Assembly (NCBI RefSeq): GCF_000318095.2
Contig: NZ_KB290702.1
Coordinates: 61,276-121,258, forward strand
DNA from: Alloprevotella sp. oral taxon 473 str. F0040
Lineage (GTDB): Bacteria; Bacteroidota; Bacteroidia; Bacteroidales; Bacteroidaceae
Direction of reading: 5' to 3'
Length of the DNA: 59,983 nucleotides
The notes beneath the pieces were generated by a model. The model had not been told where the DNA came from. It was given only the letters and a program-made list of their open reading frames with translations, and searched no databases. Shown one piece after another: positions 1-59,983 of the stretch (positions are counted from its first letter, which is position 1; every line of letters starts with the position of its first letter). The position numbers were made by a program, and so were the translations under genes.

Positions 1-75
1 TTCGAACTCACGGTAAACAATCTGCTCAACAATCCAATGAAATCTGTTCAGGATCTAATGACCGATTTGGGCTAA
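1..75 (+). CDS. 3' end of an unidentified protein (partial)
   Basis: Frame 1 is open from the window edge and gives 24 residues ending in SVQDLMTDLG before TAA. The text looks like ordinary protein rather than intergenic sequence. The family cannot be named from so little. It converges with hemG on the other strand. Confidence 0.5.
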   Translation, partial: FELTVNNLLNNPMKSVQDLMTDLG

Positions 76-143
76 AAACACAAGCACTTGGAGGCAAGTC
101 ACAAGTGGGGAGATGAGCAACACGTTGTGCCGTGAGGCACTGT

Positions 144-236
144 ATTTCTCAAAGATAGGATATTCCTCAAGAGTGATGTTCCTCAAGGTTGGAATTCCTC
201 AAAGAAAGCATTTCTCAATATTGGTATTCCTCAAGG
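144..236. repeat. Degenerate 16-17 bp tandem repeat, six copies
   Basis: The motif ATTCCTCAAGG or a close variant starts near 144, 161, 178, 194, 210 and 226, giving a period of 17, 17, 16, 16 and 16 bp. It fills the convergent gap between the partial gene at the left edge and hemG. No function can be assigned. It is unrelated in sequence to the 21-bp and heptamer repeats elsewhere in the window. Confidence 0.75.
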
Positions 237-244
237 CTGGCACA

Positions 245-1774
245 CTAAAGTCCGCAAGCCTGTTTGATGCGGTCGCTCATACCGATGCCGTCACGCAGAT
301 TTCCTGCGAGGGTGAGCGTTGGATATTGCGATTGGATGGCAGCAATGGCTGCAAATCGCTCTACTGACGAAGCCTCATATTGAGGAATGGCGCGTGGATG
401 GCGGAAGATGCGCACCAAGTCGGGCTGTAAATCGCGGGGCAATCCCAACATCGTTTGGAGTTCACTCAATACAGTTTCGGTGATGGCCTCATCGCTGGCT
501 TCCACCCATTCGGGATGGCGCACACCACCCATGAAGACGGAGAACAATGCTCCACCCTCGGGAGCGCGATGCGAAAAGCACGAAGAGGGAAAGAGAATGC
601 CCATCACCTTTCGCCCGGCAGTGGAAGGCACCAACCCACCGAAAGCTTGAAACGAACGACCTTGCACATCCTTAAATCCGACAGCCACTTGCACCACTGG
701 TGCATAAGTGAGTGTAGACACGTCTTTCAGCAACGATGATTCCACAAAAGGAAGGAGTTGTGGCAGCGCATAGGCAGGACAAGTGGTGATGACGCGTTGC
801 GCACGACAAACAAAATTGTTTTTTGCCGTTTGCTTTTCTTTTTCATCAGACAAATGTTCACCGCAAGCCGTAGAAAGTTCAGAAACATCCAACATCGCGT
901 CTTCTGTTGTAGTCACCACACCGCGAAGTTCCCAACCGTCTTTGCCTTCTGGGCGCAACACGGCAGAGGTGACGCCAAGATAGATGCGTTCGCGTCCGAT
1001 GCCGTCAGCCAACTGCTCGATGAGACGTTCCATTCCACCCTCGCACGACCACACTTCTTTGGTGGCAAGACGGTCTCGTTCGGTTTTGGGCGTGCGCATC
1101 TTCTGTATTGCTCCACGAATGAAACTGCCGTAGGTTTGTTCTAAGGCATACAATTTGGGCAACGCAAAACGAGTGACCAATTTGTCGGGATTGCCGGCAT
1201 AAACTCCAGAAACAAAAGGATCAACAAAATTGCGGAAATAGGAATTTCCCAATCTGCGACGACTGATTTCGCCCACCGTTTCGTCAGGATTTACACCGCG
1301 CTGGCGAAAGGGTTCTGCCAAAAGTCGGAACTTGTCGTAGAGGGTCACCAAAGGTGTGGTGAGTCCGCTCCACAATCCGTGGGGCATCTCCACAAAATTC
1401 CGTTGGTACCAAATCCATCGTGCGTGCGCCTCTTTGCGCGCTTTGAGCAAAGTGGATTTATCGAGAAGTTCAAACAGTTCTGCCACCTCAGGATGATTCA
1501 ACGCACTCGTAGAAGGACCACTCTCAAAGGTGAAATCTCCCTCGTGATAGGTGTGAATCTGTCCACCAATGCGATTTTCTCTTTCCACCACTGCCACATC
1601 CACTCCCTTTTGTCGGAGCATAAAGGCAGTGACAAGCCCCGTGAGCCCTCCACCCACCACCACAACTTCGTGGCAGTGAGAAGAGAGGGCAAGGCCTTGC
1701 GAGTTTTCGACACGAAGTTGCGTGTCGGGAGCCTGGTTTTGCGAAAATGGTGCCATAGCGCACAGACTATCCAT
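245..1774 (-). CDS. hemG: Protoporphyrinogen oxidase (HemG/HemY type, FAD)
   Basis: The product (509 aa) is an FAD flavoprotein that oxidises protoporphyrinogen IX, or coproporphyrinogen in related enzymes, late in haem synthesis. The dinucleotide-binding motif VVVGGGLTGL lies near residue 40, followed by ERENRIGGQIHT. The C-terminus keeps the family pattern LTLAGNLRDGIGMSDRI, where the FAD contact GxGxxD usually sits. About 35 residues precede the Rossmann fold, a little longer than usual. The ATG shares one base with the TAA of the upstream TonB receptor (TAATG), so translation is probably coupled and the two genes form an operon. The family call is firm. Whether the substrate is proto- or coproporphyrinogen cannot be read from the sequence. 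Confidence 0.9.
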   Translation of the reverse strand: MDSLCAMAPFSQNQAPDTQLRVENSQGLALSSHCHEVVVVGGGLTGLVTAFMLRQKGVDVAVVERENRIGGQIHTYHEGDFTFESGPSTSALNHPEVAELFELLDKSTLLKARKEAHARWIWYQRNFVEMPHGLWSGLTTPLVTLYDKFRLLAEPFRQRGVNPDETVGEISRRRLGNSYFRNFVDPFVSGVYAGNPDKLVTRFALPKLYALEQTYGSFIRGAIQKMRTPKTERDRLATKEVWSCEGGMERLIEQLADGIGRERIYLGVTSAVLRPEGKDGWELRGVVTTTEDAMLDVSELSTACGEHLSDEKEKQTAKNNFVCRAQRVITTCPAYALPQLLPFVESSLLKDVSTLTYAPVVQVAVGFKDVQGRSFQAFGGLVPSTAGRKVMGILFPSSCFSHRAPEGGALFSVFMGGVRHPEWVEASDEAITETVLSELQTMLGLPRDLQPDLVRIFRHPRAIPQYEASSVERFAAIAAIQSQYPTLTLAGNLRDGIGMSDRIKQACGL

Positions 1775-3996
1775 TAAAACTGATAATTAAGTGTGCAACC
1801 GAAAGTGAGCGGACGCCCAGCCTGTGCATAATTGGCACCAAATTTGAAGCCATAGACCACATATTTTGTAGAAGTCAAGTTCTTTCCCCAAAGTTCAACT
1901 CCCAAGTTTTTCCATTCCATACGCACTTTAGCATCGAGCAGCGCATAGAAATGTTGCTGAGCTTCATTGTCTTCGTGCCAATAGATGCGACCGAGGGCAG
2001 TAGTTCCGACAGAGAAAGTGAGTCGGTCCATCAAATTCAACGGTTTTTCCACGGTGTAATCTCCCATGGCAGAAAGCGTATGTCGAGGAGTGAGAGGGAC
2101 AATATGATGGGCATAATCCACCACCTTGACAGGTTTACCCGCTGCACCGACAGTTTCTTGTTTATATTCAATGAAGCGCGCATAGTTATAGCCATAAGCA
2201 GCACGCAACACTAAGCCTTTGATCGGAGAGGTGCGCACAGAAGCTTCCCAACCTTTGCTGTCAGAATGTCCAGCATTGTGCAAGATATTACCCACTCCAG
2301 GCACCGTGAGTGCAACTTGCTGATCGCGCCAATCGGTGTAGTAGAGGGAGATTTGTCCTTCCGTAGCCCAAAATGGCAGATGGAAATGTGTTCCCACTTC
2401 ATAGCTCCAGTTGGTTTCGGGCAAGAAGGTGCGCTCTGTCTCATAGCGGAAGGTTTGGTTGAATCCGCCAGCCTTGTATCCGCGCGCTACTTGCGCATAG
2501 AAATCGGCAGCCGCCCAACGATATTGCACTGCAAATTTAGGCGTGAGTTGAGAGAAATGCAATTTACTTACCCAATTTTGGTTGCCATTGGGCAAAGGCT
2601 TGCGAGTGGAAAGAGACGATTTCTCATTCTTACAGTCATCGGTGGCTTGTTCAAAATCGTAGCGCAAAGCAGCTGTCAATGAAAGTCCGCGCCACACATT
2701 GTAACTAGACTGATGATAGAAGGCAAAGGTCTGTGTGGACAAGAGATAATCTGTCACAAATCTTAAATCTGCGCCTTGCTTTGTTTTGGGCGAAGGCATA
2801 TTATTCGCCACATCAATATTGTTTTTCACCCATTGTGACATACCAAAGAGACCAAACATCCACTGATAGCGCGAGTTCGTATTAGATTTCAGTGAAAACT
2901 CCTGACTCACCAAATTTTGAAGAGTGCGATAATCCACCTCCGTATAGGGTTTTGGTGTGAAATCTTGGTCAATGGTTTGATGGTCTTTCAGATATTGATA
3001 AGACGTTTGGCTATTGAAGTCGAAACCTTTGCCCACATATTGCCAGCGCAGACCGTTGGTGTTGAGCAAACGCTCATAGCCTGAGGGATGATTGTAGTTT
3101 ACCTCATTCACATGTTGGGTGTTTTTGTCCCACACACCGTAAGGGTAACCTCCTTGGTCAGTGTAGTCGACCATAGAGTTGAGGCGCATCGTCCAACGAT
3201 CATTGGCACGCCACTCCACACCCACACGCGCATAGCGTTCTTTGAGCGCATCGGCATCTTGGTTTGTGTATTTGTTTTTGAAATATCCATCGCGATTGTG
3301 CGCACCAGCAGACAGAGAAACACCCCAACGGTTGTTGAAAGTGGTTTGGGTGGACAAGTTGGCTGAAAAATCTTTGAAATTGCCGTAGCCCAGGCGCAGG
3401 CGCGTGCCAGTGCGGTCGAAAGGCGAGAAAGTTTTCACATTCACAATGCCTCCAATGGCATTGCGACCATAGAGTGCGCCTTGTGCACCACGCAACACTT
3501 CTACGCTACGCACATCCTCGAGGAGAAAGTCGAAGGCTGCTCCCTCAAAGTGGGGCACACCATCTACATAAAAACCTGCTGTGGGTGCTTTGGCTTTTGC
3601 TCCTATGCCACGAATGTAGAGCGGAGAGTTCTGTTTGCTCCCGTAATCGGGCATATAGAAGTTGGGCACTACGGCAGTGAGGTCTTTGAGCGTGCGGAGT
3701 TGATGGTTATTCATCAGTGAAGATTCCACTTTCACACCAAGTTGAGGCGCAAGGTCTTTTTGATTGCGCTTCATTTCTTGAATTTGTGCTGTGGGAAGCA
3801 CCACTTCGTGTAGAGCATCGGGGGCAACGTTGTGTGCAATGGCAGCACTGGGCATTGAGTCTGTGGGAAGTGTGGTTTTGTCTGTCCCTTGAGTTGTGGA
3901 AAGGCTGAGCAATGTGCTGCAGCAAAGGAGAGAAGTGAGCACTGTTGTTATCGTTTTTATTTTTGGCTGCAAAGGTACGTCATTCTCACCAACCAT
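1774..3996 (-). CDS. TonB-dependent outer-membrane receptor
   Basis: The protein (740 aa at most) has a signal-peptide-like N-terminus, a plug domain (roughly residues 90-200, with SPLYIRGIGA and VEVLRGAQGALYGRNAIGG) and a beta-barrel ending in phenylalanine (LTFGCTLNYQF). Such receptors import iron chelates, haem, cobalamin or glycans using TonB energy. Coupling to hemG hints at porphyrin or haem, but this is inference. The start is problematic. The ATG at 3996 lies between the -33-like and -7 boxes of a good promoter, so it may not be in the mRNA. The best signal peptide (KTITTVLTSLLCCSTLL) would begin at an ATA codon at 3960. The annotated start is kept because it is the only ATG. Confidence 0.88.
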   Translation of the reverse strand: MVGENDVPLQPKIKTITTVLTSLLCCSTLLSLSTTQGTDKTTLPTDSMPSAAIAHNVAPDALHEVVLPTAQIQEMKRNQKDLAPQLGVKVESSLMNNHQLRTLKDLTAVVPNFYMPDYGSKQNSPLYIRGIGAKAKAPTAGFYVDGVPHFEGAAFDFLLEDVRSVEVLRGAQGALYGRNAIGGIVNVKTFSPFDRTGTRLRLGYGNFKDFSANLSTQTTFNNRWGVSLSAGAHNRDGYFKNKYTNQDADALKERYARVGVEWRANDRWTMRLNSMVDYTDQGGYPYGVWDKNTQHVNEVNYNHPSGYERLLNTNGLRWQYVGKGFDFNSQTSYQYLKDHQTIDQDFTPKPYTEVDYRTLQNLVSQEFSLKSNTNSRYQWMFGLFGMSQWVKNNIDVANNMPSPKTKQGADLRFVTDYLLSTQTFAFYHQSSYNVWRGLSLTAALRYDFEQATDDCKNEKSSLSTRKPLPNGNQNWVSKLHFSQLTPKFAVQYRWAAADFYAQVARGYKAGGFNQTFRYETERTFLPETNWSYEVGTHFHLPFWATEGQISLYYTDWRDQQVALTVPGVGNILHNAGHSDSKGWEASVRTSPIKGLVLRAAYGYNYARFIEYKQETVGAAGKPVKVVDYAHHIVPLTPRHTLSAMGDYTVEKPLNLMDRLTFSVGTTALGRIYWHEDNEAQQHFYALLDAKVRMEWKNLGVELWGKNLTSTKYVVYGFKFGANYAQAGRPLTFGCTLNYQF

Positions 3997-4000
3997 AAAA
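3970..4000 (-). promoter_or_regulatory. Putative promoter of the TonB receptor-hemG operon
   Basis: On the minus strand TACCTTTG (3977-3970) is followed by CAGCCAAAA, a typical Bacteroidota -7 context. A weak -33 match (TTTT, 4000-3997) is 19 bp upstream. The box lies inside the first codons of the annotated ORF, which argues that translation starts further downstream. Confidence 0.6.
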
Positions 4001-4038
4001 CCCTAAATTATGAGGATATTTCACCCCAAAAAGAGAAA

Positions 4039-4073
4039 GGAGATGTTGCAAAATTCGTTTTTGCAGCATCTCC
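4039..4073 (-). terminator. Terminator of the efflux operon
   Basis: Inverted repeat of 15 bp with one mismatch (GGAGATGTTGCAAAA and TTTTGCAGCATCTCC). On the minus strand it is followed by TTTCTCTTTTT. It separates the efflux operon from the TonB receptor gene. Confidence 0.8.
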
Positions 4074-4130
4074 ATTGGGTCGATTGCTATCGTGCAGTTC
4101 GTTATTGAGAAGACAACTTCCGGTCGTCTT

Positions 4131-5465
4131 TCATTTCCTTGTTCGGAAATTTTTCAAGCTCATTTTCCGCAGTTCGTTGCGCCATGTCACCCACCATGCT
4201 ATGAGAGTGTAACCTCCAGCTATGCACCAAAGATGAAGCCATTCGCAAGCTACATCGGACAAACTCGCGCCCATCGAAGAAAGACGCACAAAACCATTGA
4301 TAGCAGGTGTGGAAGGAATCACAGCCCCCATCGTTTTCCAATACCATGACATGGCACTTGCGGGCCAACTCACCCCACTCAAAAACAACATCGGCACGGA
4401 AGTAAAGACGATGATCAGGATGATACTCTCGCGCTGATGAGCAAGGGCACTGAGCGAAATGCCAAACATCACCGCAGCCAACAGATAAGGCAACACAAAC
4501 AATGCCAAATCACTAAACTCTACCAACTGGGGAAAGTCGAACAATCTTGGCACTACTCCTAAAACGAAGGCAGAAACAGGAATATAAATAGACAGATAGG
4601 CGGTACTTCTACCAAGAAGGCTTTTCAAAGCACGCCGTGGGGCATGACGACGACGGGGATGACGAGGATGAAACCATCGACGTTTCACCTCAGTAGCTTC
4701 CCCTCTTGCCACAGCTGCCTCGGCTTCTATGCGTTGGCGGTTCACTTCTTCACGATGCTTAGCATCGGAGGCTTCGAGGATGGCTGCCGCTTCAAGTGTC
4801 AAATCGTTCGTGGCAGGAAATCCATGCGTGCGCTCCATGCGCTCACGGCGCGTACCAGCTTCCATGCCAATACCAAGAATGAGAGTTTGCTGCAAGATGA
4901 GCACCAACACAGCAGGGAGCAAGAAGGTGGCAAATCCACTTTGAGGATTGTACAACGCCACGTGTTCGTAAGTCAAGGGCGCAGTGGTGATTTCTTCCTG
5001 TCGCTGCGTAGCGCCAGGGGTCTGCGTCACCTTGATGCGCGCATTGGTCTGCAGTGCCACATCTGTGGTAGTGGCCAGCACCGCTTTATAGTAGAGCATA
5101 CCGCTCATGTCGCAGTAGACTTGTACGCGCACAGGCGTTCCGCGCTGAAGATCGCGATTCATCTGACTGGGCAGGGAGACCACACCATAAGCTTTGCGTT
5201 GGCGCACGAGACTTTGGGCTTCTGCCAGCGAATTAGCTTGAGCCACCACCTCCACATCGGGAGCGGCATCGAGCCTTCTCACAAAGTCGCGCGAAAGACT
5301 ACTATGGTCGCCATCGACTACCACCACTGGCACATCGCGCACCACTTCTTCATTATAAATAAAAGCGTAGAGTATAGGATAAATCGCTGGGACAACGAGC
5401 AGGAAGATAATCAATCCTCCATCGGTAAATATGTCGCGCAGAGTGTTGCGAAAGGATTTATGCAT
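4131..5465 (-). CDS. ABC-2 type transporter permease with charged loop insertion
   Basis: This inner-membrane permease (444 aa) resembles the YhhJ/YbhR group of drug or lipid exporters. A first membrane segment near residues 17-35 precedes a long periplasmic domain (VVVVDGDHSSLSRDFVRRLD), and further membrane segments lie around residues 180-200 and in the C-terminal third. Residues about 205-280 form a hydrophilic, His/Arg-rich insertion (WFHPRHPRRRHAPRR) in a cytoplasmic loop. It explains the length of 444 against about 370 for relatives. It is the last gene of tolC-hlyD-permease-permease. No ATPase gene is present in the operon, so that subunit must be encoded elsewhere. Confidence 0.88.
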   Translation of the reverse strand: MHKSFRNTLRDIFTDGGLIIFLLVVPAIYPILYAFIYNEEVVRDVPVVVVDGDHSSLSRDFVRRLDAAPDVEVVAQANSLAEAQSLVRQRKAYGVVSLPSQMNRDLQRGTPVRVQVYCDMSGMLYYKAVLATTTDVALQTNARIKVTQTPGATQRQEEITTAPLTYEHVALYNPQSGFATFLLPAVLVLILQQTLILGIGMEAGTRRERMERTHGFPATNDLTLEAAAILEASDAKHREEVNRQRIEAEAAVARGEATEVKRRWFHPRHPRRRHAPRRALKSLLGRSTAYLSIYIPVSAFVLGVVPRLFDFPQLVEFSDLALFVLPYLLAAVMFGISLSALAHQRESIILIIVFTSVPMLFLSGVSWPASAMSWYWKTMGAVIPSTPAINGFVRLSSMGASLSDVACEWLHLWCIAGGYTLIAWWVTWRNELRKMSLKNFRTRK

Positions 5466-5638
5466 ATAGATAGGGTTAGAGAGGGCATCCTCTCTGGTTC
5501 GGAACTATTCGTTTTCTCCATTTCAGTTTGCCTAAACAGAAATGAAGGGTTGCAGCAAGTCTGACGCCTCCCTTTTCCACCTCGAGAGTGCTACAACTCG
5601 CAAGCGTGATGCGGAGCAGGAATCAGCGACTGAGTGCA

Positions 5639-6790
5639 CTAAGGCACGTATTGAATCTTCGTGACAATCGTCTTGAATCTCGCAGAGAAGAGCAAGGGCA
5701 AGAGCGCAAATCCGATGAGTGCTCCCCAAAATGGCCAAGCATTAGAGAGTGGCCACCCATCGAGGGCGCAATTCACATAGAGTAGATAGTAGTGTCTCAG
5801 AGGGAAGAGGTAGCTCACCCCATGAAGCATGGGATGCATCGCCATGGCGGGGAATGACATACCACAAATGCTAAATGAGAGGACACCCCATAGTGAGGCA
5901 AAACTCAGTCCGAAGCGTGGATTGGGCAATGCACAAATCATCAACACTCCCATGCCTTGCGAGGCAAAGACAAAAAGGCTTAACAAGCCGACCATGGTGA
6001 GCCAACCACACTGGCAGGGAAAATGAAGATAGCCATAGAGATAGGCTCCCAAAGCCCATGCCACGGGGAGGAACAACGCAGCTTGCGCCGCGAGTTTGCC
6101 CAATAGTGCTTTCCACGCCACGCCACGAGTGTGTACCAACATGGCTCGCCCATGTGCTTCTTTGATTTCTTGTCCGATAGAATACACCGTGACGAAGAAA
6201 ATCATCAGTGAGAGCATCCCAGGAATAAGGATGTTCGACAGATATACGTTGTAGTTGAGCGAGGGATTCCCGATAGGGTGAGCATCCACCGCCACAGGTT
6301 GGAGAAAAGCCATCGCCTGATCGTTGGTAGCTCCTTTGGCGATGAGCACCGAACGCGTAGCAGCTCCTGAAGCCAGTTCGCTCATGGTGCGCATATCTTT
6401 ATAGAGCAACGACCCTGCCATGAGGAAGGTGTTGTTGGTATAAAATGAAACCTTGGGTTGTTCCTGTCGGAGGAGCTTTTCGGTAGTGCCTTTGGGAAGA
6501 TAGTAGAAGGCGTAGATTTCTCCTCTTTGCATGGCATGTCGCGCTTCCGTCACGTTGGCAAATCGATTGGCGATACGCGTGTTTTGGAAGGCATCAAGAT
6601 TGCGTGCGATGTTGCGCGTAGTGGAGGTGTTGTCTTGATCCACGATTCCCACCGGCATTTCTGTGGGCAGTCCTTCTCCCATGAGCGAGGTAAGCATCAC
6701 CGCACTCACCAAGGGCACGATAAAGATGCAAAAGAGATAAATGGGACGAGAGAGCAGTCGTCGCCATTCGCGGAGAATAACTTTGAACAT
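5639..6790 (-). CDS. ABC-2 type transporter permease
   Basis: This is the second permease of the pair (383 aa), with the classic layout of an N-terminal membrane anchor (residues about 15-35), a periplasmic domain of roughly 130 residues, and five to six membrane segments ending near the C-terminus. It probably pairs with the downstream permease to form the inner-membrane channel, linked through the HlyD-type adaptor to the TolC-type exit duct. Its ATG (6790) is immediately followed upstream by TTAGACN heptamers, so its leader is made of repeat sequence. That could separate it from the hlyD transcript. Confidence 0.88.
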   Translation of the reverse strand: MFKVILREWRRLLSRPIYLFCIFIVPLVSAVMLTSLMGEGLPTEMPVGIVDQDNTSTTRNIARNLDAFQNTRIANRFANVTEARHAMQRGEIYAFYYLPKGTTEKLLRQEQPKVSFYTNNTFLMAGSLLYKDMRTMSELASGAATRSVLIAKGATNDQAMAFLQPVAVDAHPIGNPSLNYNVYLSNILIPGMLSLMIFFVTVYSIGQEIKEAHGRAMLVHTRGVAWKALLGKLAAQAALFLPVAWALGAYLYGYLHFPCQCGWLTMVGLLSLFVFASQGMGVLMICALPNPRFGLSFASLWGVLSFSICGMSFPAMAMHPMLHGVSYLFPLRHYYLLYVNCALDGWPLSNAWPFWGALIGFALLPLLFSARFKTIVTKIQYVP

Positions 6791-7411
6791 ATTAGACGTT
6801 AGACTTTAGACGTTAGACATTAGAGCCAACGAAAAGTAGAAATACTAGATGTTAGACTTTTAGACGTTAGAAATTATTGGAAGTTGACTATCGCGTGGCC
6901 ACACTCTATGGTTGATGCTTTACATCTTGCTGTAGAGTAGATTTGATTAAACCACTAAGCATTCGACCTACTTCTTGAGTCTGTAGGAAGGTGGATTGCA
7001 ACTCCTGCTGTGGAATGTAACCGATAAGCTGGCACAACTCAAGCTGTGTTTCGAGTTCTGCTCGAGAGCCTTGGGCAATATAGAAAAAATGAGCCATATC
7101 TTTAACTGAACACCGGGCATTCCCTTCAGCTATATTAGAAGGAATAGAAATAGCAGCGCGCCGCATTTGGTCTGAAAGTCCATAGTTCTCTTCTTTAGGA
7201 AGTTTACGCACTAAATCATAAACAGCAACAACTAACCGCATGGCCTTTTGCCAAACAAGCAGTTCTCTATGGTTTTTGCCAATCATTGTGCTATTTTCTA
7301 ATTGCAAAAGAAGTTTCTTATCTTAATTATTTAAGACTTAATCTTAGAACTCTTACATCAAAAGGCTACTCCGCAACATCTAACGTCTAACTTCTAACGT
7401 CTAGTGTCTAA
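6791..7411. mobile_element. Putative element: four-helix-bundle gene between inverted TTAGACN arrays
   Basis: Left arm: TTAGACG, TTAGACT, TTAGACG, TTAGACA and TTAGAGC, at exact 7-bp steps from 6792, with more copies to 6872. Right arm: the same heptamer inverted (TCTAACGTCTAACTTCTAAC) at about 7378-7411. The unit of some 620 bp lies between hlyD and the permease of a conserved operon type, so it looks like an insertion. No transposase is visible. Mobility is inferred from position, inverted arms and gene-less relatives in the window. Confidence 0.4.
6906..7286 (-). CDS. Four-helix-bundle protein (S23 / 23S rRNA intervening-sequence family)
   Basis: The protein (126 aa) carries the family signature almost in full: ELLVWQKAMRLVVAVYDL, then RRAAISIPSNIAEGNAR, then FFYIAQGSRAELETQLEL. 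Members occur in 23S rRNA intervening sequences, alone in genomes, and as accessory (bAvd-like) proteins of diversity-generating retroelements, where they form pentamers that bind nucleic acid. Their free-standing role is unknown. The ATG at 7286 is chosen because a longer frame would need a TTG start. It sits between inverted heptamer arrays inside an efflux operon, which suggests it arrived with those repeats. I saw no reverse transcriptase or template repeat nearby. Confidence 0.9.
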   Translation of the reverse strand: MIGKNHRELLVWQKAMRLVVAVYDLVRKLPKEENYGLSDQMRRAAISIPSNIAEGNARCSVKDMAHFFYIAQGSRAELETQLELCQLIGYIPQQELQSTFLQTQEVGRMLSGLIKSTLQQDVKHQP

Positions 7412-8383
7412 AACCACCGTCATTCCTGGACGGAAATCTTTGATTTGGCTCACGGGCACAGCCTTTACCGCAAAGGTTTTGAGGTCATAGCCACCCATAG
7501 CCTTCGTGGCACGCCACACAGCATACGAACCGACATCCTTGAGATTGGTGACACGTAAGCGCACCTCTTGGTTGTTCAAGGATGGCACAAAGGCCGTAAC
7601 CACAGAGTCTTTCTTAAAACCTTGGAGTTGATCTTCGCGGACATTGAAATTTACCCACATCTTGTCCATCAAAGCCACAGACATGATGGGAGCTCCTGAA
7701 CCTACTAGTTCGCCAACACTGGGGTAGATGTTGGTCACTTCACCATCGAGTTGGGCCACGAGCACCATTTCTTTTTGGTAGCTCTTCACCTCACTAATGG
7801 CACCACTCGCGCGATGCACTAGCGCAGCTGCCGCTTGTTTGTCTTCGATTTGTGCGCCATTCTTAGCCATATCATATTGCGATTTGGCAGCACGCTCCGT
7901 AGCGATAGCTGCATCTCGCTGAGCAGTCATCTCGTCGAGCTTTTGAGCTGTCGCCACCCCTTCGTCAAAAAGGCGTTTCACACGCGCATAACTCTTCTCC
8001 ATCACCTCACGGCCTGCCACCGCTTTCTGCCACATCTCGTAGGCACCACGAATCTGCTCCTCGCGCGCACCCTTATCGGCCTTGCGACTCTGGGCAGCGG
8101 CGGCAGCTTCTGCCGATTTAGCTTGTACCAACTTGGCATCTACTTCGGGAGCTTCGAGCAGAGCGAGAGTGTCGCCAGCATGAACGAACTGCCCTTCTTC
8201 AACGAGAATGTGCGCCACACGGGCAGGAACTTTGCTCGACACACGATATTCTGTGACGTCGGCTTGACCTTGAATCACGTCTTTTTCGGGACGGAAAGCG
8301 AAATATCCGCATACTGCGGTAACTGCAATGACAGCCACGATGAGAATGATGGCTGGGATATAGTTAGGAGCTTGTTTTTTCAT
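7394..8383 (-). CDS. HlyD/EmrA-type membrane-fusion adaptor
   Basis: This periplasmic adaptor (329 aa) has one N-terminal membrane anchor (residues about 8-28), a biotinyl-lipoyl-like half (VPARVAHILVEEGQFVHAGD), an Ala/Lys/Glu-rich coiled-coil hairpin (about 80-190), and the return half (GEVTNIYPSVGELVGSGAPI). It joins the ABC-2 permeases to the TolC-type duct. It follows tolC by 120 bp. The final residues LDTRR and the stop are read from the TTAGACN-type repeat arm, so the end of this gene appears to have been rebuilt by the element downstream. Confidence 0.92.
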   Translation of the reverse strand: MKKQAPNYIPAIILIVAVIAVTAVCGYFAFRPEKDVIQGQADVTEYRVSSKVPARVAHILVEEGQFVHAGDTLALLEAPEVDAKLVQAKSAEAAAAAQSRKADKGAREEQIRGAYEMWQKAVAGREVMEKSYARVKRLFDEGVATAQKLDEMTAQRDAAIATERAAKSQYDMAKNGAQIEDKQAAAALVHRASGAISEVKSYQKEMVLVAQLDGEVTNIYPSVGELVGSGAPIMSVALMDKMWVNFNVREDQLQGFKKDSVVTAFVPSLNNQEVRLRVTNLKDVGSYAVWRATKAMGGYDLKTFAVKAVPVSQIKDFRPGMTVVLDTRR

Positions 8384-8397
8384 GAGAACAATGCTTA

Positions 8398-8495
8398 TCT
8401 TTAGACGTTAGAGGATCACAGACCCTTTTTAGAATCTAGATATTATACGTTAGATGTTAGAGAATAGAAACCAACGGAAGTGGACTTTAGACCGT
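8398..8495. repeat. TTAGACN-type degenerate repeat between tolC and hlyD
   Basis: TTTAGACGTTAGAGG near 8401 and ATACGTTAGATGTTAGAG near 8446 are followed by CCAACGGAAGT. That last motif also follows the left arm of the four-helix-bundle element (CCAACGAAAAGT near 6826). This looks like a gene-less or decayed copy of the same repeat, inside the efflux operon. Confidence 0.65.
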
Positions 8496-8503
8496 AGAAA
8501 TTC

Positions 8504-10042
8504 TTAGTCTGCTATTGCCTTTCGGAGAGCAGACTGGGCCAGACGAAGGTCAATTTGCGCATCCACCACGTCTGTTTTAGCTGCCATCCACGCAGTTTGT
8601 GCAGCAAGGAGGTCAGAAGTTGTGATGACTCCCTCGTCAAATCCCACGCGTGCCATGCGGAGATTCTCTTCCGCCTTGGAGAGATTGCGCTGAGAGAGCG
8701 AGAGTTTCTTTTGCGATTCGTTCAGCACCAGATGACTTTGGGTCACTTGCAAAGCTATCTTCTCCTGAGCTTCCTGAGCTTTCAGAGCAGTCATAGCTAC
8801 ATCGGCCTTGGCAGCGCGCACCTTATGTTTGCCTTCACCCCATTCCCACAAAGGAACTTTGAGCATCACGCCTACACTCCACGTGCCCTTAAACTTCTTT
8901 TCAAATCCATTGAAGGCACTGGGATAGGTCATGCCATATCCCCCTGTCAAAGCTAGCGTAGGTAAGAAAGCTGCACGGTCTATTTTCACCTTCTCTTCGT
9001 ATATTTTTTGTCCGAGTGCCAACTGTTTCAGTTCTGGACGCTGTGTCATGGCCGTTGCCACTGCCTCTTCGGTGGTAAGTTGCTCTTTCGTGGTGAAATC
9101 CACCATCGACATCGACTCCATGTCGCTCAACATTAACTGGCTATTCAGTGGCAAACCGCAAATTTGGGCTAGAAGCATACGCGAGAGGGTCTCCCCATCT
9201 TCCACGCGCAAGAGAGTGATGTCAGCCTTGTTCAGTTCCACCGCCACAGCAAGAGCATTGGCTTTCGTGGCTACTCCCTCCTGCACCATCTTCTCCACAT
9301 CGGCATTAAGACGGCGCAAAAGGTCGCGATATTCCACCGCTAGTTGTCGCTTGTAGTGCAAACTCACCACTTGCCAGTAGGCTTTATCCACATCATAAAT
9401 CAACTCCTGCTCAGCCTGACGCACCTTCTCTCCAGCAAGTTGGGAGGAATAGCCTGTCAAGCGGTCGTAAGCACGGATTTTTCCACCCATATATATAGGT
9501 TGAGTGAACATCACTGCTCCCACAGCCACATTGCGCGTGTCGGGAGTGAGTTTGTCGGCAAGATTACTACCCATCGCATTCAAGCCAGCCTCCGCTTTCT
9601 TCCCTGCCGCCATTCCCTTTTGCAACAAGGGGAAGAGGTCGGGATGTTTAGCAAGAAATCCTTGTGCAGCCTGCATAAACTCTGGCGTAATCCCTTGCAT
9701 GAGCTGCGTGCCTAGGGTGGAAAGGCTCGCCTGCTGGTCGGTAGAAAGAAGCGAAAGGCTATTGCCCGTATGAAAATAGGCACCCACAGCCGACACCTTG
9801 GGCAAATAGTTGGTGCGAGCCACGCGGTGTTCTTCCTCGGCCTTGGTCACAGCCATCTGTGCCACCTGTAGGGTTTTGTTGTGCTTCAGAGCCAAGGCAC
9901 GATAGTCTTCGAGCGTGCGTGGCGCAGCAGTCATGGTCTGAGTGGCGGTCTGGTGCATCGGAGTCCCTTCCTGTGCCCATCCGCTCACAGGCATCGCCAA
10001 TATGGATAGCCACGCTGCAAAATATAGGGTTTGTTTCTTCAT
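8504..10042 (-). CDS. TolC-family outer-membrane efflux protein
   Basis: The protein (512 aa) has a signal peptide (about residues 1-23, ending GWAQ) and two repeats of the outer-membrane efflux domain with long amphipathic helices (AEEEHRVARTNYLPKVSAVG and, in the second repeat, AAFLPTLALTGGYGM). It should form the trimeric exit duct across the outer membrane. It is first in a minus-strand operon followed by the HlyD adaptor and two ABC-2 permeases, a layout typical of drug, bile or lipid efflux systems. The substrate cannot be inferred. A consensus promoter lies about 275 bp upstream, leaving a long leader. Confidence 0.93.
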   Translation of the reverse strand: MKKQTLYFAAWLSILAMPVSGWAQEGTPMHQTATQTMTAAPRTLEDYRALALKHNKTLQVAQMAVTKAEEEHRVARTNYLPKVSAVGAYFHTGNSLSLLSTDQQASLSTLGTQLMQGITPEFMQAAQGFLAKHPDLFPLLQKGMAAGKKAEAGLNAMGSNLADKLTPDTRNVAVGAVMFTQPIYMGGKIRAYDRLTGYSSQLAGEKVRQAEQELIYDVDKAYWQVVSLHYKRQLAVEYRDLLRRLNADVEKMVQEGVATKANALAVAVELNKADITLLRVEDGETLSRMLLAQICGLPLNSQLMLSDMESMSMVDFTTKEQLTTEEAVATAMTQRPELKQLALGQKIYEEKVKIDRAAFLPTLALTGGYGMTYPSAFNGFEKKFKGTWSVGVMLKVPLWEWGEGKHKVRAAKADVAMTALKAQEAQEKIALQVTQSHLVLNESQKKLSLSQRNLSKAEENLRMARVGFDEGVITTSDLLAAQTAWMAAKTDVVDAQIDLRLAQSALRKAIAD

Positions 10043-10315
10043 ACTTTATCTGTTATACTATACGTGGTGGACATCCTTCTATCCCGCTTTCTGCCTCAGC
10101 ACATCGGAAAAAAATTCTTTGAATTCCCGACATATTGCACAATCTCCGTTGCAAGCTAGAAAATCCTTACAATGTTGATATTCTAAGCTAGGCTAGAAAA
10201 TAGAGAAAACAGCAATAAATCATGATTTTCAGCTTATTTACACAGCCTTATCGCGACTCATCATCGGGAAGAATCATCCCATATCGTAGACGAGATGTCC
10301 TCATTTTTCACACTG

Positions 10316-10347
10316 CAAAGTTACATATTCGTGACTATCCACCCAAA
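10316..10347 (-). promoter_or_regulatory. Promoter of the tolC efflux operon
   Basis: On the minus strand TTTG (10347-10344), a spacer of exactly 20 bp and TAACTTTG (10323-10316) match the Bacteroidota consensus. Transcription would start near 10310, giving a leader of about 265 nt before tolC. Confidence 0.75.
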
Positions 10348-10533
10348 TAAATACGACATATTGCACAACTACCAAGTATAATTGCCGTGATTTTGCACAA
10401 CGATTAGAACTTTCCTGCGATTTTTGCCCTATTAGCCCTTTAAATTTTCTGGGAAGAAATCCCACAGAGGCTAACTCTCTAAAAGATAAATGCGCGAGAA
10501 AGGAAAACGGAATTGCAGGGCAGAGAATAAAAC

Positions 10534-10690
10534 TCGGAGAGCTGTCCTAATAAAAGGAGAGCTGTCCTAATAAAACTCAGAGTCATTCAAAATAATCTCG
10601 GAGTTATTCAGAAAAATCTCCGAGAGATTCTTAAAAAAGTCGGAGAGTTTTTCTAAACTCTTGGAGTTTTCTTCCTCGACGCTCCTAGAT
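10534..10690. repeat. 21-bp phased TCGGAG array (array 1)
   Basis: Cores of the type TCGG/TCCG/TCAG start at 10534, 10554, 10577, 10598, 10619, 10640 and 10661, with a last weak one near 10682. The last six are 21 bp apart. The cores are separated by A- and T-rich runs. The array ends about 30 bp before the -33 box of the GH95 promoter. Confidence 0.85.
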
Positions 10691-10714
10691 TTTTTGAGGA
10701 AAACTACTTCAAAA

Positions 10715-10746
10715 TTTGGTCATTCACCGAAAACATGATAAATTTG
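10715..10746 (+). promoter_or_regulatory. Promoter of the GH95-GH95-GH16 cluster
   Basis: TTTG (10715-10718), a 20-bp spacer and TAAATTTG (10739-10746) fit the Bacteroidota consensus. The start site would be near 10752, leaving a leader of about 200 nt that contains the 23-bp palindrome at 10797. Confidence 0.7.
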
Positions 10747-10796
10747 CTACGCAAAGTTAGCAGAATAGACTTTAGATTTCTCTCCCCTATGTAGGG

Positions 10797-10819
10797 AATT
10801 AGACGTTAAACGTCTAATT
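10797..10819. repeat. 23-bp palindrome built from the TTAGACGTT motif
   Basis: AATTAGACGTT and its reverse complement meet with only the central base unpaired. It lies in the inferred leader of the first fucosidase gene. It is a head-to-head pair of the TTAGACN heptamers seen elsewhere. It could fold in RNA or bind a dimeric protein. Confidence 0.7.
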
Positions 10820-10955
10820 ACTAAAGACTAAAGGAGGGTCTTGCTTCATAACTATTGTCGCAATTTTATACAGTTATGCGCTGTTATTAGAAGTTGTAAG
10901 GCTAAAGTCCAAATCATCATTACCTTGATACATCTATAACCCTCTCTTTAACCTC

Positions 10956-13900
10956 ATGAAAAGATTCTACGCGCTGTTTGCATTGTGCTGTGTATGGGCA
11001 GTAAATGCCTTGGCACAACTCGCCCCTGAGTTTTCTACTGTGGAGAAACCTCACTATTTTCGCATTCAATTCACCCGAGGCAATGTCTATCTCTCGGACG
11101 AAGGCAACGGAAAACTGCTGAAATCTCAAGAAGCTTTGCCACTCGACGGACAGAAATTTCAGTTTATTGGCACCCAAGACAACTGCGTGCTGCGCTCTGC
11201 ACTCGGACACTATGTGACCATGCAGCAAGGCACTGCCCCCGATGGTCGTTCTGGACAATTCTTTGCAGCTACCACCGATGCAACAAAAGCCGTGAACTTT
11301 GCTTTCAAGATGCAGGGCAAGGGCTACGAACTCGCCAATCTGGCAGTGGCCAACAATAATTTCATGAATCTTTTTGGAGGCGGCGGTGCTGGTCGCGTGC
11401 TGGGCATGTGGCAGTTTGGCGACGTGGGCAATGCTTTTATCCTCAAACCAGGCGACGGAAAGGTGACCATGCCCGACCGCTATACGGGCTATCACAATGT
11501 GGTGCGCGGCATGGGCGAATACCCCCTCGCAGGAGTGAGCACTTTTGCACCCAAAAATCCCCTCACCCTTTGGTATCCCTCGCCTGCCAACGCGGGTCCC
11601 AACCCTTGGATGGAGTATAGTTTGCCCATCGGCAACGGACAGTTGGGCGCGTGTATCTTTGGTGGCGTGAAAACTGACGAAATCCAATTCAATGAAAAAA
11701 CGCTTTGGTGGGGCACTCCTAAGGACATGCAACGCCAAAATGGCGATGGTCCTGTATCTGGTTTCGGATGCTACCTCAACTTTGGCGGACTTTTCGTGCA
11801 AAATCTCAATGCGAATCTCTCGCAAGTCAAAGACTATGTGCGCTATCTCGACATCCAGACGGCTGTGGCTGGCGTGAAATTCACAGACGAAGCTGGCACA
11901 CAATACACTCGCCGTTATCTTTCGTCACAACCCGATGGAGTGATTGCCGCACTCTACGAAGCGAACGGCAAAAACAAGCTCGACCTTCAGTTCACACTCA
12001 TCTCGGGCGATACGCTCAAAACGAAGAAAACGGAGTACACAGCCGACGGTTCGGGCTGGTTTGCAGGCAAATTGCCTACCATCTTCCACAACGCCCGCTT
12101 CAAAGTGGTGCCTGTGGGCGGTACACTCACAGCCACAGCAGATGGTATCGTGGTGAAAGGTGCTGAAAAAGTGATGGTGATCCTCGCTGGAGGCACTTCG
12201 TTTGCCCCCACCCTCCCCGAGCGCACCAAAGGCACTGCCGATGATCTCAACGCACGCATCACAGCATTGGTGGACAACGCTGCGAAGAAGTCTTTTGAAG
12301 CTATCGAAGCTGCCAACATCGCCGACCACCAATCTTATATGAGTCGTGTGGCATTCCACCTCGAAGGTGCGGCTTCTCAGCGCAACACCAAGGACTTGGT
12401 GGACTATTATAGTGCTGCGCCTAACAATCGCAACACGGCAGATGGTTTGTTCCTCGAACAACTCTATTTCAACTTTGGTCGCTACCTGAGCATATCTTCT
12501 AGCCGCGGATCTATGCCTGTGCCTAACAACTTGCAAGGCATTTGGAACAACCGCCACGATGCTCCTTGGAACTCTGACGTGCACAACAATATCAATGTGC
12601 AAATGAACTATTGGCCCGCAGAGCCAACCAATCTCTCTGACTGCCACATGCCTTTCCTCAACTATATCATCAACAATTCTCAAAGCGAAGGATGGCAACG
12701 CGCAGCTCGTGAGTTCAACAAAATCAACGGAAAGTCCAACAAGGGTTGGACAGTCTTCACTGAGTCTAACATCTTTGGTGGCATGTCCACTTGGAGCAGC
12801 AACTACTGCGTGGCCAACGCTTGGTTGGTCTATCACCTCTGGCAGCACTATCGTTACACGCTTGACCAGGACTTCCTCCGTCGCGCTTGGCCTGCCATTT
12901 GGGGTAGCGCAGAGTTCTGGATTCATCGTCTGAAGAAAGCCAATGATGGCACGTATGAAGCTCCCAACGAATGGTCACCAGAATATGGTCCCAAACAAGA
13001 TGGTGTGGCTCATGCTCAACAGTTGATTACCGAAAACCTGCAAATCGCTCACGATGTCGTGGAGATTTTGGGTGCGAAAAACGTGGGCATCTCTGATGAA
13101 GACCTCAAGCTCCTCAACGATCGTCTGACTCACCTCGACAAGGGTCTGCGCATCGAGAAATATCGCAACGACTGGGCACAACGTGAAGCCAGAGAACGCG
13201 GCATTTCCAAGGACACCCCCCTCTTGAAAGAATGGAAATATAGCGACTATCGCGCTGGTGGTGACGTAAACCACCGCCACCTTTCTCACCTCATGTGCCT
13301 CTATCCCTTCAGCCAAGTGCAAGAAGGCGACCAAGGTTTCTATGAAGCAGCGAAAAACTCTCTCGCACTCCGTGGTGATGATGCCACAGGATGGTCCATG
13401 GGATGGAAGACCAACCTCTGGGCTCGTGCAAAGGATGGCAACCACGCTCGTCGCATTCTCAGCAACGCACTGAAACACGCGCAAGCCACTCACGTGGTAA
13501 TGTCGGGCGGTGGCGTATATTACAACCTTTGGGACGCACATCCTAGCTTCCAAATCGATGGTAACTTCGGTGTGACTGCAGGTGTTGCGGAGATGTTGCT
13601 CCAAAGTCAGAATGATGTATTGGAGATTCTCCCTGCTCTCCCCTCTGATTGGACCGCAGGTTCCATCACCGGTTTGAAAGCCGTGGGTAACTTCACCGTC
13701 GACATGACTTGGAATGCTGGTAAACCCACGATGGTGAACATCACTTCTCACAAGGGCACTGCGCTTCGCGTGAAGGGTGCAGAACTCGCTAAGGTGAGTG
13801 TGATGCTCAATGGCAAAGAGGTGCAACCTCAACTTGCTGCTGGCATCGATGCGAAACAGCAGGTTTACGAAATCCCTGGCGTGAAAGCAGGCGACAAAGT

Positions 13901-14072
13901 GGTGATTAACTACACCAAGCCTACCGCCATTGCTGGAATTCGTGCAAAGCAAGAAGCTAACCTAGGCTCAGCTGCCATGGCTACTGCCCGTGTTTATGAC
14001 CTCTCTGGCCGATTGGCGGATGCTGCCTCACATGGCGTGCTCATCACACAAGGCAAGAAAACGATTAAATAA
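10956..14072 (+). CDS. GH95 alpha-L-fucosidase, secreted (first copy)
   Basis: The protein (1038 aa) has a signal peptide (about 1-21), an N-terminal beta-trefoil-like domain (about 25-175), the GH95 N-domain (PWMEYSLPIGNGQLGACIFG) and the (alpha/alpha)6 catalytic barrel. By comparison with the family, the catalytic set is present: the Asn pair N545/N547 in NINVQMNYWPAE, acid E676 in WSPEYG, and D868 in FQIDGNFG. GH95 enzymes mainly remove alpha-1,2-fucose from host or milk glycans, though some act on L-galactose. The C-terminus (VYDLSGRLADAASHGVLITQ, then GKK) resembles short T9SS-like tails and is shared with the next two genes. It is the first gene of the cluster, with its own promoter. 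Confidence 0.93.
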   Translation: MKRFYALFALCCVWAVNALAQLAPEFSTVEKPHYFRIQFTRGNVYLSDEGNGKLLKSQEALPLDGQKFQFIGTQDNCVLRSALGHYVTMQQGTAPDGRSGQFFAATTDATKAVNFAFKMQGKGYELANLAVANNNFMNLFGGGGAGRVLGMWQFGDVGNAFILKPGDGKVTMPDRYTGYHNVVRGMGEYPLAGVSTFAPKNPLTLWYPSPANAGPNPWMEYSLPIGNGQLGACIFGGVKTDEIQFNEKTLWWGTPKDMQRQNGDGPVSGFGCYLNFGGLFVQNLNANLSQVKDYVRYLDIQTAVAGVKFTDEAGTQYTRRYLSSQPDGVIAALYEANGKNKLDLQFTLISGDTLKTKKTEYTADGSGWFAGKLPTIFHNARFKVVPVGGTLTATADGIVVKGAEKVMVILAGGTSFAPTLPERTKGTADDLNARITALVDNAAKKSFEAIEAANIADHQSYMSRVAFHLEGAASQRNTKDLVDYYSAAPNNRNTADGLFLEQLYFNFGRYLSISSSRGSMPVPNNLQGIWNNRHDAPWNSDVHNNINVQMNYWPAEPTNLSDCHMPFLNYIINNSQSEGWQRAAREFNKINGKSNKGWTVFTESNIFGGMSTWSSNYCVANAWLVYHLWQHYRYTLDQDFLRRAWPAIWGSAEFWIHRLKKANDGTYEAPNEWSPEYGPKQDGVAHAQQLITENLQIAHDVVEILGAKNVGISDEDLKLLNDRLTHLDKGLRIEKYRNDWAQREARERGISKDTPLLKEWKYSDYRAGGDVNHRHLSHLMCLYPFSQVQEGDQGFYEAAKNSLALRGDDATGWSMGWKTNLWARAKDGNHARRILSNALKHAQATHVVMSGGGVYYNLWDAHPSFQIDGNFGVTAGVAEMLLQSQNDVLEILPALPSDWTAGSITGLKAVGNFTVDMTWNAGKPTMVNITSHKGTALRVKGAELAKVSVMLNGKEVQPQLAAGIDAKQQVYEIPGVKAGDKVVINYTKPTAIAGIRAKQEANLGSAAMATARVYDLSGRLADAASHGVLITQGKKTIK

Positions 14073-14082
14073 GCGTTTGTAT

Positions 14083-14117
14083 TTAGACGTTAGACGTTAG
14101 TATTTAGACGTTAGATG
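14083..14117. repeat. TTAGACN heptamer array after the first GH95 gene
   Basis: Five contiguous 7-bp units: TTAGACG, TTAGACG, TTAGTAT, TTAGACG and TTAGATG. The array begins 10 bp after the stop codon and has no gene inside it. It lies between the two GH95 genes. Confidence 0.8.
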
Positions 14118-14305
14118 GGAGAAATTAGCCCTTAGCAACTAAAGTACAGATGCTAGAAGGCTAGATTTCCCAAAAGATAAACGTACTCATTAGCGACCTA
14201 GATGTCATACGTGACAATAAATAGCGTGGGACGTTTGAAACTAGATAGTAGACATCGGAATACATCGCGTATTCCGATGCCTCTTTTCCAAGATACATCA
14301 CAGCA

Positions 14306-17300
14306 ATGAACAAGATACTTTCCCTCCTTGCACTAGCAGCCACTGGTTCTAGCGCGATGGCCCAAAGCCCAGTGCCCACTTTTACGGCACAAGATAAGCT
14401 CGATGCGGCTTCCTATTACCACATTCGCTTCAAAAATGGTAGCGTGGAACTTGTGGACAAAGGCGTTAATGCTAAAATTTCTACCGACTATGGCAATGAT
14501 GCTTCGGCACAACTCTTTGCCCTCATCGGCACACGTCAGCACTTCGTGCTCCGTAGTAAGAATGGTAACTACATAGGATTCCAAGGAGATCGCTTGACCA
14601 GCGTGAAGGAAGCTACGCAAGCCCTGCAACTCACCTTGCTCAATAGCCCCGTGTTTGGTGAAGGGTATTATGTGATTTCACGCGTGGACGACCAAAAGAA
14701 TTCCTTCAATCCTCATGGCGGAACAGGAGTGGGCAAACAAATTGGCTTCTGGGAAAATGCAGATGCCAACAATTCGCTCTACTTCCCCTTACCCGAAGAT
14801 GTGCCTACTCCCACTTATTCGGCCTATCGCGACAAGTTTACGAAAAACGAATACGCATATAAAGGCAACAACTCCTTCCGCCCCGAACGTCCCCTCACAC
14901 TTTGGTACACCAAACCTGCGATGGGGGTAAGCAATCCATGGATGGAGTATTCCCTCCCCTTGGGCAATGGTCATCTCGGTGCCAGCCTTTTCGGCGGAAT
15001 TCAGGTGGATCAAATCCAACTGAATGAGAAGACCATCTGGACAGGTACGCCCACTGACATGGGACACTATGGAGGATATCGTAACCTCGGTGGTATCTTC
15101 GTCCACGACCTTAGCGGCAACTTCGACAAGACTACGAAGAAGGCCAACGGCTATTCTCGATTCCTCGACATCGAACGCGGCATTGGTGGTGTAGATTTCT
15201 CCGACAGCCAAGGCACTAAATACGAACGTCGCTACTTTTCTTCTGCCCCCGATGACGTGGTGGCTGCCCACTACAAGGCCACGGGTGACAACAAACTTCA
15301 CCTTCGCTTTGCCTTGGTAGCAGGAGAAGAAATCAATGCTTCCGACCCCAGCTACGACAAAAACGGAGAAGCCTTCTTTGCAGGCAAGCTCCCCACGGTA
15401 TATTATAACGCACGTATGAAGGTTGTGCCCACTGGAGGTACGATGACAGTGACAAAGGAAGGCATAGAAGTGAAAGATGCCACGGAAGTCAAGGTGATTT
15501 TCTCCGCTGCTTCTACTTTCGACAGCAATGTTCCTTCGCGCTCTTCAGGCGATGCCACCACAATGGCTACCAAAGTACAAGATATCGTGACCAAGGCGGC
15601 TGCCAAATCTTGGGCGGAACTAGAGAGTGCTCATGTAGCCGACTTTGAAAGCTACATGGGACGTGTGAAACTTAACCTTGACGATGCAGTTTCTCGCAAA
15701 CATACGGAGTCACTCATCGGATTTTACAACACCAACACTCGCAACAGAGACTCTAAGGAAGGGCTCTTCCTCGAACAACTCTACTTCAACTATGGTCGCT
15801 ACCTCATGATTTCTTCCAGCCGTGGTGCGATCAATGTTCCCTCCAATCTGCAGGGTATCTGGAACGATAAGGCCAATGCGCCTTGGAACTCCGACATCCA
15901 CACGAACATCAACGTGCAGATGAACTACTGGCCCGCAGAAACGACAAACCTCTCCGACTGCCACCTCCCCTTCCTCAACTATATTCTCGACAACTACAAG
16001 GAGAAGGGTTGGCAAAATGCCGCTCGTTGGGGACAAGATGGGCAGAAAGTGGGCTGGACTGTCTTCACCGAGAGCAACATCTTCGGAGGTATGAGCCAAT
16101 TCCGAACAAACTACAAGGAAGTAAATGCTTGGTATTGCACCCACCTTTGGGATCACTATCGCTTTACCCGCGATGAAGCCTTCCTCCGCAAGGCATTTCC
16201 TGCCATTTGGCAGAGTGCGCAGTTCTGGATGGAGCGTATGATTCAAGACAAAGTGAAAAAAGACGGTACTTTTGTTGCTCCCAACGAATACTCTCCTGAA
16301 CAAGACAATCACCCCACAGAAGACGGCACGGCACACGCACAGCAGTTGATCACCGCCAATCTCCAAATCGCCCAAGAGGCCATCAACATTTTGGGTGCAG
16401 AAAGCCTAGGTCTCTCCGCTGCTGACGTAGCACAGCTCAAAAAATACGTAGAAAAGACCGACAAGGGCCTACATATCGAAGAGTATAAGGGAGATTGGGG
16501 CAACTGGGCCACGAATCTCGGTATCAACAAAGGCACTAAGCTCCTCAAAGAATGGAAGTACGCTTCATATAGCGTGTCAGGCGACAAGGGACACCGCCAC
16601 ATGAGCCACCTCATGTGCCTCTATCCCCTCAACCAAGTGGAGCGTGGCGACGATTACTTCCAACCTGCGGTCAATGCTCTCGCCCTTCGTGGTGATGAAG
16701 CTACCGGTTGGTCCATGGGCTGGAAGGTGAATCTCTGGGCGCGCGCCAAAGATGGTGACCACGCTCGCCGTATTCTCAACAATGCCCTCAAGCACTCCAC
16801 GGCCTACAACACCGACCAATATCGCGGAGGTATCTATTATAATCTCTATGACTCCCACGCGCCTTTCCAGATCGACGGCAACTTTGGCGTATGTGCGGGA
16901 ATAGCAGAGATGCTCCTCCAAAGTCAAAACGACGTCATCGAACTTCTCCCCGCGCTTCCTCGTGCTTGGAAGAATGGAAGTATCACTGGTCTGAAAGCCG
17001 TGGGCAACTTCACAGTCGATGTGGCGTGGAAAAACCTCCTTCCCTCCGAAGTGAAGATTGTGAGTCACAAAGGTCAGCCCATGCGAGTCAAGGTTTCTGG
17101 CAACACGCAAAAGCCAGGTCAGGAGATCGATCCCTATAAGTTCGACCTCACCTTGGTGAAAGTCCTCGTCAATGGCCTTGGAGCCAAGGTGATTCCCGTA
17201 GAAACCAAAGATAAGAAGCACCCCACCTTCGAGATCAAAGCCTTGGTAGGCGATCAAATCATGGACGTTCCAGCAGGAGCCACCGTGACCATCGATTTCT

Positions 17301-17443
17301 CAGCTCCAGCTGTGCCCACAGGCATCGGAGTCGTGGCCAAAAAGGATGCTAAAAAAAAACAAGTGTTCAGCCTCGACGGTCGTCACGCCTCAGCCAATAG
17401 CCACGGCATCTTCGTGGTAGATGGACAAAAGGTGATTCGATAA
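14306..17443 (+). CDS. GH95 alpha-L-fucosidase, secreted (second copy)
   Basis: This paralogue (1045 aa) has the same domain order as the gene before it: signal peptide (1-19), trefoil-like domain, GH95 N-domain (PWMEYSLPLGNGHLGASLFG), catalytic barrel and a C-terminal tail. Catalytic positions are conserved: N534/N536, E665 in YSPEQD and D857 in FQIDGNFG. Side by side the two proteins look roughly half identical, so the duplication is old and the two may prefer different linkages. The loop after the acid differs (QDNHPTEDG here, YGPKQDG in the first copy), which could alter specificity. The tail (VFSLDGRHASANSHGIFVVD) again suggests secretion-system sorting. Confidence 0.93.
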   Translation: MNKILSLLALAATGSSAMAQSPVPTFTAQDKLDAASYYHIRFKNGSVELVDKGVNAKISTDYGNDASAQLFALIGTRQHFVLRSKNGNYIGFQGDRLTSVKEATQALQLTLLNSPVFGEGYYVISRVDDQKNSFNPHGGTGVGKQIGFWENADANNSLYFPLPEDVPTPTYSAYRDKFTKNEYAYKGNNSFRPERPLTLWYTKPAMGVSNPWMEYSLPLGNGHLGASLFGGIQVDQIQLNEKTIWTGTPTDMGHYGGYRNLGGIFVHDLSGNFDKTTKKANGYSRFLDIERGIGGVDFSDSQGTKYERRYFSSAPDDVVAAHYKATGDNKLHLRFALVAGEEINASDPSYDKNGEAFFAGKLPTVYYNARMKVVPTGGTMTVTKEGIEVKDATEVKVIFSAASTFDSNVPSRSSGDATTMATKVQDIVTKAAAKSWAELESAHVADFESYMGRVKLNLDDAVSRKHTESLIGFYNTNTRNRDSKEGLFLEQLYFNYGRYLMISSSRGAINVPSNLQGIWNDKANAPWNSDIHTNINVQMNYWPAETTNLSDCHLPFLNYILDNYKEKGWQNAARWGQDGQKVGWTVFTESNIFGGMSQFRTNYKEVNAWYCTHLWDHYRFTRDEAFLRKAFPAIWQSAQFWMERMIQDKVKKDGTFVAPNEYSPEQDNHPTEDGTAHAQQLITANLQIAQEAINILGAESLGLSAADVAQLKKYVEKTDKGLHIEEYKGDWGNWATNLGINKGTKLLKEWKYASYSVSGDKGHRHMSHLMCLYPLNQVERGDDYFQPAVNALALRGDEATGWSMGWKVNLWARAKDGDHARRILNNALKHSTAYNTDQYRGGIYYNLYDSHAPFQIDGNFGVCAGIAEMLLQSQNDVIELLPALPRAWKNGSITGLKAVGNFTVDVAWKNLLPSEVKIVSHKGQPMRVKVSGNTQKPGQEIDPYKFDLTLVKVLVNGLGAKVIPVETKDKKHPTFEIKALVGDQIMDVPAGATVTIDFSAPAVPTGIGVVAKKDAKKKQVFSLDGRHASANSHGIFVVDGQKVIR

Positions 17444-17569
17444 CCTCTACATTTCGCCACCCACGTGGCAAGTTGTCCCCTTTCATGCTCCGAGTGTTCC
17501 AAGATGTCATCATCTCCGAGCCTCGGAGCATTTGTCTTTCTCTGTAAAATAAAGATAACAATCAAGCCT

Positions 17570-19429
17570 ATGCTTTTCCACTACTCCCCACTCCTCCTCG
17601 CCTTGGCCGCAAGTTCGCTCACAGCCTCGGCGGAGACCACAGACCAATATGCGGTGAATTTCGACAAAACTCAGACCATCACTTACAATGGTCGCCAACT
17701 CCGCAACGTCAGTCTGCAATCCTCCGATGGCCACCAGTCACACGCAGTGGGTACTCGTCTTGTCTACAACGATTTGACGGCAAACTCTTTCACAGCTCTC
17801 CCTGGCGATGTCGTGAAAATCAGTCTTGACTATCAGACCGGTGCGACTCCCTGGATGCACTCCTACGTCTATGTCGATCTCAACAAAGACGGAAAGTTTG
17901 CAGCAGACGAACTTCTCAGCTATTCCTACAGCAAGGGGAAGAACTCCCTTGGGCAAAGCATTGCCAACGGAGCTGCAGGTGCAGGCAACTCTCTCCAACC
18001 TCCCACCTTCCAGTTGGCGAAGGATCTTGCCGAAGGGCAGTATCGTATGCGCGTAAAAGTGGACTGGGACAACGTCGATCCCGCAGGTGCGAAAGGCGAA
18101 GACGGCACAGTCACGGGCAAAAATGGCATCGTCACCAACGGAGGTGCGATAGCCGACTTCACCCTCCACGTACATGCCACCGCATTTCCCCCAATGGCAC
18201 TCTATCTCGACACCAGACACGCCAACATCTATGCCGAACGCGGTGCCCTCCCCATCCAGCCTCAACGCGGAAAAACTCTCACGCTCCGCATCGTGCCTGT
18301 GGAGAACACCTACGAACCCTCGCAGTTGGCGGTGAGATATGGCAAGAACCCCTATGCCCAACAAACTATCAATGGTGAAATCCAATGGAAAGAACAGCCT
18401 CTTAAGCCCAACGAAAAAGGCCTCGTGACCCTGCCTGCGGAGATGATGAACGGCAAAGTGCGAGTTATCGCTCACTACCAAGCCACTAAAAACTCCAAAT
18501 ACCTCCCCATCTTCTCCGATGAGTTTGAGGGCGAAGACCACAGCGAGCCCAACACAAAGGTATGGTCGCGCACACCACGCCGGGGCGCTACGTGGAGCCG
18601 CTTTTGTTCTAATGACACCGCTGTAGTTTACCTCCGCGATGGTGAGTTGGTTTGCCGCGCCATGGCCACGCCTCAACGCCTCAAAGGCACAGAACCCAAG
18701 GAATTCATCTCAGGCGGAATCAAGAGCGAAGGCAAGTTTTCCTTCCTATATGGCCGTGCCGAAGCACGTCTCTTCACAAAACCTCACTCAGGTAACTTCC
18801 CCGCATTTTGGATGATGCCACAAGACGGCAGCGCAGGTTGGCCTAACGCTGGAGAAATCGACATTTGGGAGCAAATCAACATGGAGAGTATTTCCTACCA
18901 CACCCTACACTCTCACTGGACCTTCACTCTCAAGCACAAGGGAGACCCCACCTCTGCAGTGCAAGGTCGCAACATCGACTACAGTCGCTACCACACTTTC
19001 GCTGTAGAGTGGACACCCACCCTCATTTCATGGTATGTGGATGGCGAATTCGTGGGAAGTGCACCCAAGAGTAAAGACAGCAATGCTTTGGCCAACGGAC
19101 AATGGCCCTACACCAAGCCTTTCTATCTGATTCTTAATCAGAGTGTAGGCGATGGAAGTTGGGCTTCTGCTCCCGACCCTAACTTTGTCTACGAAACCCG
19201 CTTCGACTGGGTGCGTGTGTATCAAACCGTGGAACAGAATCCCTTGCTCACGGGCATCGAGCGCAATGAGCTTTCTCCCCTCGCCCCCTCGCAAAATGCC
19301 GAAGGATATGCCGACAACACAGCCTCTCGCTGGCACGATCTCAGCGGTCGACGTGTCCAGAACTCTTCTTCAGCTCACGGAGTAGTCGTTAGTGCAGAAG
19401 GCAAAAAGGCTATTCTCTCCACACGATAA
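17570..19429 (+). CDS. Secreted GEVED-GH16 endo-glycanase
   Basis: The protein (619 aa) starts at the ATG that opens a signal peptide (HYSPLLLALAASSLTASAE). An upstream in-frame ATG would put that peptide internally. Residues about 60-205 look like a GEVED domain (PGDVVKISLDY and YVYVDLNKDGKF). The C-terminal half is GH16, with the catalytic motif EIDIWEQ: nucleophile E429, D431 and acid/base E434. GH16 enzymes cut beta-1,3/1,4-glucans, agar-type galactans or, in gut Bacteroidetes, mucin O-glycan chains internally. Company with two fucosidases makes a host-glycan substrate plausible but not proven. The tail WHDLSGRRVQNSSSAHGVVV resembles that of both GH95 genes. Confidence 0.88.
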   Translation: MLFHYSPLLLALAASSLTASAETTDQYAVNFDKTQTITYNGRQLRNVSLQSSDGHQSHAVGTRLVYNDLTANSFTALPGDVVKISLDYQTGATPWMHSYVYVDLNKDGKFAADELLSYSYSKGKNSLGQSIANGAAGAGNSLQPPTFQLAKDLAEGQYRMRVKVDWDNVDPAGAKGEDGTVTGKNGIVTNGGAIADFTLHVHATAFPPMALYLDTRHANIYAERGALPIQPQRGKTLTLRIVPVENTYEPSQLAVRYGKNPYAQQTINGEIQWKEQPLKPNEKGLVTLPAEMMNGKVRVIAHYQATKNSKYLPIFSDEFEGEDHSEPNTKVWSRTPRRGATWSRFCSNDTAVVYLRDGELVCRAMATPQRLKGTEPKEFISGGIKSEGKFSFLYGRAEARLFTKPHSGNFPAFWMMPQDGSAGWPNAGEIDIWEQINMESISYHTLHSHWTFTLKHKGDPTSAVQGRNIDYSRYHTFAVEWTPTLISWYVDGEFVGSAPKSKDSNALANGQWPYTKPFYLILNQSVGDGSWASAPDPNFVYETRFDWVRVYQTVEQNPLLTGIERNELSPLAPSQNAEGYADNTASRWHDLSGRRVQNSSSAHGVVVSAEGKKAILSTR

Positions 19430-19544
19430 CCACTCCCTTCTCTGCCCGCTCACCACACATTGCGGCAGAGATGCCGACAAAGCTCTCCCTAGACTTTGAG
19501 CATCGCTTCCTATGGAAAAACAGGATTCTCTTAGCCGAGAGAGA

Positions 19545-19685
19545 AACACTCAGAGAGTTGTAAAAACATCTCCGAGACATTCTCAAAAAAGTCGGAGAGT
19601 TTCCCAAAAAACTCCGAGATATTTTGGACAAAGTCCGAGTTTTTTATAGAAAAATTCCGAGAAACCTTTGTCAGTCTCGGAGAAG
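19545..19685. repeat. 21-bp phased TCGGAG array (array 2)
   Basis: Cores start at 19550, 19571, 19592, 19613, 19634, 19656 and 19677, at steps of 21, 21, 21, 21, 22 and 21 bp. Both orientations of the core occur (TCGGAG and TCCGAG). The last two units overlap the promoter region of tRNA-Gln. Confidence 0.9.
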
Positions 19686-19697
19686 TCAGTAAATTTG
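19667..19697 (+). promoter_or_regulatory. Promoter of tRNA-Gln, embedded in array 2
   Basis: TTTG (19667-19670), a 19-bp spacer and TAAATTTG (19690-19697). The spacer contains the final TCGGAG unit of array 2. The start site is expected near 19703, inside the hairpin that precedes the tRNA. Confidence 0.65.
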
Positions 19698-19699
19698 CA

Positions 19700-19730
19700 G
19701 GCGTAATCGAGAGGGCATCTCGGTTGCGCC
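19700..19730 (+). other. 13-bp hairpin immediately before tRNA-Gln
   Basis: GGCGTAATCGAGA and TCTCGGTTGCGCC pair over 13 positions, two of them G-U, around a five-base loop. It ends 9 nt before the mature tRNA. It may be a leader structure in the precursor. Confidence 0.6.
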
Positions 19731-19739
19731 TACAATGTT

Positions 19740-19811
19740 TGGGGTATGGTGTAATTGGCAACACTGCAGATTCTGGTCCTGCCTTTCCTGGTTCGAGTCC
19801 GGGTACCCCAA
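19740..19811 (+). tRNA. tRNA-Gln (CTG)
   Basis: The acceptor stem TGGGGTA pairs with TACCCCA. The D arm (TGGTGTAATTGGCAACA) and T arm (GGTTCGAGTCC) are standard. The anticodon loop TTCTGGT reads CTG, which decodes CAG as glutamine. CCA is not encoded. The closing pair of the anticodon stem is an A-C mismatch. Confidence 0.93.
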
Positions 19812-19834
19812 CTACTTTCATAATTTTTCAGTTG

Positions 19835-19870
19835 AAATGCGGCAATGAGACTCGTCTTATTGCCGCATTT
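19835..19870 (+). terminator. Terminator after tRNA-Gln
   Basis: Stem of AAATGCGGCAAT with ATTGCCGCATTT, followed by TTT. Confidence 0.8.
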
Positions 19871-20001
19871 TTTGGAATATACAGCCAGTTCTCTCCTTGC
19901 AGGACAACGCACCGTCCCGCGATTAGCAGGCATTGTCCCACAATGGAGTTTGTCAATAGCTCAACACAAATACAACTAACGCAACAATTTACACTATAAG
20001 T

Positions 20002-20820
20002 ATGAATTACGGTCTCATCATTGGCGGCCTTTTGGGCTTCATCATCTCAGGAGGCAACCTCTACTTCGCGGTTTTCGGAGCTGCCTTAGGCTATTTCTTC
20101 AGTCGCTCCTTGCGCATGTTTTCTGGAAGTAAACCACGCCCCTACATCATAGACCCAGGCAACGCCTACTCCCAGGTGTTTCGCGAACGCGACTATCTTG
20201 CTCCTCACGACTTTTTCTCCTCGCTCATGGTGCTTACTGCCTATGTGGTTGATGCAGATGGGCGCATTATGCACAGCGAAATGGAACACGTGCGCACCTT
20301 TCTTCGCAACAACTTTGGCGAACGTGGGTTGCGCGAGGGGGAAGCTTTGCTGCAACAACTCTTCCAGCACCAACGTGAACTCCGCGACCAACAAGGGCAG
20401 GAAGCCTACAACCAACTCGTCCAACAGAGTTGTGTGTTCATCCGCAACCAAATGACGCTAGAAGGTTGTCTGCAACTCGTAGATTTCCTCATCGACATCG
20501 CTCGTGCTGACGGCAAAGTGATTGAAATCGAAGTGGAAGCCGTGCGCTATGTGGCACAACTCTTGGGACTTACCGCCAATCAATTTGAAAGTTTGCTCCA
20601 CATGGGCGAGGATTCTCTCGAATCGGCCTATGCCGTATTGGAGATTTCCCCTAATGCCACAGACGAAGAAGTGAAGCACGCCTACAAACGTCTGGCTCTT
20701 CAGCACCACCCTGACCGTGTGGCTTCGCTTGGAGAGGATGTTCGCAAGGCAGCAGAGCGTAAGTTTCAGGAAATTGGCGAAGCTAAAGACAGAATCTACA
20801 AAGCGCGTGGCCTGAAGTGA
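20002..20820 (+). CDS. djlA: DjlA-like protein (TerB-type domain plus J domain)
   Basis: The protein (272 aa) has an N-terminal membrane segment rich in Gly and Phe (about 5-35), a TerB-like helical domain (about 65-200, FSSLMVLTAYVVDADGRI and LVDFLIDIARADGKV) and a C-terminal J domain (about 208-272) with the HPD motif in LQHHPDRV. DjlA-type proteins are inner-membrane co-chaperones that stimulate DnaK. The order matches E. coli DjlA. The gene follows tRNA-Gln on the same strand and is followed by a heptamer inverted repeat. Confidence 0.87.
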   Translation: MNYGLIIGGLLGFIISGGNLYFAVFGAALGYFFSRSLRMFSGSKPRPYIIDPGNAYSQVFRERDYLAPHDFFSSLMVLTAYVVDADGRIMHSEMEHVRTFLRNNFGERGLREGEALLQQLFQHQRELRDQQGQEAYNQLVQQSCVFIRNQMTLEGCLQLVDFLIDIARADGKVIEIEVEAVRYVAQLLGLTANQFESLLHMGEDSLESAYAVLEISPNATDEEVKHAYKRLALQHHPDRVASLGEDVRKAAERKFQEIGEAKDRIYKARGLK

Positions 20821-20828
20821 TAGAAGTT

Positions 20829-21028
20829 GGACGTTAGATGTTTGACTTTAGACCTTAGAGATTAGACTTTAGACGTTAGCAGTTAGACGTCTGAAAGTAG
20901 ACATTAGAGAGTAGGGCATGAAATCCTTGCTACCCATAGCGCAATCATAAAGTCTTATCTAAGATATTAAGCACGACGACATTCGCCCCTCAAACGTCTA
21001 AAGTCTAACTTCTAACGTCTAATTTCTA
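20829..21028. repeat. Inverted TTAGACN arrays around a gene-less core
   Basis: The left arm (about 20829-20915) holds at least nine 7-bp units of the type TTAGACN. The right arm (about 20993-21028) carries them inverted (AACGTCTAAAGTCTAACTTC). The 75-80 bp between holds no gene, but GTCTTATCTAAGATATTAAG resembles TTTCTTATCTTAATTATTTA beside the four-helix-bundle gene at 7300. It may be a deleted derivative of that element, or a long stem-loop ending the djlA-like transcript. Confidence 0.65.
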
Positions 21029-21046
21029 GAATCCTCATAAATAAGT

Positions 21047-21078
21047 ATTGCATTGAAGCCAAGAAGTTTGTAACTTTG
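21047..21078 (+). promoter_or_regulatory. Promoter of the haem-uptake operon
   Basis: A -33-like TTG (TATTG, 21047-21050) and TAACTTTG (21071-21078) with about 20 bp between. The leader to the lipoprotein gene would be about 115 nt. Confidence 0.55.
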
Positions 21079-21197
21079 CCCCCATCTTTCGGACAAAGTG
21101 TAGACATCAGGCTCGGCTTTGGGCATCCCCTCTAGAAAACCTCCCAACAGCCAGCAATACACCTCCATGATTTTTCATCTCTATATATAGAAACACA

Positions 21198-21758
21198 ATG
21201 AACATCAAGTCAATTTTTGCCATGGCATTCATGGCTACTGCCCTTGTAGGCACAGCTTTCTCTTTCGTTGCATGCGAAGATGACGAAAAACAAGAAGTAG
21301 TTCTCGGTGGAGAAGAGGACGGCACTTTCACCGCCAACCTTGACATTGCTGCAGGTGTAGGACCAAAGGCCATCAAACTGGCTACAGTGAAAGGACAAAA
21401 GGTCGTTGTCCTCACACTCAAGTCCTACCAACCTCTCCTCACCATCTCTGGTTACGAAACTGATCTCCCCGAAGGTGCACCCTACAAGCACATTGGCCAG
21501 CAACAATACCAACTTCGCAACGTGAAGTCTACGAAACTTGCTGATGGTACACTCCAACTCTCTGGCGAAGAAGAAGTAACGATGAAGCTCCGCATGGTAA
21601 TGGGCAACCAAACTGCTGCGAATGTTCCTTTCACTGAATACAAGACCAAGGTGAAGACTCAAGGCACATTGAAGAACGGTAAGCTCAATCTCACCACCAC
21701 CTTCCGTCCTGGCCACATGCCTATGGACATCGTCTACACCTACACTGGCCAACGCTAA
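21198..21758 (+). CDS. Putative lipoprotein of the haem-uptake operon
   Basis: The protein (186 aa) has a signal sequence ending in a lipobox-like FSFVAC (Cys near 27) and an acidic stretch after it. The rest alternates short beta-strand-like segments (TVKGQKVVVLTLKSYQ, TLKNGKLNLTTTFRPG). This resembles the calycin-like beta-barrel lipoproteins of Bacteroidetes, though I cannot assign a family firmly. It lies 4 bp before the HmuY-like gene, so it is co-transcribed and a role in haem or metal handling at the cell surface is a reasonable guess. Confidence 0.7.
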   Translation: MNIKSIFAMAFMATALVGTAFSFVACEDDEKQEVVLGGEEDGTFTANLDIAAGVGPKAIKLATVKGQKVVVLTLKSYQPLLTISGYETDLPEGAPYKHIGQQQYQLRNVKSTKLADGTLQLSGEEEVTMKLRMVMGNQTAANVPFTEYKTKVKTQGTLKNGKLNLTTTFRPGHMPMDIVYTYTGQR

Positions 21759-21762
21759 ACCC

Positions 21763-22584
21763 ATGCTTGCCACATTTGCACAAGCATTGTCCCATCGTGG
21801 ACTATGCGCGACTCGTGGCCATGGACGATTTCTCCTCAGTGTGCTTCTCCTCGTGGGAAGTGCACTGAGTTTTTCGTCCTGCAACGGGCTTTTTGATGGC
21901 ATCTACGATCATCCCTCTGCCGATTCATCGGAGCATAATATGGGATTCGTAGCCTATGATGCTACCACGCATCGAGGACGTATCTTGGTGGATGTGGGGA
22001 GTTATCAACACTGGACGTATCTCGACCTGCCCAGCCGCACTACTGCAAAGATGGAGGTTCCCTCAAAGCTCACTGGAGAGTGGGATGAGAAATCGGCCAT
22101 CAGCTATCAGCATGTCACGTGGCCGTCTACCTATCGCACCGATAATATCATCAAGACCGACCCAATGCCTAGTCCCAAAAACTGGTCGTTTGCCTTTCAT
22201 CACTACGACGTAGCAACTAACCATGGGGCAGCAATGGCCACACAATATCGTTCTCTCGATGAACTTCCTCGCGAAGGGGCAGCGCGCGAATCGCTTTTGT
22301 CACAGACTTTCTCGCCCGATGTGTGGACCACTCATCAGAGTTACTATGACCTCACAGGGATTTATCAGTACTACATCGGGTATCAACATGCAGAGCTGAA
22401 CCCTGTGCTCTCCACCTGGATGGACATGAACGTGATGAACCCTCCTCCTCGCTACACCCTCTCTGGCCTCGTCTATCTGCTCCGCTTGCAAGATGGGTCG
22501 GTGGCTGCCCTACATTTCCCCTCGCACATCAATGTTGCGGGACAAAAAGGCTTTGTCACGGTCGATTATATTTGGCCATTTTAG
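21763..22584 (+). CDS. hmuY: HmuY-like haem-binding lipoprotein
   Basis: The protein (273 aa) carries a lipoprotein signal (LLLVGSALSFSSC, Cys near 40). Its core shows HmuY-family features: SYQHWTYLDLPSRT, then NWSFAFHHYDVATNHGAA, then a C-terminal beta-rich region ending GFVTVDYIW. In Porphyromonas, HmuY captures haem from host haemoproteins and passes it to HmuR. Here the gene is 4 bp after a lipoprotein gene and 15 bp before a TonB receptor, the expected pairing. The haem ligands of P. gingivalis HmuY are two His residues. Candidates exist here but cannot be assigned without alignment. Confidence 0.75.
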   Translation: MLATFAQALSHRGLCATRGHGRFLLSVLLLVGSALSFSSCNGLFDGIYDHPSADSSEHNMGFVAYDATTHRGRILVDVGSYQHWTYLDLPSRTTAKMEVPSKLTGEWDEKSAISYQHVTWPSTYRTDNIIKTDPMPSPKNWSFAFHHYDVATNHGAAMATQYRSLDELPREGAARESLLSQTFSPDVWTTHQSYYDLTGIYQYYIGYQHAELNPVLSTWMDMNVMNPPPRYTLSGLVYLLRLQDGSVAALHFPSHINVAGQKGFVTVDYIWPF

Positions 22585-22599
22585 CTCAAAAACTTTAAT

Positions 22600-24552
22600 A
22601 TGTCAGTTGCTTCTCTCATAGCTCTTGCCCTCACTTCTGCTTCTGTGCCGCAGACCTCTCCCACCGACTCCACGCTCTCTACGGCCGTGGTGACAGGCAC
22701 TCGCACCCCCAAGCTCTGGGCTGAGACCCCTGTGCCGACTTTCGTCATCGGGCGCAACGACATTCTCCGAAGTGATGCCACGAATCTCCGAGAGCTCCTC
22801 ACGCACGAACTGCCCAACGTGGAGTTTTCTTACACGCCTTCAGGACACATCAACCTGAATTTTGGCGGATTTAGCGGACAAGGGTTGCTCTTCTTGGTCA
22901 ACGGCGAGCGCATGGCTGGAGAGACCATGGACAATGTGGACTACTCGCGCATCAATCTCTCGGACGTGGAGCGCATCGAAATCGTACGCGGTGCCTCCTC
23001 GGCTCTGTATGGAAGTGCTGCCATTGGGGGAGTGGTAAACATCATCACACGACAACGTCTCAAATCCTCGCGCAACAGTGAGGCTAGTGTGCGATGGGGA
23101 CGTCACGACAACCGACGTCTCGACTTGAACCTCGGGCACAATCTGGGACGATTCACCCATCTTTTCAACATGCAGCACCAAGCGCAGTCGGGCTATGCCC
23201 TACACAATCCCGACGATGTGGCTCTCTTCACCACCTACGCGCTCAATCGTGTGCCAGGACATCGCGTGTGGCAATGGAAAGATCGCTGGATTTGGTCGCC
23301 CACCTCGAACTTCCGACTCTCGGCTCGCGCAGGCTATTTCTTCCGAGAGCAAGAACAAGACGCCACTCTAGCCAACCGCTATCGAGACTTTGTGGGAGGC
23401 GTGAAAGCCGAATGGAGTGTGTCGCCACAAACTCGCGTGGAACTGGCCTACCACTTTGACCAGTACGACAAATCTGACCTCATTCAAGCCAGCCACCTCG
23501 ACATCCGCGACTACAGCAACGTGCAACACACCACACGCGCCCTTGTTTCTCACGACTTCGCCCATCTCCTGCCCTCCGACCATGGCTTCACGCTCACAGC
23601 AGGCGGAGACTATCTGCGAGACTATCTGATGAGCTATCAGTTTGAAGGCCAATCACGGGTGCAACACTCGGCCGATGCTTTCGTGCAAGCCGACTGGACA
23701 CTCTCTCCCCATTGGGAAATCTTGGGAGCAGTGCGCTATGATCACTTTTCCCAAGGCCAACACGAGCACCTCACCTCCAAAGTGTCGGCACGCTATCGCC
23801 AAGGGGCATTCACCTATCGCGCTGGATATGGGCAGGGATTTCGCGCTCCATCGCTCAAAGAGCTCTATATGCACTACCCCATCAACGGACTTTTTGTGCT
23901 GCGGGGCAATGAAAACCTCCGTCCTGAACGCAGTGACAACTTCCATGCCTCGGTCGATTGGCATCGACATCACTGCTTGCTCACGGCTGCTTTCGGCTAC
24001 AACCTCGTGCGCCAACGCATCACCACCGCACCACCTAGCCAAGAACGCGAAGCTAGCTCGGGACTACCCTACATAGATTACATCAATCTACCTCGACTTC
24101 ATGCCTTCTCGGCACAACTCTCGGCACAAAACAGTTGGACACTTCGGAAAGGCACAGTCGGACTGCGCCTCAACTATGCCTTCACTCACGAGGAAGCGCA
24201 ACAAGGCAACTCACTCACGCCCTATCTTCCAGCACGCCCGCACGCCATCACAGCCAGAATCTCCTACGATCTTCCGTGGCGCATCGACAACGCTTGGGGC
24301 ATCCAGCTTAGCGGTCGCTGGCTGTCGAGCATCCACTCGGAGGAGTACACCGCCAGCACTGGCGCGATGCACGATGTTCACTATCCTGCTTACGCCCTGC
24401 TCCGACTAGCCACCACGCTCTCTCTGAATCATGCCTGGCAATTGTCGCTTGCAGCCGACAACGTCTTGAACTATCGCCCACGCATCTACTTTTACAATGC
24501 GCCCACCACCGACGGCATTGATGTGCAAGTAGGAGCGACCTATCGATTCTAA
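22600..24552 (+). CDS. hmuR: HmuR-like TonB-dependent haem receptor
   Basis: The receptor (650 aa) has a short signal peptide, a plug (about 30-150, GGFSGQGLLFLVNGERM and VRGASSALYGSAAIGG) and a 22-strand-type barrel ending VQVGATYRF. The haem-receptor signature FRAP (GFRAPSLKELYM) with the following NENLRPERSDN is present, as in HmuR/HemR proteins. BtuB-type cobalamin receptors share this plug, so vitamin B12 is the main alternative. Position directly behind an HmuY-like gene favours haem. The operon ends at the strong hairpin at 24756. Confidence 0.85.
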   Translation: MSVASLIALALTSASVPQTSPTDSTLSTAVVTGTRTPKLWAETPVPTFVIGRNDILRSDATNLRELLTHELPNVEFSYTPSGHINLNFGGFSGQGLLFLVNGERMAGETMDNVDYSRINLSDVERIEIVRGASSALYGSAAIGGVVNIITRQRLKSSRNSEASVRWGRHDNRRLDLNLGHNLGRFTHLFNMQHQAQSGYALHNPDDVALFTTYALNRVPGHRVWQWKDRWIWSPTSNFRLSARAGYFFREQEQDATLANRYRDFVGGVKAEWSVSPQTRVELAYHFDQYDKSDLIQASHLDIRDYSNVQHTTRALVSHDFAHLLPSDHGFTLTAGGDYLRDYLMSYQFEGQSRVQHSADAFVQADWTLSPHWEILGAVRYDHFSQGQHEHLTSKVSARYRQGAFTYRAGYGQGFRAPSLKELYMHYPINGLFVLRGNENLRPERSDNFHASVDWHRHHCLLTAAFGYNLVRQRITTAPPSQEREASSGLPYIDYINLPRLHAFSAQLSAQNSWTLRKGTVGLRLNYAFTHEEAQQGNSLTPYLPARPHAITARISYDLPWRIDNAWGIQLSGRWLSSIHSEEYTASTGAMHDVHYPAYALLRLATTLSLNHAWQLSLAADNVLNYRPRIYFYNAPTTDGIDVQVGATYRF

Positions 24553-24589
24553 CATTCCTCCTTTAATCAATCTCTTTGCATCGTGCTAA

Positions 24590-24715
24590 GTTCAGCCTTG
24601 ACTGCCGCCGCATGTTCAGAGTCCCTGCAAACATTATCCCAGAATCTGGAAAAGTTCAGACTTGACTGCCGTCGCATTATGCTAAATCCCTGCTAGGATA
24701 ATTCAAAAATCCTAC
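24590..24715. repeat. Direct repeat, two copies offset by 64 bp
   Basis: GTTCAGCCTTGACTGCCGCC (24590) and GTTCAGACTTGACTGCCGTC (24654) begin two copies. Both continue with CGCAT and, further on, TCCCTGC. Similarity fades after about 40 bp. Confidence 0.75.
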
Positions 24716-24755
24716 TGAAGAATCCCCCATATCTGGAGCAGTTATCCCACTTTTT

Positions 24756-24818
24756 GCCTTAGCCTTGGCTTCCTTGTTGTATCATTTTTGCAACAGAGAG
24801 CCAAGGCTAAGGCTGTTT
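24756..24818 (+). terminator. Terminator of the haem-uptake operon
   Basis: Perfect 15-bp stem GCCTTAGCCTTGGCT with AGCCAAGGCTAAGGC, an inner TGTTG/CAACA pairing, then TGTTTTT. Confidence 0.85.
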
Positions 24819-25160
24819 TTAGGCCAGAAAATAGTAATTTTCGTTCAAAGAGTGCCACATTTATTACATGAACCATTTGTGTTATCCTTTGAAACGAATG
24901 TGTTATTCACCAATCTCTACCAACATGTACATTTGCAGTATCGAAATTACACAAACATCCCTCACAGAAACTTTCCTCGCGCCACCGACCTAGATTATTC
25001 TACGGTCGGAAGATGCGCCCCCCTGCAACGACAAACCTCCGTTGCCCTCATCACTTCCTTACGCTGCTCTAGCGATTTTCCACCATGACCCTCTTGTGTA
25101 GTTTCGGTGCCTACCTATCTTTTCCTCTTCTCCCTACCTTATCTGTAAACCATCAGCCTT

Positions 25161-26324
25161 ATGCCCAAGCAATCTTCTCTCACGCTCATTCCCGTGATGC
25201 TGGCATTCTTTGCCATGGGATTCGTAGATTTGGTGGGTATTGCCTCCAATTATGTCAAGGCAAGCCTACACCTCACCAACACTGAGGCCAACGTCTTCCC
25301 CTCCCTTGTCTTTTTTTGGTTTCTCATCTTTGCCGTTCCCACTGGAATCTTGATGAATAAGATAGGGCGTAAGCGCACTGTGCTCCTCTCTCTCCTAGTC
25401 ACGGCCGTATCTCTCGCCTTGCCCATCTTCGGCGAAAGCTATGGTCTCATGCTGCTTGCCTTCTCTCTGCTCGGCATAGGCAATGCGCTGATGCAAACCT
25501 CCCTCAATCCGCTCATCGCAGGCATGATTCAAGGCGACAAACTGGCTTCTACGCTCACCTTTGGCCAATTTGTCAAGGCCATTGCCTCATTTATGGCTCC
25601 CTACATCGCCATGTGGGGCGCACAAGCTGCGATGCCTACGTTTGGACTCGGCTGGCGTGTGCTCTTTCCAGTCTATATGGTTATCGCCATCGCCACCATT
25701 TTCTTGCTCGGCTCCACTCACATTGAGGAACAACCCGCAGCGCGTGCCAGCAGCTTAGGAGCTTGTCTGAGTCTGCTCAAACATCCCATTGTGCTACTCT
25801 CCTTCATCGGCATCATGTGTCACGTAGGTATTGATGTGGGCACCAACACAACTGCCCCTAAAATCCTTATGGAGCGTTTGAACATCGGACTGGAAGAAGC
25901 GGGCTTTGCCACAAGTCTCTATTTTATCTTCCGCACCATAGGTTGTCTCACGGGATCTTACTTCCTGCGTGTCCTATCGCACCGTCTGTTCTTCGGCATT
26001 TCGGTCGTGATGATGGCACTTTCCATGCTGGGACTTTGGTGGGGACAGTCCACACTCGTGTTGTATGTGGCCATAGCTTTGGTGGGATATGGCAACTCTA
26101 ACATCTTCTCGCTCGTATTCTCCCAAGCTCTATTGTCTGAACCCGAGAGGCAGAATGAAGTGTCGGGTTTGATGATCATGGGCTTGTTTGGTGGCACGAT
26201 ATTTCCCCTTCTCATGGGCTTTGCTTCCGATGCTATCGGCCAGATTGGAGCCATTGCCGTGATGGCTGTTGGCGTGGGCTACCTCTTCTTCTACCTGCCT
26301 ACGATAAAAGCCCAGCGCGCATAA
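25161..26324 (+). CDS. FHS-family sugar MFS transporter (FucP-like)
   Basis: This inner-membrane protein (387 aa, about 12 helices) belongs to the major facilitator superfamily. The loop motif GILMNKIGRKRTVL after helix 2 and the helix-4 region NALMQTSLNPLIAGMI are typical of the fucose/galactose/glucose:proton symporters. It probably imports a monosaccharide. L-fucose would fit the two fucosidases upstream, but no fucose-catabolic gene is in the window. The ATG (25161) is 5 residues before the first hydrophobic stretch. It converges with rmlB across a shared terminator. Confidence 0.85.
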   Translation: MPKQSSLTLIPVMLAFFAMGFVDLVGIASNYVKASLHLTNTEANVFPSLVFFWFLIFAVPTGILMNKIGRKRTVLLSLLVTAVSLALPIFGESYGLMLLAFSLLGIGNALMQTSLNPLIAGMIQGDKLASTLTFGQFVKAIASFMAPYIAMWGAQAAMPTFGLGWRVLFPVYMVIAIATIFLLGSTHIEEQPAARASSLGACLSLLKHPIVLLSFIGIMCHVGIDVGTNTTAPKILMERLNIGLEEAGFATSLYFIFRTIGCLTGSYFLRVLSHRLFFGISVVMMALSMLGLWWGQSTLVLYVAIALVGYGNSNIFSLVFSQALLSEPERQNEVSGLMIMGLFGGTIFPLLMGFASDAIGQIGAIAVMAVGVGYLFFYLPTIKAQRA

Positions 26325-26340
26325 TCATTACATCTTCACA

Positions 26341-26381
26341 CAAAACGCCCCTTGCTCTGTGCATGAGCAAGGGGCGTTTTG
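26341..26381. terminator. Bidirectional terminator between the sugar permease and rmlB
   Basis: Perfect 17-bp stem (CAAAACGCCCCTTGCTC and its complement) around a 7-base loop, with T-rich sequence on the plus-strand side. It lies between convergent genes. Confidence 0.85.
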
Positions 26382-26439
26382 GCTATTTTTGTCGGCCCAA
26401 TAGCCATGCGCCACAAGGACGATGGCTAAACAACCAAGA

Positions 26440-27531
26440 CTATCGCTGAGTGTACATCTGTTCGTAGTATTTTTCATACTCGCCCGAAGTGATGTTGTCC
26501 ATCCACTCCTCGTTATCGAGATACCAACGCACGGTCTTTTCGATGCCTTCTTCAAATTGGAGCGAGGGTTCCCAGCCGAGTTCTTCCTTCAACTTCGTAG
26601 AGTCGATGGCATATCTCAAATCGTGGCCAGCGCGGTCGGTGACATAGGTGATGAGATCCAGGTCTTCGCCTTCAGCACGTCCGAGCAGACGATCCACCGT
26701 ACGCACCACGAGGCGCACGATGTCGATGTTTTTCCACTCATTGAAGCCACCGATGTTGTACGTTTCATTGACAGCACCTTTGTGGAAAATCAAGTCGATG
26801 GCGCGCGCATGGTCAATGACATAGAGCCAGTCGCGGACGTTCTCTCCCTTGCCATAGACAGGAAGGGGACGACGATGGCGAATATTATTGATCATCAAAG
26901 GAATCAGCTTCTCGGGAAACTGATTAGGGCCATAATTATTTGAACAGTTGGTCACCAACGTGGGCATGCCGTAGGTGTCGTGAAAGGCGCGCACGAAGTG
27001 ATCACTCGAAGCCTTCGATGCCGAATAGGGAGAGTGCGGATTGTAGGGCGTAGTTTCCACGAAGAAATCATCGCCATAAGGTGCTTCTCCTTCGGGCTTA
27101 GTGATGTCGAGTGCGCCATACACCTCGTCGGTAGAGATGTGATAGAAGCGTTTGCCCTCGTAGCGTTCGGGCAGACTTTCCCAATAGTCGCGCGCAGCCT
27201 GCAAGAGAGAGAGCGTACCCATCACATTGGTGCGTGCAAAGCAGAGGGGATCTTTGATAGATCTGTCCACGTGACTCTCTGCAGCAAGGTGGATAATACC
27301 AGTGATTTGGTGACGTTCCAAGAGCGCACGCACGGTGGGGAAATCGCAAATATCGGCTTTCTCAAACACATAGTTGGGAGCTTGCTCCACATCCTTGAGA
27401 TTGGCGAGGTTGCCAGCGTAGGTTAAGAGATCGAGACAGACGATTTTTGCCTCGGGATATTTGTTGACAAAGAGACGAACGACGTGGTTACCGATAAAAC
27501 CAGCACCACCGGTGATGAGGATATTGGGCAT
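26440..27531 (-). CDS. rmlB: dTDP-glucose 4,6-dehydratase
   Basis: RmlB (363 aa) converts dTDP-glucose to dTDP-4-keto-6-deoxyglucose in dTDP-rhamnose synthesis. The NAD-binding motif GGAGFIGNHVV is at the N-terminus, the catalytic pair YSASKAS follows near residue 170, and the nucleotide site NNYGPNQFPEKLIPLMI is present. Length is as expected. It lies 42 bp after rmlD on the same strand and is probably co-transcribed. rmlA and rmlC are not in the window. The product supplies rhamnose for surface polysaccharide. Confidence 0.95.
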   Translation of the reverse strand: MPNILITGGAGFIGNHVVRLFVNKYPEAKIVCLDLLTYAGNLANLKDVEQAPNYVFEKADICDFPTVRALLERHQITGIIHLAAESHVDRSIKDPLCFARTNVMGTLSLLQAARDYWESLPERYEGKRFYHISTDEVYGALDITKPEGEAPYGDDFFVETTPYNPHSPYSASKASSDHFVRAFHDTYGMPTLVTNCSNNYGPNQFPEKLIPLMINNIRHRRPLPVYGKGENVRDWLYVIDHARAIDLIFHKGAVNETYNIGGFNEWKNIDIVRLVVRTVDRLLGRAEGEDLDLITYVTDRAGHDLRYAIDSTKLKEELGWEPSLQFEEGIEKTVRWYLDNEEWMDNITSGEYEKYYEQMYTQR

Positions 27532-27573
27532 TGTAGATTGTATGCTTTAATAGGTTTGTAGAAAGACGTAGCC

Positions 27574-28506
27574 CTATGCTCCAAATACTTCGTGGAGGCT
27601 ATCGAGCCAGTGCGGAATCTCTAGTCCAAAAGTGGCTTTGATCTTAGACTTATCGAGCACACTATAGGCAGGACGCTTGACAGGCGAAGGGAATTCATCG
27701 GAATGGCAGGGCAACACCTTGCACGTGCTTTCAGGACACATGCGAAGGAGGGCCATGGCAAAATCATACCACGAGCAGGCACCTTCGTTGGAATAGTGAT
27801 ACACTCCCTTATGCTCAGATTTCAACCCCTCATGGTCGATGATGTGCATCAAAGCCGCCGCCAAATCGCGTGCAGAGGTGGGTGTGCCCACTTGGTCAAA
27901 CACCACCTTTATTTCGGGACGACTGTCGAGCAGACTGAAGATTGTCTTGGGAAAATTCTTGCCAGGCGTGCTGTACAACCAAGCGGTGCGCACAATGATA
28001 TGCTGGCATCCAGAGGCAATGATGGAGTCTTCGCCCAAAAGCTTCGTACGGCCATAGATGCCAGTGGGCGTTCCCTTCTGACTCTCGGAGCAAGGCGTGT
28101 TGTAAGGCTCAGCTCCAAACACATAGTCTGTGGAGATGTGCACCAACCACGCATTTCTTTTGGCCGCTGTCTGAGCCATGTGCGCCACTGCCTGATGGTT
28201 GAGCGCATCGGCTAGAGCTTCGTTGGTCTCTGCCGCATCGACGTTGGTGAAGGCTGCACAGTTGATGATGATTTCTCCTTGCACAGCTTCCATGGCTTGA
28301 GCAAACGCCTCAGCATCTGTGATGTCTAGGCGATAGATGGGGAGAGCTTCTGTGGAGACTTCGGGGTGCGTGTCGAGAGTGGTGGAAGTGATTTCCGCAG
28401 CTCCTTGCACATCGGTGAAGAAGAAACGATGTTGTGGATAGTGGGGAGCCAGAACTTGCAACTCATGACCGAGTTGTCCAGCTGCACCAGTGACGAGAAT
28501 GTTCAT
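27574..28506 (-). CDS. rmlD: dTDP-4-dehydrorhamnose reductase
   Basis: RmlD (310 aa) performs the last step to dTDP-L-rhamnose. It has the NAD(P) motif VTGAAGQLGHELQ at residues 5-17, STDYVFGAEPYNTP in mid-protein and the catalytic GIYGRTKLLGE. The sequence LVHISTDYVF is diagnostic. An acidic stretch near residues 35-60 is slightly longer than in E. coli. It is first of the rmlD-rmlB pair, with a promoter about 100 bp upstream and array 3 immediately beyond that. Confidence 0.95.
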   Translation of the reverse strand: MNILVTGAAGQLGHELQVLAPHYPQHRFFFTDVQGAAEITSTTLDTHPEVSTEALPIYRLDITDAEAFAQAMEAVQGEIIINCAAFTNVDAAETNEALADALNHQAVAHMAQTAAKRNAWLVHISTDYVFGAEPYNTPCSESQKGTPTGIYGRTKLLGEDSIIASGCQHIIVRTAWLYSTPGKNFPKTIFSLLDSRPEIKVVFDQVGTPTSARDLAAALMHIIDHEGLKSEHKGVYHYSNEGACSWYDFAMALLRMCPESTCKVLPCHSDEFPSPVKRPAYSVLDKSKIKATFGLEIPHWLDSLHEVFGA

Positions 28507-28600
28507 GCGTGGAATGTTTGGGAGAAGACCTTGGGCTAGACGAGTGGTTGCTTTTGCAGTTGCTGTCCACTCTTGCCTAAGTCTTTCGTAGCAGATAGGG

Positions 28601-28632
28601 CAAAGTTAGCGATTTCCATGGAAACAGACAAG
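28601..28632 (-). promoter_or_regulatory. Promoter of rmlD-rmlB
   Basis: On the minus strand CTTG (28632-28629), a 20-bp spacer and TAACTTTG (28608-28601). Array 3 begins about 50 bp upstream of the -33 box. Confidence 0.6.
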
Positions 28633-28679
28633 TCAGTCCATAGAGTTTCACATTGATGAAATAGGCTGTTTTTTTCGAT

Positions 28680-28797
28680 AAGTCGGAGAGTTGTCCTAAA
28701 AAACTCGGAGAGTTTCAAAAAAGTCTCGGAGTTTTTTAGAAAAATCTCGGAGAACTTTTGGAAAAAGTCGGAGATTTTCTGAGAACTCTCGGAGATT
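28680..28797. repeat. 21-bp phased TCGGAG array (array 3)
   Basis: TCGG starts at 28683, 28705, 28726, 28747, 28768 and 28789, at steps of 22, 21, 21, 21 and 21 bp. Here all cores have the same orientation. The flanks are A-runs before and T-runs after each core. Confidence 0.92.
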
Positions 28798-28852
28798 TTG
28801 ATCGCTTCCCTCGGAAAAGAAAGGGATTTGGCCTCAAAGGGCAAAGAAAAAC

Positions 28853-28886
28853 AGCGCACTACGGCCATGTAAAACCGTGGTGCGCT
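28853..28886 (-). terminator. Terminator of the ThrE-type exporter operon
   Basis: Stem AGCGCACTACGG with CCGTGGTGCGCT (one mismatch). On the minus strand it is followed by GTTTTTCTTT. It lies 110 bp after the last exporter gene. Confidence 0.8.
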
Positions 28887-28997
28887 GGGGATGTGTCAAG
28901 GACGAAAATACTACTATCAGCTAGCTTCAAAGTAGCAATCTAGCCGACAAGAGGAAAGATTAGCCCAACTAGAAGAGGAAGTTTGTACAACCTACAA

Positions 28998-29537
28998 CTA
29001 CTTTGCTGCTGAACGACGGAGGAGAAGCTGGTTGCGCATTTGGCGAAGCAGCACTCTACCGTGATTGCGGAAGGCAAAGAGAGGGATGGTCACACCTACG
29101 ACCATGGCCATGATGGTGAGGGTACAAGTGATCCAGTTGAAGTTGAAGAGGGCGAAATAGTGATTGAACAAGTCGTCATCGGCCTTGTGTGCCAACAGTT
29201 CTACGAGCGACTGGATGCTGCCATAGGCGAACTTACCAGGCACCATGGGGAGGAGAGCTGGGAAAGACAAGGTTTCGGCAGGCGACTTGATTTTGGTGGA
29301 AAGGGGAATGGACACGCAGCCGATGACAAGTCCAGCTACGCCGGCAGCCATGGCGATGTGCCAATCGGCAAAGTCCATGAGGAGGAAACGAGTGATGTGG
29401 CCGAGTGCGGCAAGAAGGGCACAACCCCAGAAGGTGGAACGAGTGGGATTGCTGATGCTTGCAAATCCGATGCAAGCAATGGCGGCAAAAACACCGTCAT
29501 TGACGATATCGTAGGTGAGATCTAAAAAGTTTACCAT
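28998..29537 (-). CDS. Threonine/serine exporter, C-terminal half (ThrE_2 type)
   Basis: The protein (179 aa) is almost entirely hydrophobic, with four to five membrane segments, and matches the small subunit of split ThrE exporters (DUF3815-like; LPMVPGKFAYGSIQSLVELL is typical). Together with the larger subunit directly upstream it should export threonine or serine. The gap of 95 bp and shared strand suggest one operon, closed by the terminator at 28853. In many bacteria the two halves are fused. Confidence 0.85.
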   Translation of the reverse strand: MVNFLDLTYDIVNDGVFAAIACIGFASISNPTRSTFWGCALLAALGHITRFLLMDFADWHIAMAAGVAGLVIGCVSIPLSTKIKSPAETLSFPALLPMVPGKFAYGSIQSLVELLAHKADDDLFNHYFALFNFNWITCTLTIMAMVVGVTIPLFAFRNHGRVLLRQMRNQLLLRRSAAK

Positions 29538-29632
29538 GGGAAGTATGGGATATTCGTGGAAGAATGACTGGGCTTTAGATGGCAGAAGTAGAAGTAGGTT
29601 TTTCTACTTGTGGCGGACGTCTAAGCTCTTCA

Positions 29633-30475
29633 TCAAATCATGCGGATGTCAAAAAGGAGAAGGGCGATAACCAATCCCAAGGAGAGGCTCACGGTGATCA
29701 TCATGGCGTGCACAAAACGGCTCCATGCTGAGAGGTAATGTCCATAGATGAGGTCATTGACAAAGTTGCAGAAGGGCACACCTGGCACAAGGAAGAGTAC
29801 ACTAGTGCCGAGCGCAGTCACAGGAGTGTCGGTGAGTGTGAAGTTTTCTAAGCCATAATGGGAGAAATCCACCAGTCCCACGCAGGAAACTACGGCGGCT
29901 ACGACACCTGCTACGACGGTGACGGCGCGATAGTCGATTTTCCAGGCCTGGAGTCGCTGTTTGACGAAGAATCCACAGAGAGTTGCGAAAAACACAATGC
30001 CAATAGCGGGCCAGTCTCCCTTAAACAAACGGCAGAAAGCGGCATTGGCAGCGGCAGCAAGGAGGAGTACGATCCAGCCATTGAGACGGGGAATCTTTTT
30101 TATCTCTTGCAACTTCTCGTTGGCCTCAGAGAGTGTCACTTCTTCGGTGAAGACTTGGTCGGAAAGTCGGCTCAATCGGGTGATGGTGTCGAAGTTGATG
30201 CCGGCATGCGCCAAGGGGGAGATGCAGGTGTAGGAGTGTTCGCCCTCTTTGTCCCATAGGGTGAAGAGGACATTGGCAGGCATGATGGTGAAGATGGCTT
30301 CTACGTCCCATGCTTCGGCCATTTGCTTGACTTTGCGCTGGATGCGCATGGTGGTGGCTCCGCTAGAAAGGAGCGTACTTGCGTAGTCGCAGAAGAATTT
30401 GGCGATGTTTTTGAGCTGATTGTGCACTTCGTGGTCTGTGATCACGGTAGTGTCTACAGGAACATTCGAATTCAT
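29633..30475 (-). CDS. Threonine/serine exporter, N-terminal half (ThrE, DUF1212)
   Basis: The large subunit (280 aa from this start) begins with the DUF1212 signature FFCDYASTLLSSGATTMRIQ, followed by a soluble section with SPLAHAGINFDTITRLSRLS and five membrane helices in the C-terminal half. An ATG 24 codons further upstream (30547) is also in frame. The shorter start is preferred because conserved sequence begins only about 20 residues after it. It is followed by the small subunit gene, so both halves of ThrE are present and separate. Confidence 0.85.
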   Translation of the reverse strand: MNSNVPVDTTVITDHEVHNQLKNIAKFFCDYASTLLSSGATTMRIQRKVKQMAEAWDVEAIFTIMPANVLFTLWDKEGEHSYTCISPLAHAGINFDTITRLSRLSDQVFTEEVTLSEANEKLQEIKKIPRLNGWIVLLLAAAANAAFCRLFKGDWPAIGIVFFATLCGFFVKQRLQAWKIDYRAVTVVAGVVAAVVSCVGLVDFSHYGLENFTLTDTPVTALGTSVLFLVPGVPFCNFVNDLIYGHYLSAWSRFVHAMMITVSLSLGLVIALLLFDIRMI

Positions 30476-30610
30476 TGATGATGAAATTGGATTTGCAAAA
30501 CAGAACCTCGCCCCGTCATCTCCCGATGTCGTGGTGCGTTGTGCCATGATAGTTTAGGTTGTGGCATGGCGAGGTGCGAGAAAAGCAGTGCTACTTAAGT
30601 AGGTTGGCAC

Positions 30611-30832
30611 TTAGGCCTTAGGAGTATTATCCTCTAAAAATGCGCGGTCGTGGTCCACCATGTTTGACTCTTTGGGCTTGCCAGGCTTCATGGTGGTGTG
30701 ATTCTTCTGACTCTTGAAGAAGCGATAGACCATGGGCATACAATAAAGCAGGAGAGTGAAGAGGATGACGCCCAAGATGACGTAGGGAGCTGCCTCGTGA
30801 TTGTTGATTTTTAGTCCTTCGAGGATAGGCAT
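30611..30832 (-). CDS. Small single-span membrane protein
   Basis: The product (73 aa) has one membrane helix (YVILGVILFTLLLYCMPMVY) and a hydrophilic Lys- and Asp-rich C-terminus. No family recognised. It has its own promoter about 105 bp upstream and precedes the exporter genes by 136 bp (64 bp if the longer ThrE start is used), so it may be the first gene of that operon. Short but well framed, with an ATG. Confidence 0.6.
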   Translation of the reverse strand: MPILEGLKINNHEAAPYVILGVILFTLLLYCMPMVYRFFKSQKNHTTMKPGKPKESNMVDHDRAFLEDNTPKA

Positions 30833-30938
30833 AAAATAGAATTTATAAAGGATATATAAGGGGAAAATGCGCAGAAAGGCGCATTTATTCGTCGTTCATC
30901 AAGCCATACTTTTTAAGAGAAATGACCGAATTATGGTG

Positions 30939-30946
30939 CAAAGGTA
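30939..30946 (-). promoter_or_regulatory. Promoter -7 box for the small membrane protein and exporter operon
   Basis: TACCTTTG on the minus strand, in the typical TTTGCAC context. A -33 partner is weak. Confidence 0.5.
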
Positions 30947-31030
30947 CGTATTTTTCACGAATTATGGGGGAGATGGTTGTGATTTTGTGAAGATAGAGCA
31001 AGAGGGCATTGGGAATATTGGGCAACAAAA

Positions 31031-31060
31031 AATGGAGAAGTTCTGAGGAACTTCTCCATT
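31031..31060 (-). terminator. Terminator after tRNA-Lys
   Basis: Perfect 13-bp stem AATGGAGAAGTTC with its complement around a 4-base loop. On the minus strand TTTTT follows directly. Confidence 0.9.
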
Positions 31061-31086
31061 CATTTTGAATGCTTAGCATTGAGTGG

Positions 31087-31159
31087 TGATCCGCTTGGGA
31101 CTCGAACCCAAGACCCATACATTAAAAGTGTATTGCTCTACCAACTGAGCTAGCGGATC
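31087..31159 (-). tRNA. tRNA-Lys (TTT)
   Basis: On the minus strand the acceptor GATCCGC pairs with GCGGATC. TAGCTCAGTTGGTAGAGCA forms the D arm, the anticodon loop CTTTTAA reads TTT, and GGGTTCGAGTCCC forms the T arm. CCA follows the discriminator A in the DNA (31086-31084). Confidence 0.95.
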
Positions 31160-31453
31160 CCGGCAAACTTTGCTCGAAAATCTTTAGGTTGTTTCGGCCT
31201 CTTTCGAGGTTTCTCAACACTTCCTTGCTGTTTGCGAGTGCAAAGATAGGCACTTTTTCTGATTTGACCAAAGTTTTTGTCGGAAATATGCAATTAAAGG
31301 CGGAAATGTCTCGCGGTTAGCATCTAAATATCTGGTAGTTGGGATCTAAAATACAAGACCAACGAGACAAGACGACAAAAGGATAGATCACTTGTCTCTT
31401 CACTAAGCATTAGAGGCTATGGGAAGATTTCCGCTTTTCATCTATTTCTCTAT

Positions 31454-32539
31454 CTACCACATCAGTTGGCGGAGGTAGCGAACTGGGACACCATAGTTGA
31501 AACTCTGGGTGCCACTCACGCCCGCAAAGTTGATGGCCACGAGCTCTCCCTTAGCATTGAACACAGGAGAGCCACTTGAACCTGGCAACGTGGGAATGCT
31601 GTAGAGCAACTTCTCAGAAGACGATTGACTCACATAGCCTTTGTTGAACTGCGCTTGGATGCCTTCTTTCGTCACTGCGAGTTGTGGCCCGAGGTTGTAG
31701 CTGAGCATGAAGATCTGCTCGTTTTTGTCATTGCCAAACTTCTGAGCTATTTTCTCTCCAAAGGTATAGTGCGTGAGGGGATCTTTGGAGGGAATGGTGA
31801 ATATATAGCTACCTTGTGGGGTGATCTGGCTTTTGAGCTGAATCACTGCTAGGTCATGCTCAGCATCCGTGCGGAGGACAGTGCAAGGCATGAAGGAGTT
31901 TTTGCCTGTGGGCATGGCATGATTCAACACCACACCTACTTCGTTGTGATAGACCAAGCGGAGACTCTTGAGATTGATGTCGAGCAGTCGGCTCACATTC
32001 TTCTCTAGGTTTGCCTTTTCTTTGCGAAGATAGTCCAAGCGTTCTCGAAGTTCCATCAGTTCTGTGTCGTCGCCATAGAAATACTCAATGGCGTTTTCAG
32101 CCTCTTCTTCAGACTGACTGACCTCTTGATAGCTTTCAACATAGCTCAACAATATGGCAGAAATGCGCTGACGTAAGGCTTCACTCACGGCTTCTTTCTT
32201 GTTTTCTCCATTCACCACGTGATTGTTGGTCACGATTTTCCCATCTCGGCTCACGAAAAAGCCAGTGCCGTAGCCTTCCGTTGGCTTGATTTCGCTCAAA
32301 TCGTCGGTGAGATTGTCTAGATCATCGGCCTCATCGAAGGAGGTGAAGTAGAGTGACTCCATGCCTGGGATACGAATTTCGTAGTAAGCTCGGTTTTGCA
32401 CCATCACCACGCCCGAAGCGCAGGTAGTTTGTAGCTCTTTCTCGCTCATGTTGCCGCAGGAAGAGAGTGCAAAAATGCCTAACAGACACGCAAAGAAGGG
32501 AATGACGAGGCGCGAAAGAGGAAAAGTGAGATGTGACAT
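31454..32539 (-). CDS. Lipoprotein trypsin-like serine protease with coiled-coil insertion
   Basis: The protein (361 aa) carries a lipobox (FALSSC, Cys28), so it should be anchored in the envelope. The triad is visible: H107 in VTNNHVV, D229 in EHDLAVIQL and S322 in PGSSGSPVF. It resembles the protease domain of DegP/HtrA but has no PDZ domain. His and Asp are 122 residues apart, against about 30 in DegP, because of a charged, probably coiled-coil insertion (residues about 115-195, MELRERLDYLRKEKANLEK). That insertion could gate the active site or bind partners. The gene stands alone. Confidence 0.85.
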   Translation of the reverse strand: MSHLTFPLSRLVIPFFACLLGIFALSSCGNMSEKELQTTCASGVVMVQNRAYYEIRIPGMESLYFTSFDEADDLDNLTDDLSEIKPTEGYGTGFFVSRDGKIVTNNHVVNGENKKEAVSEALRQRISAILLSYVESYQEVSQSEEEAENAIEYFYGDDTELMELRERLDYLRKEKANLEKNVSRLLDINLKSLRLVYHNEVGVVLNHAMPTGKNSFMPCTVLRTDAEHDLAVIQLKSQITPQGSYIFTIPSKDPLTHYTFGEKIAQKFGNDKNEQIFMLSYNLGPQLAVTKEGIQAQFNKGYVSQSSSEKLLYSIPTLPGSSGSPVFNAKGELVAINFAGVSGTQSFNYGVPVRYLRQLMW

Positions 32540-32636
32540 ATTTGCTGTTTCTAGAAAAGAGATGAAAGATAGTGAGGGGATGTCTGAAGTGCGCTATGAA
32601 ACTGATGATCGACAACGCCAAATGCTGGGTGCGAGA

Positions 32637-33857
32637 TTAGAAATCAACATAGTTTTTTGCCAAAACGGGGCTAATCCAGTGGCGATAGGTGCGACCGAAA
32701 TGTTCTTCCACTTGGGGAGTGAAAGCACGGGGCATGGAAGGTGCTGGCACCCCCTCGCCGATGCGCTGCGGACAAACCTCTTCCCAGGCCTCATCCCAGA
32801 GGTCGCGCTCTATGAAACTTTGGAGCGTGGCTTGTCCCCCTTCGACAAAGAGCGACTGCACTCCATCGCGGCGCAAGCCTTCAAGCAAGGAGTCGATGTC
32901 GGCATAGGCTTGAAATCCGGCAGAAAGCGCACGTTCGTCCACACCACCTAGGACACAGCAGAGCGGCGATGCGCCTGGCCAGCAACGCACATTGAGTTGT
33001 GGGGCATCGAGTTGGAAAGTCTTGCGCCCCACTAGGATAGCTTGGTGCGTGGCTCGGAAGTGATGCACGCGCAGTAGGGACGATGGGGAAGAAAGTCGGA
33101 GCGGTGCTGCGGACACTTCGCCATTTTCGTCCAGACTCCGCGAGCGGTCGATGAAACCATCGGAGGTGGCAGCCCATTTGAGGGTGATGAAGGGGCGGCG
33201 CAGCACGTTTTGGCAGAAGAATTTGCGATTAAGATAGATGCACTCTTCGCGAAGCACGCCCACCGTTACGTCAACTCCCGCTTCTTGTAGCATGGTGATG
33301 CCACGTCCACTGACTTTGCGGAAGGGATCTTCCGAACCGATGACACAACGTTTCACCCCGTTTTTAATGATCAAGGCAGAACATGGCGGCGTGCGACCAT
33401 AGTGTGCGCAAGGTTCTAGAGTGACGTAGATGGTACTCTCGGAGAGGAGTGGACGATCTTCGGGACGAACGGAGCGAAAGGCGTGGACTTCGGCATGACC
33501 TTCGCCAGGTCGCACGTGGTATCCTTCGCCTAGGATGCGAGCTTCTTCACCTGTGCCGTGGACAATCACGGCTCCTACCATAGGATTGGGCGCAGTGGTG
33601 AGTTCACCTTGTCGGGCTAGTTGGAGACAACGTCGCATCCAGCGTTCATCTTCTGCCTGCGTGGCGCGAGAAACTCCGTTTGCAGAGCTAAAAGTTCCGT
33701 TTGCAGAGCAAGAAGTTCCCTTGGCTGGGCTTGAAGCTCCGTTTGCAGAGCTAGAAACTCCATTTACAGAGCTGGAAAGTTCAAGTGCCGCACAGGTTTC
33801 ACCGACACCCGCACAAGAATCTCCGTAATCAGCGGAGGTATGTGGTAAATCTGACAT
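32637..33857 (-). CDS. ribD: Riboflavin biosynthesis deaminase/reductase
   Basis: RibD (406 aa) performs the deaminase and reductase steps after GTP cyclohydrolase II. The zinc-binding deaminase half shows HAEVHAF and EPCAHYGRTPPC, and the reductase half ITLKWAATSDGFID and SLFVEGGQATLQSF. The chosen ATG (33857) is the first that avoids reading back into cysS. A further upstream frame would overlap cysS. Residues about 28-62 are a low-complexity linker of seven-residue units (SSSANGA-like) encoded by a 21-bp tandem repeat, absent from ordinary RibD proteins. It follows cysS by 86 bp. Confidence 0.93.
   Translation of the reverse strand: MSDLPHTSADYGDSCAGVGETCAALELSSSVNGVSSSANGASSPAKGTSCSANGTFSSANGVSRATQAEDERWMRRCLQLARQGELTTAPNPMVGAVIVHGTGEEARILGEGYHVRPGEGHAEVHAFRSVRPEDRPLLSESTIYVTLEPCAHYGRTPPCSALIIKNGVKRCVIGSEDPFRKVSGRGITMLQEAGVDVTVGVLREECIYLNRKFFCQNVLRRPFITLKWAATSDGFIDRSRSLDENGEVSAAPLRLSSPSSLLRVHHFRATHQAILVGRKTFQLDAPQLNVRCWPGASPLCCVLGGVDERALSAGFQAYADIDSLLEGLRRDGVQSLFVEGGQATLQSFIERDLWDEAWEEVCPQRIGEGVPAPSMPRAFTPQVEEHFGRTYRHWISPVLAKNYVDF
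33670..33774. repeat. In-frame 21-bp tandem repeat in ribD
   Basis: Five units of 21 bp, similar to GAAGCTCCGTTTGCAGAGCT, lie end to end. They add a Ser/Ala/Asn/Gly linker to the RibD N-terminus. Copy number could vary without frameshift because 21 bp is seven codons. The sequence is unrelated to the intergenic TCGGAG arrays. Confidence 0.9.
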
Positions 33858-33943
33858 GAGGTTCTGGGATTTATTCAAACTCAGAGGGCTGGAAAATTCA
33901 GAGCACTCCAAAGAATCGGAGTGCTCCAGAGCTAAAATATAGC

Positions 33944-35440
33944 TTATCGTTCGAGTTTCCAGGTGGCACCGTCCTTGGTGTCCTTCACAGCAAAGCCGAG
34001 GGCTGCGAGTTGGTCGCGAATCTGGTCGCTTGTAGCCCAATCTTTGTTGGCCTTTGCCTTAGCGCGCACTTCAAGAAGTAGGTCGATGGCGGAAGAGAAT
34101 GCGGCTTCGCGGGCTGCATTTCCGCCTTCTTCTGCAGTGAGTCCAAGGATGTCGAAGCAGAATGTGTGGAACACCTCACGGAGTGCCGCAAGGGTTTCGG
34201 CAGCAATCGCCATTTTTCCATCCGCCAATGAGTTGATGGTGCGGCAAGCCTCAAAGAGATAGGAAATCACGATGGGGCTATTGAGGTCATCGTCCATGGC
34301 ATCATAGCAACGCTGGCGCAAATCTGCCACCCACTCCGCAGTCACCACCTCGCCCTTAGGCGTTTCGCCTTCCGCCACGGGAGTGATACGATCGAAAGCA
34401 CGGAGAGCATCCATCAAACGCTCGAGTCCCTTTTGCGAAGCTAGGAGAGCATCGTTGCTAAAGTCGAGTGTAGAGCGATAGTGTGCCTGCAGGATGAAGA
34501 AACGGATGGTCATCGGCGAGAAAGGCTGGGAGAGAAGCTCATGACTGCCCGTGAAAAACTCATCGAGCGTGATGAAATTGTTGTAGCTCTTACCCATTTT
34601 CTTGCCGGCAATGGTGATCATGTTGTTGTGCATCCAATAGTGCACCATGGCATGTCCTTGCGAGGCTTGAGATTGTGCGATTTCACACTCATGGTGTGGG
34701 AACATCAAGTCCATACCTCCACCGTGAATGTCAAATTCTTCGCCAAGATATTTGCGCCCCATGGCTGTGCACTCGCAGTGCCAGCCAGGAAATCCATCGC
34801 CCCATGGAGAGGGCCAACGCATGATATGAGCTGGGCTGGCTTTCTTCCAAAGTGCAAAATCCACTTGGTGGCGTTTTTCGCCCACACCATCGAGTTCGCG
34901 ACTAGCATCACGCACTTCCTCGAGATTACGGCCGGAGAGAATGCCATATTTATAGTCTTCGTTGTACTTCACCACGTCGAAATAGACCGAACCATTGCTT
35001 TCGTAGGCATAGCCAGCGGCAAGGATCTGCTTCACCAGTTCGATTTGCTCGATGATGTGTCCCGTGGCATGAGGCTCGATAGAGGGAGGAAGCACATTGA
35101 GTTGTGCCATGGCAGCATTAAAACGATTGGTGTAATACTGGGCTACCTCCATGGGTTCGAGCTGATCTAATCGAGCTTTCTTGGCAATCTTGTCTTCACC
35201 CTCGTCGGCATCGTGCTCTAAATGCCCCACATCGGTGATGTTACGGACATAGCGCACGGCATATCCCATGTGTTTGAGGTAACGGAAGAGGAGGTCGAAG
35301 GTAATGGCAGGGCGCGCGTGTCCGAGGTGGGCATCGCCATAGACGGTGGGACCACACACATACATGCCTACTCGGCCTTCGTGAATGGGTTTGAAGACTT
35401 CTTTAGTGCGAGAGAGGGTGTTGTAGATTTGGAGAGCCAT
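33944..35440 (-). CDS. cysS: Cysteinyl-tRNA synthetase
   Basis: CysRS (498 aa) charges tRNA-Cys. The class I motifs are clear: the zinc ligand and HIGH region [20 protein letters not shown], the zinc-site sequence [25 protein letters not shown] and the KMSKS-like KKMGKSYNN. The start [14 protein letters not shown] is chosen because homologues begin there and because the promoter box at 35470 lies downstream of the upstream in-frame ATG (35491). The C-terminal anticodon-binding region is complete ([17 protein letters not shown]). Confidence 0.96.
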
Positions 35441-35469
35441 GAACTTGATGCTTATCTTATGGGTCAAAG

Positions 35470-35477
35470 CAAAGGTA
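35470..35477 (-). promoter_or_regulatory. Promoter -7 box of cysS-ribD within an inverted repeat
   Basis: TACCTTTG on the minus strand, about 30 bp before cysS. It forms one arm of AGCAAAGGT...ACCTTTGCT (35468-35498). The structure could be an operator or only a chance palindrome. It fixes the short cysS start. Confidence 0.5.
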
Positions 35478-35599
35478 CAATCAGATTGCACCTTTGCTCA
35501 GTGTTCAGAGTGTTGTGGCACGACCAGACAAAAGACTACAAGTAGCCTGCTTGCAGTGCCAAGTATTTAAGGGAAGAAGTGGAAAACCGGTGTCAGGAA

Positions 35600-36976
35600 T
35601 TAGCGATTTACCAGCCTTTTCTTATTCGCTTTTTTAGTGGAAATGGGAGCAAACTTGCCGCCCGTGATTTGTTCCAAGGTGAGAGGTCGGTACATATTGG
35701 TGTAGCTCAAGCCTCTGCCATAAGTTTCTTCCTCATAGAAAAAGGCTATGCGGCCATCTTGCTGCTGCACCATGGTGCTGTAGGCACTGAGATGGGTGGA
35801 CACTTGGAAAGGTCCGCTCCAGTTTTGAGCAAAACCCTTGGCAGTGTTGTATTCACTCTCCGATGAGAGCGCTTTGTAATAGACACCTACGTTGGCGCGT
35901 CCAGGACCGAGGGGCACAGACTGCAGAGCGAGGGGCACTTTCTTGCCCGTGGCGCGCTCCACCGCTGGGACGATAAGGATTTCACCATTGGTGCTATTTT
36001 CCCGAGCCTTCACGCCTCCTGCCACTTCGGCCGAATGCACAGCAACATTTTCCCAAGTGCCTGTGGCGTTCTTGTGCGACATGTAGTGAAACACATTGAA
36101 GAATCGGCCACCATAAGCGCGGCTAGAGAGCACCACATCGCCATTGGGGAGTTCTTCCACCTTAGGTTCGTCACCTTTTGGCGCAGGCGAGGTGTGAATG
36201 CTTCCGAGCGCGTGCCATGTGCGTCCGAAGTCATCTGAATAAACCACACGGTTGCCACCAGGACGTGCGCAGAGTGCGGCATAGAGGCGATAGTATTTGC
36301 CCACCTTGATGCGACTGCTCTGACAGATGCGGCCACTTCCGAAGAAGAGAGAAGCCACAGGGCCGAGCTGACTTTGGTCGAACAACCCATAAACAGCCTC
36401 TGTGATTTCGGCAGGGTGCGACCAAGTGCGCCCGCCATCGGTGCTGTGGAGCACTGCCACGCGGTTGGGATTCTGGCGAGTCGTAGTGCCATGGCCGTAC
36501 ACGGTGTTGCCCGTGACACAAACCACCACAACTTCGTTGCTCTTGCGGTCGGCTACGATGGCAGCATCGCCATAGCCGCACTTGCGACTACCAGTGACTC
36601 CATCGCCTTGTGCCAAGACATACTGTGGCGACCACGTATGTCCGTTGTCGTTCGACAGACGATAGCGCAAGTCTACCCGACCAAAACCGATGTCACCTCC
36701 GCAGGGACGATAGTCACTCACGGCGATGAGCGTGCCTTTTGGCGTAACCGCGATGGCAGGAATGCGATAAGGCACCATGTCTGCCAAAGTTGGGAAGAGC
36801 GGTTGTTCGAAGGCCGTGTAGGCGTTTGCCACTTCTGGCGCATAACGTAAGGAGGTGTCGGCAGGATTGTTCAAGCCGAAGGCGGCAACGTGGCTTTTGT
36901 CGAAGGGAGCCAAGGTTTGCGCGCCAGCGGACAACGTAGCCAGCAGACAGAGTGTGGTCAGAGAGAGTGACTTCAT
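35600..36976 (-). CDS. GH33 sialidase, secreted
   Basis: Exo-alpha-sialidase (458 aa from this start) that removes terminal sialic acid from host glycans. The N-terminus is a signal peptide (KSLSLTTLCLLATLSAGAQ). An upstream in-frame start (37060) would bury it. The family sequence YRIPAIAVTPKGTLIAVSDY supplies the first Arg of the triad. Asp-boxes are seen as STDGGRTWSHP and YSDDFGRTWHALG, and a catalytic Tyr/Glu region lies in the C-terminal third (IAFFYEEETYG). Sialic acid often caps the chains that the fucosidases and GH16 enzyme would attack, so this fits a host-glycan lifestyle. Array 4 lies upstream. Confidence 0.92.
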   Translation of the reverse strand: MKSLSLTTLCLLATLSAGAQTLAPFDKSHVAAFGLNNPADTSLRYAPEVANAYTAFEQPLFPTLADMVPYRIPAIAVTPKGTLIAVSDYRPCGGDIGFGRVDLRYRLSNDNGHTWSPQYVLAQGDGVTGSRKCGYGDAAIVADRKSNEVVVVCVTGNTVYGHGTTTRQNPNRVAVLHSTDGGRTWSHPAEITEAVYGLFDQSQLGPVASLFFGSGRICQSSRIKVGKYYRLYAALCARPGGNRVVYSDDFGRTWHALGSIHTSPAPKGDEPKVEELPNGDVVLSSRAYGGRFFNVFHYMSHKNATGTWENVAVHSAEVAGGVKARENSTNGEILIVPAVERATGKKVPLALQSVPLGPGRANVGVYYKALSSESEYNTAKGFAQNWSGPFQVSTHLSAYSTMVQQQDGRIAFFYEEETYGRGLSYTNMYRPLTLEQITGGKFAPISTKKANKKRLVNR

Positions 36977-37105
36977 ATAGGAGATGTATGAAATGATGTT
37001 GCGAAATAGAACGTCGGACAGCAGAAGAAGTGGAGTGGTCTTTTTGAGGTCGAATCCCACCTCTTCAGAGCTTTTTGGGCGAATCTGGGAGGAGTGAACA
37101 AAAAA

Positions 37106-37202
37106 AGTCGGACTTTTTCAAAAAACTCTCGGAGATTTTTCAGAAAATGTCGGAGATTTTCCAAAAAAACTCGGAGTTTTTTAGTGCAACTCTCGGACTT
37201 TT
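37106..37202. repeat. 21-bp phased TCGGAG array (array 4)
   Basis: Cores start at 37108, 37129, 37150, 37171 and 37193, with steps of 21, 21, 21 and 22 bp. A-runs precede and T-runs follow each core. The array lies upstream of the sialidase gene, between it and the divergent membrane-protein gene. Confidence 0.92.
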
Positions 37203-37608
37203 TTGTTGCCAACTGCAGTAAAAAAGCTTGTATCCTTAGGAAGCAGCCGACGGATTGGCCATTCTTTCAGGCCTCAGACGGGCGTTGCCCGATGCCGACT
37301 CCCCGCATACCAACGCTTAACATTCACAGCAAAAATACTATTTTTTGACGAAGCAGGCAAATATCCCCCTATCATTTCACATTTCGGAGGAGAAAAGAGG
37401 GAATAATCCACATCTATAAAATCATCGTTTCAAAGAAAGCTAGCCGACTCACTGGACATCTCAACATAAGCAACGCAAAAGCTCCCGACCTCTTTGGAAA
37501 GTTCTGCCAACTTCTTGGAAAAAGATAACGATTCTAGACGTTATAGCTCCACAATCTAAAGATTTTGTTGTATTTTTGTGGCAGCAGTTTTCTAATACCA
37601 GACTGCCT

Positions 37609-37631
37609 CAGGCATAAAATGTTATGCCTGA
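37609..37631 (+). promoter_or_regulatory. Leader hairpin before the membrane-protein gene
   Basis: TCAGGCATAA and TTATGCCTGA pair perfectly over 10 bp around AATG. A possible -7 box (TATTTTTG, 37571-37578) lies upstream, and a second, weaker pairing (CTTCCTT with AAAGGAGG) follows to about 37672. The 140-nt leader may therefore have regulatory structure. A terminator in front of the gene is an alternative. Confidence 0.45.
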
Positions 37632-37725
37632 CTTCTCTTCCTTCCTTAAGCCTGCAGAAAAGGAGGGAGAGAAAAATTAACTCTGCGGAACACCTTATTT
37701 ATATTAACGTATAATCTAACCTCAG

Positions 37726-38667
37726 ATGAAAGGTATTCTTTCCTTCTTTCTCGTACTTTTTCTCATGCCGCTCGGCCACGGCATGATGATTCTCATGGAG
37801 CACTACTTGCCCCCTACCCCACTCCATTTCGCAGCCTTTGCCATGGGTTTTGTGGGTCTGCTAATGGCTGTGCGCGGTGTCTTTGCAGAAGGCGACACTC
37901 GCCAAACGATTTTCGGACTCATCGGAGCATTGCTCTTCTGGACTGGCTGGGTGGAGTTTCTCCTCTTGTATTATGCCCAACGATTTGGAGCACACCCAGA
38001 ACTGGCGCACGGAGTGGTGAGCACCACTACCACCTATGTCGAAGGTGTGTCTTCGACGGTGATGCACATCAATGGAAAACTGGTGCATGACCTCCGTGAA
38101 CCTTGGGTGAAAGATTTGGTGCTCACTCGCCCAGAATACTTGATTATGCCCAGTAGCTTCGGTTTTTGGGCGATGTTCATGTTGATTTATGTGTTTAGCA
38201 TCCGAAGTGGCTGCGATTTCCTCAATTGGATTCAAAAACATCTCTTTAGTCGGAACAAAAACAAGATGGTGTTCCGCCCGATGACTCGCCATGTCTCCAT
38301 CGTGACGTTCATGGAATTCAATCTCATCATGTGGAGTTGCTATCTCCTGCTCATGTTTTGCTACGATCCTGTCTTTTTGGGCGACCATCATCCCGTGAGT
38401 TTAGCCATCGGTCTCGGTTGCGCTGTGGGCGGTGTCTATATGTTGCGCCGTTTGGTGCGGATTCGCGAATGGGGTCGTGCGCTTCGTTTCGCCATTGCCA
38501 CGGTGATTGTGATCTGGACGCCCGTAGAAATTCTGGGACGAATGAATGTTTTCAACGAAATTTGGGTGGATCCGCTTCATCACATCGTAGAGATGTCGCT
38601 CATCTTGTTGTCGTTTGTGGCCCTTTCTGCGGCTCTGGTCATCAACTGGTGGAGAAAACGCAACTGA
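37726..38667 (+). CDS. Polytopic membrane protein, unknown function
   Basis: The protein (313 aa) has about seven to eight hydrophobic segments. The first (residues 5-25, FFLVLFLMPLGHGMMILMEH) and the helix pair at about 40-85 are strong, and a hydrophilic loop lies at about 90-150. The C-terminus ends in WWRKRN. No family recognised. It is monocistronic, with a structured leader and a strong terminator. Confidence 0.75.
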   Translation: MKGILSFFLVLFLMPLGHGMMILMEHYLPPTPLHFAAFAMGFVGLLMAVRGVFAEGDTRQTIFGLIGALLFWTGWVEFLLLYYAQRFGAHPELAHGVVSTTTTYVEGVSSTVMHINGKLVHDLREPWVKDLVLTRPEYLIMPSSFGFWAMFMLIYVFSIRSGCDFLNWIQKHLFSRNKNKMVFRPMTRHVSIVTFMEFNLIMWSCYLLLMFCYDPVFLGDHHPVSLAIGLGCAVGGVYMLRRLVRIREWGRALRFAIATVIVIWTPVEILGRMNVFNEIWVDPLHHIVEMSLILLSFVALSAALVINWWRKRN

Positions 38668-38704
38668 CCTCCTATTTTTTGATACTAATATTCCTCTTTT
38701 CATC

Positions 38705-38743
38705 AAGTGCAACACGGCTCGTTTTGGCGCGCGTGTTGCACTT
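38705..38743 (+). terminator. Terminator of the membrane-protein gene
   Basis: Stem AAGTGCAACACG with CGTGTTGCACTT around a loop of 15 bases, followed by TTCTAC. The stem is perfect over 12 bp. Confidence 0.75.
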
Positions 38744-39019
38744 TTCTACGCCTTATCCCTAAGCTTTCTCTTTTCATTTTCGCAATTGACCGCCAGGAAG
38801 CCCTTTTGACGTTTCTTCTTCTCCATTTAGATATATCTTGATTCCTGGGAGTCTTTTTTGGTCTTCATTGGCACAAATCCGAGAGAATCGGCATCTCAAG
38901 TTATCAAATTAAGGACTACCTTCTTTTCAAATGTGAATAATTCTAGTAAAACAAGCCTATCTACGAAGATTTTCACTGGGAGTGGCTTGTTTCATCTTTT
39001 ATGGACAGACAAAAAGGTG

Positions 39020-39027
39020 TATTTTTG
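39020..39027 (+). promoter_or_regulatory. Promoter -7 box of uraA
   Basis: TATTTTTG followed by CAGCCGAAAA, a typical Bacteroidota start region, 50 bp before the chosen ATG. Confidence 0.5.
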
Positions 39028-39076
39028 CAGCCGAAAACCAATAACGATTTATTCGTCATTAACAAAGACACGTTAC

Positions 39077-40333
39077 ATGTCCAACACAACTCCACTTCTC
39101 ACCCCTACGCGCAAAGTGATTGCAGGTATGCAATTCCTCTTTGTCGCTTTCGGTGCCACCGTACTCGTGCCTCTGCTCGTGGGTCTTGATCCTTCGACGG
39201 CTCTATTCTCGGCAGGCGTTGGTACGCTCATTTTCCACCTCGTCACTAAAGGCAAAGTTCCTATTTTTCTCGGTAGTAGCTTTGCCTTTATTGCGCCCAT
39301 CGTAAGTGCTACGAAGATCTACGGATTGCAAGGCGCACTCTTCGGACTTCTTGGCGTGGGATTCGTCTATTTTGCCATGTCGGCACTCATTCGTGCCTTC
39401 GGCACTAAGTTTATTTCTCGCCTTTTTCCTCCAGTAGTCATCGGCCCTATCATCATGCTCATCGGCCTTTCTCTCGCTCCTGCAGCGGTGAACATGGCGA
39501 AGACCAACTGGCTTTTGGCACTTATCGCCTTGGCCACGGCTATCGTGGTGACACTCTATGCGAAAGGCATGGTGAAACTCATTCCCATTTTCCTCGGCAT
39601 CCTCGTGGGCTATGTGGCAGACCTCCTGCTCGCTGGCGTAGGCCTCAGCGATGGTGTGGACTTCAAGCCCATTGCTGATGCAGCTTGGTTTGCTTTGCCT
39701 CAAATCCACTGGCCTGAAAGCTTCTCTTGGGAGCCTATTCTCTTCATGATTCCCGTAGCCATCGCGCCTGTGATTGAACATATCGGCGACGTTTACGTGG
39801 TAAACAATGTGGTGGGTAAGAACTTCGTGAAAGACCCTGGCCTTCATCGCACCATGCTCGGCGATGGTTTGGCCTGTGTGTTTGCCGCTCTCGTGGGTGG
39901 CCCTCCTGTGACCACTTATTCAGAAGTGACTGGTGCTATGTCACTCACCAAGATTACCGCTCCTGTGGTGTTCCGCATTGCTGCTGTCACGGGTATCGTG
40001 TTCTCGCTCATCGGTAAGGTGAGTGCCTTGCTTCGCAGCATCGACCAAGCCATCCTCGGTGGTATCATGCTCTTGCTCTTTGGCACCATCGCTGGTGCGG
40101 GTATCTCTAGCATGCTCCACAGCAAAGTGAACCTAGCTTCTTCACGCAACGTGGTAATTATCTCTGTCACTCTCACCACTGGCATTGGAGGTGCAGCCCT
40201 CTCTTGGGGTAGTTTTTCTCTCGCGGGTATCGGTCTCTCAGCTGTCATTGCGGTGATTCTCAACCTCGTTCTCCCCGAACGCGAAGAAGACCGTATAGAG
40301 ACTCCCGAACCTGAACACAACAAGGTGGACTAA
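39077..40333 (+). CDS. uraA: Uracil/xanthine permease (NCS2, UraA type)
   Basis: The permease (418 aa) is a nucleobase:proton symporter with about 14 helices. The start [20 protein letters not shown] fits relatives. The longer ORF would begin upstream of the promoter box. The motif [20 protein letters not shown] at the N-terminus and the helix-10 region [20 protein letters not shown] are UraA signatures. It precedes a Tsx-like channel gene by 63 bp and, a little further, an adenine-type permease, so this is a nucleobase salvage group. Confidence 0.92.
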
Positions 40334-40396
40334 ACACTCCGACACCACCAGCCTTCCCTGATAAATATCCACGATAATTTTATACCTATTATTGAT

Positions 40397-41116
40397 ATGA
40401 TCCGTAAATTTTTCCTTCTCGCGGCTTTCCTCCTCACTGCAGGTATCGCTGCTCAGGCTCAAAACGTCCAACTCCACTACGACTTTGGCCGTCGCATGTA
40501 TGATGAGCAAAACGTTCCTGGTGCAGAACGTCCTAATCTGACCACGACTGTTGAGATGTTCCGCCCTGACAAATGGGGTAACACTTTCTTCTTTGTGGAT
40601 ATGAACTATCGCACTGAGGGCGTTACTTTGGCCTACTGGGAAATCTCTCGCGAATTCAAGCTCGGCAACTCTCCCTTCCTCGCTCACGTAGAGTACAATG
40701 GTGGCTTGAGCAATAAGTTCACGTTCAACAATGCATACCTAGCTGGTATCACCTATGCTTGGAACCGCAAGGACTATCAAGGTGGCTTCACTGTTACTCC
40801 TATGTTCAAGTACTTAGACAAGAAGACCAACCCTGCTTCTTGGCAGCTCACTGGAACTTGGTACTACAACTTTGCAGGCGGCCTCCTAACCACTAGCGGT
40901 TTTGCTGACCTCTGGAGCGATCGCAGCTTCGTAGATGGCAAGAACAACCTCGTGTTCATCACCGAACCTCAGCTTTGGCTCAACCTTAACAAGGTGAAAG
41001 GTGTAGACCCCAACTTCAACCTCAGCGTAGGTACTGAGTGGGAAATCAGTCACAATTTCGCTATTAGCGACAAACTCACGGTGAACCCCACGCTTGCTGT
41101 GAAGTGGACTTTCTAA
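40397..41116 (+). CDS. Outer-membrane channel, Tsx/DUF5020-like
   Basis: The protein (239 aa) has a signal peptide ending AAQAQ and repeated strands of a 12-strand-type barrel (LHYDFGRRMYD, FFFVDMNYRTEGVTLAYWEI) ending in KWTF. It resembles the nucleoside-specific channel Tsx and the Bacteroidetes family DUF5020. Position between two nucleobase permease genes supports a role in nucleoside or nucleobase passage through the outer membrane. Confidence 0.8.
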   Translation: MIRKFFLLAAFLLTAGIAAQAQNVQLHYDFGRRMYDEQNVPGAERPNLTTTVEMFRPDKWGNTFFFVDMNYRTEGVTLAYWEISREFKLGNSPFLAHVEYNGGLSNKFTFNNAYLAGITYAWNRKDYQGGFTVTPMFKYLDKKTNPASWQLTGTWYYNFAGGLLTTSGFADLWSDRSFVDGKNNLVFITEPQLWLNLNKVKGVDPNFNLSVGTEWEISHNFAISDKLTVNPTLAVKWTF

Positions 41117-41177
41117 TCTCTGAAAGATAAGTCTAGCTTCCCTTTCTCACTTCCTTATTTTTTATACTCTTCATCAT

Positions 41178-41225
41178 CAGCATTCCTGCTCTGCTCCCAT
41201 GAGTCAATCAGGAATGCTGCTGATT
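41178..41225 (+). terminator. Terminator of uraA and the Tsx-like gene
   Basis: CAGCATTCCTG and CAGGAATGCTG pair over 11 bp, followed by CTGATTTTCTC. Confidence 0.7.
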
Positions 41226-41341
41226 TTCTCTCCTTCTCATTGGCTAGATTGATTCGGATAGGGTTCATCCCTTTTCAAGCACTACCTTGCTAGCCAATGG
41301 CACTTTTGATTATTCATTCACTCATCAACCATACATCTCGT

Positions 41342-42666
41342 ATGCAATTCCTTTATCGTCTCGTGGGCTTCGATCCCACCAAGTACAATCTCCGCACGGA
41401 GTTGATGGCAGGTCTCACCACCTTCCTCACCATGGGCTACATTCTTGCCGTTAACCCCGACATTCTCTCTGCTACTGGCATGGACAAGGGCGCAGTATTC
41501 ACCGCAACTGCACTGGCTTCTGCCATCGGCACACTGCTCATCGCCTTTATGGCAAAGTTGCCCTTCGCACAAGCTCCTGGCATGGGTATCAATGCCTTCT
41601 TCGCATTCACTCTTTGCCTCACCATGGGCTACACATGGCAACAATCACTTGCCGCTGTTTTCATTGAAGGTATCATATTTATTGTCCTCACCGCTTTTAA
41701 TGTGCGCGAGCGTATTGTGAATTGCATCCCCAAGAGTCTGCGTTTCGCCATCTCCGCTGGTATTGGCTTCTTCATTGCCTTCGTAGGTTTGAAGAACTCT
41801 GGCGTTATCGTGGCTAACGAAGCCACTTTCGTGTCACTCGGTCACTTCAATGCTACTTCTTCTGTGGCTTGTTTGGGCATCATCCTCAGTGCTGTGCTCA
41901 TGAAACTCCGTGTGCGTGGTGCACTTTTCTATAGCATCATCATCTCACGCTGATTGGCATTCCCTTGGGCGTGACAAGTCTTGGCGAAAGTTTCACTCCC
42001 GTGTCTATGCCTCAGTCCATCGCTCCCACGTTCTTGCAAATGGACTTCTCTAAAGTGCTAAGTGGTGACATGATTCTTACCATCCTCGTGCTCGTATTCA
42101 TCGACATCTTCAACACCATCGGCACACTCATCGGTGCTGCAGCTAACACTGAAATGATGGACGAAGCTGGCAACGTGAAGAACATCAAGGGCGCAATGAT
42201 GGCAGATGCCGTAGCTACTAGCGTAGGTGCTATGTGCGGCACTTCTACCGTAACGACTTTCGTAGAAAGTTCTGCGGGTATCGCTGAAGGCGGTCGCACA
42301 GGTATGACTGCTCTCTCCACTGCTTTCTTCTTCTTCCTCGCACTCTTCCTCTCTCCGCTCTTCTTGCTCATCCCCTCTGCTGCCACTACTGGCGCACTCG
42401 TATTGGTAGGTGTGTTGATGTTGAGCTCGATTAAGGACGTGGATCTTATGGATATCTCCGAGGCTCTTCCTAGCTTCATCACGGTGCTTACCATGGTGCT
42501 CACCTACAACATCGCAGAAGGTATGGCACTCGGCCTCATCAGCTACACCCTCGTTAAGGTGTTTACAGGTCGTTTCAACCAAGTGTCTATCACCCTCTAC
42601 ATCGTATCTGGTTTGCTTATCGCACGCTATGTGCTTCAAGCGCTCAACGTATCGGCTGGTATCTAA
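41342..42666 (+). pseudogene. Adenine/hypoxanthine permease (NCS2, AzgA type), frameshifted
   Basis: Two ORFs cover one protein. The first reads MQFLYRLVGFDPTKYNLRTE through helix 6 or so and stops at 41953. The second, in the next frame, carries the rest (ILVLVFIDIFNTIGTLIGAA, then SYTLVKVFTGRF). Restoring one base near 41945 gives SIIIS-TLIGIPLGV and a single protein of 441 aa, the usual length for the family. All helices appear present, and the remainder shows no decay. The gene is either freshly broken, translated by frameshifting, or a sequencing error. The start is the ATG at 41342 that matches the family. Confidence 0.85.
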
Positions 42667-42818
42667 GCACAGTGCTTCAACATCTCCACTGTGACCTTCG
42701 ATAGCTCGGTTTAGTCGAAAAACACAAGTAGAAGACTAAATAGAAGAATTTAGAGAATAAAGCTCCTTTTCTCAAGCAAGAGTGGAGATGCTCTCACGAC
42801 TATTTCCTCATCTATACT

Positions 42819-42855
42819 AAGCTGGGATTGCCCTTGATGGACAATCCCAGCTTTT
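42819..42855 (+). terminator. Terminator of the adenine permease gene
   Basis: Perfect 12-bp stem AAGCTGGGATTG with CAATCCCAGCTT around an 11-base loop, followed by TTT. Confidence 0.85.
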
Positions 42856-43094
42856 TGTTACCCTTGCGGAATAGAATATGCCTACACTTAGACGAAGCAT
42901 AAAGCATCTTTCTGCATACCTTGTCAAACTATTGGAGCACGATTCCTTCTCCCGCTAAAACTTTTTTCAATCATTTTTTCCTGCACGCCCATGACTCACC
43001 TTATGAACATCCCTTAGTGAGAAGTAAATATGCCCAAAAAGGCAATGATAGATTTGGGTGTTTCTCCCTTTACTGGCAATAGCTTAGCACAACA

Positions 43095-43136
43095 ATGCTC
43101 GTTTCTTAGACTAAGATAGCCATGAGAAACGAGCAT
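43095..43136. terminator. Inverted repeat, possible terminator of the small membrane protein gene
   Basis: ATGCTCGTTTCT and AGAAACGAGCAT pair perfectly over 12 bp, but no T-run follows on either side. It lies 30 bp after the minus-strand gene. Confidence 0.4.
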
Positions 43137-43165
43137 ACAAGAAAAAACGATTCGTGATGAAGGGC

Positions 43166-43618
43166 CTAAGCTCCCAACAAAGCAGCACCAGCTCCGATCA
43201 TCAAAAAGATAAGCAGCAGTATCACTCCTAACAAAGAAAGCACAAAGCCTGCAATCGCCAGACCTCGTGGGCTTTTCAACATCCCTATAATAGAGAGGAT
43301 CAAACCTAAAGGCCAAAGGATAATACACAGGAAATTGACGAAAGGAATGAAGCCCAAGACCATATTGACCAGAGTAACCACAAATCCAGCCGTACCTATG
43401 CCATTGCTTCGGCGTGGTTGAGGATAGGGAACACCATAAGGTGGAGGGGCAGGCGCACCATAAGGAGTTTGAGCGGCAAACTGCGGTTGTTGGGGAGTCC
43501 CAAAATAAGGCTGTCCGCCATTAGGCTGCGATGATTGAGAATGAGCATCGCTATTCTGCACAGAAGCTGTAGAAGAATTTGCAGTCTCCTGCGCAATCTC
43601 TTTGTCGAGTTCAGACAT
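43166..43618 (-). CDS. Small DUF4190-like membrane protein with Pro/Gln-rich head
   Basis: The protein (150 aa) starts at MSELDKE. The N-terminal half is hydrophilic and rich in Gln, Pro, Tyr and Gly (YFGTPQQPQFAAQTPYGAPA). The C-terminal half has two membrane helices with the motif GLILSIIGMLKSPRGLAIAG, as in DUF4190 proteins. Function is unknown in that family. It may act in envelope organisation or anchor other proteins through its disordered head. It is monocistronic. Confidence 0.75.
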   Translation of the reverse strand: MSELDKEIAQETANSSTASVQNSDAHSQSSQPNGGQPYFGTPQQPQFAAQTPYGAPAPPPYGVPYPQPRRSNGIGTAGFVVTLVNMVLGFIPFVNFLCIILWPLGLILSIIGMLKSPRGLAIAGFVLSLLGVILLLIFLMIGAGAALLGA

Positions 43619-43733
43619 AATAAAGACTAAGTTTACAAAATTACAGACACAAACATAGCGATTTCTCACTACACTTGGCCTTTTTCGTTCATTTCTCTCT
43701 GCAAATAAGAGCCTATCTTATAGGATAAGCCTT

Positions 43734-44573
43734 TTAACTCTTACGAATACCGCCCTCTTCGAGTACGATTTTCTTTTCGCGATAGAGTGTACCCACTGCG
43801 CGCTTGAAGGTCTTTTTGGACACCCCAAAACGAGCGGAGATGTCGTCGGACGAAGATTCGTCAGTGAAAGGCAGGAAACCCTCTGGGGCAGCTTGGAGTT
43901 CTTCGTAGAGCACTTCAGCAAAGTCACGAAAACGACTCTTGCCCAAGCGCTGCAACGACACATCAATGCGACCATCGGGACGGACATTTACCACAGTTCC
44001 ACGCAGGCGATCGCCCGTCTTAGGCTCTGGGGCGAAGAGTTGGTCGTTGTAGACAAGCCCCGCATGGCAATTGTCTACGATGACCTTAAGACCTAATTCC
44101 GTGCGCTGCCAAACGAGAAGGTCTACTTCCTCACCACGGTGATAATAATGTTCGCGAGCAGGACGAAGATGCTTGTCAATTTTGGCCGTAGCCATGAGGC
44201 GACCAGTCTCTTCGTCGATGTCAACAAAGACAATGTAGCTTTCTCCCACCTCCATGGTGCGCTTTTGCTGACGGAATGGCACAAAGAGGTCTTTCATCAC
44301 TCCCCAATTCAGGAACGCACCATGCTCATTCACCCACGCAACTTCCAAGTAGGCAAAATCTCCCACCATAGCTAGTGGCTGCTCTGTGGTGGCAACGAGC
44401 CGCTCCGACTGGTCGAGATAGACAAAAAGTTCGAGCGTGTCGCCCGGTCGCATGGACTTCGTCACATAAGCTTTGGGGACTAGGATCTCACCTACTTCAC
44501 CACCATCCACATAAGCACCATGGTCGGTGAATCGGGTGATGGTAAGGGGGTTAAATTGTCCGATATTGATCAT
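43734..44573 (-). CDS. cvfB: S1 RNA-binding protein (CvfB-like)
   Basis: The protein (279 aa) is built of three S1-type OB folds and a C-terminal winged-helix. The opening TRFTDHGAYVDGGEVGEILV, then YLEVAWVNEHGAFLNWG and GTVVNVRPDGRIDVSLQRLG are S1 repeats, and the C-terminal SDDISARFGVSKKTFKRAVG is the winged-helix. CvfB-type proteins influence virulence gene expression in Gram-positives. The role in Bacteroidetes is not established. It follows lolD by 12 bp and is likely co-transcribed. Confidence 0.88.
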   Translation of the reverse strand: MINIGQFNPLTITRFTDHGAYVDGGEVGEILVPKAYVTKSMRPGDTLELFVYLDQSERLVATTEQPLAMVGDFAYLEVAWVNEHGAFLNWGVMKDLFVPFRQQKRTMEVGESYIVFVDIDEETGRLMATAKIDKHLRPAREHYYHRGEEVDLLVWQRTELGLKVIVDNCHAGLVYNDQLFAPEPKTGDRLRGTVVNVRPDGRIDVSLQRLGKSRFRDFAEVLYEELQAAPEGFLPFTDESSSDDISARFGVSKKTFKRAVGTLYREKKIVLEEGGIRKS

Positions 44574-44585
44574 AAAAAGATGGGA

Positions 44586-45380
44586 TTATTCAGCAAGGTT
44601 TTGGGGATAGTCTGACATAGGGACAGTAAGATGCAGCACAGCGGTTGCTTCCGCATCTGTTGTAGCATGGTTATCTTCGTCCGCCTCTAAGGATGCTGCA
44701 CCAGTCTGCTGCACTTCTGTGGTGGCATCATCAGAGATTCTGCCATCGACCATGTGAATGCAGCGGTCGCACTGCTGTGCAAAAGCCTCATCGTGAGTGA
44801 CAATGACAAAGGTCTGTCCGAGGTCACGCCGTAGTTGGAAGAAGAGTTCCTGCAATTCTGCACGATTTTTGGAGTCGAGTGATCCCGTGGGCTCGTCGGC
44901 AAAAATGATGTCAGGCTCATTCATCAAGGCACGCGCTGCAGCTACACGCTGTTTTTCACCTCCAGAGAGTGCCGCAGGTTTATGCTCTGCTCGATCTTCC
45001 AATCCCATATAAGCCAAGAGTTCGGCGGCACGTTGGCGAGCATCACGCTTAGAAGTCCCTGCTATGAGGGCAGGCATCATGACATTTTCAAGCGCGGTAA
45101 ACTCTGGGAGGAGCTGATGAAACTGAAATATAAAACCTATGTGGGCATTTCGGAAATGTGACAAGGCAGATGACGACAGACGAGTCACATCGGTGTTGGC
45201 AATAGTCAGTGTGCCTTCATTGGGACGATCGAGCGTGCCCATGATTTGTAGGAGCGTAGTCTTACCCGCTCCCGAAGGACCAACGATACTCACCATCTCG
45301 CCTTGTTGTATGTCGAGATCTATACCTTTGAGCACTTCGAGAGTGCCAAAGGATTTATGGATATTTCTAAGAGAAATCAT
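44586..45380 (-). CDS. lolD: LolD-like ABC transporter ATPase
   Basis: The ATPase (264 aa) has the Walker [13 protein letters not shown], signature [15 protein letters not shown] and Walker [13 protein letters not shown], and matches the LolD/MacB type that drives lipoprotein sorting or efflux. After the usual domain (about 220 residues) comes an acidic tail of some 40 residues ([19 protein letters not shown]), unusual for the family. The LolC/E-type permease is not in the window, so the partner is unknown. The gene leads the lolD-cvfB pair. Confidence 0.88.
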
Positions 45381-45550
45381 GTGCAGTGTCAGCTTTCAAA
45401 ACCTTTTTAGTCTATTGATATTACTGCGAATTTACTCATTTCTCGGGAGGTGGTCGCATTTTAGTTCATTTTTCTTGAGCATGCTAGAGTTTTTCGAGGG
45501 CTAGACTCAGAAATATGGGGCATGCTTAATGTAATTACCTCTGAACTTTC

Positions 45551-45558
45551 TACCTTTG
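45551..45558 (+). promoter_or_regulatory. Promoter -7 box of the exonuclease gene
   Basis: TACCTTTG followed by CGG, 60 bp before the ATG. The -33 match is weak. Confidence 0.5.
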
Positions 45559-45617
45559 CGGTAACATTTAAGTTAGCAGTGACATAAACATATCCATCCT
45601 AATCCAGAGATCATCCT

Positions 45618-46109
45618 ATGCAAGATTTTGTGGCCATCGACTTTGAAACAGCAAATAGTGAGCGAAGCAGTGTTTGCTCTGTGGGTATCGTGGTGGTGCG
45701 CGAGGGAGAAATTGTCCAAAAGCAATATGCTTTGATTCAGCCCGAACCGAATTATTACAACTTTCATAATACACGCGTACATGGGTTGTCGGCTAAAGAC
45801 ACAGAAAACGCAGCAGTGTTCAGCAGAGTATGGGAAGATATTGCGCCACTCATAGGCGATCTCCCCTTGGTAGCGCACAATAGTGCCTTTGACGAGAGTT
45901 GTTTGAAAGCCGTTTTTCGGGTATATCAGATGGATTATCCAGATTATCCCTTCTTCGATACCTTGAAAATGGCGCGCAAAGCTCTTCCCAAGCTAGAAAA
46001 CCACCAGCTCCACACAGTTGCTGCGGAGTGTGGCTATGATTTGACGCAACATCACCACGCTTTGGCCGATGCCGAGGCTTGCGCTTGGATAGCTCTGCAA
46101 TTAGGATAA
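45618..46109 (+). CDS. DEDDh exonuclease (DNA polymerase III epsilon-like)
   Basis: A stand-alone 3'-5' exonuclease (163 aa). Exo I FVAIDFETANS supplies D and E, the second block is HNSAFDESCL, and Exo III QHHHALADAEACA supplies H and D, so the full DEDDh set is present. Family members proofread or trim DNA or RNA. It stands alone with its own promoter and terminator. Confidence 0.9.
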   Translation: MQDFVAIDFETANSERSSVCSVGIVVVREGEIVQKQYALIQPEPNYYNFHNTRVHGLSAKDTENAAVFSRVWEDIAPLIGDLPLVAHNSAFDESCLKAVFRVYQMDYPDYPFFDTLKMARKALPKLENHQLHTVAAECGYDLTQHHHALADAEACAWIALQLG

Positions 46110-46171
46110 CGGACTATATCTAAAGTATATCACCAACATCGAGGATGGAATCCGATAAGAAATCCTCAATA

Positions 46172-46209
46172 CGACAAAAGATGGAGCCAAATGGTTCCAT
46201 CTTTTGTCG
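46172..46209. terminator. Bidirectional terminator between the exonuclease gene and fur
   Basis: ACGACAAAAGATGGA pairs with TCCATCTTTTGTCG, continued by CCA/TGG after one mismatch. Convergent genes flank it. Confidence 0.75.
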
Positions 46210-46352
46210 CTTCCTTGTCACAAGGATTAAGGAGAAAAAACTATTATTGGATTCTATCTCAGAACAATATGAGTTCGCGCGCTCGCATTGTCAGCTGTAG
46301 CACAGACACATCTTGTTGAAAGATTCCTCTACTGCTCTCTATATCCATGCTT

Positions 46353-46778
46353 TTAAGTATCTTGTTTTGCCAAGCAGTCGGGACAAACTCCCCGATAGTA
46401 CAAATCAGCAGTTTCGATAGCGAACCCCTGTGGTGCGGTGGGAGGAGCAGCCAAAAGTTCAGAGGGAGACTCAATATTGAAGATACGTCCACACTGATGG
46501 CAAAGGAAGTGAGCATGCGGCTCAGTGACCCCATCGAAATTAGCATTTTTGCCATCAATGGTGAGCATGCGCACCACCCCATGCTCCATGAGCAGGCGGA
46601 GGGTGTTGTAAACAGTAGTTTTAGAAAGCGTAGGGATGTGATCCACCAAGGCTTGATAAATCTCGTCTACGGTGGGATGTCCCATTTGTTGCAGTAGATA
46701 TTGCATCACAGCCACGCGTTGCACGGAGGCTTTCACGCCGTGTGCCGTGAGATAGTCGTAGACCTCTTTTTCTTGCAT
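46353..46778 (-). CDS. fur: Fur-family metal regulator
   Basis: The protein (141 aa) has an N-terminal winged-helix (VMQYLLQQMGHPTVDEIYQA, TLSKTTVYNTLRLLMEHGVV) and a dimerisation domain with the metal-site pattern PHAHFLCHQCGRI. A second Cys pair lies near the C-terminus (GVCPDCLAK). It would repress iron- or peroxide-linked genes. Fur, Zur and PerR types cannot be separated safely here, but the CxxC pairs fit Fur or PerR. It is the only iron-type regulator in a window with two haem-type receptors. Confidence 0.88.
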   Translation of the reverse strand: MQEKEVYDYLTAHGVKASVQRVAVMQYLLQQMGHPTVDEIYQALVDHIPTLSKTTVYNTLRLLMEHGVVRMLTIDGKNANFDGVTEPHAHFLCHQCGRIFNIESPSELLAAPPTAPQGFAIETADLYYRGVCPDCLAKQDT

Positions 46779-46802
46779 GGGGAGGGTATGTTATGTCTTA
46801 GG

Positions 46803-46810
46803 CAAAATTA
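46803..46810 (-). promoter_or_regulatory. Promoter -7 box of fur
   Basis: TAATTTTG on the minus strand, with CTTG 20 bp upstream as a weak -33. It lies 25 bp before the ATG. Confidence 0.5.
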
Positions 46811-46979
46811 CTAATTCCTTTTGGGCGGAGCAAGCATCGCAAACGATTTTTTTGAATGGCAGCCAGAGGCCTTCAAAAGATATTACCTATGTGATGACCA
46901 CTCAGTTGGCGTCACAAAACCGCAAGACTCAGTCTTTTTGATTCCTTATTATCTTTGGGTAAGTCCTGTTGTCAATGCC

Positions 46980-49001
46980 CTACTGGCGAACATCAATTCG
47001 TGGAAGTACAATCATCCAGCTGCGCATAGAGAAATAGCGTTCCAGCTGCATGGGAAGTTGGTCGAGATAGCGATGATGAGAGGGCATGCCTCGGCGTGCT
47101 GAGATAAACACAGCAAGATGATCGGAGCGCAATCGAGAAGCCAAGGGGAGGAGGTCGTCCCACGAAGTAAAGTCGTGATATTCCACCTCTGGCTTTTGTT
47201 TCGACGACTCCCAAATCTGTCGCAAAGCCTGCATAGTTTCGGGTGCACCATAAGCCGAGATGCGACAAGACAACTGCACGGACAGTGTGGCTAATCGGGC
47301 TGCCCAATGACGAAAACCAGGGTCGTATTCACCACGACGAGGCACTACGATGTGCATACGTCGCAGAGAGTGGATGGGCACCAACGGACGATAGACCATG
47401 ATTTGCTGAGAGGCGGCATCGAAAAGGTCAGTAGCAAACTTGCCGAAGAAGGTGGCAGAAATAGATTTCTTTTGGTGAAGCCCTATGAGAATGTCCGTAG
47501 CCTCGTGCTCTCCAGCCGTGTGTACGATGCCCGTCACGGCATTTACTGACCGGCGGCAATGAGTTTGCATGCGCACCCCCACCGTAGCTGCCATCTTTGC
47601 AGCGTAGTCTAAGCCTTGTTGTGCTGTAGCTCGCTCTTCTGTATCGTCGGAAAGCACTACACTCACAGCTGTAAGTTGAGAAGTAGCCGAGGCACTACGT
47701 AACATCAATGCCATATTGGTCATCGGAATCACCATACGCGGATTAGCCAAAGCCACGACGAGGGAATCTTTCTCTTCTCGCTCTGCTGAAGCGGACAGCG
47801 TAGCTCCCGAAAGCATCAGGCGACGTGCAGCACGCTCGGTGAGGGCGGAAGCGATAATGCACGACCCAAGAATGAGCATCATGGCAGCTCCCACCACATC
47901 TTCGTTGAGGAGGTGTGATCCATCGGGCAATATGATTTCATACCCCACCATAGCAATGGCTAGCGCCGAAGCTGCACGCGCAGTACTCAAGCCTCCTACC
48001 ATACTTCGTTCTATGGCTGAAAATTGCAAGGCACGCCCCACGAGTTGCGCTGCGAGCAGTTTACCAGCAGTTCCGATGAGAATCATGGCTAAAGCCATTG
48101 CTGCAATGTTCCATCCAGAAAGGAGGGTGTGGAGATTGATAATCATGCCCACACCTATCAGGAAGTAGGGGATAAAGAGTGCATTTCCAACAAATACTAT
48201 TCGCTGCATCAAAGGGCCTACCGCAGGAATCTCCCTGTTTAACACAAGTCCTACGAGAAAGGCTCCAAGAATTCCTTCCATGCCCGCCCATTCCATAAGA
48301 CCTGCTCCTAAGAAGACCAAGACCAGCACAAAGACATATTGCACCACCCCTTCATCGAAACGGCGGAAAAACCAGCGTGCTACCCACGGCATGGCTAAGA
48401 ACAACCCTACAGTGACCAAGACCACACGCCCAAGAAGATACCAGATATTAAACTCTCCTCCATCGGGCTTATACATTCCCACAGCCACAGCTAGCACCAC
48501 CAAGGTAAGCACGTTAGTAAGGATGGTTCCTCCCACAGCCATTCCCACTGAGCGATGACGCGCCAAGCCCCACCTCATCACTAAGGGATAGGTGAGTAAG
48601 GTATGCCCCGAATACATCGCAGCTACCAATATGGCAGCTGGAAGAGATAGGCCTAGTCCCCAGCGATTGACCAAGAAACCTAAGCCCATGGGGAGGGCAA
48701 AAGATATGGTTCCAAAAGCTAGAGCCCCCCAACGATAACGCTGCACATCGGTAAGGTTCATGCCCAGTGAAGCCAGAAACATGATGTAGTAAATCCCCAC
48801 TTTACCGAAGATTTCAAAAGAGGCATCCCGAGAAAGCAGATACACGCCGTGTGGCCCTACCAGCATACCCGCCACAATAAGGCCAACGATAGACGGAATT
48901 TTGAGACGTTCCAGCACCATCGGGGTGAAAAGAATCAAGCCCAAGACGATGAGCACAATCCAAGTAGGGTTGGTTACGAGAGGTTCTGTGGGAAGGAACA
49001 T
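46980..49001 (-). CDS. CPA2 cation:proton antiporter with a soluble C-terminal domain
   Basis: The protein (673 aa) has a membrane domain of about 12 helices (residues 10-390) of the Na+/H+ or K+/H+ exchanger type: PSIVGLIVAGMLVGPHGVYL at the start and MEGILGAFLVGLVLNREIPA in mid-protein. The C-terminal 250 residues are soluble and recall a universal-stress-like domain (VVLSDDTEERATAQQGLDYA), not the usual TrkA-N domain. It probably exports Na+ or K+ for pH or osmotic balance. It ends 200 bp before fur and has no strong partner gene. Confidence 0.88.
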   Translation of the reverse strand: MFLPTEPLVTNPTWIVLIVLGLILFTPMVLERLKIPSIVGLIVAGMLVGPHGVYLLSRDASFEIFGKVGIYYIMFLASLGMNLTDVQRYRWGALAFGTISFALPMGLGFLVNRWGLGLSLPAAILVAAMYSGHTLLTYPLVMRWGLARHRSVGMAVGGTILTNVLTLVVLAVAVGMYKPDGGEFNIWYLLGRVVLVTVGLFLAMPWVARWFFRRFDEGVVQYVFVLVLVFLGAGLMEWAGMEGILGAFLVGLVLNREIPAVGPLMQRIVFVGNALFIPYFLIGVGMIINLHTLLSGWNIAAMALAMILIGTAGKLLAAQLVGRALQFSAIERSMVGGLSTARAASALAIAMVGYEIILPDGSHLLNEDVVGAAMMLILGSCIIASALTERAARRLMLSGATLSASAEREEKDSLVVALANPRMVIPMTNMALMLRSASATSQLTAVSVVLSDDTEERATAQQGLDYAAKMAATVGVRMQTHCRRSVNAVTGIVHTAGEHEATDILIGLHQKKSISATFFGKFATDLFDAASQQIMVYRPLVPIHSLRRMHIVVPRRGEYDPGFRHWAARLATLSVQLSCRISAYGAPETMQALRQIWESSKQKPEVEYHDFTSWDDLLPLASRLRSDHLAVFISARRGMPSHHRYLDQLPMQLERYFSMRSWMIVLPRIDVRQ

Positions 49002-49130
49002 AGAAGGATGGTGTAGAGATTTGGCATATTCACTGTAAAGAATGCAAGATTATACGTTGCAAACTATACATTTTCCAGCAAAGGAACAAAAAAAATGGCA
49101 AACTAAGCAGGTATTTCAAAGATAAATTGA

Positions 49131-49138
49131 TACTTTTG
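49131..49138 (+). promoter_or_regulatory. Promoter -7 box of asd
   Basis: TACTTTTG followed by CAGCATAAA. It gives a leader of about 130 nt, which contains the repeat at 49187. Confidence 0.5.
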
Positions 49139-49186
49139 CAGCATAAATAATGAATCTTCATGGGGGAAGGTATATCTATTGTATGA

Positions 49187-49231
49187 GGTTACTCATTATA
49201 TATATAGGAAGGTACTCATATTATATATAGG
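49187..49231 (+). repeat. Direct repeat in the asd leader
   Basis: GGTTACTCATTATATATATA and GGTACTCATATTATATATAG follow each other at a 24-bp step, each ending in TATAGG. Possible operator or RNA element. The AT-rich content makes chance similarity possible. Confidence 0.5.
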
Positions 49232-49275
49232 TGTCTTCTGACCAACCTCCCTCCTTTTCATCCATATCTCTGACA

Positions 49276-50298
49276 ATGAAAGTAGCCATCGTGGGCGCCA
49301 GTGGTGCCGTAGGCCAAGAATTTTTGCGCACATTGGCCGAGCGCAATTTTCCTATCGACGAACTTCGCCTCTTCGGTTCGAAGCGCAGTGCAGGAACTTC
49401 CTACAATTTTTGTGGGAAAGAAATTGTGGTGCGCGAACTCCGCCACGATACGGATGATTTCAAAGGCATTGACATCGCATTTACCAGTGCTGGCGCAGGC
49501 ACTTCTAAGGAATTTGCTGCCGATATCACCAAATATGGTGCTATAATGATTGACAACTCTAGTGCTTTCCGCATGGACAATGACGTGCCGCTCGTGGTGC
49601 CTGAATGCAATGCGACCGATGCACTCGAACGTCCTCGCGGCATCATTGCCAATCCTAACTGCACCACCATCATGATGGTCGTGGCACTACAAGCCATTGA
49701 ACGCCTGAGTCACATCCGTCGCGTACACGTTTCGAGCTACCAGTCGGCTTCTGGTGCTGGACAAGCTGCCATGGATGAACTCATGGAGCAACAGAAGGCA
49801 CTAGCCAATGGGGAAAAGCCTCATGTAGAAAAGTTTGCTTACCAACTGGCCTACAACGTGATTCCGCAAATCGACCAATTCTGCGACAACGGCTATACGA
49901 AGGAGGAGATGAAGATGTACAATGAGACCCGCAAGATCATGCACAGCGACATCGAAGTAAGTGCCACCTGTGTACGCGTCCCCACGATGCGCAACCACGC
50001 AGAGTCCATTTGGTTAGAAACAGAAAGCCCCATCACTTTGGAAGCTGCTCGTGAAGCTATCGCAAATGGCGAAGGTCTGGTGCTCCTCGACAATCCTGCA
50101 GAGCGACAATATCCCATGCCCCTGCTTCTGGAAAGCTGCGACGAGGTCTATGTAGGCCGCATTCGCAAAGACTTGGCCCATCCCAATGGCTTGACACTTT
50201 GGTTGGTGAGCGATCAAATCAAGAAGGGAGCAGCCCTCAATGCCGTGCAAATCGCTGAGTGGTTGGTCAAAAATGACCCTTCTCTCGCAGGTAAATAG
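49276..50298 (+). CDS. asd: Aspartate-semialdehyde dehydrogenase
   Basis: Asd (340 aa) reduces aspartyl phosphate to aspartate semialdehyde on the path to lysine, threonine, methionine and diaminopimelate. The NADP motif [20 protein letters not shown], catalytic Cys in [16 protein letters not shown] and basic residues around [18 protein letters not shown] are present. The ATG at 49276 is chosen to match the family start. A longer frame adds 15 unconserved residues. Monocistronic, with a terminator 30 bp downstream. Confidence 0.96.
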
Positions 50299-50330
50299 CC
50301 ATTTACAACACTTTATGCAAGAATAAATAG

Positions 50331-50361
50331 GAAAAATCGTGGTACTTTACTACGATTTTTT
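50331..50361 (+). terminator. Terminator of asd
   Basis: GAAAAATCGT and ACGATTTTT pair, with GTA/TAC continuing the stem after a mismatch, and T-runs at the end. Confidence 0.75.
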
Positions 50362-50423
50362 CGGCTTTAACGTACAAAATCACCCTATTATTGCCCTCAA
50401 ACGCGTTTTTTTCTGTAAAAACA

Positions 50424-50454
50424 TTGGGCTATATAGCAAAAACTACTACCTTTG
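50424..50454 (+). promoter_or_regulatory. Promoter of the OmpA-like gene
   Basis: TTG (50424-50426), a 20-bp spacer and TACCTTTG (50447-50454), then CAAGCAC. The leader to the ATG would be about 305 nt, unusually long. Confidence 0.65.
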
Positions 50455-50766
50455 CAAGCACAAGACAAGGATATAACAGGTGAAAATCTCTTGATATTCT
50501 CTGAATTGAACGTTTTCTCAAGCCCAACAAGTAGTGTCAAAGATGGAGTCCCGATTTGACCTGACACAGCTGAGGATAGTTTTCTTCTGAAGAATTCAAG
50601 TCACCATCGGTTGCATGCACTTGGAAGTCCTTGTTCAACGACACGTCAATCTCCTTTTAGGCATCTCCCATAGCCACATTCATAGTTTTAGCAGGGCATA
50701 GCGGTTGCCTGTCTTCAGTGTCTCTCCATTAGCATTATCAGAACAACAAACTCAAAAATAGATATT

Positions 50767-51861
50767 ATGCAATTCAAGTCTATCCTCGTAGCTGCCCTTG
50801 CTGCTTTTTCGCTCAGCGCAGCCGCTCAAGACGCTCCTAAAGAGAAGTTCCATCCTCACTGGACCCTTGGTCTTCAAGGTGGTGTAGGCTACTCTCATGG
50901 CGCGCACAAGAAGTTGGGTGACGTTATCACTCCCGCTGCTGGTTTCCACTTCGGCTACCAGTTCACCCCTGTCTTCAATCTCCGTGCACACGCAAGTGGC
51001 TGGGAAGGTAAGAATGGTTGGGACTATGACCACACTCCTCAAACTTACAAGTGGAACTACGTGACTGCTGGTCTCGATGGTATGTTCAACCTCTCTAACC
51101 TCTTCGCAGGTTACAACCCCAACCGTTGCGTTTCTCTTAACGCTTTCGTTGGTGTAGGTTACATCCACGGCTTCGACAACAAGGAAGCTCTCGATGCTAA
51201 GCGTCTTTCTCCCGATGAACTCCTCCTCGTTTGGAACAGCAACACACTCAACCTTCCTACTGGTCGCTTCGGTGCTAACGTAGACTTCCGTCTTAGCAAG
51301 CGCGTAAGCTTCAACGTTGAAGGTCTCGTGTCTGTGACTGACGACAAGTTCAACTCTAAGGATGGTAAAAACGTAGACTGGCAAATGAACCTCTTCGGTG
51401 GTTTCACCTTCCGTCTTGGCAAGCTCTCTACTGTAGTTCCTGTACCTGTAGTTCCTGCTCCTGTACAACCTGTTGAAGAACCTGTTGAAGTGCCAGCTCC
51501 TGCACCTGCTCCCGCACCTGCTCCTGCTCCTGTTAAGGCAGAACCTCTCACTCGCAACGTATTCTTCCTCATCAACTCAGCTAAGGTTCGCCAATCTGAA
51601 ATGGTGAAGGTACAAGAAGTTGTAGACTTCCTCAACGCTAATCCTAGCGCTAAGGTAGCTATCACTGGTTACGCTGACAAGGACACTGGTAACAAGACCA
51701 TCAACACTCGCCTTTCTAAGCAACGTGCTAACGCTGTGTTCAACGAACTCGTGAAGAAGAACATCCCTGCAAACCGCATCATCAAGGATGCTAAGGGTGA
51801 CACTGTTCAACCTTTCAGCGTCAACGAAGAAAACCGTGTGGTTATCTGCATCGCTGAATAA
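50767..51861 (+). CDS. OmpA-family outer-membrane protein
   Basis: The protein (364 aa) has a signal peptide (to about residue 20, SAAAQD), an eight-strand-type barrel (about 30-215), a Pro/Ala-Val linker (about 220-255, VEVPAPAPAPAPAPAPVKAE) and an OmpA C-domain (about 265-364) that should bind peptidoglycan (VFFLINSAKVRQSEMVKVQE, KVAITGYADKDTGNK, TRLSKQRANAVFNELVKK). It is an abundant envelope protein in Bacteroidales. Codon use is very uniform (many GCT, CTT and TAC codons), in line with high expression. A strong terminator follows. Confidence 0.92.
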   Translation: MQFKSILVAALAAFSLSAAAQDAPKEKFHPHWTLGLQGGVGYSHGAHKKLGDVITPAAGFHFGYQFTPVFNLRAHASGWEGKNGWDYDHTPQTYKWNYVTAGLDGMFNLSNLFAGYNPNRCVSLNAFVGVGYIHGFDNKEALDAKRLSPDELLLVWNSNTLNLPTGRFGANVDFRLSKRVSFNVEGLVSVTDDKFNSKDGKNVDWQMNLFGGFTFRLGKLSTVVPVPVVPAPVQPVEEPVEVPAPAPAPAPAPAPVKAEPLTRNVFFLINSAKVRQSEMVKVQEVVDFLNANPSAKVAITGYADKDTGNKTINTRLSKQRANAVFNELVKKNIPANRIIKDAKGDTVQPFSVNEENRVVICIAE

Positions 51862-51900
51862 TCTTTTCTGAAACTGATTTTTCAGAGTTTCTCATAATGA

Positions 51901-51936
51901 GTCGCTCTCAATCGCAAGATTGAGAGCGACTTTTTT
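51901..51936 (+). terminator. Terminator of the OmpA-like gene
   Basis: Perfect 13-bp stem GTCGCTCTCAATC with GATTGAGAGCGAC around GCAA, followed by TTTTTT. Confidence 0.95.
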
Positions 51937-52824
51937 ATTTTCTCCACCATGAAGGAGTGCATACCTTAAGAGAACAGCTTTGGGAAACTCGGGATTAGCT
52001 TCTGACACCTACTTATTGATGCTACTAATGACACTAATTTTCTCATCGCCTTCTCTACAATTTATACCTTGGTTCTCTAAAGAGATGCTCTCAAAACTAG
52101 CATAAAATCACTATTTCTGCATAAGACACAGCTCACTCATAGGCTTAGCCTCCACAGTCATTCTCTAACTCATGCACCCCCCACGCAAGCCCCCCTCGTC
52201 ACTATCCGTTCGCGTGAGATCGGTCGCCCCCTCTGTTTGCCATTTTCTCCCAACAGCCTGTGCCATACGCTACTATGATGTCAGCAACGTAGCTGCGCCA
52301 CGCGAAATTCTCGCACGCATCGAGATCTGAGATAGGTCGGGGGCCCTCTTTCCCTGCGCCATGGGTCATCCCATCCCCCTTGCTATAGCCTATAACGCCG
52401 TTTCTCCATAGCACGCCTCACATCTTCCCATAAAGTTGTTCAACCTCTCCTGCGTCGTGTATGGAGTTATCTCTTTCCCTCATGGGAAAACCTCCCAGGT
52501 CTCCACCAGAATATTTATCATCAATTCTCACACTTAGCCCTTTCTTTCGCTGGATTCCCTCAACACTCTCGACCTCCTGCCCCAAGAGCCCCTTGAGAGG
52601 TGGATAGAGCTGCGACATTGCTCCTGTTAGCACCTGTGTTTGGCTGGCGAGGGCACAAACATGTGTCTTGGCCTTTTGCAGGCAGCGGTCAGTGCTTCGT
52701 CGCGTGCCATCTGCTTTGAGCAGAAAGATGTGAGAACAGCACCATGGTAGCGGAACCGCGTGGGACGATTATATCCGCAAATACAGAGCTAAAGACCAGC
52801 CACAAGCGGCAAGAATAATATAAA

Positions 52825-52920
52825 AAAAGGAGAGTGTAGAGAAAATGTCGGAGATATTCTAAAAAATCTCCGAGTTTTTTCGGAAAATCTCCGAGAAAAT
52901 TTGAAAGTTCTCCGAGAGTT
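52825..52920. repeat. 21-bp phased TCGGAG array (array 5)
   Basis: Cores start at 52827 (degenerate), 52848, 52869, 52890 and 52911, each 21 bp apart. Three of them have the inverted form TCCGAG. No gene or consensus promoter is near. Confidence 0.88.
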
Positions 52921-53860
52921 CCTTTCTAACTAAAGCATTTTTCCTTTCCAAATGAGGAAGATGGCAATAAAAGAGTCAAAATACACAGCACTACGCCCTG
53001 TGGGGAGATGTAGACTGCGCGTGACTAGCGCACGAATCTTTGGGCTGCACTTGGGCATCATAAGGGGGAGACTCACTCTTGCCGATCTTTCACGCGCAAG
53101 TTGTCGATTTGCGTGCAATCAAAGACAACAATTCGTGGTGGAAATGAAACTAACGGCTCAGAAACTCAGTCTTTCGGTCACGATACACTAAGAGAGGAGA
53201 AAAGGTAAAGCACTACTGTTATGCTTTTGCTCCATCCGCAACGCGAACACGTGGCAGAGATTGCCTAGAAAAAGCAGTGGCAATGCTGCCCCCTTGCGAT
53301 GTGGGCGTAGAGTTCTCGATGTGTCGGAATAAAGCGAACTCTAAGTTAGAGAACAGCTAAAGCACTAGCATAGAGGATTCTAGTATACTCATTCTGCAAG
53401 GCTTGCACATCCCATATTCTTTATTCGAATTTATTTAAATAAGTTCGCAAGATATACATCCTTTATACAAAAAAGTGGAGAAAATATCTATCAAGGAACA
53501 ACAAACAAAGTACATTTTTTCACAAAAAACTAATTTAGACTACTTTTAAAGTCTCAAACAGACAACTGATAACTTCGGTATAGCTTCATAGTTTTCCTGC
53601 AAATAGCATAAGATTGTCGCATTTTACTGAAAAAGTCTCGAACAAGCCTGCTTATATCGCAAAAGACGTGTTCTTTCTAACTTAAAACAACACTACTCGT
53701 TTCCATGAACTCCGTTTGAAATTGCGCATAAAAAAAGAACTAAGTCCAATAAAGATAGCCTATTTTCGGTAATATTATTACGCTAAAAAGAGGTGAATAA
53801 TCCCTAAATTCAGAGAGAAAGAAGAAAAATACAATCATGCATAAAATAATTGCTGATATA

Positions 53861-53892
53861 TTTGGTCGTTTCACTAATAGTGCGTATATTTG
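53861..53892 (+). promoter_or_regulatory. Orphan consensus promoter of the candidate small RNA
   Basis: TTTG (53861-53864), exactly 20 bp, TATATTTG (53885-53892). The match to the consensus is among the best in the window, yet no credible gene follows before argR, which has its own -7 box. Confidence 0.6.
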
Positions 53893-53898
53893 CAATGT

Positions 53899-54021
53899 CA
53901 ATAAGACAAAAGGGGATTTAGCTTACAAGCGATCCTCTCCTAAATTCGAGATAGTTTTTTCATCTCTATATAAGTTCTGTGAGGGAATGTTTCGTCGAGA
54001 GACGGGTCATTCCCATTTTTT
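53899..54021 (+). ncRNA. Candidate small RNA, about 120 nt
   Basis: Expected start about 53899, from the promoter at 53861. The 3' end is a strong intrinsic terminator: GGGAATG (53993-53999) with CATTCCC (54008-54014), an inner CGTC-GAGA-GACG stem-loop, then ATTTTTTT. An inner hairpin GAGAT...ATCTC lies near 53948-53966. The embedded reading frames look like noise. Not a known family that I can name. Confidence 0.5.
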
Positions 54022-54582
54022 TCGCTATAACTAGACGATTTATAGGCTATAAAAGAAAGTAGACTCGCAATAATGTGAGGAGACACAAAGTGCATCTTCG
54101 CTAATATCCACCTCTTTTCAAGAATAATCGCAGCAATCTTCCACATAGGTCTCCCATACATCTCTAAAAGCGCGAACAAATATTATCCACTTCTTAGCTC
54201 TGAATTCAAGAATTAGAGCGACATTTTCTTCTTACGAAGAATTTAACTACCCACCTCCACCATTGTCATTAGGACAAAAGACACATCACTCCATGGCTTT
54301 CGGTTTGGAATTTCATCCTCAACATCTCCTCTTCTTAATATTGAAGGAATAAGACCACCAATGTATATCCCATTTCTCTCTGATAAGTTGAATCATCTAT
54401 CCCCAAAATGATGAAAGATAGAAGAAACTTGCGAAAACAGAGAAGAAACAAGAAGAAGACTTGTTCACCAAAACAGAAGGTTTAGGGTATTTTTTTCACA
54501 TATGAGTCTCAAAACAGGGGGGGTGAACAATGACCAAGACATTTTTTTAATAGAAAAATGCGTACATAAACGGATTATTTAC

Positions 54583-54590
54583 TATCTTTG
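54583..54590 (+). promoter_or_regulatory. Promoter -7 box of argR
   Basis: TATCTTTG followed by TCGCAGC, 32 bp before the ATG. The -33 element is weak. Confidence 0.5.
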
Positions 54591-54622
54591 TCGCAGCAAG
54601 CTGAAGTTATAAGAAAAAACGC

Positions 54623-55105
54623 ATGAAACCAAGACACGAAAGAATAGAGGTGCTGCGCCTAATTTTGGCCAATACTGAGATAGGAAGCCAAGAAGCATTG
54701 CTCAAAGAACTAGAAGCAGAAGGATATAAGGTGACACAGGCCACACTCTCCCGTGATTTGCAGAAGTTAAAAGCCGCAAAAGTGGCTAGCATTGGCGGTT
54801 ATCGCTATATTCTGCCCGATAATCCTCTGTATAGACGCAAGATTTCTGTGGAAGCTCCAGATTTCTTGAGAAACACGGGCTTTCTAGGCCTCGAATTCTC
54901 AGGCAATATTGTCGTGATGCACACTAGGCCCGGCTACGCGGCAGGCATCACTACAGAAATTGATGCGCAAAAACTCAATAGTATTTGCGGCACCTTGGCA
55001 GGTGACGACACAATTTTAGCCATCGTTCGTGAAGGAGCTTCACGACAACAGGTTATAGATGATTTATCTTTGGTACTCCCCGCTGTGAAAAACATCATAC
55101 TATAG
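54623..55105 (+). CDS. argR: Arginine repressor (ArgR/AhrC)
   Basis: The protein (160 aa) has an N-terminal winged-helix (ILANTEIGSQEALLKELEAE, GYKVTQATLSRDLQKLKAAK) and a C-terminal domain that binds arginine and forms hexamers (NSICGTLAGDDTILAIVREG, with the GDDT motif near 130). It represses arginine biosynthesis when arginine is high. No arg genes lie next to it. The gene has its own promoter and terminator. Confidence 0.94.
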   Translation: MKPRHERIEVLRLILANTEIGSQEALLKELEAEGYKVTQATLSRDLQKLKAAKVASIGGYRYILPDNPLYRRKISVEAPDFLRNTGFLGLEFSGNIVVMHTRPGYAAGITTEIDAQKLNSICGTLAGDDTILAIVREGASRQQVIDDLSLVLPAVKNIIL

Positions 55106-55160
55106 GTTTTCTAGAATCAGCAACTTATATGATGAAGTACTAATTTTCTCTTTTCAACAT

Positions 55161-55212
55161 ACAACAATCCCCTTCCACTAGGCTTTAGACCTTATGGAAG
55201 GGGATTGTTGTT
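55161..55212. terminator. Terminator after argR
   Basis: ACAACAATCCCCTTCC pairs with GGAAGGGGATTGTTGT over 16 bp. It lies between convergent argR and the malic enzyme gene. Confidence 0.85.
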
Positions 55213-55308
55213 GGAGGCTCTCTTCATGTACTTCTGCGAAAAAGAAGAAGAGACCTTGATTACTACAGGGATATCCTCTACTTAGTAGAGAGCATTATTC
55301 CTCTACTA

Positions 55309-56583
55309 TTAGTGGATTCGAGCGGCAAGCTGAGCACGATATGCTTCCCAATCTGTGATAGGTTTGCGAGCGACACCACTTTCAACGGCGGCTTTAGCCA
55401 CCGCGCAAGAAACTTCAACCACAAGACGTGAATCTACGGGCTTGGGAATGAAATAGTCTGCCCCAAACTCGAGATGATCTACACCATAAGCCTCCTTAAC
55501 TGAGGCAGGAACTTCTTGGCGAGCAAGTTCTGCAATGGCACGCACTGCAGCTTGCTTCATGGGTTCGTTGATGGCTGAAGAGGCTGTGTCAAGAGCTCCA
55601 CGGAAAATGTAGGGGAAGCCTAAGACATTGTTGATTTGGTTAGGATAGTCAGTACGGCCAGTGGACATGATGACATCAGGACGTGCTTCACGAGCATCAT
55701 CATATGAAATCTCAGGAACTGGGTTGGCAAGTGCGAAAATGATGGGACGTTCTGCCATGGTGCGCACCATATCTTGAGAGAGAACATTGCCCTTAGACAA
55801 ACCTACGAAGACATCTGCACCTTGAACAGCTTCTGCAAGGGTGCGCACATCAGTGCGCTGTGTGGCAAACTCACGCTTTTGCGCATTGATGTCAGTGCGA
55901 TCAGCGGAGATAACTCCTTTAGAATCAAGCATAATAAGGTTGCTAGGCTTAAGTCCAAAGGCGATATAGAGGCGTGCACAGCTAATAGCGGCTGCACCTG
56001 CTCCATTCATCACTAGCTTCACATCCTCGATGCGCTTACCCGCTACTTCACAGGCATTGAGAAGGCCTGCACAAGAGATGATGGCTGTGCCGTGTTGGTC
56101 GTCATGCATCACGGGAATGTCGAGTTCTTCTTTCAGACGAGTCTCGATTTCAAAACACTCAGGGGCTTTGATATCTTCAAGGTTGATACCCCCGAATGTG
56201 GGAGCAATGGCTTTTACCACTTGGATGAAACGCTCAGGATCTTTCTCGTCAACCTCAATATCAAAAGCATCTACGCCAGCATAAATTTTGAAGAGGAGGC
56301 TCTTGCCTTCCATCACTGGTTTGCCTGCTACAGCACCTATATCGCCTAAGCCCAAGACGGCTGTACCATTAGAGATAACGGCTACTAGATTTCCTTTATT
56401 AGTATAGCGATAGGCATCGTCATTGTTCTTTTGAATCTCTAAACAGGGTTCTGCTACGCCCGGTGAATAGGCAAGAGAAAGGTCTGTTTGAGTGGCATGG
56501 GGTTTTGTAGGAACAACTTCAATTTTACCGGGACGCCCTTGTTCGTGGTAAGCCAGGGCTGCTTCTTTCGTGATTTTTGCCAT
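55309..56583 (-). CDS. NAD(P)-dependent malic enzyme
   Basis: Malic enzyme (424 aa) decarboxylates malate to pyruvate. The catalytic sequence [14 protein letters not shown], the metal-binding [19 protein letters not shown] and the NAD domain [17 protein letters not shown] are intact. Length fits the short bacterial form. Many relatives carry a C-terminal phosphotransacetylase-like domain of about 320 residues, and none is present here. Promoter box on the minus strand at 56774, leader about 175 nt. Confidence 0.93.
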
Positions 56584-56766
56584 AATCGTATGGTATATGT
56601 TATGATTTTAATAGGATAAATTCCGTGGATGCTGTCTGATAGTTTGGAGGTTTACTATAAATCTGATACTAAAAATAGTTGATGCAAGGCCCTTATAGGG
56701 AGCTATTTCCCATTACGATGGATTGCATGCGGATTCCTAACAAGAATATGCACACGGATATTAGGG

Positions 56767-56774
56767 CAAAGATA
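56767..56774 (-). promoter_or_regulatory. Promoter -7 box of the malic enzyme gene
   Basis: TATCTTTG on the minus strand followed by CCC. A TTTG lies upstream, but the spacing (12 bp) is short. Confidence 0.45.
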
Positions 56775-57027
56775 CAATTTTCTCTGCAAACTACGTGCCT
56801 TTTGCTCTTTTTCTTGCCTGATGACTTGATGATTGCCATGATAGGTGGGAATTTACAAGGTGGTAGCTCCGTTTACGTTAAAGAAGCTCTGAATGCAGCT
56901 ATGAAATTTAGGCTAGAAAAGTAATTACAGTAGAAGAATTATCTCTAAAAATGGCTTATTATCGGAAGGTGATGCGTAGAAAAAGCGTAAACGACAGGTC
57001 TGTTTGGTCAAAAAGATGGCTAGATGC

Positions 57028-57058
57028 TTGGGAAGCACAACGGAAATAGGTATCTTTG
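57028..57058 (+). promoter_or_regulatory. Promoter of the ferredoxin gene
   Basis: TTG (57028-57030), a 20-bp spacer and TATCTTTG (57051-57058), followed by CCGTAGATTC. The leader is about 135 nt. Confidence 0.65.
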
Positions 57059-57196
57059 CCGTAGATTCATGTATTATCCTTAGTGATTCCTGTCGAGATG
57101 ACAGCAAATAGTAAGGGCTGGCTTTGGCTGGGCATGGGTCTATGACAGACATACATAACATAACAAACATTTATTCATTCATTAAATTCTTACACA

Positions 57197-57367
57197 ATGG
57201 CTTACATTATTAATGATGATTGCATTGCATGTGGCACTTGCATCGACGAATGCCCAACTGCATCTATCACTGAAGGTGAAATCTACGTTATCTCTCCCGA
57301 AACTTGCATTGACTGTGGTGCTTGCGCTGACGTTTGCCCCACTGGTGTAATTGCTCCTGCGGAGTAG
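57197..57367 (+). CDS. 2[4Fe-4S] ferredoxin
   Basis: A small ferredoxin (56 aa) with two complete cluster motifs: C9, C12, C15, C19-Pro (CIACGTCIDECP) and C37, C40, C43, C47-Pro (CIDCGACADVCP). This is the clostridial type, a low-potential electron carrier for pyruvate:ferredoxin oxidoreductase, hydrogenase or Rnf. The MAYIINDDCIACGTC start is standard. The gene is too short for many ORF filters but is certain from its motifs. It has its own promoter and terminator. Confidence 0.97.
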   Translation: MAYIINDDCIACGTCIDECPTASITEGEIYVISPETCIDCGACADVCPTGVIAPAE

Positions 57368-57460
57368 TCATTTTAGAAAACTGAACTTTCTCGGACGAGA
57401 ATACTGAGTGCTGACTCTCAGTGACTCATTCTTCTTGCGAAATCAGTTTTACTTTTCAAA

Positions 57461-57498
57461 AAAATCCCCACCATCGTTAGCACGATAGTGGGGATTTT
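57461..57498. terminator. Bidirectional terminator between the ferredoxin and AspT-type genes
   Basis: AAAATCCCCACCATCGT pairs with ACGATAGTGGGGATTTT with one mismatch, with A-run before and T-rich sequence after. It lies between convergent genes. Confidence 0.85.
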
Positions 57499-57516
57499 CT
57501 TTGGCGGGGACCGTCC

Positions 57517-59277
57517 TTAGCTGAGGAAGAACAACAGAATGAGTTGTGCAACAAGGATACGTAAGAACATTGCGGGGAGATATACGGTGCTGTAACCTAC
57601 TGCGGGTGCATTGTTACCGGCAGTCGTATTGGCAAAAGCCAAGGCAGGTGGATCGGTGTTGGCACCTGCTATGAGTCCCATAAGAGTGAAATAATTGAGC
57701 TTGAGCTTCCAGCGGCCGATAAGTCCACAGATAAAAATGGGAACTATGGTAATCAAGAATCCCATCCATACATAGTGGATGCCGTCTCCAGCCATTATGG
57801 TGCGCCAGAAAGAGGCTCCAGCTTGGATACCGACACTGCTAAGGAAGAGGATTAGGCCGACCTCACGCAACATCAAGTTGGCAGAAGTAGAAACATAGGT
57901 GTTGATGCGATAACGATGTCCAAAAGCACCTACGAGGATAGCAACAAAGAGAGGACCACCAGCCAAACCGAGTTTCACAGGAACGTCTACACCAGGGAAC
58001 GGAATGGGAATTTGTCCCACCAAGAGACCAATAAGAATTCCCATGAAGAGGACTCCGACATTAGGATGATCGAGGCGTTCTACTTGTGAACCCAATACAG
58101 ACTTAACTCGTTCAACATTTTCTTCTGTACCAGTGACTAGAACACGGTCACCTACAAGAAGAGGAAGATTTCGGTCTGCAAAGAGCTCCATGCCTCCACG
58201 AGTGACACGTGTGACATTCACACCATAGAGTGAAGATAAATGCAGCTGGGCAAGGCTTCGACCTGTGATTTCTTCACGAGTCACTACCATGCGGCGACTT
58301 ACATATTGTACTGTGTCTATTTGCTCCTCATGACCTACTTCTGCTGTTTTACCCATGAGTTGGATGAGAGCTTCAGAATCCTGTTCAGAACATACGAGGT
58401 GAATACGCATGCCCATAGAAACTTCTGTCGTGGCATTGGGCACAACAAATTGTCCGTCGGGATAAATGCAACGAGTTACTACGAACTGACGCTTGAAGAA
58501 ATTGCGGAGTTCTTCTAGTGTCTTGCCAACTACTGCTAGATTGCTGACTTCGATGATGAGGTGCTTGGGAGTGGTTTCAGGATGCGACTCGTTGCGTTGG
58601 CGAAGCTCCTCTTGTTCTTTTTCCAGAGAAATGCGAGCGATAAAACGCAAAGCAATTGTGGAGAGTATGATTCCTACAACACCCAAAGGATAGGCACAAG
58701 CATATCCATTAGCAATAGCAGGGACATTACACGTATCACCGAAAAGTTCGGGTAAAATGCTGTTGGCAGCTCCTAGTGAAGGGGTATTAGTTACTGCACC
58801 GCACATGACACCGACCATCATAGCCAGATTTCCCTTGTCGTGAGGTGTAGAGAAAATACCTGTGTTGTCAGCAAGGAAGAATAAACCTAGTGTCATTGCT
58901 ACGTTCAGTAGCACTAGCAACACTGCCAAAAGGCTCATTCCGAGGCCTCCTTTGCGGAAAGCTTGGAAAAAGCTGGGACCTACCTGGAGTCCGATGCAAT
59001 AAACAAACAAGATGAGACCGAGTTCCTTGACAATATCAATGATGTGTCGCTGATAAGCCACGGCTTCAGCTGGATTGTCATAGAGGAAATTCGTGCAAAT
59101 GTGGCCTACAAAAATGCCAACAAACAACACCCAGGTTACACCAAAGGCGATGCCATTCTTTCTTCCGCCAATCTTCCATTGGCCAAAACGTACGCCTAGA
59201 CTAATAACTAGCGCATAAATAATCAGCAAGTGCGCTGCACTTTTAGGGTCAGTAAGAAGTTTAATGATCCAGTCCAT
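57517..59277 (-). CDS. AspT/YidE-type transporter with two TrkA-C domains
   Basis: The protein (586 aa) has the duplicated membrane layout of the aspartate:alanine exchanger family: five or so helices, two soluble RCK-C-like domains in the centre (EVSNLAVVGKTLEELRNFFK and VTREEITGRSLAQLHLSSLY), then a second helix group. The paired sequences GLILFVYCIGLQVGPSFFQA and VGLILFLSSVGIQAGASFWR show the internal repeat. The substrate is unknown in Bacteroidetes. Dicarboxylate or amino acid is a guess from the family. It is monocistronic, with its own promoter. Confidence 0.88.
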   Translation of the reverse strand: MDWIIKLLTDPKSAAHLLIIYALVISLGVRFGQWKIGGRKNGIAFGVTWVLFVGIFVGHICTNFLYDNPAEAVAYQRHIIDIVKELGLILFVYCIGLQVGPSFFQAFRKGGLGMSLLAVLLVLLNVAMTLGLFFLADNTGIFSTPHDKGNLAMMVGVMCGAVTNTPSLGAANSILPELFGDTCNVPAIANGYACAYPLGVVGIILSTIALRFIARISLEKEQEELRQRNESHPETTPKHLIIEVSNLAVVGKTLEELRNFFKRQFVVTRCIYPDGQFVVPNATTEVSMGMRIHLVCSEQDSEALIQLMGKTAEVGHEEQIDTVQYVSRRMVVTREEITGRSLAQLHLSSLYGVNVTRVTRGGMELFADRNLPLLVGDRVLVTGTEENVERVKSVLGSQVERLDHPNVGVLFMGILIGLLVGQIPIPFPGVDVPVKLGLAGGPLFVAILVGAFGHRYRINTYVSTSANLMLREVGLILFLSSVGIQAGASFWRTIMAGDGIHYVWMGFLITIVPIFICGLIGRWKLKLNYFTLMGLIAGANTDPPALAFANTTAGNNAPAVGYSTVYLPAMFLRILVAQLILLFFLS

Positions 59278-59310
59278 AGGGAGGTAAAAAAGTTTGCTAA
59301 TTTAACATAG

Positions 59311-59342
59311 CAAATATAAGCATTTTATACGAACAAAACAAA
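59311..59342 (-). promoter_or_regulatory. Promoter of the AspT-type transporter gene
   Basis: On the minus strand TTTG (59342-59339), a 20-bp spacer and TATATTTG (59318-59311). A further TACCTTTG overlaps the -33 box at 59346-59339. Confidence 0.65.
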
Positions 59343-59816
59343 GGTAATACTGAGAAAGTGGCTCAAATCGGAGAGTAAAACAGGACTCATGAAGATATAT
59401 ACCAAGAATATACATGAACAAAATCAGATACTTACTGAATAACTGAATTGTACCTGATAGTGCAATACACTCTGAGATTACTAAGCTAAGAGAGCTAACT
59501 CCATCGATACTCAATATAGGTCAAAGTGAAAGTAACGTCTTATCCTAAAAATACTGCAATCGTGTATCAAGCATCGTGTGCTATATCAAAGCAGATGGGA
59601 GCATGTGAACACGGTACAAGCTAATAAGCTGCGAAGACTAGTGTAAAGAACGAGAAAAACACAGGAACATTCCACTTAAAAAATTGATGCTAATAGGTAC
59701 AAAAACGTAAGCCGCCCTTCTAAAGCTCTGTGGATGGCCAAACTAAATGCGACTATGAGAGTTCGTTAGCATTACAATACGAACTCGATTCAAGCACCAT
59801 ACTAACACGTTTCTAG

Positions 59817-59983
59817 CACAATACAAACAATATACAAGTACTATAAAACATGATACAAGTACAATACAAACAACACACAAGAACTACAAAAGACGAAACT
59901 AGTACAATACAAGTACTAGATAACATGATACAAGTACAATACAAACAATATACAAGTACAATAAACAGTCGATACTTGCACCT
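59817..59983. repeat. ACAAGTAC-rich degenerate tandem repeat at the right edge
   Basis: The motifs ACAAGTAC, ACAATACAAACAATATACAA and CATGATACAAGTACAATAC recur several times; two near-identical blocks start close to 59848 and 59926. The array continues past the window, so its size is unknown. Confidence 0.75.

What the first reader, a model, noticed from the sequence alone, without database searches (positions are those of the whole stretch)
10534..52920. Five intergenic arrays with a strict 21-bp period
Arrays at 10534-10690, 19545-19685, 28680-28797, 37106-37202 and 52825-52920 share a TCGGAG/TCCGAG core between A- and T-runs. Core positions step by 21 bp almost without exception (for example 28705, 28726, 28747, 28768, 28789). 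21 bp is two helical turns, so all cores and A/T-tracts face one side of the helix. The unit sequence drifts but the period does not, which suggests selection on spacing. A phased binding platform or curved DNA is a good explanation. All five lie between genes.
Basis: partly seen in the sequence, partly recalled or inferred. Interest (0 to 1): 0.85.

Follow-up and report, generated by a model that had tools for sequence, protein, structure and literature searches.

The report
Intergenic arrays locked to 21 bp
This Bacteroidales bacterium and some of its relatives carry short repeat arrays between genes in which the spacing of the repeats is kept while their sequence changes, which points to an unknown DNA-binding structure rather than simple repeated DNA.

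Summary
All five arrays exist: 4-7 units of an imperfect palindrome (AAAAnCTC[G/C]GAGnTTTT), noncoding, stepping by 21 or 22 bp apart from one 43-bp step. The genome holds about 88 such places (compiled). In 63 arrays read in full, 210 of 240 steps are 21 bp and 30 are 22; 19, 20, 23 and 24 were allowed and never seen. Units within an array are no more alike than units of different arrays. Largely unselected samples of relatives show arrays of unrelated sequence with the same habit: lag 21 in this genus, lag 22 in other genera, neither in ten outgroup genomes. Two arrays testable in a sister species sit in the same gaps with drifted cores and kept register; seven other sister arrays have no listed counterpart here. 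Listed arrays are never closer than 6 kb. Predicted curvature is raised here but does not explain relatives. About a quarter of arrays lie in or beside a MITE-like inverted-repeat box. Best guess: phased platforms for a cooperative DNA-binding protein; no binder was identified.

The parts
10526..10673 (.). array 1: core centres 10536, 10579, 10600, 10621, 10642, 10663 (the 43-bp step holds a degenerate unit)
19542..19689 (.). array 2: 7 cores 19552-19679, between a GH16-like gene and tRNA-Gln; the sister species has a shorter, degenerate array in the same gap
28675..28823 (.). array 3: 7 cores 28685-28813, between the RmlD-like gene 27574-28506 and the ThrE_2-like gene 28998-29537; the sister species has an array in the same gap
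37100..37205 (.). array 4: 5 cores 37110-37195, in a divergent gap
52840..52923 (.). array 5: 4 cores 52850-52913, in the long gap before an ArgR-like gene
33675..33782 (.). sixth 21-bp array, of unrelated sequence (TCCGTTTGCAGAGCTAGAAGT, 5.1 copies), without the CTCSGAG core

Best explanation
The arrays are intergenic nucleoprotein platforms: 4-7 (most often 5) palindromic sites held two helical turns apart, so that a dimeric DNA-binding protein can bind every site on the same face and touch its neighbours. The contact between proteins, not the base sequence, sets the step, so sequences drift with the protein's specificity while the register stays. The step differs by clade (21 bp in this genus, 22 bp in sister genera), as expected of a protein ruler. 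Arrays stand at least about 6 kb apart, in gaps of all orientations, which fits a chromosome-organising role (anchor, bridge or supercoil-domain boundary) better than control of particular genes. Shown here: register, clade-specific period, lack of homogenisation, exclusion distance among listed arrays, partial conservation of position. Inferred: that a protein exists, that it binds cooperatively, and what the platforms do.
For: G000: 210 of 240 steps are 21 and 30 are 22; 19, 20, 23 and 24 were accepted by the scan and do not occur. By intact cores alone, with distances up to 66 bp, 137 of 174 are 21, 22 are 22, 11 are 42-43 or 63-64, 4 are 31, 31, 32 and 53. 25 of 31 22-bp steps are terminal, counted before two duplicate arrays were removed. 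Drift over an array is 0 bp in 37, +1 in 22, +2 in 4 of 63. Unit identity within arrays 12.70/21 (627 pairs) against 12.48 between arrays (20,000 sampled pairs). Sister species: arrays in the same two gaps; inside array 2 the only gap of the alignment is 43 bp (two units), inside array 3 one +1 bp, plus an 18-bp alignment gap at the edge of its terminal unit. Period by clade, noncoding samples: this genus 11 of 20 arrays at lag 21 (from 4 of 13 genomes), 1 at 22; other genera 14 of 30 at 22 (from 8 of 26 genomes), 6 at 43-44, 1 at 21, 2 at 42; outgroup 0 of 9. Exclusion: 0 of 78 gaps under 6 kb, 12-16 expected by uniform placement. The unit consensus is symmetric about the core (alignment of 42 of the 63 arrays). 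Consensus RNA structure of those 42: 0 pairs. Predicted bend 59 against 38 degrees for shuffles.
Against: No binder, no occupancy data, no phenotype. Palindromy is not universal: 34 of 73 arrays pass p<=0.05, against 5 of 18 control arrays of other periods. Position is only partly conserved: for 6 sister-species arrays the mapped neighbour gene lies 10-44 kb from any listed array here, and a seventh is absent at the matching gap. Unlike unit types occur in one genome and even in one array (G156 L114), which a single sequence-specific protein would not explain. 16 of 63 arrays share flanks with other arrays, a mobile-element trait.
Confidence: 0.43

Rival explanations
1. [quoted passage not shown] The constant step is inherited from the founding copy or is the footprint of a transposase that binds the repeats; target immunity could keep copies apart.
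For: The P. gingivalis element is intergenic, dispersed, with leader and tail and a fixed 23-nt step (PMC4596501, abstract and section 5). Here an inverted pair GCTTTCACAACCTTCACA...TGTGAAGGTTGTGAAAGC encloses the arrays of 9 stretches and stands within 225 bp of 7 more arrays; a box also encloses one array of the sister species. L035, L036 and L037 share leader and tail. Positions turn over between species.
Against: 47 of 63 arrays have no flank similarity to another array within 150 bp. The interiors of most boxes look unlike each other (by eye). Unrelated units with one step within a genus, and another step in sister genera, are not explained by descent from one founder. No match of one box with its array in plasmids or phages; the exact box arm is absent from viral contigs.
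Confidence: 0.27
2. Mutational ruler: replication slippage or microhomology recombination adds and removes units in steps of two helical turns, so the period is a by-product without function.
For: The clear length difference of array 2 between species is two units (43 bp) with unbroken flanks. Some relatives' arrays are near-perfect tandem repeats (L116, L117, L118).
Against: G000 units are not homogenised. Decay to about 60% unit identity should also have left 20- and 23-bp steps; there are 0 of 240. Outgroup tandem arrays have other periods. Slippage does not predict the 6-kb exclusion.
Confidence: 0.14
3. Local gene control: promoters, operators, terminators or RNA elements for the adjacent genes.
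For: The window's arrays are intergenic; BrickBuilt segments have promoter elements (PMC4596501, abstract). In tandem gaps the array lies nearer the upstream gene's 3' end in 24 of 33 (one overlapping case left out; my reading).
Against: No orientation preference: 34 tandem, 13 convergent, 11 divergent of 58. The window's neighbours are unrelated genes. RNAalifold finds 0 pairs. Positions are poorly conserved.
Confidence: 0.09
4. Intrinsically curved DNA: the two-turn step phases A/T runs so that the array bends, and the bend itself is what is selected.
For: Bend 59 against 38 degrees for dinucleotide shuffles, 63 arrays; a scan with this genome's consensus unit peaks at 21 bp; 58 arrays exceed unit-permuted and jittered controls. 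The wedge table is recalled from memory.
Against: Relatives' 21-bp arrays exceed plain shuffles (P 0.04 and 0.02) but not unit-permuted controls (P 0.58 and 0.21); 22-bp arrays exceed neither. A-runs and T-runs are out of phase with each other.
Confidence: 0.07

Closest known systems
BrickBuilt MITE/minisatellite of Porphyromonas gingivalis (PMC4596501; abstract, passages and section 5 seen)
   Same: Also Bacteroidales (recalled); dispersed intergenic arrays of a short unit with a fixed step; non-identical units; some copies with leader, tail and inverted ends, some without.
   Different: Step 23 nt there, 21 here; its authors report no BLASTn match outside the species (passage); 19 copies with 1 to 22.8 repeats there, about 88 places with mostly 4-6 units here; here one step spans unrelated unit sequences across a genus.
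REP/BIME palindromic repeats and RAYT transposases (PMC3733652; passages only)
   Same: Short palindromes between genes, clustered; proposed roles in supercoiling.
   Different: In the passages REP partners lie 20-100 bp apart and clusters vary in make-up; no Y1 transposase was found in this genome (that RAYTs are Y1 enzymes is recalled).
A-tract periodicity and nucleoid curvature (PMC3940949; passages only)
   Same: A/T runs in helical phase, proposed role in nucleoid structure.
   Different: That signal is 10-11 bp and spread over chromosomes; here it is a two-turn step in compact arrays with a GC core.
22-bp transposase-site arrays at Tn7 and Mu ends with target immunity; plasmid iterons (recalled, not looked up)
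   Same: Repeats about two turns apart read by a cooperative protein; immunity would space copies apart.
   Different: Those belong to element ends or origins; these are lone intergenic arrays; a linked transposase was not searched for beyond PF01797.

Membership tests
BrickBuilt MITE | 23-nt tandem unit without spacers | tested here: not met
   21 bp, or 22 mostly at array ends
BrickBuilt MITE | leader and tail with small inverted-repeat ends around the repeats | tested here: inconclusive
   16 of 63 arrays share flanking sequence; an inverted pair encloses the array in 9 stretches and lies beside 7 more arrays; the window's five have none
BrickBuilt MITE | always intergenic | tested here: inconclusive
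   58 arrays counted as intergenic; 6 more overlapped weak ORF calls of a home-made caller and were dropped from that count
REP/BIME with RAYT | RAYT (Y1_Tnp, PF01797) encoded in the genome | tested here: not met
   0 matches in G000 (96.7% complete); 40 of 61 genomes of the phylum sample match
REP/BIME with RAYT | palindromic stem-loop unit | tested here: inconclusive
   the DNA unit is a dyad around one G/C but the alignment of 42 arrays folds into 0 pairs
Minisatellite made by recent slippage | units within an array more alike than units of different arrays | tested here: not met
   12.70 against 12.48 of 21; adjacent units 13.15, G000 arrays only
Intrinsically curved DNA | curvature above composition- and period-matched controls | tested here: inconclusive
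   met in G000, not in other genomes' arrays
Structured RNA family | Rfam match or consensus RNA fold | tested here: not met
   only two tRNAs in the window at gathering threshold; 0 consensus pairs
Cooperative protein-binding array | a protein that binds the units | not testable with these tools
   needs pull-down or ChIP

The most novel reading that the evidence does not exclude
A bacterial family marks its chromosomes with 'isoperiodic' platforms: arrays in which the step between sites is what is kept (21 bp in one genus, 22 bp in its sister genera) while the site sequence is free to change, spaced at least 6 kb apart. This would be a chromosome-organising code defined by geometry rather than sequence, read by an unknown filament-forming protein.
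Probability: 0.28. Interest if true: 0.9.

Novelty: new variant of a known kind. Interest (0 to 1): 0.72.

Why it matters
Sequence searches and repeat databases find families by sequence; these arrays share little of it across species and would be missed. A repeat class whose period follows the clade while its sequence does not would point to a protein ruler on bacterial DNA and give a handle on how Bacteroidales chromosomes are organised. It would also make BrickBuilt, so far described from one species, a possible case of something broader.

Tried and rejected
Decayed coding sequence: 22-bp steps break the frame and other genera use 22 bp. RNA element: no consensus fold, no Rfam hit other than tRNAs. 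One long hairpin per array: mirrored units are hardly more complementary (12.24) than non-mirrored ones (12.03). REP/RAYT: no Y1 transposase. Phage or plasmid origin: no match of one box with its array, exact box arm absent from viral contigs. Position code inside arrays: a positional model fits better than a unit-only one (4185 against 3947) but has many more parameters, so I do not rely on it. Palindromy as the invariant: common, not universal. Literature: searches showed BrickBuilt as the nearest thing and nothing that describes these arrays; only open-licence PMC papers are held, and I read passages or listings of most. Overdispersion: extreme against uniform placement (0 of 2000 simulations); weaker against a null limited to gaps: 76 other gaps of at least 200 bp in the 57 stretches hold no array, which at an occupancy near 10%, extrapolated from the window's gap density, has a chance near 5e-4 (my arithmetic). 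Dropped rows: six arrays overlapping weak ORF calls; one G212 array in L107 for the same reason; G043, 518 bases, left out; lags under 12 and low-complexity stretches; L039, whose array failed the profile scan but counts among the 88 places.

Full report
THE OBSERVATION. The five arrays are present at the stated places. Each is a row of imperfect palindromes, AAAA-n-CTC[G/C]GAG-n-TTTT. Core centres and steps were measured: most steps are 21 bp, some, mainly terminal ones, are 22, and array 1 has one 43-bp step. All five lie outside called genes. In the window seven spaced core pairs were found against none in 100 shuffles, one of the seven in a gene.

THE GENOME. The window is G000:C2:61276-121258 of a 2.55-Mb draft. 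One array as query matches 60 times on both strands. A pattern allowing any step from 10 to 40 bp finds 67 + 60 pairs against 2 + 10 for the reversed control; of the 100 listed, by my count, 87 step by 21 and 10 by 22. 57 stretches around the hits and the window gave 63 distinct arrays: 17 with four units, 27 with five, 12 with six, 7 with two, three or seven; 240 steps, 210 of 21 and 30 of 22. The scan accepted 19-24 bp between units; anything else breaks a chain and is not counted. Counted instead by intact cores up to 66 bp apart, 174 distances are 137 of 21, 22 of 22, 11 of 42-43 or 63-64, and 4 others (31, 31, 32, 53). A sequence model from 42 of the 63 arrays (R1) found 179 matches, strands counted apart, at E <= 0.001 (the list is cut, and 150 of 1544 candidates were scored). 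With the earlier lists this gives 88 places.

SELECTION ON SPACING, NOT SEQUENCE. Units of one array agree at 12.70 of 21 positions, adjacent ones at 13.15, units of different arrays at 12.48. The arrays are therefore not young tandem duplications. Units differ at about 40% of positions, yet none of the 240 steps is 19, 20, 23 or 24.

RELATIVES. Exact 21-bp pairs of the TCSGAG core are abundant in G000 (121/119), G275 (146/142), G212 (38/28) and G156 (26/24), with a small excess in G118 of another genus (12/8), of 301 genomes of the family; most others are near the reversed control. Arrays of other sequence are common too: in stretches of six relatives lag 21 dominates with many units (most of these stretches were chosen for core matches). 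One search is the better test: gene-masked stretches, self-match at lags 12-60. Same genus (13 genomes, 612 kb): 11 of 20 arrays at 21, all from 4 genomes, and 1 at 22. Other genera (26 genomes, 844 kb): 14 of 30 at 22, from 8 genomes, 5 at 44, 1 at 43, 1 at 21, 2 at 42. Ten outgroup genomes of the phylum (400 kb): 0 of 9 at 21 or 22. Three shuffles of each set gave 1, 6 and 2 arrays, one of them at lag 22 and one at 43. The sampling is not wholly blind: stretches were taken by contig position, but G118, G139, G300 and G171 were included for raised counts, and a few second stretches (such as G007 and G142) were taken after the first had shown arrays. In G156 one array mixes two unlike cores at the same step (L114). 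P. gingivalis BrickBuilt is 23 nt (PMC4596501, section 5).

A SISTER SPECIES. G212 appears to be LT608321.1, Prevotellaceae bacterium Marseille-P2826: contig length and array coordinates agree; the taxonomy copy does not hold that name. The nearest genes around array 3 are 95-97% identical in protein except RmlD at 76%. An array stands in the same gap for array 3 and for array 2. I read six units at 21 bp in the first and five at 21 bp in the second, where only one core is intact; the degenerate cores were picked by eye, so that register is partly by construction. The alignments are independent of it: within array 2 the only gap is one 43-bp block; within array 3 there is one +1 bp, and an 18-bp gap at the edge of the terminal unit; flanks carry gaps of several other lengths. 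A third G212 array of the syntenic region is absent here. Six other G212 arrays were mapped through one neighbour gene each: all six matches fall on contig C17, 10-44 kb from any listed array; two of the six are only 72% and 53% identical and may not be orthologues, and degenerate arrays would escape the model.

SPACING ALONG THE CHROMOSOME. Among the 88 places the smallest of 78 gaps is 6.0 kb; uniform placement expects 12-16 gaps under 6 kb, and 0 of 2000 simulations reached the observed minimum. In G212, from capped lists, 0 of 56 gaps is under 6 kb, 6 expected, P 0.002, though overall gap variation there is ordinary. Limited to real gaps the effect is weaker but remains. Density is uneven, one per 13 kb on C2 and one per 56 kb on C17.

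STRUCTURE. Predicted curvature of 63 G000 arrays exceeds shuffles (59 against 38 degrees), and 58 exceed unit-permuted and jittered controls; arrays of relatives do not exceed unit-permuted controls. A-runs and T-runs are 14 and 7 bp apart. RNA folding finds no conserved pair. Palindromy holds for 34 of 73 arrays at p <= 0.05, but also for 5 of 18 control arrays.

CONTEXT. Of 58 arrays, 34 lie in tandem, 13 in convergent and 11 in divergent gaps (six arrays over weak ORF calls were dropped). This speaks against promoter or terminator function as the general role.

MOBILE-ELEMENT TRAITS. 16 of 63 arrays share flanking DNA with another array. Much of it is an inverted pair, GCTTTCACAACCTTCACA and its complement, with GC-rich alternating outer ends. 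It encloses the array in 9 stretches (one left arm, L044, read by eye; L039's array is not among the 63) and lies 101-222 bp from 7 more arrays. Every pair found in the G000 stretches is next to an array, but the stretches are centred on arrays. Interiors mostly look unlike each other; L035-L037 share leader and tail. None of the window's five has it. Box and array may be one MITE-like unit, or the box may insert near arrays. No Y1 transposase was found, and one box with its array has no match in plasmids or phages.

CONCLUSION. Spacing is the conserved property. The model that explains most is a cooperative DNA-binding protein reading sites two turns apart; the chromosomal role is inferred from the exclusion distance and the lack of gene preference. 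The mobile-element reading is the main rival and may be true of a subset.

Noticed in passing
L012, L023, L024, L029, L035-L037, L039, L042, L044-L046, L055, L063, L064; also L105 of G212: Inverted box GCTTTCACAACCTTCACA...TGTGAAGGTTGTGAAAGC with GC-alternating outer ends and a variable interior of 94-393 bp, seen beside or around 21-bp arrays.
   Followed up: partly
window 6792-7413, 8400-8493, 14082-14116, 20833-21023; L226 2220-2680: Second intergenic repeat class: heptads TTAGACG, often as inverted arms about 100-500 bp apart (in one case around a small ORF, 6906-7307; in G212 around a 21-bp array).
   Followed up: partly
window 59755-59965: AT-rich array of period about 22/43 at the very end of the contig.
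   Followed up: no
window 27574-28506: RmlD-like protein only 76% identical to the sister species while its neighbours are 95-97% identical: possible replacement by recombination.
   Followed up: no
window 33675-33782: 21-bp array of unrelated unit sequence within the same genome.
   Followed up: partly
G000 contigs C2 and C17: Listed array density differs fourfold between contigs (one per 13 kb against one per 56 kb); relation to origin or terminus unknown.
   Followed up: no
L114 (G156) 8820-8914: One array mixes CGCCGCG-type and CTCGGAG-type units at the same 21-bp step.
   Followed up: no
G000, core distances: The few off-register core distances (31, 31, 32, 53) are near 3 and 5 helical turns, so they may still be in helical phase.
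   Followed up: no
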